From Halichondria panicea (Eukaryota; Porifera; Demospongiae; Suberitida; Halichondriidae), in assembly GCF_963675165.1 (NCBI RefSeq), contig NC_087381.1, positions 6,015,378 to 6,079,377 on the forward strand: 64,000 bases of DNA. The letters are read 5' to 3'. Numbering within the stretch: position 1 is the stretch's first letter; each line of letters starts with the position of its first letter. The notes under the pieces were generated by a model. That model was not told the origin of the DNA. It made no database searches and saw nothing but the letters and a program-made list of their open reading frames with translations. The position numbers and the translations under genes are program-made. Of this stretch, positions 1 to 64,000 are shown piece after piece.

Positions 1-1355
1 GGTATGTAATATAGGGCAGGATCAAAATTTTCAGAGCGACCTAAAACCGGTTCAGCATCACGGCCGAGTGTATATCCAGCCATAGTAACGGGTTGAGAGG
101 ACGTAACACAACAATAGGTCTGAGCACTCTGAGGTGTTCGGCACTCAGCGTATTGTCCTGCACCCACTGTGGCTGTGTAAACACCATCTCCAGCGCTAAC
201 AAGTCCAACTCGATTATTCCCATCAGCTGAACTTGCTGCACACTCACAATTGATCGTTACTAGTGCTCCAGGAGATACTGAGCCAATTCTATACAGTTCA
301 CCGCTTCGTCTGACAGCAAAGGGAGCCGTAAAAAACAGGTCACCGTATGTTGGATGAGGTGGCAATTGTTCTACAAGATAGTCACAACTTCCATCATCAG
401 TAGGAGTTCCACATTGATGCCCAGAAAATACAGCCAATGGCTTGTCAGAAGTGATGATAGAGCCTGTAAGATCGTCATTATTGCTATTCATCACAGTGTC
501 AAAACGATTGAAAGCCCTCCCATATGTTGCTTCAACTCGAGCACTTGGGTTGCCAGAACTTGGTAGCACCCAAGTGGGATGGGTTTGGGTTTGGGAGGCT
601 TGTACACTGACAGTAGTGTCATCTTTGCAAGGAGTAAAGAGAAATCGACTCTGAAACGACTCTCCACCAAATACATTAGATGAAAAGATAAAATACTTGT
701 AACTTTTAGCACTTGGAAATTCGACGCAGTTAATAGCCATGTACGCATCAGTTGTTGTATTTTCATTATTGAGCACATATACAGTGAGTTCATCGTTTGC
801 ATTTTCTGCTGTTATAAAGAGTCCTTTTTGGCTGTCAGCTTCATCGTTATCTCCATTGTCTTGCACGGCTATGTCTCCTTGGCCATTCCTTCCTGCTGGC
901 AGATTAATGAAAGTGAATTCTCCACGTACAGTCCTTTCCGTACGGGACCATAACCCAGATCCAGGAGAGGTCTCAGTGAATCCTGCTCCATTAACTCCCG
1001 GCCATCGTGTCTCTAGGGTGAAACTTGAGCTCTCCTGTTCAGTGGTGATGAAAAGACCGATCTGCTGTAATGTGGTTGCTGGTCCTTCATTCGCATTGTT
1101 CATGAAGGCCAAAGCAAATTTACTTCCTCTGGTTTTTGGAGCATTAGGATCTGTAAAAGATATTCATGCACTACTTTGAATTTCTGTAGCAGCTATTATA
1201 ATTTTACCTGATATGATTCACTATAGATACAATGAAATGCATGCAAGACAATTGCACTTACTGACATCCAGGGTGGGGCCATCACTAGCTCCAAGTGCAC
1301 TATGAAGAAGGACAGACAATAGGAACATGCAACACAATCTTTGTGACCTAGCCAT
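1..1355 (-). CDS. IgGFc-binding-protein-type secreted protein, 5' part (3' end beyond window)
   Basis: Two exons are readable on the minus strand. Exon 1 (1355 to 1262) starts at an ATG and encodes a signal peptide (MARSQRLCCMFLLSVLLHSA) cleaved near LGA-SDG. It ends at a GTAAGTG donor after 31 codons plus one base. Exon 2 (1150 to the window edge) follows a TCTTTTACAG acceptor and stays open for about 380 codons. The protein matches the N-terminal IgGFc-binding family: GSKFALAFMNN at its start, a two-strand beta pattern, then the conserved block FSGHQCGTP, DYLVEQLPP and YGDLFFTAPF, followed by an LVTINCEC segment. Such proteins are secreted or surface proteins, in vertebrates mucin-like; in sponges they are numerous and their ligands are unknown. 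The frame is intact, so it looks functional. Start and intron are firm because phase and reading frame agree; the C-terminal domains cannot be seen. Confidence 0.85.
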
Positions 1356-1430
1356 AGTCAGATGAATGGCATCGATCTTTTTCTGGCTCACTATAGCTAG
1401 ATCTATATATATACCTATGACATGGATCAA

Positions 1431-2808
1431 CTACGTAGTTGACACAGCTAATGGCGCGGCGTTATTGCCATCTTTACTCGTCGTCAGCAAATGATAGCTA
1501 GGTACGTTGTCACTAGATCTTGATAATTATGTGTTGATAGATCAATATTCCATGAATTTGTGGTGGCTTGGGAACGTTACAAAATTTATTAATTCTTGAT
1601 AATTACGTCTTCGCACGTACCCCTTCCAGTACAGAAAATTGGGTATTCAGGTATTTATGTCATGTAGTTCAATTGTTGGTTTTCTGTTTATTGTGCATGA
1701 GTACATGTCTTATACCAGTAAAGTTTTGTTATGTGTTCCCTGGATTGTTCGACAGCATGTATTACGGTTTCACTTTTAATTAGAAGTGTCTTATAACTTG
1801 ACGATTGTATAGCTATATACCAACAATGAAAATTCGACACTGAAATTCCATACTGACAGAGTGTAAAAATCATGATTATCGCATTACTGAATAAGCGTAT
1901 TATACTCTAGTCCTATTATTAAACAGCTCAGGGGCCAGGTGATGGCCGTTTAATATTAAAGAGGGGTTCCACCGTACAAGTAATTGCAATCCATATGCAT
2001 TCTTTAGAAGTACAATTACATATACATGTATGTACATCATAACATTTCAGTGTTTCCATTATTAGCTACACCACGCATAATTATATCACTATAGATTAAT
2101 AAGAGAACTCAATACATGGTTAGAATCATGTGAAATCCTCATGCGGGAATCTCATTCACACAGTCATGTGACAGCATATTCATGGAAAAACAAACAACAG
2201 AACGCCAACAAAAACAAAAACAAAAGTTATTTTCTGTCCACAGAAGACTCCACATGATAAATATTTGGTACAGATTCATTAGTTTGCAAGTGTTGTTCAC
2301 TGTCTCTATGTGTAGTGTCGTTAGTTTGTTGACCGTCTTCGTATGGTTTCCTAGCAACAAGGAATGCACAATTATATGTCATCTGCATCATGGAGTGGGA
2401 GTTTTGTATGTACGTTGATGGCTTCTTAGTCTCCTCATTCTGTGAGTGTGGAGGGGGGGGGGGGGGGGGGGTGAATGATGTCATCATGTATAGCATGCAT
2501 GGAATAATAGTATAGTTAAACACTACAATACTGCCACTATCACATTTAGAACACCATCATTCACTATGAAACTATACAAAACTACACTTGCATTAAAAGT
2601 CTAGGGTGGAGCCCCTAAATGTGGACTCCCAGAAATAAAGACACCTCCTAAAAAAAGCACTGATAGAAGCACTTATATATAGATCAAGCCCACACGTATA
2701 AACAAACGACACTGTACAAGGTCCCAATAGTGTACACATAAGTTTTAGAGTTCCACTGTAACTCATAATCTGAAATACTTTTAGTAATCTGTACACACTG
2801 TTTCTCAC
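1431..2808. other. Intergenic stretch with a G19 homopolymer
   Basis: No coding exon could be supported here. The only notable structure is an uninterrupted run of 19 G at 2453-2471. Part of the 2593-2700 stretch keeps the frame of the last recognised CARNMT1 exon open, but the residues do not resemble that family's C-terminus. Confidence 0.5.
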
Positions 2809-5741
2809 AATAATTTCAAAGCCGATGTGTTGTGTAGCTACTTTCCTGAGGTCAGCCCAGCTCAGCTCAATAGACCTCTCTCCCGGAGTGTCCGCATAGT
2901 GGTAGAGGAGGGGGCCTGTGTGGGTGGGGCGGTGGGTGTGGTTAGGGAGTGAGATACTGAGAGTGGTGGGTGTGCTAGCTGTAATAATGAATGCAAGGAA
3001 ATAACAGTCAATTATAGTGTTAAACTTAAAAACTTACACATACATTAATACAGGAACACTTAGCAAGTACCGTATACATTGAATTTTGTTTTCGAGACAT
3101 TCTCTTAGTCGTTAGTACTTAGGCAAATTTGGCGAGCGTTTTATTATGGCGATCAGGCTAATTGCCTCTGCAATAACCGTGTCAATAAGTATAGGCGTAA
3201 TTATGCCTCGAATCTGCCCACGCTCAACCTTATTGCAGAGGCAATAATAATAATTATGTGACGCGTGTCGTACCTCCTCTGGTCTCAAATAATGGGAGTA
3301 CAAAACTATTTATACAAGCTCTGGACTTCTGAATACACACAGTGTATGTACATGTATGCATAGTAAGTTGCTACTGACTGACCAAAGTTGATCCATAGTC
3401 CACCGGGTTTAAGAATGTGGTAAATCCTCTCCAGGTACTCGATGACGTTGTGAGCCGTGTCAATAAAGAAGCAACACACCACCGCGTCCCACTCATCTGT
3501 AAAGGGCGTGTCTTCTGTAATAGATTCTCTCCAATTCAACTTCTGATTATCAACAGCAAACAAACAATCAAACCAAACGACTACTATAACCCGTGGGTGC
3601 CCACGCACCTCGGGTTAACAACTACATTGTATATACTAGCATTCTCAGAAATGGATCGTTTCCACCTCGATCGCAGAAAGCTTATCTCTACAAGGCAACC
3701 TTTACTGACAACTCGACAATACTTTACATGCACTGACATTTACCTCTAGACACAAATAACCACTTCTTCTGGCCTAGTTTACTACATGTACATGTTAGGC
3801 TATACTGTAAAAAATGAAGTGCGGTGGGCAAACTAAAACGGTCACACATAGCACGCTTTTTCAAAAATGTGTGGTACATGTATATGCAACCATTTTAGTG
3901 TGCCCACTGCACTTCATATTTTACAGTGTATAAGAAATCAAGCAGTGTGCGTGTTTCAAGACACTTATTGGGAATTACATGTACAACATTCTGTGCAGAT
4001 CCCTGGCACATGAATTTATTATACCTGGATTAGTGTAGACCATTAGGAAGTCACCAGCTGCCATCGAGAATAGTCCGAGTTTAGGGAGGTCACAGGGGTC
4101 AACATCTGGGACCCTCACAGAAGTCAGCTGATCGTCACATGACCAGCAGTTGGAGAACTGGTGGATCCACGGGTGAATCACATGAGCACCAACACCAGAC
4201 GACCTGTGAAGACATTGGGGGGGGGGTATCACAACCTCAAATATCAACTACAGTAAAATATTTAGCGAAAAACAGTTTATGTAACAAAACACCCCTCAAC
4301 AAAGCCACTTCAGTATATTGTAATGGACAAAATGTGTTTCTAAAGGATAACAAACTACAGGAGGGACCAACATGCAGTCTGATATATTCACATATACGGT
4401 ATATTTCAATATAATTATTGCTATGTACTTAGAGATCCTCACTGGTTGAGAATGAAGTTAGAACCCAGTAACATGAACATGCTGAACTCGTTTCCCTGAC
4501 ACGCGTAGCCACGTTTAGCCAACTCATACGCTAGCCGTCCCAGTCCACATCCCGGTACCAGAATGGAAACCTCACTCGGATCACTGTATGGAATCAAACC
4601 AAAGCATTACACTCATACCTTCAAACACAAACACACACACTGTAATCTATGTAATGTAATGCTGTAGGCTAAATTGTTATGAACAGTAGCATTATATACT
4701 GTATAATAATGATTATACAATTAATACCCCAAAATGTTAATACCCCAAAATGTAACAGGAACTCCAACGACCAACAGAATACATATGAAAATAGACGTTT
4801 CAAACTCGAGTTACAAGCAATTAATATTAGCTACAATACTATTTCAGACAAGTTGATTGAAACTATATTTCCCACTTAAAGCTGATACTATTATATTAAC
4901 TCAAGTTATACAGTTTAGAGCCTCAAAGTTTGAGCAACATTTACAATTAATTATTCCTCTCGCACCATTTATTGAGTGGGAAGTATCTGAGCACCTCCTC
5001 AATGAGAGGACGGTAACACTGGTCCCTCTCGGCAGCACCTTCCGAGCTCCAGTCTCGATAAAATTGCTTCACTGTCGTTAAGACCTTGGAAATCTCAAAC
5101 AGTACAGGGGGTGGGCTACAATGGGGAGTGGTCTGGGGGTCCTGCGTGGGGGGTAGGTGTAATATAGAATACACAATTAATTCACTGTAACCACATAGAG
5201 TTTGTTTTGGTCAAAGCAATTTTCCATTTAATGGATGTTACTAATCAAAGTTTGAGAATTAATGCCACTCGTTTTGTACAAACTTACACTTTTAGAAAGC
5301 GGTGAGTTCTCAAACATCCCTACTGATGATTTGACAACGGCCTCCACAAAACGCTGGTTGACAAGAGCTGCTGCCCGTAAGTTGCTGAGATGCTGAGGTA
5401 CTTGACTGAGCATGGCTTGGTGGGTAGGAGGGAGGGACGAGTAGTTCTCTTCCACTCGATGTAGACGAGCATTGAGGTGTACTCTGTAGAATGGGACTCT
5501 TGATTAAGGATTGGAGATAGGAATACGACCACAACCTGATTCCGTATTAATCGTTCTAATCATAATTATAAATTATGAAATAGATAGCACCAACAAATTA
5601 ATAGACTACCTGTACTACCTAGTACCTGTAGTGAAGGAATGTATTGACTACTTTATGGAAGTGCTCTTGTTCTTGTCTCAGCTCCTCACTTCCTTCATTG
5701 CCTCCGCTGAGAGACTCCCTACTCAGGCTACTGGTAGCCAT
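2809..5741 (-). CDS. CARNMT1: Carnosine N-methyltransferase (CARNMT1 / UPF0586 family), multi-exon
   Basis: SAM-dependent enzyme that methylates carnosine to anserine (family knowledge). Minus-strand exons: 5741-5626 ([13 protein letters not shown]... to HYR), 5483-5288, 5093 to about 4970, 4583-4443, 4203-4025, about 3542 (or 3590) to 3383, and 2915-2809. Motif I is [19 protein letters not shown] followed by [10 protein letters not shown], the SAM site. Next come [26 protein letters not shown], then [10 protein letters not shown] and [11 protein letters not shown], continuing across the intron as PLLYHY and SIELSW, all hallmarks of the family. Most junctions keep phase. Two are uncertain: the end of exon 3 (GT at 4973-4975) and the acceptor of the IDTAHNV exon. 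The expected last exon (human counterpart ends with a tyrosine-rich strand) was not found downstream, so the 3' end is open. It is the one clear housekeeping gene here. Confidence 0.88.
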
Positions 5742-5827
5742 GTCCATACAGCATCTTTTGTCAATAAATAATTGTCTCTAACTCCACGTGGGTGACAATG
5801 CAGCCCCACCTTCTCACTGTCACAGTC

Positions 5828-5890
5828 TATAGCCTCCTTCCCAGGCCGATCCGTCTCCAATTGAACGATAAGTTTGGCCTCGAGACCAAA
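5828..5890. repeat. Partial copy of the TAGCCTC...CCCAGGCC MITE family
   Basis: TAGCCTCCTTCCCAGGCCGA followed by a segment also present, in inverted orientation, in the 83-bp element at 15073-15155 (CCAATTGAACG core). It is truncated on its right side. Confidence 0.5.
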
Positions 5891-5896
5891 ACTGGG

Positions 5897-6092
5897 TACA
5901 GAGTATTTTGGAGCCGTATTTTGCGGGTGAAAAACCTTTGCGAATGAGCAGAAAATTTGACCATTTGCGATCTAACTATTGTGTTCTGGCAAGGATCGTG
6001 TGTATTTACTAGTAAACTCAGGATTTTATTGTGATCAACCCTCGCAAAATTCCCAAATGTTTGATGCTCGCAAAACATTCTAGTAATACGGA
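5897..6092. repeat. MITE, TACCGTATTACTAGAA family (degenerate left end)
   Basis: Its right end CGCAAAACATTCTAGTAATACGG and interior (TGAAAAACCTTTGCGAATGAG, CTAACTATTGTGTT) match the well preserved copy at 57281-57511. The left terminus is eroded. Confidence 0.65.
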
Positions 6093-7904
6093 ATGCACTA
6101 GCTCATTTTTAGCCTCATTGAACCTTCATAATTATGCTCTGATATTAGTGGTACATTAAGTAGTGGGATTAACAGCATTATCCAATGAACAAGCTGAGCC
6201 AAAAGAGTTGTGCATACACGTAGATCTGATCAGTCAATGCCACAGGGTCGTAGTCAGCAGCCAGTTACTACTTCATCGACGCTCATAATTTGGGTTTAAG
6301 AAGCTGATAGGCGGGTTTCGCATGGTTTTTTCTTTTCAATTTTCTCCAGTATACCTGGGTGTGACCGTGACTAGATGGGCATGGCCCGCCTTCAAAATTT
6401 TGGACTTAATTATCAGTGCTCTCGCCAGATTTCTTGCATCTATATATACACTTTTTGGTGTTTCCCATAGCAACTTTTCACATTGGTTTTGTGGTACTTG
6501 CATGCTTTTTTGGTGTCAGATTGTTGAATATAGAGGGGAGTTAGTGGGCAGCATATTTTCGGCAATTGTCGTACAATTTGTTCCAGCAGTAATTAGCTCT
6601 GTTCCATTTCGCTTCTATATATCCATCGAGCTGCTCGCTTTTGAACATTAACCACTAACTTGTTATCGCTACCTTGTAATTTACACCTTTTGTTGATGTG
6701 ACCAGCCTTGCGGACCACCCTCGACCCTCGTAGAAGGAACGCTAAGCGATCGCCTTCCCTCTAGTCTCGAGACTCGTGTGAGTCAGTCTGGTAAGGGTCA
6801 TCTTATAATTATAGTTATTAATAATTATGTTGTTGGGTTAATGATCTTAACCCAACCAAGAGAGGAACTTAACTGGTGTGTCTTACATTATAACCACATG
6901 CTGTGGAATCTAAATTTGCAATGATTTGTCGATCATCATGCGCATGATTACTGAATGATGGCCTTTCCTACCTTCGGTTTAGATTTTATCACTGCATTGA
7001 CATTATTGCTAACGCGCCTCGTATCTCAAGTGGTTGCGGTTACAAATAGCATATGCAATAGGGATCAGTATTTGTGACGTAGGTATGGAAGAATGCTTCC
7101 TGTGGGAGTTGCTAATGAACTCTTGACCCAACAATTGTTAAATAATTTTATTATTGAATTTTCATAATCATTGAGATAAAACAAAAATGTGTTCAGTTAA
7201 TAAAACAGTTTGCAGTGCTCTTGCACACTAGAGAGATAGTCCTCCTCCAGTGTGACAGCCAGCACCGTCGCGAGTATGTGGCATTGCATCGCTGGCCCCC
7301 TGCCCATCCGCCCATGGGACCATCTGGGATATCTGTAGCAAATGTAGTCTCAAGCTATTTACATATAACCACCTACCGTACATTGAGACTATCCCAGACC
7401 AGGTGAATAGAAGATTCTGTTAAATCCAGGTAGTTAGAATTTACTATCCATTGGAACTTCTCAGGAGTAGTTACGTCTACAGGGACAAAGCAAAGCATGC
7501 ATGTGTGTATATATGTAGTACTATATAGGCACACCCATAGCTCAAATGAAGGTGTGACCAGGTGGGTGTGGCCTTGAATTAGAGGCATGGTCACATACGA
7601 ATTGTAGGTGTGGTCTGACCACTCCTCCTCCTGATCAGAATTTTTTTTTTCTTCTTTTATTTTCTTCTTTCATGATTAATAATTATGACAACGAAAAAAG
7701 AAATGAAAATATAAAGGGGCCCCCAATAATGAGTTTATGATTGATAATTATGTTGAATTATGACTGATCAGATGTAGTTCAGTGTAGTAGCTGTGGGCAG
7801 AAGGGCTAGAATAACACACATCCACTATTGTATGCATGGGGCAATCAGTAATTTTGCAACTCTTATAATACACTAAATCATAGCTAAATACATAGCTATA
7901 CAGG
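6093..7904. other. Intergenic, no supported gene
   Basis: A 109-codon open frame at 6322-6651 is hydrophobic and resembles nothing I know. AT-rich stretches with many ATAATTAT palindromes occupy the rest. No splice-linked coding series could be built. Confidence 0.4.
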
Positions 7905-9720
7905 GGGAGGAGCTTGAAATCTTGGGCTTCACGAGAGAAGACATATTGAGGTACATTTCACATGCTTTCACTGAGGAGGATAAAACAGAGTTCTTAGAAT
8001 ACCTCCGCTCCCACCCTCAGCTGGAGTCCATCATGCACATCCCACTCAATGCTGCCTTTGTTGTTCAGATCTACAAGCAATTTCGTCGTTCTCAGCAAGC
8101 TATATATCCCTAGCATGTTGACCCAGCTCTATACAGCTCTTGTTGAGGGTCTCTTGCTCCGCTATATCAAATTAAATCCCAATTTGACGCATTTTCACAT
8201 TGTGTATCTTAGTAGCTTGCCAGAACCTCATTTTCATCAGCTTTGCCTACTAGCTTTCATGAGCTTCACCAAGTTGACTGTTCAAGTCACATTCACCAAT
8301 TCAGAAGCAACTGAACTCTCCATAAATAGTTGTACCACTGTATCCCACAGCTTCCTCCATTTCACAATCCAGGAGTTCCTAGGCTTACCACCTCTCTAAA
8401 CAGCCGTACACCAGGTACAGGAGTTGTTTTTAGAAGTTCACAGCAAAGATTCACAATTTTCAATGCTTATCACATTTCTGGTTGGATTGAACAGCAGTGT
8501 TCTACATTGTCTTAAACTACCGGAGTCCGAAGTTCAAGATCTGTCCACGTTTCACTTGCACTTGTTGTATGAAACACAATCCTCCAAGGATGTATGCAGG
8601 TTCTTAGGGAATAAGACCGTGAATTTTTCTCCTGCCCTAATAAGTACATCACTTGACCTACATGCATTATCATATTGTCTTTGCTCCAGTGATTGTCGTT
8701 GGTCTCTGAAAATCAGTCTGCGAAACTTCTCATCACTCTTTTGCACTACAGATGGGTCTTACAAAGGGGCACGTTAGACGACTGGTATTCAATGACGTCT
8801 CTATGCAAAACCTTCAATTTTTCTTTTCTCTTTCCAAGCGTTTGTTTTTAGGTCTGTATGAGCTTGACATTTTGGCATGTGAACCGGTTAACGCAGTGGT
8901 TCTAGATATTTTAAGTGACGGCCGGTTATCACAATTGAAGCAACTTTCTTTTGTTGGCAAATCTTTATACGAATCTTATAATTTAACATCTATATGTTTG
9001 AAAGTCTATTTGCATCTCACCCCAAGCTTGTTTTCATAGGTTTCAGGAAAACTATAGTATCTTATCCTTGGAAATGTTAGGATTATGCAAATATGTGAGT
9101 TTACACTCTCAGTCTAGCTCATCTGAACTAACATTGGATTTTACACGAAACCGTATTGACAACGAATCTCTTAAATTGTTGATTAGCACTGTTGCCTTTT
9201 CAAAGATTCTTACCCATTTGGATATTTCTCTCAACTTTCTCTCACTAGATTTATTAGAAATGTTTTCTGTTGCGATTTCTGCTAATTTATCTTTGAAAAC
9301 ATTATAGGAATGAAGAGATGTTTAATTACCAGTGAAGGAGCTGAATTACTATCCAATGGGTTGGAGAAGAATCAAACCCTCATTGGATTGGATCTTCGCC
9401 GAAATGGTATCAATGTTAATGGAGCTGCTGCTTTGGCTTCAATGCTTACTGTGAACACTTCGTTAAAAACACTTTACCTTTCACACAACAAACAAATTGG
9501 TCATGTTGGAGCTCTAAGACTGATTAGTGCACTACAAGATGACAACAAGACTCTTGCAACACTTAGCCTCTCTGCAGAATGTGAACCAATTGAATACGGA
9601 TCGATCTTGATGGATGATATACGAAATAGTGGTCGCGTAGAATTTGTAGAGAAACCAACTTCAGTATCTAACTCAATAGCGCATAAATTTACATCAACAG
9701 ACATATGGCCTTATGCATAG
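7905..9720 (+). pseudogene. NACHT-LRR (NLR) receptor remnant, 5'-truncated and frameshifted
   Basis: The NLR-typical post-NACHT segment begins just after a TATACAG acceptor-like site: ILGFTREDILRYI, then MHIPLNAAFVVQIY (the helical segment after the nucleotide-binding fold). Frame changes at about 8090, where MLTQLYTALVEGLLLRYI continues. FLHFTIQEFL (winged-helix/superhelical block) is followed by an in-frame stop at 8397-8399. The helical region continues (LHLLYETQSSKDV, LDLHALSYCL), shifts frame again near 8755, and passes into leucine-rich repeats (LTLDFTRNRIDNES, LIGLDLRRNGINVNGA, LKTLYLSHNKQIG) with further breaks at about 9040 and 9305. The stop is TAG at 9718. No P-loop NACHT core or N-terminal effector domain lies upstream. 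NLRs sense microbial or stress signals in the cytosol; this copy cannot make one protein as read. A few breaks could be short introns, but the in-frame stop and the shifts argue for decay. Confidence 0.82.
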
Positions 9721-10632
9721 TCGTTATATATGCAGTGAACTTATTACATTGCTGTGATCTAGTGGATATATAATTATATATTAACCTTGTGAATGGGTTG
9801 TCACAATGAATAGACACACGTATCACTGTTGTATAATCATACAACACTGTTACTATTTTGACTATGCATGTCTTAATTGCTATACTTTTTTCTCATACTC
9901 TGTTATTAGCAGTGGGTGCATGTGTGTGCAAATGGGATGAGCACTCGTCAGTGTTCTTGTTATTTGTATTGCTAATGTTATACATCTAATTTTCCACACA
10001 GGAAATTCTGTTCGTATTGTCCTCCTCCTTCCGGCCCATGTAGTCACACTCAGTTTGCTATGACCTTGTGTAGGTTGAATTTGTTCAATGGGATCTTTTT
10101 CAAGACTAAAGATATCTCTGTCGTGAATTCATTGTCGGATGGACAAATATTTTCGTCACATTTTTGCTTATAATAGCTGGACCATGCAGTTATTAAGGTT
10201 CTGTTATGCTCTTGCAGTATAATAATTATACTCAACAATGAAGTCAACATGATCTTAATTGGGCATTCTCAGCACATTTCTAGCTTTTGTGAGTCTATAT
10301 ACCAGCTCTGTAGGAACTTAGATTCTCAAAAATTGTTGAGTGCATGTCTTAAAGTATTTCACATTTGTATCACCTTGTTTGCTTTTATTTCGACCTCATA
10401 TATAGGCTATTTTTTGGCTTTCTCCATCGAAACTTGACGCTGTTACTATTTATTAATTTTGTTGACAAAAAAAGACGTATTATAATAGTGTATCGCTTTA
10501 CTGCAGTACTCTTGGTTTAAGCACAGTTTAGAGAATCCTTGTACGCCACTGCATGTTTGCTCTTAGACTAATAAATACTCGCGTTTGCTGTGTCCAGCAG
10601 TGCTTGCCTCAAACCCAGGCCGGCCTGGTTCA
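9721..10632. other. Intergenic, no supported gene
   Basis: AT-rich sequence without a credible exon. A possible 66-codon minus-strand frame at 10050-10250 has no recognisable features. Confidence 0.4.
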
Positions 10633-11395
10633 TAGACTCGCAAGCCACTCCCTTTTCTCTGATTGGACGGGGGCGGGAGAAAAGGGACTGGTGACTCTGG
10701 GACACATTTTGTGTCTCTACCAGAATTTGGGTAGAGATTATTCATTGATTTTTCCACGTGATCCAAAAATTGCGTGAGGTTAAGTAGAATTGCGTAGCCT
10801 GCAAAAGTGATCGCGGGCTTCTTAGCTACAGTTTAAGAATGGATGCTAGTGCTAGAAAAGAGAAGATGATGGAGTAATAACATCATCAGGCATTCAGCTA
10901 GGATATAGTCATCTAAGACACCAGCAGAGATTAGCTTGTTTTAGTTTTACGTGATGAGAACTGGCAGCCGAAAGTCATTGGTTGCCTAAAGCTTTTAATA
11001 ACCTGTACAATACAAGACAGATACTGGCAGACGGCAGCAGTTGAATTGAGAGTAGTCAGACTTGTACAAGCTGTCTTAAATCGCTGCCACTCCTCGGTTC
11101 AAAGAAGGACTGCCAAGATTTCTACGTTCATCAGCTGTTCCATGCTAATCCACAAGTTGTGGCACAACAGACACTGGTACAAGGATCTATAAAATCAAAA
11201 GGCTGGCTAGATAGATCTGTATACTTGTCTTCTGTGTGTCTTTAGCTTTTGACACATCAGAATAAATTGGATAATTTGCATGTGACATTAATATTTAATA
11301 GCATTCCTGATTTACACAAGCTGTAGCCCAGAGTCACCAGTCCCTTTTCTCCCGCCCCCGTCCAATCAGAGAAAAGGGAGTGGCTTGCGAGTCTA
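10633..11395. mobile_element. Non-autonomous Mutator-like element, TAGACTCGCAAG family (763 bp)
   Basis: Inverted termini of about 70 bp: TAGACTCGCAAGCCACTCCC at the left, its complement at 11395. Both arms include a GGGGGCGGGAGAAAAGGGAC block. The element is flanked by an exact 9-bp direct repeat, CCTGGTTCA (10624-10632 and 11396-11404). A 9-bp duplication with long TIRs is the signature of Mutator-like elements (family knowledge). No transposase frame is inside. Confidence 0.82.
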
Positions 11396-11440
11396 CCTGG
11401 TTCAAGGCAACCAGCAGTGCATGCACAATTGTAGTGTGTA

Positions 11441-12519
11441 TAGCCTCGATCCCAGGCCGAGTTTTCGCTTTTATAACGGTTAGGCGAACAACTGGGCCTG
11501 GTACTAGTTGTCTGCGCATGCGTCAATCGTTCGTCAGATTCTGACGAATGGATATTCTCGTTCACTTTCGTGACATTTATATTCGTGTACTATCGTGTAC
11601 TAGAAGTCAGTTCCCGTTTTATCATTAATTGGAATGGCTCTTAGCTGAAGCTTCTCTCTTCTCTGAAGCTTATTCTGAAGACTGAACAACAAGGGAAGAG
11701 GTATAAAGCTTTGTCAAGCTTGTTAAGGTCAGATATTTTTGTGTGGGCCCTATGGCCGGCTATGCTATCAAGTCTTGTTCATGTTTGGCAAGAATGTAGG
11801 TAGACTATAGTTTCATCATTAATATGGTGGATCAAGTGAAGAGTGTGAGCTAGAGAACTTGGTGCTGCCATCATCAGCTCGTCGACAATGACACTATAAC
11901 CGAGAAATTTAATATGTATAGATCTACACGTATTTAAAATGTCTACTTCTCTGTACAGGAGCAATGGCTAATATCCAGCTATCCCAACAGTGCTCCTCTT
12001 GGCTATACTAACGGACGAGACTGGACAGTTTGAGGTAAGGGTTTAACCGTCTTTGGTTTCTTTTAATATTGTCCTATACTCACAGACACAGGACTGGAGT
12101 ATGACCTGCTCATTCGAGCGTTGCTGGGTAGCTCAGAGACATCAAGAGAATCTACGTTTTCTCAAGCAATGAGTTACGAGTTGGGGCCTAGAATCAGAGA
12201 AGTCCAGCAGCCTGCTAAATCTTTTTGAAACGTAATTTGAAGGCATTCAATCATCCTGAAGTTGCCCTGGGTCACTGTAATTGTGCTGCAGCACAACTGG
12301 CAACTCCCCAGGCCTTTGTGAAGCAGCTCCCTATGTGCATCTTTTGTGTACTCACTCTGTGCATTTTCTGTGTACAAATTTCCATTATTGATTTATTAAA
12401 TATTTTTGCCGACCACAAATATACAATGAAAATTTGACGCATGCGCAGACAACTAGTACCAGGCCCAGTTGTTCGCCTAACCGTTATAAAAGCGAAAACT
12501 CGGCCTGGGATCGAGGCTA
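11441..12519. mobile_element. Non-autonomous Mutator-like element, TAGCCTCGATCCCAGG family, copy 1 (1079 bp)
   Basis: Long terminal inverted repeats of about 85 bp (TAGCCTCGATCCCAGGCCGA at the left, complement at the right) run through TTATAACGGTTAGGCGAACA to GACAACTAGTACC...GCGCATGCG. The exact 9-bp flanking duplication is TAGTGTGTA (11432-11440 and 12520-12528). The interior is shared with 15191-16331 and, inverted, 54696-55921. Short open frames inside are conserved only because the copies are near-identical; no transposase is present. Confidence 0.88.
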
Positions 12520-12756
12520 TAGTGTGTAAAGAACGCTGGACGGTTATCGGGATCTTCCTGTAACGTGTGAGTAGATCTAGTGGCCGGTGCCTGAGATATG
12601 TAATAATATTAATGTACCACTCAGCATTGTCATGGGAAATAGAAGTCATGCATGCCTGATCTCTGTGCATCAATGATGCTGAATAGATATCAATTACAGC
12701 TGTGCATATACCCAGACACGAACAAGTTGGTATAGCTTAGAAGTTAAGAAATTCCC

Positions 12757-13812
12757 ATGGCTAGTATTCTGCAGATAGTTGTTCTACAAATCATCGTAAG
12801 CAGGTCTTTATGCAATGGACAACCATGTACTGGGATGAGTTGTCCGGACGGATTGTCGCTAGTGCCAATAACTAACTTTAGTGATTCAGAGAGATGGACC
12901 TTCGACAGTAACGATACTTTACAAATGGTGTGCTATAACGAGAGGGGGGAGCCCCAAAGCTGTCAGCCTGATGATATGGAGCTCTTTCAAACTTTGCTAG
13001 CAGTGGTGTGCAGTCTGTCAATTGTCGGTGATGGTTTTGTAATATTGTCATTATGTATATTTCGAACCATTCGTAAATCTTTTCATGTGCTATTAATTAA
13101 CGTGTGCCTGGCCAATTGTGGATTCGATCTAACAGTGGTAATATTGGGATCTTTGGAGCACACAAAAGAGCTGTGCTACAGTGTAGCAGTGTTGCTACAT
13201 TTTTTCCTGCTGTCACAATTCATGCTCATGTCAGTCACAATGTTCGATACGGTTTATTGTTTCAATAATGCTCGTAAACTGAAGAAAGAGTCTCTGAACT
13301 GTCGACAAGGACGAGTTCCTACACTACTAGTGTTTGGTTGGGGAGTGCCATTATTGATCGTAACAGCAGCTCTAATTGTGGACAATACAACCGAATGGGT
13401 AGGATATGCGCGTGATCCTAGCACCTGTTGGATCGATCAGCCAATATCAGAGGTTATATTTATCGACATTCCATTTTCGATTTCCATAATTTTCAACGTC
13501 ATTATGTTCACTGTTCTTGTTGCTCTTGTGATCAGATTAAAAGCTTTTTGTGGCAACAAGAAGTACCCTAGCAAGCAAACAGATGTACCATACACAAGAT
13601 TCGTCATTACTGTTTTCTGTACCAGTGGAATAACGTGGATTTGTGCTATTTTTAAATACGCTTTCACAAACACTTGGTTTACAAGGACTGTTGTTTTGCT
13701 AAACAGCTCTCAGGGAGTAGCAATTTGTGTTGTATTCCTTTTTAGACTGGAAATAGTTCAAAAGTATCGAAATTTGATCTCCCATTGTCGAACAGAGCAG
13801 ACTAGTACATAA
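12757..13812 (+). CDS. Seven-transmembrane receptor, family B / adhesion-GPCR-like, intronless
   Basis: A 351-residue uninterrupted frame starts at an ATG preceded by TAAGAAATTCCC. An N-terminal signal peptide (ASILQIVVLQIIVS) leads into a short Cys-containing ectodomain of about 60 residues with NFS and NDT sequons. Seven hydrophobic segments follow: TM1 about 76-98 (FQTLLAVVCSLSIVGDGFVI), TM2 with LINVCLANCGFDL, TM3 with LLHFFLLSQFMLMSVTMFD, TM4 with VFGWGVPLLIV, an ECL2 DPSTCWID resembling the adhesion-family CWxD/CWLS, TM5 with IDIPFSISIIFNVIMF, TM6 FCTSGITWICAIF and TM7 NSSQGVAICVVFLF (compare the family's NSLQG motif). No GPS cleavage site or adhesion modules are in the short ectodomain, so it is a bare, truncated-ectodomain relative. 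The ligand is unknown. The C-terminal tail is short (about 25 residues). Confidence 0.85.
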   Translation: MASILQIVVLQIIVSRSLCNGQPCTGMSCPDGLSLVPITNFSDSERWTFDSNDTLQMVCYNERGEPQSCQPDDMELFQTLLAVVCSLSIVGDGFVILSLCIFRTIRKSFHVLLINVCLANCGFDLTVVILGSLEHTKELCYSVAVLLHFFLLSQFMLMSVTMFDTVYCFNNARKLKKESLNCRQGRVPTLLVFGWGVPLLIVTAALIVDNTTEWVGYARDPSTCWIDQPISEVIFIDIPFSISIIFNVIMFTVLVALVIRLKAFCGNKKYPSKQTDVPYTRFVITVFCTSGITWICAIFKYAFTNTWFTRTVVLLNSSQGVAICVVFLFRLEIVQKYRNLISHCRTEQTST

Positions 13813-14075
13813 TTATAACTATACCATTGACAGACCTCAAAGCGTATGCAAGTTCATAATTATGATCACACATGATACGATGAGTTAATCATGCAGTTAG
13901 TTGTTTCCTATATATACCTCCTGTGTTGTGTTTATACCGTACAGTAAATTACACATGGTTATTACATATTTATTGTCTGTACTTTGTACTTTAGTATGGT
14001 GACCTGCTTCTTGCAGGCCTATATTTTAGGTGCTCCCTATACTCCACTGTAGGAAAATGGGGCCACGTACTGCCT

Positions 14076-14128
14076 CCCCCCCCCCCCCGATATTTTAGGT
14101 GTTAATTCTTAGTCCACATACAATATAC
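14076..14128. repeat. C13 tract and flanking duplicated intron sequence
   Basis: TGCCTC followed by 13 C, then GATATTTTAGGTGTTAATTC, matches 18047-18080 next to the exon at 18121-18189. It is the intronic part of the same duplication that carries the stray exon. Confidence 0.7.
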
Positions 14129-14194
14129 CTTTTGATCATTAGTGCTACTAAACACAGAGGGATCAATATTATCATGAGTCACACCAGCTAGATC
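14129..14194 (-). pseudogene. Duplicated stray exon of the ankyrin-ROCO-Death gene
   Basis: Reads GATCTAGCTGGTGTG... on the minus strand between a CATGCAG acceptor and a GTATATTG donor. It encodes DLAGVTHDNIDPSVFSSTND, 22 codons against 23 in the parental exon 18121-18189. Both splice sites are preserved. It lies about 3.4 kb beyond the Death-domain exon that ends the parental gene, so it could still be spliced if that gene extends downstream. Confidence 0.7.
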
Positions 14195-14210
14195 CTGCAT
14201 GTATGTACAT

Positions 14211-14369
14211 CAGTGACGTAGGAAAGGGGGAGCTCCAGGGGCTGGAGCCCGCCCCATCTTTCTAAGTAGAGATGACTTATCAAGCTGCTCTATATGTAGA
14301 TAGCCGTACTTTTTTCCATTCAAAAAACTATAGCCCCCCCCCATTAAGCAATTGCTTCCTACGCCATTG
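14211..14369. repeat. MITE with CAGTGACGTAGGAA / TTCCTACGCCATTG ends
   Basis: 159-bp element with imperfect inverted ends of the CAGTGGCGTAG type also seen at 24309-24590. TACAT is present on both flanks, a possible short target duplication. Confidence 0.6.
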
Positions 14370-15072
14370 TACATGATGAGCACAGTGAAAGTAAATGAAT
14401 ACGAGGATTATGTCAGCTTAACTCACTTACTAATTCCACACACTTTTTGGCTGTATTTTAACAGGGCAACTTGTTTTTGAAGCAGGTTGACAACTTATCT
14501 TCTCAACTATAATTGGCCATGAGTCACACCACATATTTTATAAAGCCCTTTTCATTGCAATTGTTATTGTACATGATGACATAAAAAGAATAGGTACAGT
14601 AGGTAAACAGATACTGTAACAGTACTGACTTGTTATTTTACTAAAAGTTGTGGTTGTGAGAAACCGTTTAAAGCTTGCATTTTCAACGTAAAGTTATGAT
14701 AGAGATAATTAATATTAAGCAAACATAAGCGTATTATATAGAGAGTGACGTAATACACACCATGAGATGAGGGGCATTATTGGTAGCAGCTATACTAGTT
14801 GTAATTATGACCTCATGTGATGTCATGCTGCATATTTTTCTACCAATTTCGTTAATCACACACACATGCGCACATAGCAAGAGAGAAACCATGGTAACAA
14901 ATAATTGTACTATTACGTAGTGTTGCTCAAACTACTATCACTTTAATTATAACAGTGCTATTATTGCTTACGCTCTGAAGAATGTCTATCAAGTCCCTGG
15001 TTGATTATCTACATAACAATTATATAAAGGTGATAAAATCCTTATCTAGCTGTATGAACTGAGGCACATCCC
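14370..15072. other. Intergenic, no supported gene
   Basis: AT-rich sequence; no exon or structured repeat was recognised. Confidence 0.4.
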
Positions 15073-15155
15073 TAGCCTCGGTCACAGGCCGATTTTTCTT
15101 TAATAGAACGAAGTTTAGCGTTCAATTGGAGACAGATCGGCCTGGGATCGAGGCT
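15073..15155. repeat. Miniature Mutator-like MITE, TAGCCTCG family (83 bp)
   Basis: Starts TAGCCTCGGTCACAGGCCGA and ends CGGCCTGGGATCGAGGCTA, so both tips match the 1.1-kb family while the interior is different and short. No clear direct target duplication was found. The right flank, GTGCTGGGG, is the reverse complement of the duplication flanking the neighbouring large element. Confidence 0.75.
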
Positions 15156-15190
15156 AGTGCTGGGGAGTGCTAATACTCACTCCCCAGCAC

Positions 15191-16331
15191 TAGCCTCGAT
15201 CCCAGGCCGAGTTTTATAACGGTTAGGCAACTAGTCCTGGTGATGACAGTAGTTGTCTGTGCATGCGTCAGTCGTTCGTCAGATTCTGACAAATGGATAT
15301 TCTTGTTCACTTTCGTGACATTTATATTCGTGTACTATCGTGTACTAGAAGTCAGTTCCCGTTTTATCATTACGATTGGAATGGCTCTTAGCTGAAGCTT
15401 CTCTCTTCTCTGAAGCTTATTCTGAAGACTGAACAACAAGGGAAGAGGTATAAAGCTTTGTCAAGCTTGTTAAGGTCAGATATTTTTGTGTGGGCCCTAT
15501 GGCTATGCTATCAAGTCTTGTTCATGTTTGGCAAGATCTACCGGTAGGTAGACTATAGTTTCATCATTAATATGGTGGATCAAGTGAAGAGTGTGAGCTA
15601 GAGAACTTGGTACTGCCATCATCAGCTCGTCAACAATGACACTATAACCTGTTTAATACGAGAAATTTAATATGTATAGATCTACACGTATTTAGAATGT
15701 CTACTTCTCTGTACAGGAGCAATGACTAATATCCAGCTATCCCAACAGTGCTCCTCTTGGCTATACTAACGGACAGACTGGACAGTTTGAGGTAAGGGTT
15801 TAACCGTCTTTGGTTTCTTTTAATATTGTCCTATACTCACAGGACTGGAGTATGACCTGCTCATTCGAGCGTTGCTGGGTAGCTCAGAGACATCAACATC
15901 AAGAGAATCTACGTTTTCTCAAGCAAAATTTAACTGAGTTACGAGTTGGGGCCTAGAATCAGAGAAGTCCAGCAGCCTGCTAAATCTTTTTGAAACGTAA
16001 TTTGAAGGCATTCAATCATCCTGAAGTTGCCCTGGGTCACTGTAATTGTGCTGCAGCACAACTGGCAACTCCCCAGGCCTTTGTGAAGCAGCTCCCTATG
16101 TGCATCTTTTGTGTACTCACTCTGTGCATTTTCTGTGTACAAATTTCTATTATTGATTTATTAAATATTTTTGCCGACCACAAATATACAATGAAAATTT
16201 GACACATGCACAGACAACTAGTACCTAGTAGAATCTAACGAACGATTGACGCATGCACAGACAACTAGTGCCAGGCCTAGTTGTTTGCCTAACCGTTATA
16301 AAAGCGAAAACTCGGCCTGGGATCGAGGCTA
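15191..16331. mobile_element. Non-autonomous Mutator-like element, TAGCCTCGATCCCAGG family, copy 2 (1141 bp)
   Basis: Same termini and interior as copy 1, with small indels and an extra ACTAGTACC/GACGCATGC segment near the right end. The exact 9-bp direct repeat CCCCAGCAC flanks it (15182-15190 and 16332-16340). Confidence 0.88.
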
Positions 16332-16340
16332 CCCCAGCAC

Positions 16341-17610
16341 ATGACATTTGGAAGGATCGGCTATTTTGACACTAGAGTAAAGTGGCTATCATTGAAATGG
16401 GTACATGTACTTGCATGATCCACAAATACTTTGCAGGTGCGTTTAGAACACAATCTGCTTGGTGCTTTCCGTCCCGATATCTGTCATTCAACGTTTAGAT
16501 CAGTTGTTGGTCGCATGTGCAGTTATTTAGTGTGTTGTCTTTAAATGCGTTCTACGATACAGATGAATACCATCTCGGTATAGCGTTGAGAATTTGCTTA
16601 GGTCAACACCACTCAATTTAAAGGGAGAGCCAGAAACATTCTCTCTGCCCGCTTCCAGACTCACCAAATGGACGCTAAACACATTCTGTGGTCTGGTGTC
16701 CTAGGATACCACCAGAAGTTGAATTACAACTAAGAGGTGTGGAATTGCATTACCTGGCAGGTCAATGATACACTCTAGGTGAAGAAGTGCCTCAGCTCGT
16801 CAGCCGTTGAGTTTATGACAAAACTGATGTTAAAAGGAATGGAAGGAATCGCATACTCCGCCTATTTTATACTCACTTGACAAATCATATTATATTAGCT
16901 GAATCTAGAAGCATAAAGTAGATTCTGAATGCTCTTGTTATATAATGTACTTATAATTATACAGTTAATATTAATATACAGTTCTATAATTATCAATGAT
17001 TCAGTCATTCACTCTTCTGCATGACCGCACGCTTCCTTATGACCACACTATACTATTTCCCCTCATGCACTCCCTGCATGCATACGTATAGTCAGTGGAC
17101 TGCTGATATAATTATATCTTATACTTTGTGAACGTTGCCATGCTCAGTAACTACTACTGAGTGGTTGTGCTATAGGGCTAAAAGGGTATGTGAACAGATA
17201 TTGGCTGCATTATAATGTACTAAAGTAAAACGTATTCAATAAAAATTCTACTTTTTGTACAAATTTTGTATGTGGCTATAGCCTCGACGTCTGACATGCA
17301 GACGGCTTATAATGGATAACAGGCTAGAATTGTTTAGGTAAAGATCAAAATGCAGCAACAAGAGTATAAACAGATTTATAACACAATAAACGTCAAGTTC
17401 AAATCAGTACAAGAGTCCTACAACAGTTTAACAGTTCCCAGCACTCATAGATCACTGGATCTGCATGTAAAGAAAGCATACTAGTGTCTCAAGCAGTATA
17501 CTAATTCCGGGTATTTATAAGGAGCTGGAAATTAATGAGCTAGCACAACAATTAAGCTTGCATTTTGGAAGGAATACAGTCACTGCATGTGCAGTATATA
17601 TAGATACTAA
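16341..17610. other. Intergenic, no supported gene
   Basis: No exon was recognised. The stretch 16900-17400 is strongly AT-rich with repeated ATAATTATA-type palindromes. Confidence 0.4.
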
Positions 17611-17952
17611 TTACCTTATTTTCAAGTACTGACAGATCTGGATAGCAATTTCTTCCTTCTTCAGATCCAATAAGATTCTAATCAGTGCTCTGAAGGTTGT
17701 TTCGCTGGGTTCGTGACCCCTCCAGATTGACAAACAGTTGATCACTGCCACTTGATTGCCTTTAACAAAAGCATCTCTCTTCACGTCAGCTTGTTCATTG
17801 TCAGTCAACTTCAGTGGGTTGAGGTAGAGCTCCACATTATCAAAGTGTGTAGCTACTAGAGCAAGGTCGTCTTGTACAATCTCTCGATCCAACTGCTCGT
17901 CAGTGACTCCATGCTTGACCATCAACTCATGGACGATGGTGGTCCCCGGATC
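17611..17952 (-). CDS. Exon G of the ROCO gene: C-terminal Death domain
   Basis: Begins after a TGTATAG acceptor with GAT CCG GGG (phase 0) and carries the sponge type-A Death domain signature: VTDEQLDREI, ATHFDNVELY, LTDNEQADV, NCLSIWRGHEPSETTFRALI and IAIQICQYL. It is closely related in pattern to Death domains 1, 2, 4 and 6 of the large plus-strand gene at 33609-61182, so both genes drew on the same exon family. The final codons KIR-TAA overlap a possible donor, so termination here is likely but not certain. Confidence 0.85.
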   Translation of the reverse strand, partial: DPGTTIVHELMVKHGVTDEQLDREIVQDDLALVATHFDNVELYLNPLKLTDNEQADVKRDAFVKGNQVAVINCLSIWRGHEPSETTFRALIRILLDLKKEEIAIQICQYLKIR

Positions 17953-20900
17953 CTATACACATAAAAATATTGAGAAAGTCAACAGTTGAAAAACACAACA
18001 GGCCGGCCATGCATTTCCCTACTCTATAAATGGAGTCTTGGGAGCCACTGCCTCCCCCCCGATATTTTAGGTGTTAATTCTTACTCCACTGAATTACAGG
18101 TATAATTACGTACAATATACCTTTTGATCATCACCACTGCTACTAAACACAGAGGGATCAATAACATCATGAGCCACACCAGCTAGATCCTGCATGTACA
18201 TTAGTGAAAGTAAAAATCAGTGGCATGTTAAAATCCACTCACCAGAGGGTTTCTCCAAGTGAGGACACTGTACTTGTTGAGAGTCTCCCTCAGACAGCTG
18301 TAAGTTCCCTCAGTTTCACTCCTCCACGTCTCAAGGGCTTGGACCACCTCCTGTCTGGGCTGAATGTTGACATTAGAAGCTCGAGATTGGCTCAGGATTT
18401 GTCTATACAAGAGAATACTTTTTGGATTGGAAATTTGACTAGCAAAATGAGAAATAAAGGCATTTGAAATTTGATCATCTTTCATGACATTTTTGTCACT
18501 GTGAATACACTGTAGGGTGTTGACATCCAAACCAGCGTACGGCTCAAACTGGAGAAGACATTTTATTGAACGAGCTCGATGAACAGACTTCACAGTTCCT
18601 TTTTGAGAGCTGACAGCTGCAGCAAAATCTTTAACACTAAACAAAGTTAGCTCTGAGGAAGGTTTTAGAGGATGACTGACAACTTCCTGTGAATCGATTA
18701 GTGATTCCAGAACAACAATTTTGGAACAAATATCCTTAACTGTTTCGATAACTTTGTTGACTACCTTGGAGCGATGGGCTAGACTCTCAGGTGTAACAAC
18801 TTCGGCTCGTATTTTAATAGTGAAAGATTTATTGTTGCAAAGCTCGAGGTGTGTGGTGATCCCATCATCATTGCACCAGCAGATCCCACTTTTCCACACA
18901 GAGCAAAATTTCTGCAGGGAAGGAACATGGTGTAGTACTTTGCTAGCAGGAGCAAGGCCGAACGTGAACACTATTCTCAGAATGAGGACCTGAAGGCAGC
19001 GAGGATCGAAAAAATCTGTGTCTTGAAAGGTTTCAATTATCCAGCCAAAGTGGTAACTCATGGAAGGGTCTTCCTCCCACACACGCTCTGGAGTTTCGAT
19101 TTTGATAAGCCCGGGAAAGAAGAGGTAGCGAGTGTCGTCTAGGTCTGGCTCCATCTTCTGAATGTACTCTAGAACCTGCTTGTCTTTGATCTCAAAGCAC
19201 AGTTCTAAATGTGTCATGAAAGCAATCAGCATTTCAATGTCGTAGTTACTGAAAGTTTCGGCAAATTTGGATAAAGGAACCACTCCAGTACTTGAGGCAA
19301 GATCGCAGTGCTGACGCAAATGCTCAGGAGCAAACACTGTCCCAGTGACATCAGAGAGCAATTTTTTGGATTGACAAATCAGGAATGACTTTTCCGGTGA
19401 TGATTCGTTGTGAAGAAACAGCAGCAGACCAGTTTTGCTTAGCTGGTCACAGATATGAACTAGACGGGTGAGGGTGGTCGGAATGAAGGAGAGAATGTTT
19501 GCCATTTTCTCAGACTCGTGTGTCTGTTCTAGATCACTGCGTAATCGTTGTTGAACAACCTTCAATGAAACTGCAAGTTCTTTTTTGAAGCTTTCAGCAA
19601 GGTAGATATAAAAGGTGTGAGCATTCAGGCTGATGGTTTCTGGAGAGCGGAGAATAGCGGAGCTTTTCTGAATTTGTTTTCTTGTTTTTTTCATATCATC
19701 CGAATCAGCAAAGCGACAATCCATTGGAATGAACCCTGTGAACTCCAACTTCGAGAATTGCTTAATAATGGGGGCAAAGATGCTCTCTTTGGCTCGTGGA
19801 TCTTCTCCCATTTCCTTCACCTGGTCGGCATGGCTGCCAACGACTATCACGTGTGCTTTGCCTTTCAGATTGGTGCATTGGTTTTGAATGAGGGTCAACC
19901 AACGATGGAATCAATAATTGCCTGCTCACTTTCTACAAGCTTAGCACAGAGGATAATGATGGGTGGTGAGGTTTGAACAGCATTCTCCAGAATGGCACAG
20001 TGGCTCGTGTAAAACTCTTTCTGACCAGCGAAATCAAAATAGATGATTCTCCCAAACTCTTTGGTGTATACTTCGTGCGGTATGATCCCCACTGTCCTTG
20101 CATCGACACCATCCACGGGTCTTGCTCTCTGGAATATAGACCAAAACCCTTTTGAGCTCAGAATGGACTGCAACAGAGTGCTCTTCCCCACGCCACCATC
20201 ACCAATGATGAGCACAAACAGAGGAAGGTGTGGGGGTCGCTCGGACGAGAGCTTTCCGATGAGCTTGCTGTGTTTCTTGTAGACATTGGCAGCCTTGGCT
20301 CCATGTTTCAAGAGGAGCTGTATGATATCAGGGTCGTTGGACAAATCGAGAGGTGTCTTGCCTTCTTTGTCGGTCACATTCGGATCGCTGTGGAATTTTG
20401 CTAGTAGAAATTCCAATTTTGATTTTTCATTTTGCTTTACTGCTAGTAAGAGGACACCTAGAATACAGAAAATTAACCTTAGAATTATGATCGTGAATCT
20501 ATTATAAGCAACGATTAGATCAATTAGAAAACAGTGATTTTTGTCGCCTTCGAAGATCCTATTATATTTCAACCACTATCTCATTAGCAGTTAAAGAAAG
20601 TGTCTTGTTTGCACAAACAGCACAAACCGACACACACATCTATCACTGTGCACACACAGATAATAGTAATAATTATAGCTAGACAAAAAAAGTCGTTCAT
20701 TGTGTGATAGACCAGTTGCATGTAAGAGAAAAAAGTTATTGCTGTGACTTCACGGCTGGATGCCGTCGTAGGTGTTAAATCTGCACCAGTTATTGTAAAA
20801 TTCAAGTATGGAGTTAAGTAGCCCAGGTTGAGATTTCTTGAGATACCTCGTCGATACAGGAGAAGGTGTGGCTGATATGGGAAGAGATGTGCGTGCTTTA

Positions 20901-23900
20901 CACGTGCACTGTGGCAATGGATCCCAGTAGAAACAGTTGATGCAGTTCTCCACGTACATGTGTTCAGTTCTAGAAACATAGACAAAAGAAGTGGACTGAG
21001 AAAATGTCTCAAATCCACTGACTTCCTAGATACCAAAGTAAGATAGCTGAATGGCTAGAGCTTCTCCAAGAGAGAATACTTGGGAACCAAGTTTGAAAAA
21101 AATCTTGCTGCAGCTAACTGGATAAGCTCTAAAGACTGGCTTGCACTGACAACATGGAGAACTGCAAAAAATGGTTTCTATTGGATACATTAAATAGTTT
21201 GCACACAGTGTAGTGCACGTGTAAGTCTGAATGACTTGTGCATAGATCTAACGCCCACGATGGCCTTTGTGTTCCAGTTCCTGGTCAATATGAATTTAAA
21301 TATAGAGTTAATTGCCTGCTTTCCTAACTATCGAGTCATACTCGTTACAGAGACATCCGGTTACTGGGTGGGGCTCGAAAATGACTGCGCATCCTCGAAT
21401 ATACTCAGCTAGGGTGGTTAAGGCGAAAATGTCTTGTCATTGTGAAATGGCATCATCAATGCATGTTTTTGCTCTTGAATGATATCTTATACGTAGAAAG
21501 GATCAGTATGACAACATCGTATGGTTACTGGAATATTGTGTGCGTTACCTGTGACCATTTATTTTAAACAACTCTTTTGAGAATGCAGCCTCCAATACAC
21601 AATTTTATGACCTCATCTTAGTATTAAAAGAAAGCTCTTACTATAGTACAGTAGGAACTATGTTAGTATTTAGGGCTGCTTTCATGTATTTTGTACAGTA
21701 AAACTATGCATATATGATTGCTTTTCTCCTTTTTTCAGCAATTAAGTCACTGTAATCTGAGATATACTATTGACCTCATACTAAATACTAACATTTTTTC
21801 TACCAAGAGCTTTACATTTTGGGTGAAAAAAGGTACTAGCTATTGTCAAGATTTGATACAAGAAATCTTGAGTTGTTTACAGTACACTTCATCTCAATTT
21901 TAATGCTGTTTTGCTTAAAATCTGCCTTACCCTACCTGAGTAAGTGCCCTCTGCTATTGATCCCATTAGCGCAATACCCTAACAATCCAGTTTCTCCCGC
22001 AGTAGTTCTCAGCAGAAAGTTTAAAATACGTCAAAGAACATATATAAACATGCAGAAGTAGTGGGTGAGTGTGGCACAAAGCAGTGGCGGATCCTGGAAT
22101 TAGAATAGCAAAGCTTGGCTTATCTATTGCATGGATGATATAGTGCGTTAGCCTCCTTCACTGGCCTCCCCTGAAGAGAAGTCCTGCTATACTGACTGCT
22201 TGCGCATGCGCAACATTATTGGATATTTTTCCCGGACAATTTCAGTTAATATACTGAATTTATCAGAGAAAATATCCTGACAAAGAATATGCACAGAGCT
22301 ATAGAGCTAGCTAGCTAGAGACAGGTTTATTCAGTGGCGGATCCAGACAGGTTCCATGGGTTTCATAGAACCTCCCTTTCACACAAGAACACACTGGAGA
22401 TCAACTTACTATATAGCTAGCAACTCAGCTTGAATGATCGTGATCTGTAGTTCTAATACGCATGCATGCTCATTGCTTAGGAAAAGTGATGACCTTTTTT
22501 TTTTAGTAAAATTAACTGTTTTGGAACCTCCCTTTCAACATTCCTGGATCCGCCACTGTTGTTGTACTGGTATACAGCTATTTTCTTTCTGGTAGAGTTA
22601 GTAGCAGTAGTATAGTAGACTTTCTCTAAAGTTAGCATTAGATGGGCATGGCCTATCCCATATAGGCTAGTGTCAGCTTCACTCTTCCTTCAATCCACTT
22701 CCGTTTGTTGTGACGTCACTGTTTTACTGAGCATACATGGTGTTATCCGGTATCTGGCTAATGGTTAGTGCATGTGCAAGCAGTTGATACCAGGTCCACT
22801 CTTCAAGGAAGTGCGGCCTGGGATCGAGGCTAATTGTCCGTATGCATGCGCTTAACCGTGGAGTTAATATTGTATATGTCTTTATATATTATAGTCCCTC
22901 TTGCGTTGTCGAGAAGGCTTGCACACTAGTCTGAAGCCAGAAGAGCCTACCTCTACAATGGTCGTATGGTTGAGATGTCTGAACTTGGTTTCTATACAGG
23001 CTATGGCAATTTAGTCTTTGTGCTGTTCTTGCATGACAACGCAATAGAGTGACAAGTTATACAATAAAAAAAGTGTAGTAAACAAACTAGTTTACAGTCT
23101 AATTTTACGAAGGTTTACTAATTAATGTGGAACGAATTCCTCAGATTCTGGGAAACTCGTTGAATGCATGTGTACTATCACCCATGCAATAGACACCAGG
23201 CCGTATTTAACCGGACAGAGGCTATAACAAAGTTGTTGATCAGATTTCTTAGGGTTTCATTGGAAACCACTGAAATTCCCATTCAGTGTAAAGCCATAGA
23301 CCTATAATTATACTAAACATACTTTCAGGATCACATTTATGCTCGTTCACAAGGTACTTGACTGTGTCCAAGTGGCCATTAGCACAGGCCAGAGAGAGTG
23401 GGGTGTCACCAGCTTTATTTACTGTAAAAAAGAATTGAGATTATTATGCCTGGTGTATGCATGCGTGCGCAAGCGGTGTGTGTGTGTGTTACAGTTGCTC
23501 AAGGATCAATTATGAAGTGCAAGTAAGAGCATCTATATATAGGCTTCTAGTCATGTTTTCATTAAGCCGTGATCATCAATATAGATGTTTGTGAGTCAAG
23601 ACTAAGTAACATACTCAGTTATACAGAGCTGGTCTAGGAGTGGAGGAATGCATGGAAGAAACAATTCTTTCACCTTTTGGATCGAGGACCACCGTTTCCA
23701 CAAGACGCTTGACACAGTCCAGCCAGCCATAGAATGCACTCACTGACAGAGCACTCTCACCTTCAATTAAGACAACAAATTAAGTTGGTTGAGATTAATT
23801 AAGACAACAACAGTATATATTAGTTACTTGTAGCTACAATACAGATGTATCAATAAATATCTTACAAGCTTATATGATAATAATATTATGGTTTTAATAA

Positions 23901-25088
23901 TAAAAATAATGTATTTCTAGTACAGGCAGCAGTGGCAAACAAGATAGCCACTAACACTTAGTCGATAGTACTTTTAATAGGAGAATTTGTTTTCTGACCT
24001 TGCTGAGTGCACACACTCTCTGCCAACTTGTACTCTCCAATGCTCACCAGAGCTTCCACAATATCCTTCCACTGCATGTCGATATCCTTGACTTTGGCTG
24101 CCTGAAGAGTTGCTGCTGTGGGATGTTGGCTCTTCTTTATGGTTTCCAGTTGGTCATTGCCCAATCCCAAGCAAACACCAAGTTGAAGCCATTGGTCACA
24201 TTCCAGCTGACTCAGCTGTTCCAGTGTTGGGTACGAGGACAGAGGATCTACATAACATAGTTAGACGAGGTACCTATGAGCCAAAGAGGTATTCCTATAG
24301 TGTGCATGCAGTGGCGTAGCCTGGATTTTGAGAAGGGCGGGCTCAAATCGATTGAGCATAAGCGCGGAATTTCATTGAATTTTACCTAAAAAAATCATCA
24401 CTACTCCTCAGCATGCGCATCAGATGGCCCTGCCCACATATCGACATCATTCTATAGTAACTATGCGTGGCAGTACTGCAAAATAGATTGACAGATCACA
24501 GTGATGTGATATCAAGCTAAGTTGAAGTTGATGGAGCACAAGAGGGGGGGGGGCTCTAGCCCCGTCAGCCCCCCTCTACCTACGCCACTGGAGGGGCATA
24601 CTAATATTATACTACATGTAGTCGAGCATTAATTGATATTGTGCAGTAATACATCTTAGCTATGTAAAAGAAAATTGCAGAAGGGTTACAAAATGTTCTA
24701 TGGACGTATCACAAATTCTATAGATGTATATATCTGTGACCAATCGTATCACTCTGTTTGTGATATATAAATACGCAGGTTCCACTCTTCAGAGATGCTG
24801 ATCCTTAACTTACATGAGCTTACACTGACGCCACTTGCATATACAGTGCACAACATCACACAGAAACCAGTGATCTAGCTGTCCGACCATGCTAGATATA
24901 TCTACTTACTACTGCGTACAACAGCTGATGGCCATGCAGATACCTACTGACCACAGTGTACAACAGCTGATGGCCATGCAGCTTACCTCTAGGCCCAAGC
25001 CGGAATTCCTCCACATAGTCAGCCAACGCACGGTGTTCCTTCCCTCTGGCCACATCAGCAGCAGTATGTCCACTATTATCTTTGATAT
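17611..25088 (-). CDS. Ankyrin-Death-ankyrin-Roc-COR-Death protein (ROCO family), one frameshift, 5' end not found
   Basis: Minus-strand exons joined by splice sites and phase: A 25088-24987 (ankyrin), B 24247-23999 (Death), C 23760-23674 and D 23421-23323 (ankyrin), E 20457-18243 (ankyrin, Roc GTPase, COR), F 18189-18121 (linker), G 17952-17611 (Death). A to D all have phase-1 borders; E ends phase 0 and F is phase 0. The order resembles animal DAPK proteins without the kinase and with an extra Death domain between ankyrin repeats. By family knowledge such proteins act in apoptotic and innate signalling: ankyrin and Death domains bind partners and the Roc domain binds GTP. Exon E lacks one base near 19897, so as read the gene is broken there. 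No initiator ATG or upstream ankyrin exon was found before the pseudogene at 25489, so the start is missing or distant. It may end at TAA 17611-17613 or splice on at an overlapping AAG-GTAATT donor. Confidence 0.82.
18121..18189 (-). CDS. Exon F of the ROCO gene: 23-codon linker
   Basis: Between CATGCAG and GTATATTG. It encodes DLAGVAHDVIDPSVFSSSGD followed by DQK, phase 0 at both ends, so it can be skipped or duplicated without shifting the frame. A second copy lies at 14129-14194. Confidence 0.8.
18243..20457 (-). CDS. Exon E of the ROCO gene: ankyrin + Roc GTPase + COR, with one-base deletion
   Basis: Reading from 20457 (TTCTAG acceptor): ankyrin repeat end (DPNVTDKEGKTPLDLS, IIQLLLKHGA), then the Roc P-loop GDGGVGKST, a DARTVGI switch region, switch II DFAGQKEFYTSH, and IIILCAKLVES. 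The frame stops at TGA 19895-19897. The overlapping frame starting at 19898 continues the same domain (LTLIQNQC, then VIVVGSHADQVKE, the guanine-specificity region), followed by COR-like sequence (GWIIETFQDTDFFDPRCLQV, LILRIVFTFGL). The exon is 2215 nt; one added base gives 2216, exactly what is needed to link the phase-1 acceptor to the phase-0 donor (CTG-GTGAGT). So a single-base loss, not an intron, explains the break. It may be a genuine mutation or a sequencing error. Confidence 0.85.
20584..23322. other. Intron of the ROCO gene between exons D and E, with MITEs
   Basis: No further coding exon was found; D and E join in phase without one. It contains the MITE at 22332-22558, a second CAGTGGCGGATCC-type end at 22083, and a TIR-like tip (CGGCCTGGGATCGAGGCTA) at 22814-22832. 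Confidence 0.55.
22332..22558. repeat. MITE with CAGTGGCGGATCCAG / TGGATCCGCCACTG ends
   Basis: 227-bp element. The termini CAGTGGCGGATCCAG and CTGGATCCGCCACTG are inverted, and the next-inner blocks (GGAACCTCCCTTTC) also pair in opposite orientation. Superfamily not assigned because no target duplication is clear. Confidence 0.7.
23323..23760 (-). CDS. Exons C and D of the ROCO gene: ankyrin repeats
   Basis: Exon C (23760-23674) reads GESALSVSAFYGWLDCVKRL. Exon D (23421-23323) reads NKAGDTPLSLACANGHLDTV followed by KYLVNEHKCDP. Each holds one ankyrin unit, is phase 1 at both ends, and has matching acceptor and GT donor. Confidence 0.82.
23999..24247 (-). CDS. Exon B of the ROCO gene: first Death domain
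   Basis: Phase-1 exon between TTATGTAG and GTCAGA. It reads DPLSSYPTLEQLSQLECDQW, LGVCLGLGNDQLETIKKSQH and MQWKDIVEALVSIGEYKLA. This is a Death domain of a second type (W-xx-LG-xx-LGL-xx-xx-L-xx-I), unlike the C-terminal one in exon G. The pairing of two Death-domain types in one protein also occurs in the large gene at 33609-61182. Confidence 0.85.
24309..24590. repeat. MITE with CAGTGGCGTAGCC / TACGCCACTG ends
   Basis: 282-bp element inside the intron between ROCO exons A and B. The ends CAGTGGCGTAG and CTACGCCACTG are perfect inverts. The right side carries a G9 run and CCCCGTCAGCCCCCCTC. Confidence 0.7.
24987..25088 (-). CDS. Exon A of the ROCO gene: ankyrin repeat
   Basis: Between GTTACAG and GTAAGC. 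It reads DIKDNSGHTAADVARGKEHR then ALADYVEEF, the second half of an ankyrin unit, phase 1 at both ends. It starts mid-domain, so at least one upstream exon must exist or have existed. Confidence 0.8.
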
Positions 25089-25488
25089 CTGTAACAATTA
25101 ACCGTGCAGTAGGAAAATATTGCGAGCATATGTATAATTGTTTTGGCTGATTTGGTGAATTAATAATAGCGTGGAAGCCAATCCAATGCCCATGAGACTG
25201 CGTATGCGCACGTGTTATGGCTTGCCTATAATTATATAGAATCTGATAGTATAGTACGACAATACTTGATTCATTTGTTGCCTGAATCGCCAAATGCAAT
25301 GCTCGCCAACATTTTCAGCAATAGAGCTATTTCATGTGATGTCACGATAAAGTGAAAAATGCCAGTTAACCATAATTATACTGGTGTACAGATTTTAGAT
25401 GATTGTGCACAAATAAGCTGTTCGAAAAAAATGAATCGTTACATGTACATAGAATCCTTGCAATCAAAGGCAGAAGTGATCAAATGAG

Positions 25489-27295
25489 CTATGTAAAATA
25501 GGAAGGCGGATTTCTGGCAGCTATTTCAAGAAGGTTAATGATAAGATCTTGGAAGTTGCTATTTTCTTGCATCTTTGGTATAATTATAAGCCTGTGGATG
25601 AGAAAAAACTTGGCAGGATGAAACAAACACTTGTTGGGATAATTAACACATTGAGCGTGGTCGACAGAAGTTCCAATATAAATGGGACCTCCTTTTACTG
25701 TGGAGTTGTACTCAAAGAGGAGATTTGTTTCCTTGTCGATTTCAAGCCGAGACTCTTGATTAAGGAATATTGCCCCTCCATTCTTTGCTGAGTTCTTTCG
25801 AAATGTTCCATTTCCGCTAAACTTCATAGTAGATGTGACTGTTGCGTATACTGCACCACCATCTAGAGATTTTCAATGAACAAATAATCTCCACCTATAA
25901 TGTTAGTGTACTGTTTTGTTGAATAGCAAGAGCACCATCACTGTAGCCATCATCAACATTGTTACGATAAAAAATTGAGTTGCCATTAATATTCAAATCG
26001 GACTTCACTGCAAATAATATTCCAGCATTATCTTGAAAGTAGATCTGACCGTACAAGTGAATAATAGCATTGTACCCAGATAAAGGGGACCTTGAATTGT
26101 TTTTAAACGTTATATGACCATTGACTAATACTTGAGAAGTGTCAACTAGAATAAGCCTTTGACGTATAATTGTATTATTACAAGCTTTTAGTGTTCCATT
26201 GAAGATGATCAGTTTTGATCGTTCTGTTAGTGACATCACTTGAAATCCATTCAGAAGTAGAGCTGATCCCTCCATTAAAGATATATTAGAGCCCAGAGAT
26301 TGAATTGATGTGATGTAACCTTCGTTTGCAACAGACTCAATCGTCCCATTTATATTTACTTGACTGTTACTGAAATATAGTCCAGCAGTGGTTTTGTATT
26401 TGTCACCAATCTCTTTGTTGTCAATGGAGTATAAAGTCCCGTGAAATTCAATGTTCACCTCACTCAGGAATAATGAACCACCTAGACAGACAAGGTTTCG
26501 TTCAAATGACCAGTCGATCTCCATTCACAACTGCCTCAACATTACTCAAGGCCATTACACCAAACGGTCCAACATTATCAATAATATAAATACTCCCAGC
26601 TGTCAATATACCACCATCGATTTGAAACACCACCTCTTCTGCATTAGGAAAGCTGCTGTAGACACACTCAGAATCATATTATCAAATACTGTTGTTTAAG
26701 ATGCTGAGGTCATTTAATGTGGTAGTTCCTGAGTTTTGTATGCTGACGATGGTAGCAAGTGAGTTTTTGTTATTGGTAATCACGAGGTTAGTGAGCTCAA
26801 CATATTTGAGCTGTCTTTAATGTAGAGAGTACCAGAGGTGGTGTATAGCTACACTGATGTCCATCATCTTCACTGTGTTGATGTTGGTCAAGCTGATACC
26901 AGGAAAATCACCTTCACCGCACGAAAAAAAGGCCATGCACATTCTGAATAGTTACACTTGTCAAACCATTGAACGATAAAGTGGCATTTTGTCGTCAGTA
27001 GATGGTACGTGGTATTTTCAGTTCCGTTTAGAGAAAAGCTCTCAGTACTGGTACCATTTATATGTGAAAAGTCTGAATCAAGATAATACAGACCATGAGT
27101 TAGTATAAACTTGGAAGGGAGGTCACTTCTTGTATTGAGTGCGTACTCAGACAAAGTCTGACAGTCGGGGAACTGGTAGGAACAGGAGCACTCTTGTGGG
27201 CAGCTGTCGGGTTTAACGTGAATCAGTTGCTCTTGGGCATTGCAAATAATCAGAATTATTAAGAGAAAAAGTACTTTCACTCTTGTTGAAGCCAT
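25489..27295 (-). pseudogene. Secreted beta-helix repeat surface protein (Pmp-like repeats), multiply frameshifted
   Basis: Starts at ATG 27295 with a strong signal peptide (STRVKVLFLLIILIICNA) followed by a Cys-rich segment (CPQECSCSYQFPDC) and FILTHGLYYLDSDFSHING. The frame breaks near 27000; the family pattern resumes out of frame as NATLSFNGLTSVTIQNVHGL. A 209-codon stretch at 26524-25895 holds stacked beta-strand repeats (GGSLFLSEVNIEFHG, GLYFSNSQVNING, HITFKNNSRSPLSGY, IYFQDNAGILFAVKSDLNIN). Another at 25827-25489 has FRKNSAKNGGAIFLNQESRL. The FxxN-(S/T)A and GGAI motifs are those of polymorphic-membrane-protein-like parallel beta-helix repeats, common in large sponge surface proteins. 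No membrane anchor follows. At least three frame breaks make it a pseudogene, unless several are very short introns. Confidence 0.75.
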
Positions 27296-27897
27296 GATAT
27301 AAATTGCTCTCAACTATATTCTGCTAGCTATCATGTGAGGAAACATGTATATTCATGTTGGTAAGAGGAGTGTCACTGCTAAGTTTAATTCATTTTAGTT
27401 GCAGAAATGAATGCCATTACATAATTATAAATACTCCCTAATTCTTTATATGCACAGGTGTTAGAAACGATATATTATACAACAATAGTCTAAAAACTTA
27501 CAATCTCTATAGCAAGAACTCAGTAAGACAGATTTCCTAGCAAGCTTAAGAGTAAACACCGAATTTCGTCAATAATCGTCAGCTAAAACTGCATTATGAA
27601 CAAAATGAGATTGATTCTGCACACACTAATAGATATAGCTATGGGACTACTAACCAGCGAAAATTTGGATGGGCCAAGTTACTTCCAGTAAGGAGCTGTG
27701 AAAACTAGAAAAAACTGTCCAATACTTCGATTTTCGGCGAGTGTAATCTATTCCGTTTTTGGCAGAACTACACAGTTAGAGCTAACTGACACATGCTGGG
27801 CTCAATCTAGATAGAGTACAGTCTAGTACATGGACTGGTGGAGCAATTTCAGATTCAGTGAATCTTGCAAAGCTGAGCTAGTTTGTGTCTGACAAAT

Positions 27898-27977
27898 GTA
27901 AAGTGCTGTGTCAGCAATGAGCCCCACCCACCATAGCTTTCTGAGTAGGTGGGGCTCATTGCTGACTCAGCACTTTA
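27898..27977. repeat. Long hairpin, GTGGGGCTCATTGCTGACTC repeat
   Basis: Arms TAAAGTGCTGTGTCAGCAAT...CCCACC and GGTGGGGCTCATTGCTGACT...CACTTTA pair almost perfectly over about 33 bp around a short loop. A single arm with flanking sequence recurs at 33246-33310. Confidence 0.75.
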
Positions 27978-28593
27978 CTTTTGTCCCAGCACAAAAACTG
28001 TAACGACTAGACTCTAGTATATAGCTCAGTAAATTATTAGGAACATCGGCATGCACTGCTTGCACTCATGTATAGTGAGTATAGGTAACAATGTTTCATC
28101 AAAATGTGCATGCTGGGGACTGACACCTCTCAACTAACTGTATAGATATCTATATCTATATAGCTATCATGTGACATAATAGTCATTTATTTATAGCTAT
28201 ACTTCATGTTGGCGAGAAGAATGTCACTGCAAGTTCATTCCTTTTAGTTGGAGAAATGAATGCCATTAGATAGAAATACTCCAATTTCCTACTAAGCCAA
28301 ATCACATAAATAAAACAAAACGCATGTTAACTTGGTAGATCTACATGGTATATATGGGCAGCATATAATAGTTATAGGCTAAGGGACGAGTCTCAATGTA
28401 TTGGCTTTCTTAATGGCTCCCTCAGATCAACTTGATATGATGGTGTCATGACAACCACGCTCTGAGTAACTTCTTTATCCTCCAATTCCATTGACAAGAT
28501 CTTCAGGCTTCAACACCATGAAATTGATATAAAAGTGGAAATTTAATTTTACACCTAGGTTCACCAAAAAGGACACTACTTTGGTATGACAAC

Positions 28594-28624
28594 TAGCCTC
28601 GATTCAAGGCTGGAATCGAGGCTA
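28594..28624. repeat. 31-bp Mutator-like micro-element
   Basis: TAGCCTCGATTCAAGGCTGG then AATCGAGGCTA: just the two tips of the TAGCCTCGAT family. Flanks GTATGACAAC and GTATGACACT agree in the first eight bases, consistent with a target duplication. Confidence 0.65.
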
Positions 28625-29145
28625 GTATGACACTGCCCCCAGGGTATGCTGAAATGTGAGTGTTCAATGTCACTGTGGGGAATGTACTTGAATGGGAAAT
28701 TACTACACATGTATAAAACTCTATAATGTTTATACTACTCCTCTGAGGCTCGCTGAGCTCTGTGAGGGTTTGTGTCTGACCCCTGAGTAAACAAAGGCTT
28801 TTTTGTATGTGAAAGCTCTCCATCTCGGGGCTAAACAAATTTAACAAAATACAATGTACAATAAAAGGAAGTGGTTAACTAATGGTTACTGTAGCACAAT
28901 GAGCAGCAAAAGTTGAGGATGGGGATAGAACAAAGGTAGGTTAGTGCGCATGCGTAGTAAAATCTAAGGAGTCACAACAAGATACGCCCTCCAGCATTGA
29001 CTTTGTTGGCTTCTTAGTATAGCTTTTAAATAAACCTGCCTGGACAGCCGGGGTTGTTTCTCCATGTAACCAATCCTAGATTACATCATCTATATACCTT
29101 CCTAATGACGTCATAGTAGCTAGTAGGTGAATATAGTAGGTAACT

Positions 29146-30025
29146 AGTAGCATGCAGCAGTAGCACTGGTAGCTCTGGTAGCAGTAGTAGCACTGGTAGC
29201 GCTGGTAGCAGCAGTAGCACTGGTAGCAGCAGTAGCACTGGTAGCACTGGTAGCAGCAGTAGCACTGGTAGCAGTAGTAGCAGCAGTAGCATTGGTAGCA
29301 GTAGTAGCACTGGTAGCAGCAGTAGCACTGGTAGCAGTAGTAGCACTGGTAGCGCTGGTAGCACTGGTAGCACTGGTAGCGCTGGTAGCAGCAGTAGCAC
29401 TGGTAGCAGCAGTAGCAGCAGTAGCACTGGTAGCACTGGTAGCAGCAGTAGCACTGGTAGCACTGGTAGCAGCAGTAGCACTGGTAGCAGTAGTAGCAGC
29501 AGTAGCATTGGTAGCAGTAGTAGCACTGGTAGCAGTAGCACTGGTAGCGCTGGTAGCAGCAGTAGCACTAGTAGCACTGGTAGCAGCAGTAGCACTGGTA
29601 GCAGCAGTAGCACTAGTAGCACTGGTAGCACTGGTAGCAGCAGTAGCAGCAGTAGCACTGGTAGCAGCAGTAGCATTGGTAGCAGCACTGGTAGCGCTGG
29701 TAGCATTGGTAGCAGTAGTAGCACTGGTAGCACTGGTAGCAATAGTAGCACTGGTAGCGCTGGTAGCAGTATAGTAGCACTGGTAGCGCTGGTAGCAGCA
29801 GTAGCACTGGTAGCACTGGTAGCACTGGTAGCACTGGTAGCAGCAGTAGCACTGGTAGCACTGGTAGCAGCAGTAGCACTGGTAGCACTGGTAGCAGCAG
29901 TAGCACTGGTAGCGCTGGTAGCAGCAGTAGCACTGGTAGCGCTGGTAGCAGTAGTAGCACTGGTAGCGCTGGTAGCGCTGGTAGCAGCAGTAGCACTGGT
30001 AGCGCTGGTAGCAGCAGTAGCACTG
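29146..30025. repeat. Left arm: 9-bp-module satellite (AGTAGCACTGGTAGC orientation)
   Basis: About 880 bp of 9-bp modules, mostly ACTGGTAGC, AGCAGTAGC and GCTGGTAGC. The length is free of stops in several frames simply because the modules are 9 bp; the apparent long reading frames are not genes. Confidence 0.92.
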
Positions 30026-30092
30026 GGGGGAAATATCTTTCATTGAAAAAATTATATATATAATGTTACAAAATTAATATTGCAATGAAAGT

Positions 30093-30449
30093 GTACTGCT
30101 CTCGAACCGTCAAAGAACACTACCGACTCCACTCTCGAGCCAGAGAACCTGAACTCCACTCCCGAGCCAGAGAATCCAAACTCCACTACCGAGCGGCCAG
30201 AGAACCCAAACTCCACCCCCGAGTCAGATAACTCGAACTCCACTCTTGAGTCAGAGAAGAACCCAAACTCCACTCTTGAGCCAGAGAAGAACCCAAACTC
30301 CACTCCCGAGCCAGAGAACCCAAACTCCACTCATCCTCATGAGCCCTAAGCAACGGATTCCCCGAAAACGATATTATACGAGATCAAAAGCCGAGGCTCC
30401 TCCAATTTCGAAGAGGCTGTGCAAGGGTGACTCTTCATACTCACAGTAA
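30093..30449 (+). other. Short repetitive coding-like segment in the centre of the foldback element
   Basis: In one plus frame a 30-33-bp repeat encodes about seven units like PNSTPEPEN, with variants ESEKNPNST, ending HPHEP-stop at 30351. In a second plus frame the downstream part ends with a basic stretch (QRIPRKRYYTRSKAEAPPIS then KRL) before TAA. A function cannot be assigned, and the change of frame between the repeat and the basic tail suggests decay or an artefact of the repeat. Confidence 0.35.
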
Positions 30450-30711
30450 CTATTGTGGTTACTCTATATAATTATGACTTGGACTTTGCATTGCTATTCT
30501 GATTATTATATGTGATTGTTTTGCTATGTTGTTTTCATGATCATCACGCCTTATAGTTTGTCAATTGTCACTGCATGTAAATTATACGCGGTGTCTGCGG
30601 CCTACTGTCTAGAGAGTGCCCATGCTACATAAATGTTAATAATAGGCTAAGAAATGTTGCTGATAATACCATTGTGTATAGTAGATAAAAGAAAACTCCA
30701 AAAATTGTTTC

Positions 30712-32575
30712 ACTGCTGCTACCAGCGCTATACCAGTAGTGCTACTGCTGCTACCAGCGCTACTAGTGCTACCAGTGCTACTGCTGCTACCAGTGCTACC
30801 AGTGTTACTGCTGCTACCAGCGCTACCAGTGCTACTACTGCTATATACCAGCGCTACCAGTGCTACTGCTGCTACCAGTGCTACCAGTGCTACCAGTGCT
30901 ACTGCTGCTACTGCTGCTACCAGTGCTACCAGTGCTACCAGTGCTACTGCTGCTACCAGCACTACCAGTGCTACTATACTGCTACCAGCGCTACCAGTGC
31001 TACTATTGCTACCAGTGCTACCAGTGCTACTACTGCTACCAATGCTACCAGCGCTACCAGTGCTGCTACCAATGCTACTGCTGCTACCAGCGCTACCAGT
31101 GCTACTGCTGCTACTGCTGCTACCAGTGCTACTAGTGCTACTGCTGCTACCAGCGCTACCAGTGCTACCAGTGCTACTGCTGCTACCAGCGCTACCAGTG
31201 CTACTGCTGCTACCAGCGCTACTGCTGCTACCAGTGCTATACCAGTGCTACTGCTGCTACCAGCGCTACCAGTGCTACTGCTGCTACCAGCGCTACCAGT
31301 GCTACTGCTGCTACCAGTGCTACCAGTGCTACCAGCGCTACCAGTGCTACCAGTGCTACCAGTGCTACCAGTGCTACCAGCGCTACCAGTGCTACTACTG
31401 CTACCAGCGCTACCAGTGCTACTACTGCTACCAGCGCTACCAGTGCTACTGCTGCTACCAGCGCTACCAGTGCTACTACTGCTACCAGCGCTACCAGTGC
31501 TACTACTGCTACCAGCGCTACCAGTGCTACTGCTGCTACCAGCGCTACCAGTGCTACTACTGCTACCAGCGCTACCAGTGCTATACTGCTGCTACCAGTG
31601 CTACTACTGCTACCAATGCTACTGCTGCTACTACTGCTACCAGTGCTACTGCTGCTACCAGTGCTACCAGTGCTACTGCTGCTACCAGACTGCTGCTACC
31701 AGTGCTACTGCTGCTACCAGTGCTACTACTGCTACCAATGCTACTGCTGCTACTACTGCTACCAGTGCTACTGCTGCTACCAGTGCTACCAGTGCTACTG
31801 CTGCTACCAGCGCTACCAGTGCTACTGCTGCTACCAGCGCTACTGCTGCTACCAGTGCTATACCAGTGCTACTGCTGCTACCAGCGCTACCAGTGCTACT
31901 GCTGCTACCAGCGCTACCAGTGCTACTGCTGCTACCAGTGCTACCAGTGCTACCAGCGCTACCAGTGCTACCAGTGCTACCAGCGCTACCAGTGCTACTA
32001 CTGCTACCAGCGCTACCAGTGCTACTACTGCTACCAGCGCTACCAGTGCTACTGCTGCTACCAGCGCTACCAGTGCTACTACTGCTACCAGCGCTACCAG
32101 TGCTACTACTGCTACCAGCGCTACCAGTGCTACTGCTGCTACCAGCGCTACCAGTGCTACTACTGCTACCAGCGCTACCAGTGCTATACTGCTGCTACCA
32201 GTGCTACTACTGCTACCAATGCTACTGCTGCTACTACTGCTACCAGTGCTACTGCTGCTACCAGTGCTACCAGTGCTACTGCTGCTACCAGTACTACCAG
32301 GGCTACTGCTGCTACTGCTGCTACCAGTGCTACTGCTGCTACCAGTGCTACTACTGCTACCAATGCTACTGCTGCTACTACTGCTACCAGTGCTACTGCT
32401 GCTACCAGTGCTACCAGTGCTACTGCTGCTACCAGTGCTACCAGTGCTACTGCTGCTACCAGTGCTACCAGTGCTACTGCTGCTACTGCTGCTACCAGTG
32501 CTACTGCTGCTACCAGCGCTACCAGTGCTACCAGTGCTACTACTGCTACCAACCAGTGCTACTGCTGCATGCTAC
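30712..32575. repeat. Right arm: 9-bp-module satellite (GCTACCAGTGCTACTGCT orientation)
   Basis: About 1.86 kb of GCTACCAGT, GCTACCAGC, GCTACTGCT and GCTACTACT modules. A block is duplicated within it: the phase-breaking GCTATACCAGTGCT occurs near 31233 and again near 31856, and GCTATACTGCTGCTACCAG near 31580 and 32182, about 600-620 bp apart. This points to higher-order duplication. Confidence 0.92.
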
Positions 32576-32670
32576 TAGTTACCTACTATATTCACCTACC
32601 AGCTACTATGACGTCATTAGGAAGGTATATAGATGATGTAATCTAGGATTGGTTACATGGAGAAACAACC

Positions 32671-33608
32671 CATGACGGCCGACATGGCTACTACTGCTGG
32701 AGCTGGAGAGGATATAGCCTTGATCCCAGGCCTTTTGAAGGAGGCTGGAGAAGCAATGCCACTAGATGGTGAGTGTGGGGGCAAACTTATACTATAATTG
32801 ACTATTGCTACAATACTTTAGATATCTAGACTACTCTAAGAATAGTAATTCTAGGAACAGCCCTGTTGGGGCGCGTTTTACACCGCCAGAGCGCATTGCA
32901 TGGTAATTCGAACAATCCATTCATCCAGCACCCCCCTCTCTCAAATCCTGGCTACGCCCCTGCCAATAATTCATTTCTAGCTAGTAAGCTCTGTGTAGCT
33001 AGTACAGCTACACTACAGTGACACAGAGAAGCTACATGATCGGTCCAGCTGCACCAAGAATGCCTCCATGTCTCACAAACCTGTGTGGGCCTGGGAGAGT
33101 ACAGGTCTATTCTCAGTTTGATAATTAGCCCACGCTCTCAACAACAACCCCGCAATAGCCACACCCATTATTAGTTTCATTTCCGGCTGTTCCTGTTTAG
33201 TGTGCGTTCCTGTTTAGTGGCCCTACAAACGTCGGTAGCTTTCTAGGGTAGGTGGGGCTCATTGCTGACTCAGCACTTAACTTTTGTCAGGCACAAACTA
33301 TTCTAGCTCAGCTTTGCAAGCTTTACTGACTCTGCAATTGTTATTTTAACTATGGTTTTTGCAGTGACGATCCGGATGGATGGTTTACGTTTGTATAAAT
33401 TCGAATGTAGCTAGTGGACAATAAGTGTTATATACCCACTTGAATGAAAAGTATACTTGCTATTGGATACAACTAGCAAACAGTCTCAAAAACTGTTGAA
33501 AACAAACAAAAAGCTTGTGCGTATAGCTTGAAGCCAGTGCTAAGCTTCTAGCTCTACGCACTAACTTGTCAATGTCCAAGCAGTGATTCATTAGCTTCCC
33601 CAATAGAA
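32671..33608. other. Upstream region of the multi-Death gene
   Basis: Contains a fragment of a CAGGGGCGTAGCC-type MITE (right end CTGGCTACGCCCCTG at about 32948-32962, related to 50380-50470) and a repeat shared with the 27.9-kb hairpin. No promoter element stands out. Confidence 0.4.
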
Positions 33609-34330
33609 ATGATGGGCAAAAAGTACTCTACACCTGCTCAAGTTCCTTTTCCTTTATCAAAATTAGTGACTGGCCATGGTAAGTATACAGTTGGTTTACA
33701 GAACGTGTGTAATTAGTTAATTCAACCCAGGTCCCATAAATTATCACTCCAGTTTGGATGATCAAGTAGATCACCTGGGCGCATCGTTTCAATGGCTAAC
33801 GAATGAAGCATATCGAAGAATGAAGATATCTGATGTTAGTGTTGACGAGATCTATTTCGCTATATCAATTATACATATGAAATGTTTCGCTAAAAATTAT
33901 GTTAACGAATGCTTTGAGAAAGCCAATACGCTCGCAAAGATTTGGGGCAAACTAAATCATTTATGGGATTTCTTCAACTATGAGCTTTTCCAACAAGTGG
34001 TTCGAGTCATGTTCACTAAAGCAGACGATCCTTTGCTGAGCGAACTAGCCAAGTACGAGAGTGAGATGGAAATATTTTGTTCTAGAACAAAGTTTTGTGA
34101 CTTTGTTAACCATTGGCCATTTTCAATTGCAAAACCGAAGCAAAAAGCGATAAAAAAACTTAAAAAAATACTCGTTACAGTGGACCAAAAATGGGAAGAT
34201 TGCACTTTACATGATGCTAAAAGAATTTTTTCAGTAAGCTTTTCGCTACCTCAGGAATTTATGGTGTTGAAAGGTGCTTGTACCGGGATCCTCCCTCCAT
34301 CTGTGGCCAGCTCAATAAAGAAACTACAAG
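33609..34330 (+). CDS. First two exons: start and unrecognised sponge-type N-terminal domain
   Basis: ATG ATG at 33609 opens MMGKKYSTPAQVPFPLSKLV; the exon ends CAT-G|GTAAGT, phase 1. Exon 2 (33731-34330) continues PINYHSSLDDQVDHLG and holds about 200 residues of mostly helical sequence with FNYELFQQVVRVMF, CDFVNHWPFS, DQKWEDCTLHDAKRIF and FMVLKGACTG. I do not recognise it as a named domain. It is not transmembrane. Past the donor the frame stays open to 34431, but the splice at 34331 links in phase to the Death exon. Confidence 0.75.
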
Positions 34331-37300
34331 GTAATAGTTCTGTTCTCTTCCAGCTCCATAATTGGCACATACCTGAAAAACTCCTTACCATCAGCTCTTA
34401 TTTTTGGAAGTTTCAGTTGTACGAAAATTAATACGGTGTGTATTGTGTTTTTCAATAAAGTGCCGTATTTCTTTTCTTCTCAGTTTTGACAATGGAAACA
34501 CTAGAGAAAGAAAATAAAATCACTGACGAGCAGCTGGACACAAGAGTAGAAGAAACTGATCTACCTCAATTATCCTCATATTTCGACAACACTGACGACT
34601 ATGTTGAAATGCTGGGGCTCTCACCTGGACAGCAAACTTGTGTCATTGAAGAGAAGGCTAGAACAGCCATAAATCAGACACAAGCTGGAATAAAGTTGGC
34701 TCTGAAATACTGGCTGGACAGAGTTCTTGCAGAGGGCACGTTCAGAGCTCTGCTACTTATCCTAATCTCCCTGGACAAAGGAGACATTGCTATCAAGGTG
34801 GCACAGTACTTGTCAGCCAAAGGTGAGTGATTATCTGTACTAACATAGAGCTGAAAATGTGCTAGTGTCTGATAAACGGTAAGAACAGACAAAAAATCGA
34901 TCATCAGACACAACCTACCGTTTCTTCTGTAGGGGGATATGCTGAGAGTCGCATAGTAATTATGTAAGGACAATAATTAAACAATAAAACCCCCAAAGTT
35001 GGAGTTGCAAAACGCTTGTATGTCCATGCAGCAATTATTTCTGCTGAGTCACTCGCGTATCAATGATCAGACAGAAAATGAGGTCAAAGGTCAAATGTTA
35101 TTGGCACCTCACGCAACTGGGGTCAAAGGTCATTAGTGAGCGTGTGCGTGGATGCCAATGACATTTGACCTTTGACCCCATTTGTTGTCTGATCATTGAT
35201 ACACGAGTGACTCAGCAGAAATAATTGCTGCATGGACATACAAGCGTTTTGCAACTCCAACTTTGGGGGTTTTATTGTTTAGTTATTGTCCTTACATAGT
35301 TACTAATGTAGAGAATAAAATTATTGATGCTCAGAATTAAAATCAAGATTCTGTAAGTGTATAAGTAAACGCTCATCGCAGGCTAGTACTTTTTTATGCC
35401 TCGAGGACTAGCCGCACGAGGAATACGATAAAGCTGACTGTGTGTGTGCATGTGTGCGTGCGTATTCCAGCTGTTACTGCTCAACGGTTGCAATGCGACG
35501 AAAACTAACAGCTTCTATAGGCTTCTAGCCACGTTCTCTTGGATTTTGATTCGTGGATTAGCAAACTAAAGCTTCTTTCTCGAGTTAGGCTAGTTTGACA
35601 CACATTGAAGGCTGTTGCAGTCTCTTCAGAATCTGTCATAGCATCATCTGTTCGCACAAACTTTCTATTCAACACATGAGTTAGCCTTGCACTAAGCTAG
35701 CTATAGTAGCCTGATCTCTTTGGACACACCCTTTAATTATTCCTATAGATGCAATGCGCATGCGCACTCATCCCCACATGTTAGAGAATTCAGTGGCAGA
35801 TCAACTTACTGGGTATACTTCTTTTCTTGAGGTCCTGGTATACCGATAAGCAAATGATACCATATAGACTAGATAACAATAGATTGGTGTACACAAGTCT
35901 GGTAACAATAGATACATGTACACAAGTGTTTTCTTCTCAGTATTAATATTTAGATAGATACACACTTTCTGCTTGTTTATATACTATACTGCATGTCTGT
36001 GCTTAAAGGGAAGGTACCATGAAAAAATAAAGTTTTATTTTTTTGCCTTAAAATGTTCTTTGTGGGGTATAAAATAGTCCTGAGACAAAAAAATATTTTT
36101 CTGAAAATTAACTTTTCAGAGAAACAGGACTGTAGGAACACAATTTCTGGCTTAAAATTTTGCTTCCTGTTGTGGTCAAATGTGGGCGCGGTCAAACGTG
36201 ACGTCAGAGTAGGCATTTGTGCTGCATGTAAAATGTATTCTGTGTGTGTTGAGTGTGTTGCAGCTGGTTGCTCCTTTACATCTAGCAGTCATACAGTTCT
36301 CTCAGTTGAAATATGAGTGGGAAAAACAAGTCCTATGTACCAGAGCTCACTGAAAAGCAACAGAATCCTGTTTTTGTGTACAGTGAAAACTCACAGATAT
36401 GACCTCCCTTGCTGCTCAGTTTGGGATCCAAAAGAGGAAGAATCTGAGGTCTGGAGCCATTCTAACTGTTTTCTATAAGGCAGTTATTCAGAAATAAACT
36501 GCCATATCGTCCTGTAAAAAGAGAGGCCCTGAGATCAGAGTCATGGAATGGAGAGATAGCCCTATAGAGAAGTGCCCGGTCAGCCGCTGTATACGGAAAA
36601 GCGAGAACGGAGACAGGTTAATAGCTTCTGTTTTTGTTCAATCATGTATAATTATAATACCTCGCTGCAGTTGATACTTGATGCTTTACAAGAGACAACC
36701 TCTCTATACCGTGACTCCTGCATGTAGACCCGGCATGCAACTGAGACTCCTGATCAGACTACATAATTATGCATGCAGTACCTCTCTTCCTATTTTCATG
36801 TTGGAAACAACTTCAGCAAGGGTCTCATTGTCATGCAAAGACAAGTGAAACCAAAACTTGACGTGTTAATAATGTAAAGATTACCGATAGTAACTCAAAC
36901 CCCATCTAAATTATAAATTATAACTATACCAAGGATGTCGATATTTAGTGTGAAGTGCTTGGACTCATGCATGGTGACTCTCCCCCTGTTGTCAAATCCC
37001 ATACAACCTAATTTTGAGCCCAGCATCTTCTTCTCCTAAACGTTTGTCGCGACATTGACAAAAACATAACTTTTAAATTGTCTCAAGAGTAATACACGTA
37101 ATACAGGTTGAGTCAATAATCCTGCATGTGAAGAAGAAGGAAATTTGTTACGAATCGCAGCTATACTGCATGCACAGCTTGGTAGAACAACTCGTATAAT
37201 TATATGTCTTCCAAGCCAGCCCCAGCACAACCGACTAGTTAAGAAAGTTATACCTTTCACACTGATAAACTTACTGGTGTATACTTCATTCTCATCTGCC

Positions 37301-40300
37301 TCACCATATCTGTGTTTGTGGGCAGTGTACGCCATCTGTAGCACCCACATATCAAGGATCAAATCCATCACACTGATTCTCTATTGGTATAATACATTTC
37401 TACACAACGTACTACCGCATGCATTCACACCTGCATGACACACTCAATTGCATGACTGTATACTTATACATATAGACCTAGTCTATATACTAATTAGTCA
37501 ATTAACATTTCCTATCCTGCCTTCATTGTCACCATCATCATCACCACTCGAACTAGCATGGGAAGGCTTTCTCGCTCATACAGATATGGCTCCACAGCGC
37601 TTGTTTTATCTTCACTGCAGCTTTTTTCATGCTCAACAGATGAGAAGGAGTAGGAAAAACTCAACTGGCTTGAAAATCATAGCTAAAATCACATGTGTCT
37701 GTCAGTCAGACTCATGCAGCCACCAGTATGCATCAATTCAATGTTTACTAGTACCTACTCTGACGTCACGTTTGACCGCGCCCACATTTGACCTCAACAG
37801 GAAGTAAAATTTTAAGCCTTTCTTAACAATCCTGTTCCTCACAAACTTTAATTTAGAAAAAAATTTTTTTGCATCAAGGTTATTTTATATCTCACAAAGA
37901 ACATTTTAAGGCAAAAAAATAATTCTTTATTTTTTCATGGTACCTTCCCTAAAGGTTTGCTCCCATGCAGGGCCACTGTTTGGCTACAGGCAATTTAAGA
38001 CGATCAGTATACACTATTAACTGTGGACACCCCTTTCTTGTGAAACAATCAAAGCACACTGCAAATTATTTACTTGTTCTATAACACTCTGAGCGAAAGC
38101 AAAAACATGGCGAGAGGCATTAGCAAGCGCACGTTTGCAACACTCATTACTTAGGCAATCAACATAATGTGGAGGGTGCAAACTCTCAGGGTACAAACAG
38201 GACTGCTCTTATGACATGTACATAACTCACTGCGTTTGGGATGCTATAACCTTTGGGTTTTGTATAGCAAAAACTGCCTGTAATCTAAAGAGTACAATGC
38301 CACTAATATTATTTGTGAGTAGATATGGTGGAATATTTCTAAGAAATGGTGCTGATACCATTGTGTAGGTGAATGAAACATAATTATTCAAAAATGTTTC
38401 TAAAACGTTTTAGTGGGAAATCATTTAGGTGAAAACGGGGGGGTGATTGTAAAAAAATGTATGTAACTCTGTAAGTAAAGTCTTTTCTGGATAGGTTTGT
38501 TACCAAATGTTAGATAATTTTCATGTGTAAAAAATTAGACCTTAGCCAAGAAATTTACTTCAGTTCCCTTGCTATAATTATAACCGAAAAGGCACCTTTA
38601 AACACAGTACGAAGCAGCGTGTGTACTTGTACGCATACATGTTAAACCAAGAGCACATTACAGAAGGAGCGTCTAACTCTGCATGGGTTCGGAAATCGCA
38701 TCTTGTGTGTTTTCCTAAACGCTGCATTGCCTTATAAGAAAAGTGTTTTACAGACCGCTGTCAGCCTGTGAATATCATTGGATTTGAACGGATTTTGTAA
38801 GTAGTGCAGCAGCAGGAGAGCTATAATTATAGGTTGAGCCAGAAAGAACTAAAATGAATAGCTAGGTCTTTGATGGATGTTGGCCGGTATACATCATGCA
38901 TGAAAGAGACTGTCATTGGTGAGATATCCAATTACTTTGTAAAGAGAAAGTTTGCTAAGCTAGCTGTAGCTTTTCATTTTTATTGACATGCTTGGTAAAG
39001 CAGAGATTGAAAGAGAAGGGGATATAAAACTAGATCACGTGAGCTTAGTATGTGCTCAATGTAAAACAGAGTAAAAAGTTTAGGCACTCTGCGTTGCTAA
39101 AAATGGCGGTTTAAATAACAAAACAGGCCCATGGGAAGCTGGATGACTCACTAATTGACTAGCCGCAGATAGTTTTAAAATATATTTGGTGGCAATAAAA
39201 TCCAGAACGCCAGATTCCCTGGTTTATTGGCTGTACTATAGCCTTTGTGGGACTGCAGAAAGCAAGTTGGTTTTCATAAGATGGTTCAGTGATGGGTTTT
39301 ACTGTTAGCTATGTATTGGTGCCTTTCTCAAAGGCTAGGTCGCTCTGATGCTGAAAGCATAATCGATTTTTAGTGTACCATTTTGCAAAATTTTGCTCCA
39401 GGACAAGTAAAAGAGGTCAAAAAAGTTAAAATGATCAAACAAGCTGTCTCTTGGCTTTTAGCTGAGGAGCTATTCCACTTCCCAACAGTCCACTCTTGCA
39501 TGTGTATATAAAAGCTATTAGTAGCTTCATGTTATGTAGCTTTGGCATCTCCACCGAGGCATCAGCACACCTGCGGTGCTTTCATTTCATTTAATCAGGA
39601 GCACATTACAGAAGGAGCGTCTTACCTCGGGAATCGCATCTCATGCAAGTTTGCAAAGCATATAATAACCTTATGCAAAACCGCGAAGTGCATGGGTGAT
39701 AATCATCTGCGGGCGAATGCTATTTGAGCTGACGATGCACTTTTACCAGAGATTGAAGAGAGAGGGATATGAAACTTGATGACGTGTACATACAATCCGT
39801 GATGCCCGAAATGGGCGTGGTACGTTGTCTGTACTGCAAGTTCTATGTAAAATCATGTAAAACACTTTGGGGACTGTATCTCTAGACTTGCTGCTACATA
39901 TAGAACAAAGTTGATATGATGACCATTATTTTAATGATCGACCATGATTGTTGTTAAAAACGATCACTGCCAAAAGTTCAAGTCTAAAATAATAATTATT
40001 AATGGCTGCAAATCAGCAGAGCCTTGCAGCTCTCTTCTCATTCTTGCAGCTACCAATAGCTATAGTGTTCTAGTGTAGAGCTAACTACTAAGTAGAGTAG
40101 CAACACTCGGTATAGTATAAGGCAAGCTACGTGCTCTTCTGAAAAGGCTGCAATTGCATTCCAACTCGGTAAGTAAAACTAAGCATAACTCGAGAACGAA
40201 CTTTATGTTATGTAGCTTTGGCATCTCCACCGAGGCATCAGCACCTGCAGAATTAAATCCAAGTAAACATGACTATAGAAGCTTATAATATAGAAACTCT

Positions 40301-43300
40301 TGATTCATCCTTGAACAGCTTGCAAAAATGTTCATCATGATTGATATAATGTGTGTAAAAAAGCTATTAGTAGCTTTATGTTATGTAGCTTTGGCATCTC
40401 CACCGAGGCATCAGCACCCGCAGTGCTTTCATATTAAAGCTGGAATTGTTGTATGCTACCTTTGGCCAGGGTCTATATAGGGTATGTATTGTACATAATT
40501 ATAGGCTCATGCAATACATTGCATGTGCAATCGAATTCCCCTTATATTCTTTAGCTTGCTGTCAATTATTTGAGCTTGCTTGCTGGCAGAAATTAAATGT
40601 GTTTTCTTGTGTATGTAGGAGAAGCTGTTGTGGAAGTCACTAAAAAATCTAACGAGTTCAGCAGTTTTGGAATTAAAATTACCGTCCCGGAAAATTCGCT
40701 ACCTGAAGGTATCGATACGTGTGTCCTACACATATCCTTCGAGTTATCCACTAACTTTGAGATTCCCGCTAACTCAGAACTACTCAGTTCAATTTATCGT
40801 GTGAAGTGTGAGCCCAAAATGCAGTTCAAGAAGCCTGTCACCCTGGAAATGCAACACTGCATGAGCTTAAACTCTGACCATCAACAAAGGCTTGTCTTTG
40901 CTCGAGCAACAGATCAGAGTAAAAAGTTTGAGATCCTGGAGGGTGGTCACTTTCCTATTGGTGAACGCTATGGATCCATCCAGCTTACTAGTTTCAGTTG
41001 GTTTACAACTTTGTGTGAATTATTAGGCTATCCAACTGAGAAGATGTACAGTGCATTGCTCTTCAGAAATAACTTGCCCTGTGACGTAATTGACATGAAA
41101 TGTGTGGTATGTCAGGATCTAGACACTCATGTAAAGGTAGGTTTCCACAATCATAATTTGTGAGCCTATAATGAATTATACAATAATTATAATTATGCCT
41201 ATACCATGCAGTGTTACGTAACATAATCATTACAGGTAATTAGAGAGGCTTTAGAAAGAGATGGATTCACAAAAGAAATGGATCTAGATCAAATTCAATT
41301 TGAAAATACAGTAGAGATGAAGCTACATTCAGAGAATCCCGAGCTTTGGACTGTTACTAGAGTAACATCCACTGTGAGTTATAGTAGTATCAGTGGTAGT
41401 TTTTAAAACAAAAGCATAATTATAGTTACACTCTTGGGGAGGATCATATATAATGCAACAAAACAATGGACATGCATGCAGGTGTAACTATATTATCATG
41501 AACTTTCTATCTTGTATATATAGCTGTCCAGAGATTGTATTGAGGGATACTCAAGCGTGTTGGATTCTAATAGACGGCGTGGAGTTATTCCAGCCATCCA
41601 TTATAGATTTAACCTAAAGGAAAAAAATATTTCTGAATCAGTAAACTTTCTGCTGACAAAAACCGATTTAGAGAGCCAACACTTGATCCTACATATTTGC
41701 TGTAAGTATATATATAATTATAATGATCTTTCCTGAATTTTACTGTCCTGATACTTGCAACAAACCATGCATCCTTAACAACTTAGTTTCCTCAGTACCC
41801 CACACTCTGGGAAATAGTGACTCAGCTACACAGAGAGGTCAGTTTGTGTGTATAATTATAGTAGATGATTAATTATGTGCAGCTATATTTTTATATTTTT
41901 ATTTTCCTCAGTATGTCAGACTGCCGGGAAGAGTGACTTAACCACACAGAGAGGTTTGTATATAATTATAAGTGCATTGTCTACAATATACGTACATAGC
42001 TATAGCTACATTAATAATATTAAGCCAAATTAAGACAGTCATATAATATAATTATATATAGGTTATGAAGTGTCAACAAGCTATGATTGCGAATCCATTG
42101 TGAAGACCTCATCATCAGGTTTGATTGCTATAACATTGTATTGTTATAGATGTGTCAACGAAATAGCCCATGCATGCACAGCTTCAGCTAGTAATCGTAG
42201 ATTCAAGTACCTATATTATTCAAAGAGGTAAACTATATAGTTATGTATATACGTTAATTATATAGTAATTAGTATTCTAAACATGTTCACGTCACTGCAT
42301 GCTCATTGCCTCTTATGTATATAGCTAGTCGAATCCCTCTCCAAGATCTAATAAAGCGATACCGCCTGACTGACAAGCAACTCAACAGTGAAATCAAGAA
42401 ATCTGATACTCCCGTTATAGCCCACTATTTCGAAAATGTGCAACTTTATTCGAGTGCAATGGAACTAACTCTTGCTGAAGAAGCTGATGTGAAAGAATTG
42501 CGTCGTGTAGATGGCAATCAAACAGCCATGATGAAGTGCTTGCAAATCTGGAAAAAGCATGCTCCTTCTCAAGCAACTTACAGAGCTCTACTGGATATTG
42601 TACTGGGATTGGGGGAAGGTAACACAGCTCATCAAATCTGTCAGCAATTTACTCGACGTAAGTACATGTACATACGTTATTTCATATCAGGTGAATCCCC
42701 TGAGAAGCTACTCAAAATTTAACGCGTGCTTGAAATTACAAAAACAAATTACCTGAATGGTGTCAGGAGCACATAAGCTAGTACATGAATAGAGATGCAT
42801 ATGGAGTGTCTTATACTATATATGCAGTGTATTGCGGAAACAATAATCGTCCTAACTGTAATAATTTCCTTGTTTGTAATGTGCTAAGGCACTTGATCCG
42901 AATAATTATAATTAAGTATAGCAGAACTCAGCGGTTTGACATTATTATATATGGCAATGTTTTTACATAGCAAGATGATATAATTTCCGGGTATAGTAAC
43001 ACACTGCATCTCCTCATGTGCTCCTAATGATGTATGGTAGAAACTGGATTATTAGCATGCAGGCTGCATACAGTGTATCTTATATATAACTAGAGCACTG
43101 AAGTGCAAACCCTCAGCTGGTGACATGATACTAAAGAAAACGGAGGAATGGTATAATTATAATGCAGTGCATGTAGCATGCCTATATATGACTAGCACAG
43201 CACCTCAAACTAAACTAACAACGTACAACTACATGAGACATGCACTGTGAACTGGGATCACAGCAAAGAAGCCTGGAGTCTTAGACTAAGAGAAGTATGG

Positions 43301-46300
43301 CTCCTGCTAAGCTGGAGTATAGGATCCAGAGTCAGTCAACAACCATGCAGTCACAATTCTACTTTCTTGACCGTAGGCCTATTCAATTGTTCCTGGTACG
43401 GGATCACTTCAGTTGAAAATAGGTAATGAAGCCTATACGTAGTCAAGGCTTCATTACCTATTTGCAACTGAAGTGATCCCGTACCTTGACTCAAGGCCAT
43501 GTGCAAGTTTAGCTTTTGCTCGATTTTATTCGACAAAGGAGCTTTAACATCAAAGTCTGCCACAATTTAAAACAAGATACTGTTGTGTGAAGGCTATCCA
43601 TGCATGCTGTAAACGCAGTGCTGTGGCATCCAGGTGAGTAGAAAATCCCATCACAAACAAACAAACAAACAAACAAACAAACTAACAGACTACTATACCC
43701 GTGGCCGCCCACGCGCGCCTCGGGTAATTATGCCTCGGTGCACATGCATGCGCAAGCGAAGTATATTACAGTAGTACAGTGTGTTCGTGTGTGTGTCTGT
43801 GTAGACTGCATGCATGCATGCTACATCTGCTCAAGGTTCATTGAAGTACAACTAAGAGTTTCTATAGGCTTCTAAAGTCTATTTGCATTGAGTTCGACCC
43901 CGGAAGTTATGTGGTCAATTATGGCTTCATTTATGCTTTATGTGGTGGACAAGTATGCCTGGGACTTCTACATGGAAAATGCTAACTTTTAGCTGGTTGG
44001 AGCTTATCAGCTCTACAGCATATAGATAGAAGCGCTTTTTAACAAGGAATATGAAACTTTGAATTTCAGTAAAGTATGACAAAGTTATAACAACTTATGA
44101 AGGTCAAACTCAACACAAATAGACTTTAGTCATGTTTTCTTAGATTTAATTCGTGGATTTGCAAAATAATGCTTGGTTCTCGAATGAATACATTAATGTT
44201 CATTATAATAATAATTATGATGTGTGTATAAAAGCTACCGTATAGCAGGTAATTTTAGGGGGACAAAATATTCGTGGTTCAGCAATATTGAGACACTTCG
44301 TAGGTCATATTTTCGTGGTTGGAGCTTGCACTGCAGGTAAAGGTAGGCAAGGTCGTTTCATTCGTGGGTAAAACATTCGTGGTCAGACCTCCAACCACGA
44401 AAACCACGAATATTTTGCCCCACGAAAATTACACGCTATACGGTATTAGTAAAACCAGTAGGTTTTACATAGGATTGGCAGTGGGTTTGCCCGTTATTTT
44501 GACTCATGTTCAAATTGTTCTATCTCTGCAGGGAAAGGCCACATCAAGGAGCTGGCTAGACAGATAGTTTATTTAGCCTTTTCTCTCTTTGTATCTCTCA
44601 TTTCATAATCCATGAACATTTTAATGAATGAATATTGTCATTTTAAAAATTGCACTATTTCGACGTTTCACTGCTCTTTGTCTGACTGACTAAGTAAGTA
44701 AGTAAGTTTCTTGCCCAGCATTTGTTCCAAGTACAGCCATCTCCAGGACATTCTGCACAGGGTTTCCAAACGACTACAACCTGGATTACAAAGCGCTTCT
44801 TCAGATTTGCGATTGCTTCCACGAGGCAGATGACCTCTCAGTCTCTATTTCTCTTACCTAGACAATTCCGCCATCTTTAATGACTCAGCAATTGCGTTGT
44901 GGCCAAATAATAGATAGGCGTGGCTAAGAAACCGCGCCTAAAATCAGAGTCTGCTTTTCTTCACACTGTTCAGCTCTAGCTCCCTTTCTCTGACAGGCAT
45001 GCTATATGCACTGGCTAGATATCATGCTCTTAAAATGGCTGTCATTTAATACTGATTCACAAATTCAACATATCAAGCAATGATTACTCATTACTATTGA
45101 ATTATTAGTCCCGAGAAGATATCTGATTAGTCCTGTCTTCTCTTCTTGAACTTCTGTACTGCCTCTTGACGTTCCACTTATGCATGTCATGATACGTAAA
45201 CTGTACTGAAAAAGAAAGGGAATCCGACTAGAAAAACATTTGCAATGTGAAAAATTACTAGGATTGGCCAGGGGAACCACAAAAAAGCATGGACACAAGA
45301 AATCAGACGAGAGCATAACTCCAATCCGTTACAACGTCATGAACATGTACAATACATAGTATATAGACTGCATGCATGTGTTCCAGATCCATCTACCAGC
45401 TTCCATCCACCACATCATTCCATGCAGGTCACCAGTACGGTCCGTGCATGTTAGACTTAGACTCGCCAGCCAGCCCTTCCCATGTTGGACTGTGTGTACC
45501 TGTGCTAAACACTGCATGTATTAGGAACATCAAATCATCATGATTATATGCCTGCACATTCCAAAATGTAAATATATATAGGGATTGGTCATCACTCCAC
45601 CAGTAAAAATTGCGTGGTATATAATTATATTGGCCGGGAAAACTATCAGTACATGCATGTGATTGACGTTGTAACGGATTGGAGTTAATGCTCTCGTCTG
45701 ATTTCTTGTTTCCATGCTTTTTTGTGGTTCCCCTGGCCAATCCTAGCAATTTTTCACATTGCAAATGTTTTTCTAGTCGGATTATAATAAGTGCTGACAT
45801 CAGCGTTTTACATTCAAATTGCACAGGAAGCGACTCATCACCAAGTGCATGAGCAGATATTTTTCCATATCGCACACCCGGAAGTATTATTGATTGGAAT
45901 AAAACGTTTTTCAGTGAGAGAACAAGAAAAACAATAATTTACACACATGCACTCATGATCATGCCTTCTGCAAGCTCTTCTGGTGTTCTAGAGTTTTATT
46001 TCTTCGTCTTTTAGCCGTTTTTTTTAGTTTTCAACTGGGAGAATTAATTTTGTTGCTACGCATCCTTCTGGTTGACAAAGCAACCACATGTCGCGCATGC
46101 GCAGATTCAACCTGCATTTGGTTTCTAAGCATTATCCCATGCATACTCGTTTGTGCGTAGTAACTGTCACTCGTGCCTGCTCTCCAGTATCCATAATATA
46201 GGATAATATCATATTAGTATAGCTTTATGTTATGTTGCTTTGGTACCTCCACCGAGATATAAATTGACACCACCGAGGCATCAGCACCTGTGGTACTTGT

Positions 46301-49300
46301 ATTGTTGTGTTTTTAGCAAGGGCGTATGAAGAAAAGAAGACATGCAACTACAATCTATCGTATTAGAAATGGGCGGGGGGTTTATGTCTAAAAATAATAA
46401 AGAATTTATTGCACGTGCACTTTATATAATTATACTCTAGACTAGCCTTGTTTTTACTCTATTCCCTAGTGGGCGGTTGGGCTAAATATAGCATATCCTG
46501 CTGACTCATCAATAATACGACGCGCACAGTATACATTGTGAGTTGCATGCCCTCTTCTCTTCATACGCCCTTGTTATTAGGTATTGTTGTACGAATGTGC
46601 TGAGCGTTTTGTGTCAGTGTTGGTATCCATGGGACCATGCATGTCTATTGCCAATTCCTTTGAGATTGCACCAGATGAGCCATTTGTATATATAGCAGCT
46701 ACATTGTATTCATTATACAGTGAAACTCTCCTCCTCTGACAAGCCGTACCACAAAACGCTGTTTGAAGTTGCATATAGGCAAGGAAAGAACAAGTGGTAT
46801 AACATTGGCATCAGTCTGAATGTGTCTGTGTTTGATTTGGAATCCATTCGGAAAAACAATCCATCGGACGTTGGAGATTGTTTCCGTGCAATGTTGCTGA
46901 AGTGGTTTGAAAGCAGTCCTGACTGCTACCTTTACGATTTCCTGAAAGCTCTCAGATCAGAGCCTGTGGAACTTGAAAACCTCTGTCCAAAAGTCGAGGA
47001 AGCCATCTTAAATATTGCAAAATTAGGTAACTATAAACTGGTTATAGAGACAGTATTGACGTGACATCATTAATTTTGTTGGAGCATAACAACTTTTTAT
47101 TGAAGACAGAACTCTCCCATTCAATGCCTCATTAAGAAAATTCTAAGGCTATTGCGATTCTAACATAGACAGGCGTATAGACATTACGTCTATGCATGTT
47201 AGAATCGCAATAGCCTTATATATAGTAATTTGCTTGAGTATAGCGAGCCTCTCTATAACCTAACAGGTGTACATACCTCACGCATGCAGGGTCACCATTA
47301 TTTTGTGTGAGGCAAGTAATGTTACTAAACCACCTAGGGATGAAGTTAGATGTATAACGACCACTTTTAGTGTAATACCCAGCTAGCTATGCAGTTTTAA
47401 GGGTTCTGTTGTCAATGGCATCATTGTGCATTGTGGGGCAGAGATAAGATGATTAACTGCTCCAATGAATGTAAACACAGCAATAATTTGGTGTAAACTG
47501 TAGGGTAAATAAGACATTAAAACTATTCAATATACGTAACACTTCTTGTATATAGGCACAGCTTCTGAAGTGGGAGGAGTTGGTCTACAAGAGCTGATGG
47601 ACCATGTCGATACCGTCCAACTTGATAGAGAGATCCCTGATGATGAACTCCCAGTCATAGCTGCCTATTTCAACAATGTGGAGCTCTACTCTCAAGCAAT
47701 GGGTCTGACTCCCGCTGAACAAGATGATGTTAGAACTTCCCTCCATCAATACGATACTCAGACAGCCATAACCAGGTGCTTGTTGTTATGGCAGCAACGC
47801 GACCCATACAAGGCAACGTACAGAGCACTGTTGGAGCTGCTACTGAGATTACATAGAACACAAGTAGCTACTCAAGTCTGTCAGTACCTGGCTCAGAATG
47901 TGAGTACACCATTTATGTCAGTCTAGAGTTACAGAGTCCGTCAGCATTTTAGAAGTATACTTGAAACTAAAGTCTACTTGCGTTGAGTTCGGCCCCGGAA
48001 GTTATGTAGTAAATAATGGCTTCATTTATGCTTTATGTGGTGGACAAGTATGCCTGGGACTTCTGCATGGAAAACGCTAACTTTTGTTGGAGCTTTTCAG
48101 CCCTACAGCATAATAGATAGAAGAGCTTTTTAACAAGGAATCCAATGGTATATGAAACTTTGAATTTCAGGGAAGTATGACAAGGTTATGACAACTTTAT
48201 GAAGGTTGAACTCAACACAAATGGACTTTAGTACTGCCATGCACACGGTAGAAAAATTACTGGGGGCTTTCTCTTGCTAGGCATTCCATTACCAGCATCT
48301 GCTTATGTGTTTCCATTTTCACATAAAATGTCCATTCTTCTATGTTATAATCTGTAATTTGCATGTGAAGGGGGAAATGGTACTATAATGGGACAATGTC
48401 CCTAAAGTTACCTCCATACTGTGTGATTATCCATCCAGTACAAAAATGTGTATAGGTCTGGTGTCTGTAGGATCTAAGTTAGTTGAGCGGGACAAGGACT
48501 CTGATTAAAAAAAAAGGTTGTCACTTCTACTATTAGAATTTCACCTAAAAAAAGGTCAACATTAATTCTAACAGTCAGCATGCGCTGGAGAGTTATTAGC
48601 CTTTTAGTCACTAAAGAGCTAGAACGCTATATAGCAGCTTGGTAGCTGGTAGCTGCAAGAATGAGAAGAGAGGTCAACCGTATAATATACTGATGCAGCA
48701 GCCATTAATTTTAGACTTGTACTTTTCGCATCCTTTTACAATCGTTTCTTGCCTTATGATTACCCTGATGCAAAAATGCTCGTCATGATAATTATCGTGA
48801 GCAATAGCTAATAGCTGTTATATGTATACATCCACCAAGGCATCAGCACCCATGGTGCTTTCATTATATAAGCCTTGTATAATTCAACTTTATGTATAGA
48901 CGGCCATGGAAGGTTGCCTTCTTCCACTAAAATTTCTAGTAACACCTTTATTGTACAGAAGATGGAGGGTGTGGTCACTGGCTCGGACTTATGAACTGAT
49001 TATATACGCAAGCAAGCAAGTATCCGACTGTACAGGACACACGTTATGTATGTAGATCTATTTTTAGTATTGGATATTTCCATGTAGTCTTTGTACAAAA
49101 TGCAATAATTATATATAATAGTGTAAAATATATAATTGTACTAGCTAGTCCACTGCCATTAAATTAATTTTCTACTGTTTGCATGTCTATTATATAATTA
49201 TGCTTATACCCATGCAAACACTGGTTTGTACCAGTCATGGTTATTATATACTTTTGTGTCGGCTTCTATACTTTGTACTCTAGTATGGTGATCTGCTTCT

Positions 49301-52300
49301 TGTATTGCCCTTTGTGAACGCCTAAAATCAGTAGATCTATTTTAAATTTGGATTCTCTACCACGTTAAGTTTTCGTTGATAGCTTCTCCTGATAAACTGA
49401 CAGCTAGGTCTTGGCGGATTATGCTCAATTAGTTGCCTATGTTTCTTTTCTTTTATTCTCTAGCACTATCTGATTGGGTTCAGACTGTCGGGAGACTGTG
49501 CCAACGTTGTTCTTTATTCCCGTATTTTCTTTTTCATCATCCATCATAATAATTATTATGCTGATAATAATTATAACTTTTTATTGATTTTCAAGCTGAT
49601 TTTTAGGAGTCTGTAATAAAGTGTAAAATCAGGATTTCAGGAACGACATACAAGTAGAACCAAGTTTATATATAGTTGCATCGTTAATATTTTCTTTTCG
49701 CTAATTGTATTACGTAACAGCCAGCTGTAGGTATATAGTCTTCACATGCATGTAAAGATTTAAGCTGTTACGAAAATAATTAAATTCCTGATAGTTTTTT
49801 GCTTTGAAACTTACAAAACTTCTTGTTTATGCCTATTTTCTCGTCAAAGTCAGAAAATATGCCATGCAGCATTGTTCTTAATGATCAGGAGTACATACTT
49901 TTCCTGCTATATAGCATCATCCACTAAGGCCTACATTGACAATAATTTTTCAACTTATTGTCCAAGTAAATAATAAATGTTTGTCAATGATTGTTGAATT
50001 TATTGTCGTCTTTTATTGTCATTAAAATTATTGCCAATGATTATCATCAAGTGTTACCGTTCAATGTCCCTGCTCTATTCTAGAATCTAGGTCACATTCA
50101 CACCCGCACATGCGCATAAACTAGACAAGAGCTCTCTTTCATCGTTCCTGAGCTGATTGACAGGGCTATAGTCTCGCGATATATACCAGCCAGCGTCTGG
50201 TATCACTGGGCTGGTATATAGGGTTCTCTCCCTCCCATGCTACTAATGAGAACGGGCTGGTATTACAAGACTATGACAGGGCACTATTAAACAAAGCCAG
50301 TTACTCATTCCTGAACTTCCTGCTCAACTGCCGTGTCAATCACCCCAGGAACAATGAAAGAGATGCCGCAGCTCTCAGGGGCGTAGCCAGGATTTGAGAG
50401 AGGGGGGTGCTGGATGAATTGATTGTCTGAATTACCAGTGCGCGGAGTGCACTGGCGGTGCAAAATGCGCCCCCAGAAAAAAAATGTTGTTACATGTTCT
50501 GAGATTGATTCTAACGCAATCTGGCTAAAGAAATGAGGGTACTGCTGCTTTGAGGGTACTGGTGGTTAAGCCACATCTTCATCTGAAGATGTCCTATAAA
50601 ATGCATTGTTTTGAGTTGTGACAATTAAATCATACAGCTGATAACCAGGCTTCTGCTTGTGAATTAGCAGGACAGGGTGGCAAGCCACTTGCAGTTGCAG
50701 ACTGCAGTGCTGCCCTGTGAACTGGGCTCAACTGAAAAGTACTTTGATATGATGATGATGGCGATAGCTGCTGAACAGTCTGCAACTCAGTGGGGGACCT
50801 TGGTCTGCTCATATAGATGTAGGAGAGAGGGATTGGAAACGGAAGTGGGCCTCGGAAAACATCCGCGCCTCGCTTTCTTGTCTTCTTTTCTTGCCTCAAA
50901 TGATTATAAGCTACTCATAGTGAAAGAAGGGTGAAAGAGACACAATCAACAGTGCATTGGTACATGGTAATAGTAAGGAGAATGTGCAGAGGCTCTAGTG
51001 GTATTGGATACTTCTTTCATAGTAGATATAAAATCATCAGAGGATGCTATAGTTCCCTGAAATTGTGAAGGTATTTGTGACTGTCAGAGGCTTCTCTTTT
51101 GCTGCCAACTTAAATGAAAAAGAAAACCATCAAGAAGTCCACTAGTTTGAGGCAATAACCATCATTCACATGACAAGATACACCATGTAATACACCATGT
51201 AATATATAATTCTTTCTTAAGGTCTTTAATTAATAGGATGTGTAATTCTTCAATGCAACAGAGAAAAGTCTCATTCTGATGTACAGCAACCAAAGAAACT
51301 AGTTCAGATCTATATATGTATGTAGTAGCTACTCTATGGGCCAGAGACAGCTAGCTAGCTATCTGTTCACTCTCTTTTGGCCCCAATTAAATTAACTTCC
51401 TGTCTATTTCCGGTGCGACACACATGGGCCGCGTGAAATTCCAATCCCTCTCCTCTACTATCTATGGTTATTGTCCTTACAATAATTACTATGTGACTCT
51501 CAGCATATCCCCCTACAGAAGAAACTGTAGGTTGTGTCTGATGATCGATTTTTTTTGTCTGTTCTTACCATTTATCAGACACTAGAGTAAGGCATCTATA
51601 TTCAGACACAATGCATGTTCAGACTAGCCTCGATTCAAGGCCGCTGTAAAGCGGACTTGAGTCGAGGCTAGTTCAGACACTCATTCTGAGGAAACAAGCA
51701 GTGATAAAAAATTTTCTTTTGCACCATCTGATCAAGCATGTATTACTATGAATGTATGCAAAAAAGAATTGATAAATATCAACTACTAAGTCTTCAAGAG
51801 CTGAAAATGTGCTAGTGTCTGATAAACGGTAAGAACAGACAAAAAAATCGATCATCAGACACAACCTACCGTTTCTTCTGTAGGGGGATATGCTGAGAGT
51901 CACATAGTAATTATGTAAGGACAATAACTAAACAATAAAACCCCCAAAGTTGGAGTTGCAAAACGCTTGTATGTCCATGCAGCAATTATTTCTGCTGAGT
52001 CACTCGCATATCAATAATCAGACAGCAAATGGGGTCAAAGATCAAATGTCACTGGCATCCCACGCAAATTGGGTCAAAGGTCAAATGTTTTAGTGGGTGT
52101 GTACGTGGATGCCAGTGACATTTGACCTTTGCATGTCTGAACATGCATTGTGTCTGAATATAGATGCCTTACTCTACATGTAGCACATTTTCAGCTCTTG
52201 AAGACTTAGTAGTTAATATTTATCAATTCTTTTTTTGTATACATTCATAGTAACACATGCTTGATCAGATGGTGCAAAAGAAAATTTTTTATCGCTGCTT

Positions 52301-55300
52301 GTTTCCTTAGAATGAGTGTCTGAACATGCATTGTGTCTGAATATAGATGCCTTACTCTACTTGTCATACAGGATGATACACCAATATATTTATCATGTAT
52401 GTGCTTCAAACTTTATCATGGCATGTATAGTTTCACAAAAATCATTATAAGATCATGAATATTCATGAGCAAACTGTTTACCCAATCTTAAAGAGTATTC
52501 ATGGATTGCTAATGAATACTTTCACCACAGACATTCCATACACACCCTCTATTGTGTGTTTGAAAGGCTAATTATACCATGTTGTTGTCTCTCTGACAGT
52601 ATACAGGTAAAACTAGGCTCTATGTGATGTAGCCATGTATAGCTAGATAGATTAGAATTGTAGAATTGATTTGTGCATAAATGTATATCAGTATTGTGTA
52701 TTAATTTTAGCCCTGCCTTAGTATAGGTGTGTACAGGATCTTCATCAGAGGAGCAACTAAGCATAAACCAAGAAGTAATCACAAGACTGCATATGTTGTG
52801 GCTAAAGAGGAAATGTCGAGTGACCAAAAGAAAACTGATGAACTTCCTGGAACTTCAGTGCACAAGACTGATGAGGTATGTTCAGTAAAATATTTCCCAG
52901 GACTGACAATTAAAAACCATATTTTGCCAGAACGCACATTATTTACTTGATTAAACGCCCGGGCGTTTATTTCATATCGAAGTCTGTAAAGGCATAGGTG
53001 CCAACTGTCCCGGATTTGGAGGCTCTGTCCTGTGTCCCATCCAGAAATTGCTATTTACGTGAAATGTCCCGGATTTTCAAGGCTGCTCCTGAACTGAGAT
53101 AAATAAAATAATAATACAGTCCAAAGAAGCTCAAAATACTAAAGCTATATGGCTTGAAAGCTTAAATCATGAGCAGAATTTAGTTTCTTGCACTATATAC
53201 TCTCCGTCTATCGCTACGATCAAAAAAGGGGTGGGGCTGCTACACTGTTTACAGTTTTTGTTGGTGGGCTCTCCAGTATGATCATACTGAGCATGCGCAG
53301 AGAGCAACTAAATCTCCTCAAGTGTCTCCTAATTTTTTGTCCCGGAAATTTTTCTTTGGAGGTTGGTACCTATTTAAACAAAATGGGAACTTATTCGAAA
53401 TGGGTGTTTATTGTTATGTCTACTCCAAACTCTTGCACAGCAGCAGTTATTATGCTCATTTTGGCTGCTGCCACAGCTCTCAGCTTAAATCCTAAGTCAT
53501 AGGAGTGGTGTTTTTCTACCTCTGTGTTGGTATACTCTGCCATCATAAAAAGATATACTGCCATGCTTGCAAGTGGTTCCACGTGCTAATTCAGCTCCAC
53601 CCACAGTGCCACACCCATACATGGGCGATTATTTAAGATGGGCGTTTATTAACCAAGACAGAGCTTTTATATCATGGGCGTTTAATCAAGTAAATACGTA
53701 CAAGAGGAAATGGATTAAAATGAGGTCACGTGAACTCAATTAACACGATGCAGACTGTGGGTTGGTATAGTCTTTGCATCCTCCAACTATATAGTTGGGG
53801 GTGGGCCTCAATCTTTGCAATCTTTAACAGTTGGGTCCAGCACTACTTCGAGTTTTGGTGGGCAGGGCTCATCTCTGAAGAGTCTCAAATTCGGAAGTCT
53901 GAGTATAAAAAGAGCTGCCATGGGTGCGACCTTTGACCCCGAAATTTTCATTCAAGCCTTAGTAACAAGCTCTTTTTTCTCTTGCGCAAATAAAGCGCTC
54001 AGAACCCATTCATTATATACACACTGTGAACTCTCCAAAATAAATTATACACAAAGGGAAGGGATTTAATACATTCTTGGTAGTTTAATTTTCATTTTTA
54101 CCAGAAGCTGAAACAAAAAGACAAAAAATATATTATTATGGCTGACAATAAATAAGGCTTTATGTATAGATACAGCAAAAGGCTATGCACAATAAAGGAA
54201 TCTTTTCAGCTCCAGATCAGCTACAGTGAACATACTCCAGGGAACGTTGTGGAAGAGTTAGGAAGCTTGCTTTCGACAGCATTGAAATTGTGCCATTGTG
54301 GAAATCCACCGAAAGTCCGATTCTGAAAAAGGTAAATCAGTACATCAAAATCTTTATTACCATTTTAATAGGGCAAGTGGGGTGCATGGCACCAGACAGT
54401 GAGCATAATTATAGTTCTCAGCATATGCTTACTTCTCTTCTCCAACCAGGCGGCATAGAATATCACACTATTCAAAATAAAGTGGTAGCCTGCTAACACT
54501 GGTCAAAACACAAGCTTCGCCCATGCAGGAGACTTTAGGTAAAACACTCTAGAGGAGGGTGACGCATTATAATAGCTGGAGCAAGCAGCTTTCAGAAAGT
54601 GTACTCATGATAAATATTACTGTCACAAGCCCCATTTCCTGTTTAATCTAAGGTAAAAATGTTATACTTGCCTGCATGCATGCATGGTAGTAGACTAGCC
54701 TCGATCCCAGGCCGAGTTTTCACTTTTATAACGGTTAGGCGAACAACTAGCCTGGTACTAGTTGTCTGCGCATGCGTCAAATTTTCATTGTATTTGTGGT
54801 CGGCAAAAATATTTCAATAACCGAAATTTGTACACAGAAAATGCAGAGAGTGAGTACACAAAAGATGCACATAGGGAGCTGCTTCACAAAGGCCTGGGTA
54901 GTTGCCAGTTGTGCTGCAGCACGATTACAGTGGCCCAGGGCAACTTCAGGATGATTGAATGCCTTCAAATTACGTTTCAAAAAGATTTAGCAGGCTGCTG
55001 GACTTCTCTGATTCTAAGCCCCAACTCGTAACTCAGTTAAATTTTGCTTGAGAAAACGTAGATTCTCTTGATGTTGATGTCTCTGAGCTACCCAGCAAGG
55101 CTTGAATGAGCAGGTCATACTCCAGTCCTGTGAGTATAGGACAATATTAAAAGAAACCAAAGACGGTTAAACCCTTACCTCAAACTGTCCAGTCTGTCCG
55201 TTAGTATAGCCAAGAGGAGCACTGTTGATGCCTCTGAGCTGCAACACTCGAACGAGCAGGTCATACTCCAGTCCTGTGAGTATAGGACAATATTAAAAGA

Positions 55301-58300
55301 AACCAAAGACGGTTAAACCCTTACCTCAAACTGTCCAGTCTCGTCCGTTAGTATAGCCAAGAGGAGCATTGTTGGGTTAGCTGGATATTAGCCATTGCTC
55401 CTGTACAGAGAAGTAGACATTCTAAATACGTGTAGATCTATATATATATTAAATTTCTTGTATTAAACAGGTTATAGTGTCATTGTCGACGAGCTAGTGA
55501 TGGCAGCACCAAGTTCTCTAGCTCACACTCTTCACTTGATCCACCATATTAACTATAGTCTACCTAGATCTTGCCAAACATGAACAAGACTTGATAGCAT
55601 AGGGCCCACACAAAAAGATCTGACCTTAACAAGCTTGACAAAGCTTTATATCTCTTCCCTTGTGTTCAGAATAATGTTTTCTAAGCTTCAGAGAAGAGAG
55701 AAGCTTCAGCTAAGAGCCATTCCAATCAATTCCAATAATGATAAAACGGGAACTGACTTCTAGTACACGATAGTACACGAATATAAATGTCACGAAAGTG
55801 AACGAGAATATTCATTCGTCAGAATCTGACGAACGACTGATGCATGCGCAGACAACTAGTACCAGGCCTAGTTGTTCGCCTAACCGTTATAAAGCGAAAA
55901 CTCGACCTGGGATCGAGGCTAGGTAGTAGACTAACACTTATATACCACAGCTGGCCGTTTCAATGCTGAAAGAGAGCCTCATCTAGGCTTAGCCTATAAG
56001 TTTTAATAAAGTTTTCATAATTATCTTCAGCTAGAATATTATATTAAACACGCGTGGTTATTCCTAATTCCTGCGCGCAGTTAAACAAAGAACTATAATT
56101 ATACCAAATGTTCAAGTCAGTCTGCACAAGGTCAAAGGTAAATAAATCATGTCCTTGGCTATTGATGCAGTGAGCTGGATTTGGCCCTATAATTATATAT
56201 ATTTTGAAGAGTGTCTCAAAGGAATCACTATTAGCATATGTAGCTATATAGTGGGACCAAATCCAACTCACCTGCATCAAATGGCCATTTCATACATGCG
56301 TTAATGACATAACCTTTAACCTTGTGCTGTCTGACCTGAAAATGTGATGGCGGTTCTTTGTTTAACCACGTGTGCATGTTGTGTGTCTCTTACAGCACGC
56401 GAGCATTAAAAATATAGCCGCACGCGTTTAATTAGCCTATATATACAGCGAGCGCTTAGATATAAATGCGCGAAGTTAATTGTGGCGGTATAGGCGGAGG
56501 CAGGTGACCCTTCCTTCTCGGCCACGCTGAACTTCTTGAACATGGGTGAGAAGGAAAGGATAAAACCACTCCTCCAGGTACACATAATAACAGAATGCTC
56601 CATGTCTGACAGTGACTAACTACCAATGCATGTGCAATGATATACATGCAAGCATGCATGTGCTTGTATCATAGGCACCAACTGTCCCGAATTGGCCTGG
56701 ACTGTCCCAGATTAAGCACCCCTGTCCCTTGCATGTCCCAAACTGCTGTTTACCTCGGATTTTTAAGGTTGCTGATTGCATGTGAGCTAGGTTATCCAAT
56801 AAAGTTCAACAAGCCTTTGAACTACTTCTAGCATTTTCAAACAATGAACAGAAACACATGGAGACAGATATTTACACAAGAGAACTTGAGGTATATAAAT
56901 ATATATACATCATAATTATATAGGTGCCAGCCAAATTCAGTGACAAAACATGCATGGGGTGTTAGCCCCGAACAGCTGGCCGCCAAAGGAGGCGGCGAAT
57001 TTTAGGGAAATCACAAACTATACGACTCTGTGCAAAGAAATTATTTTTTTCCCCATGTTTTCACATGTGATATAAAAATTGTTGTGGGGATGCCCCAGTC
57101 TTCACTACCCAGCTCTCATGCGGCTTCACTAGCTCACTGCGCATGCTTATTAAAATTAATTGCCAAGCAAGTGAGCCCCGCCCACCACTTATTGGACTGA
57201 TCAAGCTATAGCTAGCTAGCTAGAGCATTCATTTTGTTTGACTGCTTTTCTCCAATGACTCTATTATCTGACATGCATGATACCGTATTACTAGAATATT
57301 TTGCGGATGAAAAACCTTTGCGAATGAGCCAAATCAGCAGAAATGTTTACCCTTTGGGATCTAACTATTGTGTTATGGTAAGGATCATGTGTATTTATAC
57401 TAGTAAATAGTTTAGGTTTTGCAGATTTTATTGTTGCGAATGGATCATGCATGCAACCATCGCAAAGTTCGCAAATGTTTGATGCTCGCAAAACATTCTA
57501 GTAATACGGTATCTAATATGCTGAACGTGTATTTTCTATTTACTTTCTCAGCACGATTTGTAGATAAATAAATCATAAAGTGTATTATAATTTTAGCCTG
57601 CCACACAATTTATTATTATTTGCATGCACAGCATCATCATCAGAGAAGGCACCCAAGCATAAACCGAGAAGTAATCACAGAACAGTCATTCTACACTCAG
57701 ATTGTTCTGACTCTAATGGATGCTCAAACAATTGATGAGAGTCTGGAGGATGCTAGCAAAGATTGGTTCAATTTGGGATTGGCTTTTGGACTGGAGCTTT
57801 CAGAGTTGAAGAATATTGAAGATGAATACCGCTATAACAAACGCCGCCTAACGGAGGTGGTAGTCAAGCGTCTTCAAGTCACTGATCCAGAACATCCGAT
57901 GACATGGTCTTACATATGTGAATGTCTGAGGAGTCCCACTGTTGAGCGTAACGATGTAGCCAATGAAATTGAAGGTAAAGTGTCTACCTCTGTATAGTCT
58001 ATTCATTTTGGACTGACATAGAATATGTCGGGAAATGTTTTCCTTAAATGTAATTTGAATGCATTAATGTACTCTCTGCATGCATGTATATATAGAATTT
58101 GCAGACGTTGTGAAGTGGGGAAGTTTCTGATATTAGTGCATGCATGGGTGCACATAATTATATGAGCCTAAACACCATGCATTATGCAATATGCTAGCGT
58201 GACTGCTCAGCAGCCAGAGATACTCCAATATTGTCATCAGCTGACAGAGTCACAGTAGGTATATACTAAATATTAGATAAAACTTCACAATGGAGCTGGC

Positions 58301-61182
58301 TTCTGGCAGTTTACATGGAGCTTTGTATACAGTCACCTGTTTTCTCACGCCATCGCTTTAGTGCAATGTAATAACCATGCAAACTACAATTCTGCATGAG
58401 GAGACTGGAACAGCCTCGGTATAAGTTAGCAATAACTTAAGAAAGTAATTCAAATCCAAGAGAGTATGGCTAAAAGCAGCTGTTAGTTTTATAGCATTGC
58501 AACTGTTTAGTCTCATATAGATCAGCCAGGATTTTAGAGAAAGGGGTGCTGTCGAGGGCGCGAAGCGCCCGATTTTTAGCCGCGCAGCGCCGAAATTTGG
58601 TTAACCGGAAGCCACACCTCTTATTAATGATGTCATAATTAACTTATCTGCCAAGTTGGGCGTGGCTGAACGTTTATTTGCATAGAGAAGCTGGCCACGA
58701 TCACAAAAGAGAACTAGTTTATAGATTTAAGCCAGAATAGCTCACAGTTTAGAGACTGAATTGTTTTCCTTGCCTATACTAGCTAGCTAACAGCCTAACT
58801 GCAGCAAGATCTGGAAGAGAAGGGGTGCTCAGCTGGATAATCAGATACATTTCTCTGTGATTTGTATACTTGACTCAGGCTGGTTGGGGGTGCTCGAGCA
58901 CCCCTAGCACCCCCCCTGGCTACGCCCCTGCCCTTCCTACTGAAGAAAAGGGGTCTGAGCACTAGGGCTGTCCCAATTATTCAAAAAAATTTGTTATTCT
59001 TATTATCAATTTTTCTTCCATTGAAAAGCCAACATGAACATAAACCATAAATACAGTATAAATTACATTGCATGCAGCCATATAAAACTAAACAACTGAC
59101 ATGTGTACTGCACTTACATTAGAATAATGACATTAATTTTTATTGACCTTTATGACCTTTTAAACCTCCGACTCTACCTATTACTCTAGCTTCACCTCAC
59201 CTTAAAATTATTCTAGAATAATTAGGACAGCCCTACAGTACTGAGCACTCTTGTCTTGAGGTCATTTCACAATGGAATGTACCTAACCTTACGCACCTGC
59301 GTATTTATTAATTGTACAAAGCGTTAAGCAGGCATCTTTCTCTCTCTGAAAAACGTGCTTCAATCTATTGTGATTTGCCTGTGGTGCTAACTCTGTGCCC
59401 AAGGACCCCTGCTTGGCTTGCTTATATACTTCGTAGCAGTGTCTATGTATGAAGCGTTTACCATGCGTGATGCATGCGTTAATGATTATCCAAATGCATT
59501 GAGCAATGTGCAGCTCTTTATTGCCTCCTATAATATAGAATAATTCAATCTAATTGAGCCGCTGGAATTCCAGCGTGTGCAACAAAACTACACCAAGAGT
59601 GCATGCTCAGACGGTCCTTCAGGTCTGGCTGAACCATGCAATTGTTATAAGCACATCACAGTCAGCTTTATCGTATTCCTCGTCATGTGGCTATAATCCC
59701 TCGAGGCATAATACTACCAACATTCGAGGACCATACAAACATTACGCCAATTTTGTTTTAAGGATAGACTATACCGGAAGTATACAATGATTCAAAATAT
59801 CTTGGAGCATAAAGTTTCGAGGTTTAGGTGTTTAGGCCAATCCGCGAAAGTTATACGCCTCGAACATTAATTAATTTGACACTATGTTATAGTTAGAACA
59901 TGGGCATAAGGTATCTATGTGTTTTAGTGTCCCAAAGCTCGAGGGTTTTAGCCCGAGGGATGAGGGACACTATAACCATAGATACCGAATGCACATGTTC
60001 TAACTGATTTAGATCCCAAAACCTATTGGCTACTAGAAATGCACTAGCTTAGCAACAGTCAACCTATATAAACAGCCAACCTAGCAACTGCATCATTATT
60101 CTTTTGAAAACTAATATCTGAAGTTGGCATCTCTCTGTGTCTCTACTATAAATGTGTGGTCTCTATTCATCAAGTCAACCCTGCTCCTCTACCTCACTTT
60201 GATGGACAAAATTATAGTCCTAGCTCCACCCACAAAACGGAAACATCCAGCTCCTCTACAAGTCCAGCACACTTCCCAAGAAACGAGCCGCTCGTACTAC
60301 TCTCACAAAGCAAAAGGAAGACATCTAAGCTATAATTTGCAGCAAACAAGCCCAGCAAACGAGCGGCTCCTATACTACTCTTGAACAAAGCGAAAGGAAC
60401 TTTAGGAAGAAACCAAAGCTAGAATCCCAGCACTTCCATACATCCAGCTCCTCCCCCATGCAGCCTTGCAGCAAAAAAGCACAGCACACTGCACAAAAAA
60501 CGAGCGTCTCCTACTACCCTCGAACAAAGCCAAAAAAAGAAACTAGAGCTTCTCTCTTTCATTCTAGCTCTGTTATTATATTACTAGACAAAGCATCTAG
60601 CTACAATAATTGTTATGTTATTACATGTGTATCTTCTTGTAAATCACAATACAATGTACAATGTTGTAGTTTGTAGCCCAGAGCAATCTATAGTACCAGT
60701 ACGTACTATAGCTCATAGTTCCCTGCTAAATACACTCAAATGGGATCTAAACAATAGCTATTATGTGGTCTAAAATATAGTGTTTATATATTCATGCCAC
60801 TATTATTAATAATTTATATTTATAGAAGTCATGATCAGAAGATCACTTGCTAATCGACTCACTCTCCAAGAACTAATAAAGCATCACAGTCTGACTGACG
60901 AGCAACTCAACAGTGAAATAAAGGACTCTGATACTCCCTACCTGGCCTCATGTTTCGATAATGTGGAACTTTATTCGAGTGAAATGGGGCTAGCTATTAC
61001 TGAACAAACTGATGTGACAGAATCGTGTCGTATATATGGCAATCAAATAGCCATGATGAAGTGCTTGAAAATCTGGATTCAACACAATCCTTCACAAGCA
61101 ACTTACAGAGCTCTACTGGATATTGCACTGCGATTGGGGAAAGGAGAAATAGCTCTTGAAATCTGTCAGCAATTGATCCAAC
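33609..61182 (+). CDS. ZU5 and multi-Death-domain protein, 14 exons found, 3' end open
   Basis: Exons: 33609-33678, 33731-34330, 34484-34822, 40619-41136, 41236-41373, 41524-41701, 41787-41837, 41912-41953, 42062-42118, 42325-42657, 46721-47026, 47556-47899, 57632-57974, 60826-61182. All have AG/GT borders and each junction keeps phase. Together they encode more than 1225 residues: residues 1-223 unrecognised helical domain (CDFVNHWPFS, WEDCTLHDAKRIF), about 224-336 Death 1, 337-509 ZU5, 510-664 linker, 665-775 Death 2, 776-877 Death 3, 878-992 Death 4, 993-1106 Death 5, 1107-1225 Death 6. ZU5-Death is known from PIDD, UNC5 and ankyrins, where Death domains recruit partners in apoptotic or inflammatory complexes; six in one chain suggests a scaffold (inference). 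No signal peptide or membrane segment is seen. Introns of 5.8, 4.1 and 9.7 kb are filled with transposons. It could instead be two or more tandem genes, since exon linkage is unproven. Confidence 0.75.
34484..34822 (+). CDS. Death domain 1 exon
   Basis: After TTCTTCTCAG, phase 1 to phase 1. Type-A Death domain: KITDEQLDTRV, LPQLSSYFDNTDDYVEMLGL, KYWLDRVLAEGTFRALLLIL and IAIKVAQYL, ending AAAG|GTGAGT. Confidence 0.85.
34964..35295. repeat. Foldback MITE (332 bp) in an intron of the multi-Death gene
   Basis: Arms of about 150 bp: GTAAGGACAATAATTAAACA at the left, GTTTAGTTATTGTCCTTAC at the right, running through CCCCCAAAGTTGGAGTTGCA and CAGCAATTATTTCTGCTGAG in both arms. A truncated second copy starts at 51915. 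Confidence 0.85.
36007..37950. mobile_element. 1.94-kb TIR element containing a P2X7-ballast-like gene remnant
   Basis: Inverted termini of about 200 bp: AGGGAAGGTACCATGAAAAA at 36007 and its complement ending at 37950. They share TTGCCTTAAAATGTTCTTTG and GGGCGCGGTCAAACGTGACG. It sits wholly within the 5.8-kb intron of the multi-Death gene. No clean target duplication was found. Confidence 0.8.
37036..37660 (-). pseudogene. P2X7-type intracellular (ballast) domain remnant inside the TIR element
   Basis: Reading on the minus strand, an acidic segment EPYLYE, then after a frameshift SHASSSGDDDGDNEGRIGN, matches the start pattern of P2X7 C-terminal-domain proteins (PYxFEP, acidic linker, RLGN). 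Further on, from 37371, LDMWVLQMAYTAHKHRYGE, then (after a possible 40-nt intron GTAAGT...ACTAG) RLCWGWLGRH, IRVVLPSCACSIAAIRNKFP. The WVLQ-A-Y, CWGxLG and RVVLPSCA-IR-FP motifs are the core of that domain. The Cys-rich zinc-binding middle part (WCxCGxC) was not found and the acidic part is out of frame, so it looks broken. By family knowledge this domain existed in other proteins before vertebrate P2X7 acquired it and binds zinc. Confidence 0.72.
38290..38600. repeat. Solitary terminal-repeat copy of the 61961-63480 element family
   Basis: Shares AGAAATGGTGCTGATACCAT, GTGTAGGTGAATGAA, AGTGGGAAATCATTTAGGTG and GGGGGTGATTGTAAAAAA with the inverted end of the element at 63170-63480. A short relic of the same end is at 30645-30712. 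Confidence 0.65.
38601..40618. other. Repeat-rich intron preceding the ZU5 exon
   Basis: Two degenerate direct repeats (around 38640-39080 and 39590-39800) share GAGCACATTACAGAAGGAGC and the AGAG(A/G)GGGATAT(A/G)AAACT block. A short repeat, GCTTTGGCATCTCCACCGAG followed by GCATCAGCACC, occurs near 39540, 40216 and 40390 and, altered, near 46227 and 48830. No exon was recognised. Confidence 0.55.
40619..41136 (+). CDS. ZU5 domain exon
   Basis: After TGTATGTAG, phase 1; ends at AAG|GTAGGT, phase 0. It reads GEAVVEVTKKSNEFSSFGIK, ITVPENSLPEGIDT, ANSELLSSIYRVKCEPKMQF, KKPVTLEMQHCMSLNSDH and LTSFSWFTTLCE. This is a full ZU5 fold with its VPE-L and KPV-L-hC motifs. Beyond it, LLFRNNLPCDVIDMKCVVCQ begins a UPA-like linker that continues in the next two exons. 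ZU5 mediates intramolecular or spectrin-like interactions in UNC5, PIDD and ankyrins. Confidence 0.87.
41236..42118 (+). CDS. Linker exons between ZU5 and Death 2 (UPA-like part plus three mini-exons)
   Basis: Exons 41236-41373 (VIREALERDGFTKEMDLDQI) and 41524-41701 (LSRDCIEGYSSVLDSNRRRG, PAIHYRFNLKE) continue a UPA-like beta-rich region. They are followed by 41787-41837, 41912-41953 and 42062-42118, tiny phase-1 exons encoding GNSDSATQRG, GKSDLTTQRG and YEVSTSYDCESIVKTSSS. The first two mini-exons are evident duplicates of each other (G-x-SD-x-x-TQRG). Their reading frames join without shifts. Confidence 0.75.
42325..42657 (+). CDS. Death domain 2 exon
   Basis: Phase 1 to phase 1, TATATAG to GTAAGT. 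Type A: RIPLQDLIKRYRLTDKQLNS, HYFENVQLYSSAMELT, MMKCLQIWKKHAPSQATYRA, LLDIV and ICQQFTRR. It is very similar to Death 6, so one is a duplicate of the other. Confidence 0.87.
43395..43485. repeat. Near-perfect 40-bp-arm hairpin
   Basis: GGTACGGGATCACTTCAGTT continues to AATAGGTAATGAAGCC, and the complement ends GATCCCGTACC. Loop of about 12 nt. It lies in the intron after Death 2. Confidence 0.8.
43872..44129. repeat. MITE, CTAAAGTCTATTTGCATTGA family, copy 1
   Basis: Ends CTAAAGTCTATTTGCATTGA and AACACAAATAGACTTTAG, giving a TA duplication if the tips are AAGTC/GACTT. The interior (GTGGTGGACAAGTATGCCTG) matches 47967-48231. Confidence 0.8.
44236..44446. repeat. MITE, TACCGTATAGC family, copy 1
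   Basis: Ends TACCGTATAGCAGGTAATTT and AATTACACGCTATACGGTA with a TA at each edge. The interior has multiple ATTCGTGG motifs in both directions. The second copy is at 61267-61476. Confidence 0.85.
45221..45783. repeat. Foldback element with 120-bp arms
   Basis: Left arm 45221-45341 (AATCCGACTAGAAAAACATT...ACAACGTCA) and right arm 45664-45783 are inverted and nearly identical (CCAATCCTAG..., CTCTCGTCTGATTTCTTG). About 320 bp of spacer. A relative of one arm occurs at 61660-61800. Confidence 0.82.
46721..47026 (+). CDS. Death domain 3 exon
   Basis: Phase 1 both ends, TTATACAG to GTAACT. Type-B Death domain: KPYHKTLFEVAYRQGKNKWY, NIGISLNVSVFDLESIRKNN, CFRAMLLKWFESSPDCYLYD and FLKALRSEPVELENL. 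Confidence 0.85.
47145..47217. ncRNA. Perfect 22-bp stem-loop (miRNA-precursor-like or micro-MITE)
   Basis: AAGGCTATTGCGATTCTAAC-AT at 47145-47166 pairs perfectly with 47196-47217. A 29-nt loop itself has AGAC/GTCT pairing. It lies in the 529-bp intron between Death 3 and Death 4. It could equally be a tiny inverted-repeat transposon. Confidence 0.35.
47556..47899 (+). CDS. Death domain 4 exon
   Basis: Phase 1 to phase 0, TATATAG to GTGAGT. Type A: GLQELMDHVDTVQLDREIPD, AAYFNNVELYSQAMGLT, TRCLLLWQQRDPYKATYRAL and TQVCQYLAQ. Confidence 0.87.
47967..48231. repeat. MITE, CTAAAGTCTATTTGCATTGA family, copy 2
   Basis: CTAAAGTCTACTTGCGTTGA to AACACAAATGGACTTTAG, aligned throughout with 43872-44129. 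Confidence 0.82.
48240..51460. other. Intron sequence between Death 4 and Death 5, first part
   Basis: No exon was recognised. It contains a short TIR-like unit at about 50170-50275 (AGTCTCGCGATATATACCAG against CTGGTATTACAAGACTAT) and a CAGGGGCGTAGCCAGGATTT element end near 50380. The frames at 50630-50934 show no family I know. Confidence 0.45.
51467..52366. repeat. Nested foldback cluster
   Basis: Three inverted pairs are interleaved. The first joins 51467-51590 and 51805-51930 (TGTCTGATAAACGGTAAGAA against its complement; the unit also occurs at 34850-34960). The second joins 51595-51830 and 52130-52360 (AGTAAGGCATCTATATTCAG; AAGTCTTCAAGAGCTGAAAA). The third is the truncated copy, from 51915, of the 332-bp foldback. 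They record successive insertions into one another. Confidence 0.7.
51625..51670. repeat. 46-bp Mutator-like micro-element
   Basis: TAGCCTCGATTCAAGGCC and GAGTCGAGGCTA enclose GCTGTAAAGCGGA. The exact direct repeat GTTCAGAC is on both sides (51617-51624 and 51671-51678). Confidence 0.75.
52737..52875 (+). pseudogene. Truncated copy of the start of the Death 5 exon
   Basis: GATCTTCATCAGAGGAGCAA with AAGCATAAACC(A/G)AGAAGTAATCACA(A/G) aligns to the first part of the exon at 57632. A GTACAG acceptor and a GAG|GTATGT donor are present. In the Death frame it reads SINQEVITRL, parallel to SINREVITEQ in Death 5, but a Death domain does not follow. Joined to Death 4 (phase 0) it would stop at once, so it is probably not used in the main transcript. 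Confidence 0.5.
52946..53690. mobile_element. Pogo-like non-autonomous element (745 bp) with transposase N-terminal fragment
   Basis: CTTGATTAAACGCCCG at the left and GGGCGTTTAATCAAG at the right are inverted and flanked by TA (52944-52945 and 53691-53692), typical of Tc1/mariner/pogo elements. On the minus strand at 53391-53515, SYDLGFKLRAVAAAKMS, then AVQEFGVD resembles the N-terminal DNA-binding helix-turn-helix of pogo/CENP-B-type transposases. There is no DDE domain, so it cannot move itself. Confidence 0.78.
54696..55921. mobile_element. Non-autonomous Mutator-like element, TAGCCTCGATCCCAGG family, copy 3 (inverted, 1226 bp)
   Basis: Same termini, interior inverted relative to copies 1 and 2. 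The exact 10-bp direct repeat GGTAGTAGAC flanks it (54686-54695 and 55922-55931). An internal tandem duplication of about 150 bp (CTGTGAGTATAGGACAATAT at about 55125 and 55273) makes it longer than the others. Confidence 0.88.
56436..56577 (+). other. Possible TATA box and orphan coding fragment
   Basis: CCTATATATACAGCG at 56436-56450 resembles a TATA box. Downstream, after TATAG, an open stretch reads AEAGDPSFSATLNFLNMGEK then ERIKPLLQ up to a CAG|GTACAC donor-like site. It has the look of real coding sequence, but no following exon was found and I do not recognise the protein. Confidence 0.25.
57281..57511. repeat. MITE, TACCGTATTACTAGAA family (231 bp)
   Basis: TACCGTATTACTAGAATATT at the left and ATTCTAGTAATACGGTA at the right, TA at both edges, with TTTTGCG / CGCAAAA next. 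It lies just upstream of the Death 5 exon. Confidence 0.85.
57632..57974 (+). CDS. Death domain 5 exon
   Basis: Phase 0 start after GCATGCACAG, phase 1 end at GAAG|GTAAAG. Type B: SINREVITEQSFYTQIVLTL, DASKDWFNLGLAFGLELSEL, NIEDEYRYNKRRLTEVV and TWSYICECLRSPTVER. The phase-0 acceptor fits the phase-0 donor of Death 4. Confidence 0.82.
59889..60760 (+). repeat. Hairpin plus TATA cassette 1 with tandem repeats
   Basis: GTTAGAACATGGGCATAAGG...CTATG at 59894 pairs with CATAGATACC...ACATGTTCTAAC at 60003. Inside are AGTGTCCC / GGGACACT and CTCGAGGGTTTTAGCCCGAG. Downstream come a CCAAT-like box, a TATA box, and about three degenerate ~110-bp repeats containing AAACGAGC-(C/G)-x-TC-x-TACTAC. One frame (60202-60384) reads MDKIIVLAPPTKRKHPAPLQ then a repeat including SRSYYSHKAKG before a stop. 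Confidence 0.5.
60024..60073 (+). promoter_or_regulatory. CCAAT (ATTGG) and TATA box of cassette 1
   Basis: ATTGGCTA at 60024 and CCTATATAAACAG at 60063. The spacing of about 40 bp and the order are those of a core promoter; the hairpin lies directly upstream. Predicted only from motifs. Confidence 0.45.
60826..61182 (+). CDS. Death domain 6 exon (last exon found of the multi-Death gene)
   Basis: Phase 1 both ends, TTTATAG to GTAAGT. Type A: RLTLQELIKHHSLTDEQLNS, SCFDNVELYSSEMGLA, MMKCLKIWIQHNPSQATYRA, LLDIALRLGKGEIALEICQQ. It is near-identical in pattern to Death 2. The donor at 61183 implies at least one more exon, which I could not find before the window ends. Confidence 0.87.
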
Positions 61183-61266
61183 GTAAGTATTACGTCTCAT
61201 GTGATAATCAATGTCTCCTGAGCCCTCTACTGAGTAGCTATATTCAATTTTAATTCATAATTAACG

Positions 61267-61476
61267 TACCGTATAGCGGGTAATTTTTGGGGGACAACAT
61301 ATTCGTGGTTTAGCAATATTGAGACATTTCGTGGGTAATATTTTCGTGGTTGCTGCTTGCACTGCAGGTAAAGGTAGGCAAGGTCGCTTCATTTGTGGGT
61401 AAAATATTCGTGGTCAGACCTCCAACCATGAAAACCATGAATATTTTGCCCCACGAAAATTACATGCTATACGGTA
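61267..61476. repeat. MITE, TACCGTATAGC family, copy 2
   Basis: TACCGTATAGCGGGTAATTT to AATTACATGCTATACGGTA, flanked by TA, aligned throughout with 44236-44446. Confidence 0.85.
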
Positions 61477-62320
61477 TACGGTAGACATTTTTGTAATTAT
61501 TATTTCAAAAATTTCGAAATAAAATTGTAGCATCATACGAAAATTAAAACTACGAAAGTTATTGTTTTTTAAATTCGTCATTGCCATAATAGCAAAAGCT
61601 AAAAATATATAATAACAAAATAAGCATACTACAGTAGAACGTCAATTATCGTGCACTCGCCGAATTACTTGTTTCTACGCTTTTTTGTGCTTTTCCTGAG
61701 GAGGCAGTCCCAACAGGTGGTCCTTTAGCTGTCCGTGGGTGAGGACCCCAGTCTCATGCATGGCAATCCTAGCAACGTTTCACATTACATTTAGTTCGAT
61801 ATTTGTAAGCGTTTGCATGTATAATTATACTACCAGGAGGACAGGAGGAGATGTATATTTCTATATATATAATTATTATTGCCATTGTTTATACCACATT
61901 TCCTTGTTTGTAATAATTATGCTAAGTACTCTGCATGTACATGCAGTGCATCCAGTCTAAAGAGTAGAATACCAAAAATGTGTGAGTAGTTGAAAATCTG
62001 CTGATACAATTGTGTAGGCGAATGAATAAGCTACAACATATCCAAAATTGTTTCCATGATAACATAAGGCGGTGGGTTTGTGGTGATTAATAAAACAGTA
62101 CCCAATTGTTATAGTGGGTAATCGGTTAGGGAGAGAAAAAGCCAACGGTTTCCAGCTAAGGTTTGGAACTTTTTCACAAATAGTTTGGCTATGTATTAGT
62201 GTAGAGGGGTTTATGACTGTAAACCTCCCAACCACGAGGGCGTAGCCCGAGTGAAAGGTGTGGTTTACTGTCATAAACCCCGAGGCACTGTGCATTAATT
62301 GATATAATTATGTCCCATCT

Positions 62321-62360
62321 GATTGGCTGGCTGGATGCTATGCATCCAGCCTATATAAGC
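62321..62360 (+). promoter_or_regulatory. CCAAT (ATTGG) and TATA box of cassette 2
   Basis: GATTGGCTGGCTGG at 62321 and CCTATATAAGC at 62350, about 30 bp apart, immediately downstream of the GC-palindrome hairpin. The layout is the same as in cassette 1. Confidence 0.5.
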
Positions 62361-62379
62361 TTGCATGACTACCACATAG

Positions 62380-62840
62380 CAACACTATTCAAACAAGAAG
62401 ACAACTAGGAAAAGAGAGCTCGTCCACACCAAGGCTGCTGTCCACACTCAAAGCCTTGCGCAGCCTGGACAAAATATGAGCAGCCAGCCCCTCCCTCCAA
62501 GCGAACGGTACAGAGCCACTCCCCCTATCTGTTCAATTAGTCAGCCCCTCCCTCCATTTATTGTGCAGCAACCAGCCAGAAGAAACAACACAGCTAGCTA
62601 GCTCTAGACAGGCTGACCAGCTCTCTTCAGCTATGCCAGGCTAGTATAGGCAAGCAAAGGTAAGCTTAAAATAGCCACTCCTATATTATTATTAAAATGG
62701 CTTCTTTTTCTTTGCTGAACAGGCCCAGTGCAGTGCGTGCAGTCAGTCAGTACTAGTGCTAGTGAGCAAAAAGCTCAGCCTGAGCCCAAGCCCTCTCCCA
62801 GAGTGTCTCTAAAGCAGCTCCTCAAACAGCAGAATTTTTA
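62380..62840 (+). other. Transcript-like unit of cassette 2 with a 64-bp intron and short C-terminal frame
   Basis: AAAG|GTAAGC at 62660 and TTGCTGAACAG|GCCC at 62723 have the form of a clean intron. After it, QSVSTSASEQKAQPEPKPSP followed by RVSLKQLLKQQNF and TAA is open. However, the upstream exon has a TAG three codons before the junction in the matching phase and no suitable ATG, so coding is not proven. Confidence 0.35.
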
Positions 62841-63838
62841 AGGAACTAGTCCACAGACTACACCCTCTGTCTCTATATGTTTTCATTTATGACATTTTGT
62901 TTCTCATGCAAGATTCATCTTCATTCATCGAAAACACCATTATTTTTTATTTTTGCTGCATATGCTTGAGGTGCCAATTTATGAGCCATATTTTCCCTAG
63001 TAGCCCTGAGGTGCCAATTTATGACAGTTAAACCCCACTAGACTACATGGCAAAAGTGTAGTAGGTGGGAAATATCTTATGAAAGTTACTTAAATATCTA
63101 CACACCCTCCACAGTGTGCTCCAAATTGCTAGTTTTTAGTGCCGTTTCGGTTAGGGAGAGATTTGAAGAAAATCTTACGGCTAAGGTCTAAAAATTACAC
63201 GGAGTAAGCTTGAATAAATTGTCTGACTTTTGATAAGAAAAATTTTTCCAGAAATACTTTAGTTCCGGAGATAATTGATGTTACGTATCATTTTTTACGA
63301 TCACCCCCATTATCACCTAAAATTATTTCCCACTACAACAACTTTTGGGGAAATATGTTTGAATCGTGTTGTAGCTTATTCTTTTACCTATACAATGGTA
63401 TCAGCACAATTTCTTAGAAATGTTCCAATCTTGAGATACATTTAGTACAACTACTCACCTATTTTTGTATTCTATACTCTCTATAGACTTTATGCACTGT
63501 ACACATGCGACGCATTTGATCTAATAATAGTGAATATCGATGATGTTTAAGGTAGTTAAACAAGGTTAATCGAGGTACTCCGCTTGCCCTGCCTACTGCA
63601 TTATGTACTACCCAGCATCTACGCGCATGTGCAATTATCTCTACACCTCGTGCTTGATTATAGCTATCTGAGTTAAAGCCCCACACCCAACCCTCCCTTG
63701 GTTTCTATACACTTCTCTGTCGTTACGACATGACTGAGCCGTGGCTATGACTGTTGGCTAGGCCACCTCTTTACCCCCAAGTACTCAATTACGGGAGCAA
63801 CAGAAACGCTTAATCATTATCTAATTACCGAGGTTGCA

Positions 63839-63860
63839 CCCCTCTAATTAATTAGAGGGG
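63839..63860. other. Perfect 22-bp palindrome
   Basis: CCCCTCTAATTAATTAGAGG plus GG, fully self-complementary. No gene is adjacent; meaning unknown. Confidence 0.6.
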
Positions 63861-64000
63861 CTTCCTAACCATAATAACGGCCTTCAGTCATGGTCCGGCT
63901 CACCCTCCGGCTCACCCTCCAAGGAGCGTTGCGGTAATGGGTAGCTGTACTCATCGCTTGCAGTAGTACCTAGAGTAATATATAACTATGTAGTAGTAAT

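What the first reader, a model, noticed from the sequence alone, without database searches (positions are those of the whole stretch)
33609..61182. One gene with ZU5 and six Death domains of two alternating types
Fourteen plus-strand exons chain together with matching splice sites and phases into a single frame of more than 1225 residues: novel N-domain, Death, ZU5, linker, then Death x5 in the order A-B-A-B-A after ZU5. Known ZU5-Death proteins (PIDD, UNC5, ankyrins) have one Death domain. A string of two Death-domain classes in one chain suggests a built-in scaffold that could nucleate a signalling platform by itself (inference).
Basis: partly seen in the sequence, partly recalled or inferred. 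Interest (0 to 1): 0.75.

Follow-up and report, generated by a model that had tools for sequence, protein, structure and literature searches.

The report
Sponge-like Death and ZU5 exon cluster
The stretch holds real protein-coding pieces for a ZU5 domain and six Death-type domains that splice in one frame, but copies elsewhere in the genome suggest at least two neighbouring immunity-type genes built from swappable exons rather than one gene with six Death domains.

Summary
Fourteen exons (33,609-61,182) join into one stop-free frame of 1,218 residues: e1, N-domain, Death A1, ZU5, UPA-like exons, linkers, Death A2-B1-A3-B2-A4. The A type folds confidently as a Death domain; a tree separates an A class from a B class.

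"One gene" is not shown. The chain has no stop codon and runs on in frame past the window through four more Death exons. Most Death exons here are entered in phase 1, so matching phases say little. Paralogues support blocks: e1-N-A1, ZU5-UPA-Death, B1-A3. The A3-to-B2 join is weakest: it needs a poor acceptor across 9.7 kb, and a second copy of e8-e9-A2-B1-A3, behind Ig and COR-A exons, has no Death exon after it. B2 and A4 more likely belong to that downstream gene.

The "novel" N-domain also occurs in a NACHT-LRR ORF here and resembles the TRADD-N domain reported beside 1-3 Death-like domains in Amphimedon. The ZU5 exon keeps an SF/S sequence like the CARD8/NLRP1 autocleavage site, so a cut-and-release UPA-Death nucleator is the likeliest mechanism (inferred). 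New variant of a known kind.

The parts
32657..32768 (+). possible earlier first exon (38 codons begun, phase 1 exit) that joins e1 in frame
   Evidence: ATG, donor GTGAGT, joins e1 in frame; no second copy in the genome; no coding signal of its own
   Evidence: matches at C11N and C4N, where a B-type Death exon lies just upstream
33731..34330 (+). e2: N-domain (TRADD-N-like, shortened)
   Evidence: 14 other genome matches; NACHT-LRR ORF in L026; in-frame deletions of 9, 18 and 27 nt
34484..34822 (+). e3: Death A1
   Evidence: groups with A1 of C11 in the A class; no Pfam Death match alone
40619..41136 (+). e4: ZU5 with SF/S sequence
   Evidence: Pfam ZU5 1.2e-8; nine close paralogues plus one shattered copy; motif
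41236..41373 (+). e5: UPA-like region, part 1 (label inferred from position)
   Evidence: matched at 10 of 10 ZU5 loci, only a short match at C10a
41524..41701 (+). e6: UPA-like region, part 2 (label inferred from position)
   Evidence: matched at 10 of 10 ZU5 loci
41796..41837 (+). e7: linker exon
   Evidence: similar pieces after e6 at C6a, C6b, C8, C15 and C1a
41912..41953 (+). e8: linker exon
   Evidence: copy near 84,977 of the extended stretch
42062..42118 (+). e9: linker exon
   Evidence: copy near 85,153 of the extended stretch
42325..42657 (+). e10: Death A2
   Evidence: fold pLDDT 90.5, Death fold
46721..47026 (+). e11: Death B1
   Evidence: Pfam Death 15.3 bits, below cut-off; B class
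47556..47899 (+). e12: Death A3, phase-0 exit
   Evidence: Pfam Death 24.6 bits, above cut-off; phase-0 donor kept in 8 of 8 A3 copies read
57644..57974 (+). e13: Death B2 (start uncertain: 57597 is the stronger acceptor, in phase 1)
   Evidence: no Pfam Death match alone
60826..61182 (+). e14: Death A4, open at its 3' side
   Evidence: Pfam Death 14.6 bits, below cut-off; donor phase 1

Best explanation
The stretch covers one exon-shuffled, immunity-type gene and the front of the next. Gene 1 (from about 32.7 or 33.6 kb to somewhere past 47.9 kb and probably before about 50.4 kb) would encode a shortened TRADD-N-like domain, Death A1, ZU5-UPA, and Death A2-B1-A3. Death B2 and A4 would open a Death string (B2, A4, B2', A4', B2'', A5) of a second gene that carries Ig, COR-A and further Death exons, 57-89 kb from the window start. 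Likeliest mechanism: the ZU5 domain cuts itself at SF/S, the N-terminal half holds the UPA-Death half in check, and its removal frees that half, which clusters through UPA and nucleates Death-domain assemblies with two kinds of partner. Shown: exons, frames, classes, paralogue linkage, the motif. Inferred: gene borders, the UPA label, cleavage, clustering, an immune role.
For: ZU5-e5-e6 with a Death exon downstream in 9 of 10 loci. e1-N-A1 at C11N; B1-A3 at C3a, 0.6 kb apart. A Death exon upstream of ZU5 at C6a, C1a and C1b. The e8-e9-A2-B1-A3 set recurs behind Ig, COR-A and Death A6 with no Death exon after it up to 94 kb of the extended stretch. A3 to B2 in frame needs an acceptor scoring -3.3, while the best one, 4.9, is phase 1 and does not fit; 68% of the gap matches other places in the fetched set, 24% on other loci. 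F-S at the end of ZU5 in 8 of 10 loci, F-C in one, F-E in one; H-F-S in a distant copy. CARD8/NLRP1 SF/S and PIDD HF/S: PMC3210808, passages. UPA lowers the threshold for filaments: PMC7794386, passages.
Against: No transcript. N is not within 100 kb of any of the nine close ZU5 paralogues, and after A1 at C11N no known exon was found in 5.7 kb, so A1 to ZU5 is weakly supported. No end exon for gene 1 was found. UPA gets no Pfam or PDB sequence match. One ZU5 locus has an in-frame stop and another copy is shattered. dN/dS of 23 exon pairs is 0.45 to 2.27, so purifying selection is not shown.
Confidence: 0.5

Rival explanations
1. Three or more genes or remnants: N-A1 (a truncated relative of the Death-N-NACHT and Death-N-kinase genes), ZU5-UPA-A2-B1-A3, and the B2-A4 string.
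For: N-A1 occurs without ZU5 at C11N; the window copy lost the GS turn of its N-domain and, by the alignment, its usual donor; 5.8 kb separate A1 from ZU5. At C14 an N-Death unit and a distant ZU5 copy are parted by a reverse-transcriptase-like ORF and a Kelch ORF.
Against: The three deletions in the N exon keep the frame; A1 keeps a strong donor; Death exons precede ZU5 at three other loci.
Confidence: 0.27
2. One gene, 33.6-61.2 kb or longer, with six or more Death domains.
For: All joins can be made in frame, 1,218 residues, and 1,679 with four more Death exons; multi-Death strings occur elsewhere.
Against: Phase matching is weak evidence; A3 to B2 needs a poor acceptor; no stop; the array runs into Ig and COR-A exons.
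Confidence: 0.15
3. A cassette array: one transcription unit in which mostly symmetric Death exons are alternatively spliced.
For: Most Death exons are entered in phase 1 and many leave in phase 1; three B2 and two A4 copies lie in tandem, 76-79% identical to the window copy.
Against: Ig and COR-A exons interrupt the array; A3 leaves in phase 0; no splicing data.
Confidence: 0.08

Closest known systems
TRADD-N/Death protein expansion of the sponge Amphimedon (PMC8195603; sections 8 and 10 read, other passages seen)
   Same: Death-like domains next to a TRADD-N-like domain, with varied partners behind them
   Different: TRADD-N is not confirmed by a profile here and the window copy is shortened; the read sections do not describe ZU5 with it in Amphimedon, though ZU5-UPA fusions are mentioned for another TRADD-N clade
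ZU5-UPA-Death proteins: PIDD, UNC5, ankyrins; and CARD8/NLRP1 (ZU5-UPA-CARD) (PMC3210808, passages)
   Same: ZU5, then a conserved region in the place of UPA, then a Death exon; SF/S at the end of ZU5
   Different: several unlike Death exons on one or both sides; UPA not confirmed by sequence; cleavage untested. That the known ones have one Death domain is recalled
NLRs (NACHT-LRR), e.g. DEATH-NACHT-LRR genes of Dysidea (PMC12909245, passages)
   Same: the N-domain also occurs in a NACHT-LRR ORF of this genome
   Different: no NACHT or LRR match in the joined protein

Membership tests
ZU5-UPA-Death proteins (PIDD/UNC5/ankyrin type) | ZU5 domain | tested here: met
   Pfam PF00791, 35.6 bits against a cut-off of 21
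ZU5-UPA-Death proteins (PIDD/UNC5/ankyrin type) | UPA domain after ZU5 | tested here: inconclusive
   e5-e6 conserved at 10 loci, but no Pfam UPA match at E 0.1 and no PDB sequence match for that region
ZU5-UPA-Death proteins (PIDD/UNC5/ankyrin type) | Death domain after UPA in the same protein | tested here: inconclusive
   Death exon downstream at 9 of 10 loci; same transcript not shown
Self-cutting ZU5 proteins (PIDD, CARD8, NLRP1) | HF/S or SF/S at the end of ZU5 | tested here: met
   S-F-S in the window exon; F-S in 8 of 10 loci
Self-cutting ZU5 proteins (PIDD, CARD8, NLRP1) | cleavage itself | not testable with these tools
   needs protein
Death domain, A type | Death fold | tested here: met
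   A2 model pLDDT 90.5; best PDB match RAIDD Death domain, TM 0.67/0.79, E 0.046
Death domain, B type | Death fold | tested here: inconclusive
   B2 model pLDDT 52.8; B1 15.3 bits, B2 none; a related exon in L036 scores 31.2 bits, above the cut-off
TRADD-N | profile match | tested here: inconclusive
   no PF13820 match for three N-domain pieces from paralogues; resemblance by eye only
TRADD-N | small residue plus serine in the beta2-beta3 turn | tested here: not met
   present in paralogues (GS), deleted in the window copy by the alignment
NLR | NACHT and LRR in the same protein | tested here: not met
   joined protein has Death and ZU5 and one weak sub-cut-off match only

The most novel reading that the evidence does not exclude
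One transcription unit that runs from about 33 kb past the window's end, in which mostly symmetric Death exons of two classes are strung or alternatively spliced onto a self-cutting ZU5-UPA switch, so that one locus makes many release-type Death-domain nucleators with different partner choices.
Probability: 0.08. Interest if true: 0.75.

Novelty: new variant of a known kind. Interest (0 to 1): 0.42.

Why it matters
If gene 1 is right, a ZU5 module of the PIDD/NLRP1 kind is joined to an NLR-associated N-domain and to several unlike Death domains. That would make this genome a place to test how release-type signalling platforms were assembled by exon shuffling: nine close ZU5 paralogues, some with Death, ankyrin or kinase exons near by, can be compared directly with long-read RNA.

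Tried and rejected
A home-made gene finder split most Death exons into small genes with implausible end exons and, at one setting, joined two outside the window; I treat it as uninformative. B1 as a last exon (stop at 47,064) was rejected: a stop in frame survives in the close copies, but three more distant paralogues share only a GT donor there. An end exon at 48.4 kb was rejected because the C3a copy has indels that break the frame. The B-type model had two rows and failed. UPA by profile against PDB sequences: no hit; the single sequence gave only two weak ZO-1 matches over part of ZU5. NCBIfam gave nothing useful. dN/dS over 23 exon pairs ran from 0.45 to 2.27 (Biopython YN00, no errors given): neither proves nor excludes function. 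Genome counts are lower bounds: 150 candidates were scored of 503, 386, 464, 638 and 605. The phase scan looked near the expected ends only; the B1 donor at 47,026 fell outside it.

Print: searches for sponge+ZU5+Death domain (7 papers), Amphimedon+death domain+NACHT+ankyrin (8), sponge+'tandem death domains' (0), two of four terms on multiple Death domains and exon shuffling in sponges (604, 12 listed), Amphimedon+ZU5 (6), PIDD+ZU5+UPA+death domain+invertebrate (5), TRADD-N+sponge+death domain (3) listed no paper that I saw describe this architecture. I saw listings, passages and two sections, not supplements, where architectures would be listed. The 2014 Amphimedon NLR paper is not held.

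Full report
What is there. The 14 exons are 33609-33678, 33731-34330, 34484-34822, 40619-41136, 41236-41373, 41524-41701, 41796-41837, 41912-41953, 42062-42118, 42325-42657, 46721-47026, 47556-47899, 57644-57974 and 60826-61182; joined they give 1,218 residues with no stop. ZU5 and one Death exon (A3) pass Pfam's cut-offs one by one; three Death exons match below them and two not at all. The joined protein scores Death 7e-15 and ZU5 1.8e-7. The A type is a Death fold; the B-type model failed. In a tree of 38 Death exons the A and B classes part with 97/98 support, drawn with a midpoint root and a long-branch warning.

The modules look shuffled rather than made by doubling one A-B pair. A1 groups with the A1 of C11, A3 with A3 copies on C3, C7 and C8, B1 with copies on C3 and C6, and B2 with copies on other chromosomes. 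The A2 query drew 638 candidates and the B2 query 464, of which 150 each were scored and all 150 listed as matches.

Why the frame does not prove one gene. Of 29 Death-exon acceptors scoring above 2, 27 are phase 1; of 32 such donors, 20 are phase 1 and 12 phase 0. Unrelated Death exons would therefore often join in frame. The same logic carries the chain outside the window through four more Death exons to 1,679 residues, still without a stop. Beyond them lie an Ig exon (I-set 3e-5), a 771-aa ORF with a COR-A match below the cut-off (26.2 bits against 35.3) and Death A6, so the chain runs into what looks like another kind of gene.

Junction by junction. e1-N-A1 recurs at C11N; at C4N e1-N is followed by an ORF that reads as a kinase by eye. 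At both, a B-type Death exon lies just upstream of e1, so e1 is probably internal there; in the window that exon was not found. A possible earlier first exon at 32,657-32,768 joins e1 in frame but has no coding signal and no second copy. A1 to ZU5 has no parallel with N, but a Death-type exon stands upstream of ZU5 at C6a, C1a and C1b. ZU5-e5-e6 is found at 10 of 10 loci, with a Death exon downstream at 9; at the tenth, C1c, only 3.4 kb downstream were fetched. B1 to A3 recurs at C3a. A3 keeps a phase-0 donor in 8 of 8 copies read. A3 to B2 is the weakest join: a 9.7-kb gap, 68% of which matches other places in the fetched set and 24% on other loci; an acceptor scoring -3.3 where the best, 4.9, is phase 1 and does not fit; and a second copy of e8-e9-A2-B1-A3 with no Death exon behind it up to 94 kb. 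The 46.2-50.4 kb stretch is duplicated at 87.2-91.4 kb at 91-98% identity, so if the second copy's last exon lies inside that block, gene 1 ends there too; I found no such exon.

What stands around ZU5 elsewhere. C15 has ankyrin repeats and a kinase ORF upstream (Pfam); C10a and C10b have ankyrin-like pieces and C1b and C6b ORFs with P-loop-like motifs (by eye and by similarity). Whether these belong to the same genes as ZU5 is not shown.

The N-domain. It matches 14 other places. In one, N, NACHT (7.7e-13) and LRR share a 1,130-aa ORF. The order of strands and helices, with a GS turn in paralogues, looks by eye like TRADD-N, which PMC8195603 (sections 8 and 10) reports in 357 Amphimedon proteins, mostly behind 1-3 Death-like domains. 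Pfam did not confirm it. By alignment the window copy has three in-frame deletions (9, 18 and 27 nt), one of which removes the turn, and a further gap where the paralogues' donor lies.

Mechanism. CARD8 and NLRP1 cut themselves at SF/S and PIDD at HF/S, at the end of ZU5 (PMC3210808, passages), and UPA lowers the threshold for filament formation by the freed part (PMC7794386, passages). The window has S-F-S at that end; among ten loci eight have F-S, one F-C and one F-E, and a distant copy on C14 has H-F-S. Cleavage, the UPA identity and filament formation are inferred.

Results against my reading. There are no transcript data. N is not within 100 kb of any of the nine close ZU5 paralogues, which weakens A1 to ZU5; at C14 an N-Death unit lies upstream of a distant ZU5 copy but is parted from it by a reverse-transcriptase-like ORF (by eye) and a Kelch ORF. 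One of the ten ZU5 loci has an in-frame stop and a further copy is shattered. dN/dS scatters around 1. The small exons e1, e7, e8 and e9 have no coding signal of their own.

Verdict. The Death and ZU5 exons are real. One gene with six Death domains is possible but the less likely reading.

Noticed in passing
window 17611-20575, minus strand: ROCO-like gene pieces: a Roc match below the cut-off beside ankyrin-like repeats and an A-type Death exon 80% identical to A6 outside the window.
   Followed up: partly
window 12748-13812, plus strand: Secretin-family 7TM receptor ORF (7tm_2, 2.3e-19).
   Followed up: no
window 29144-32551: Long arrays of 9- and 27-bp tandem repeats just upstream of the finding.
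   Followed up: no
window 7877-9720, plus strand: ORFs that read by eye like the helical and leucine-rich part of an NLR; no domain search made.
   Followed up: no
extended stretch 79262-88851 (L002, L003): Ig exon, COR-A ORF, Death A6, then copies of e8, e9, A2, B1 and A3: a second user of the same Death tail.
   Followed up: partly
L034-L036 (G000:C14:4969500-4994499): Distant ZU5 copy with H-F-S at its end, behind a Kelch ORF and before a B-type Death exon.
   Followed up: partly
L031 (G000:C14:996000-1003499), minus strand: Four B-type Death exons within 4 kb before an ORF with a P-loop-like motif: a compact multi-Death string.
   Followed up: partly
window 57.6 kb (B2): Relative to its paralogues the start of B2 carries a shift of frame after the shared acceptor, read by eye, so this copy must use another acceptor or be damaged.
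   Followed up: partly
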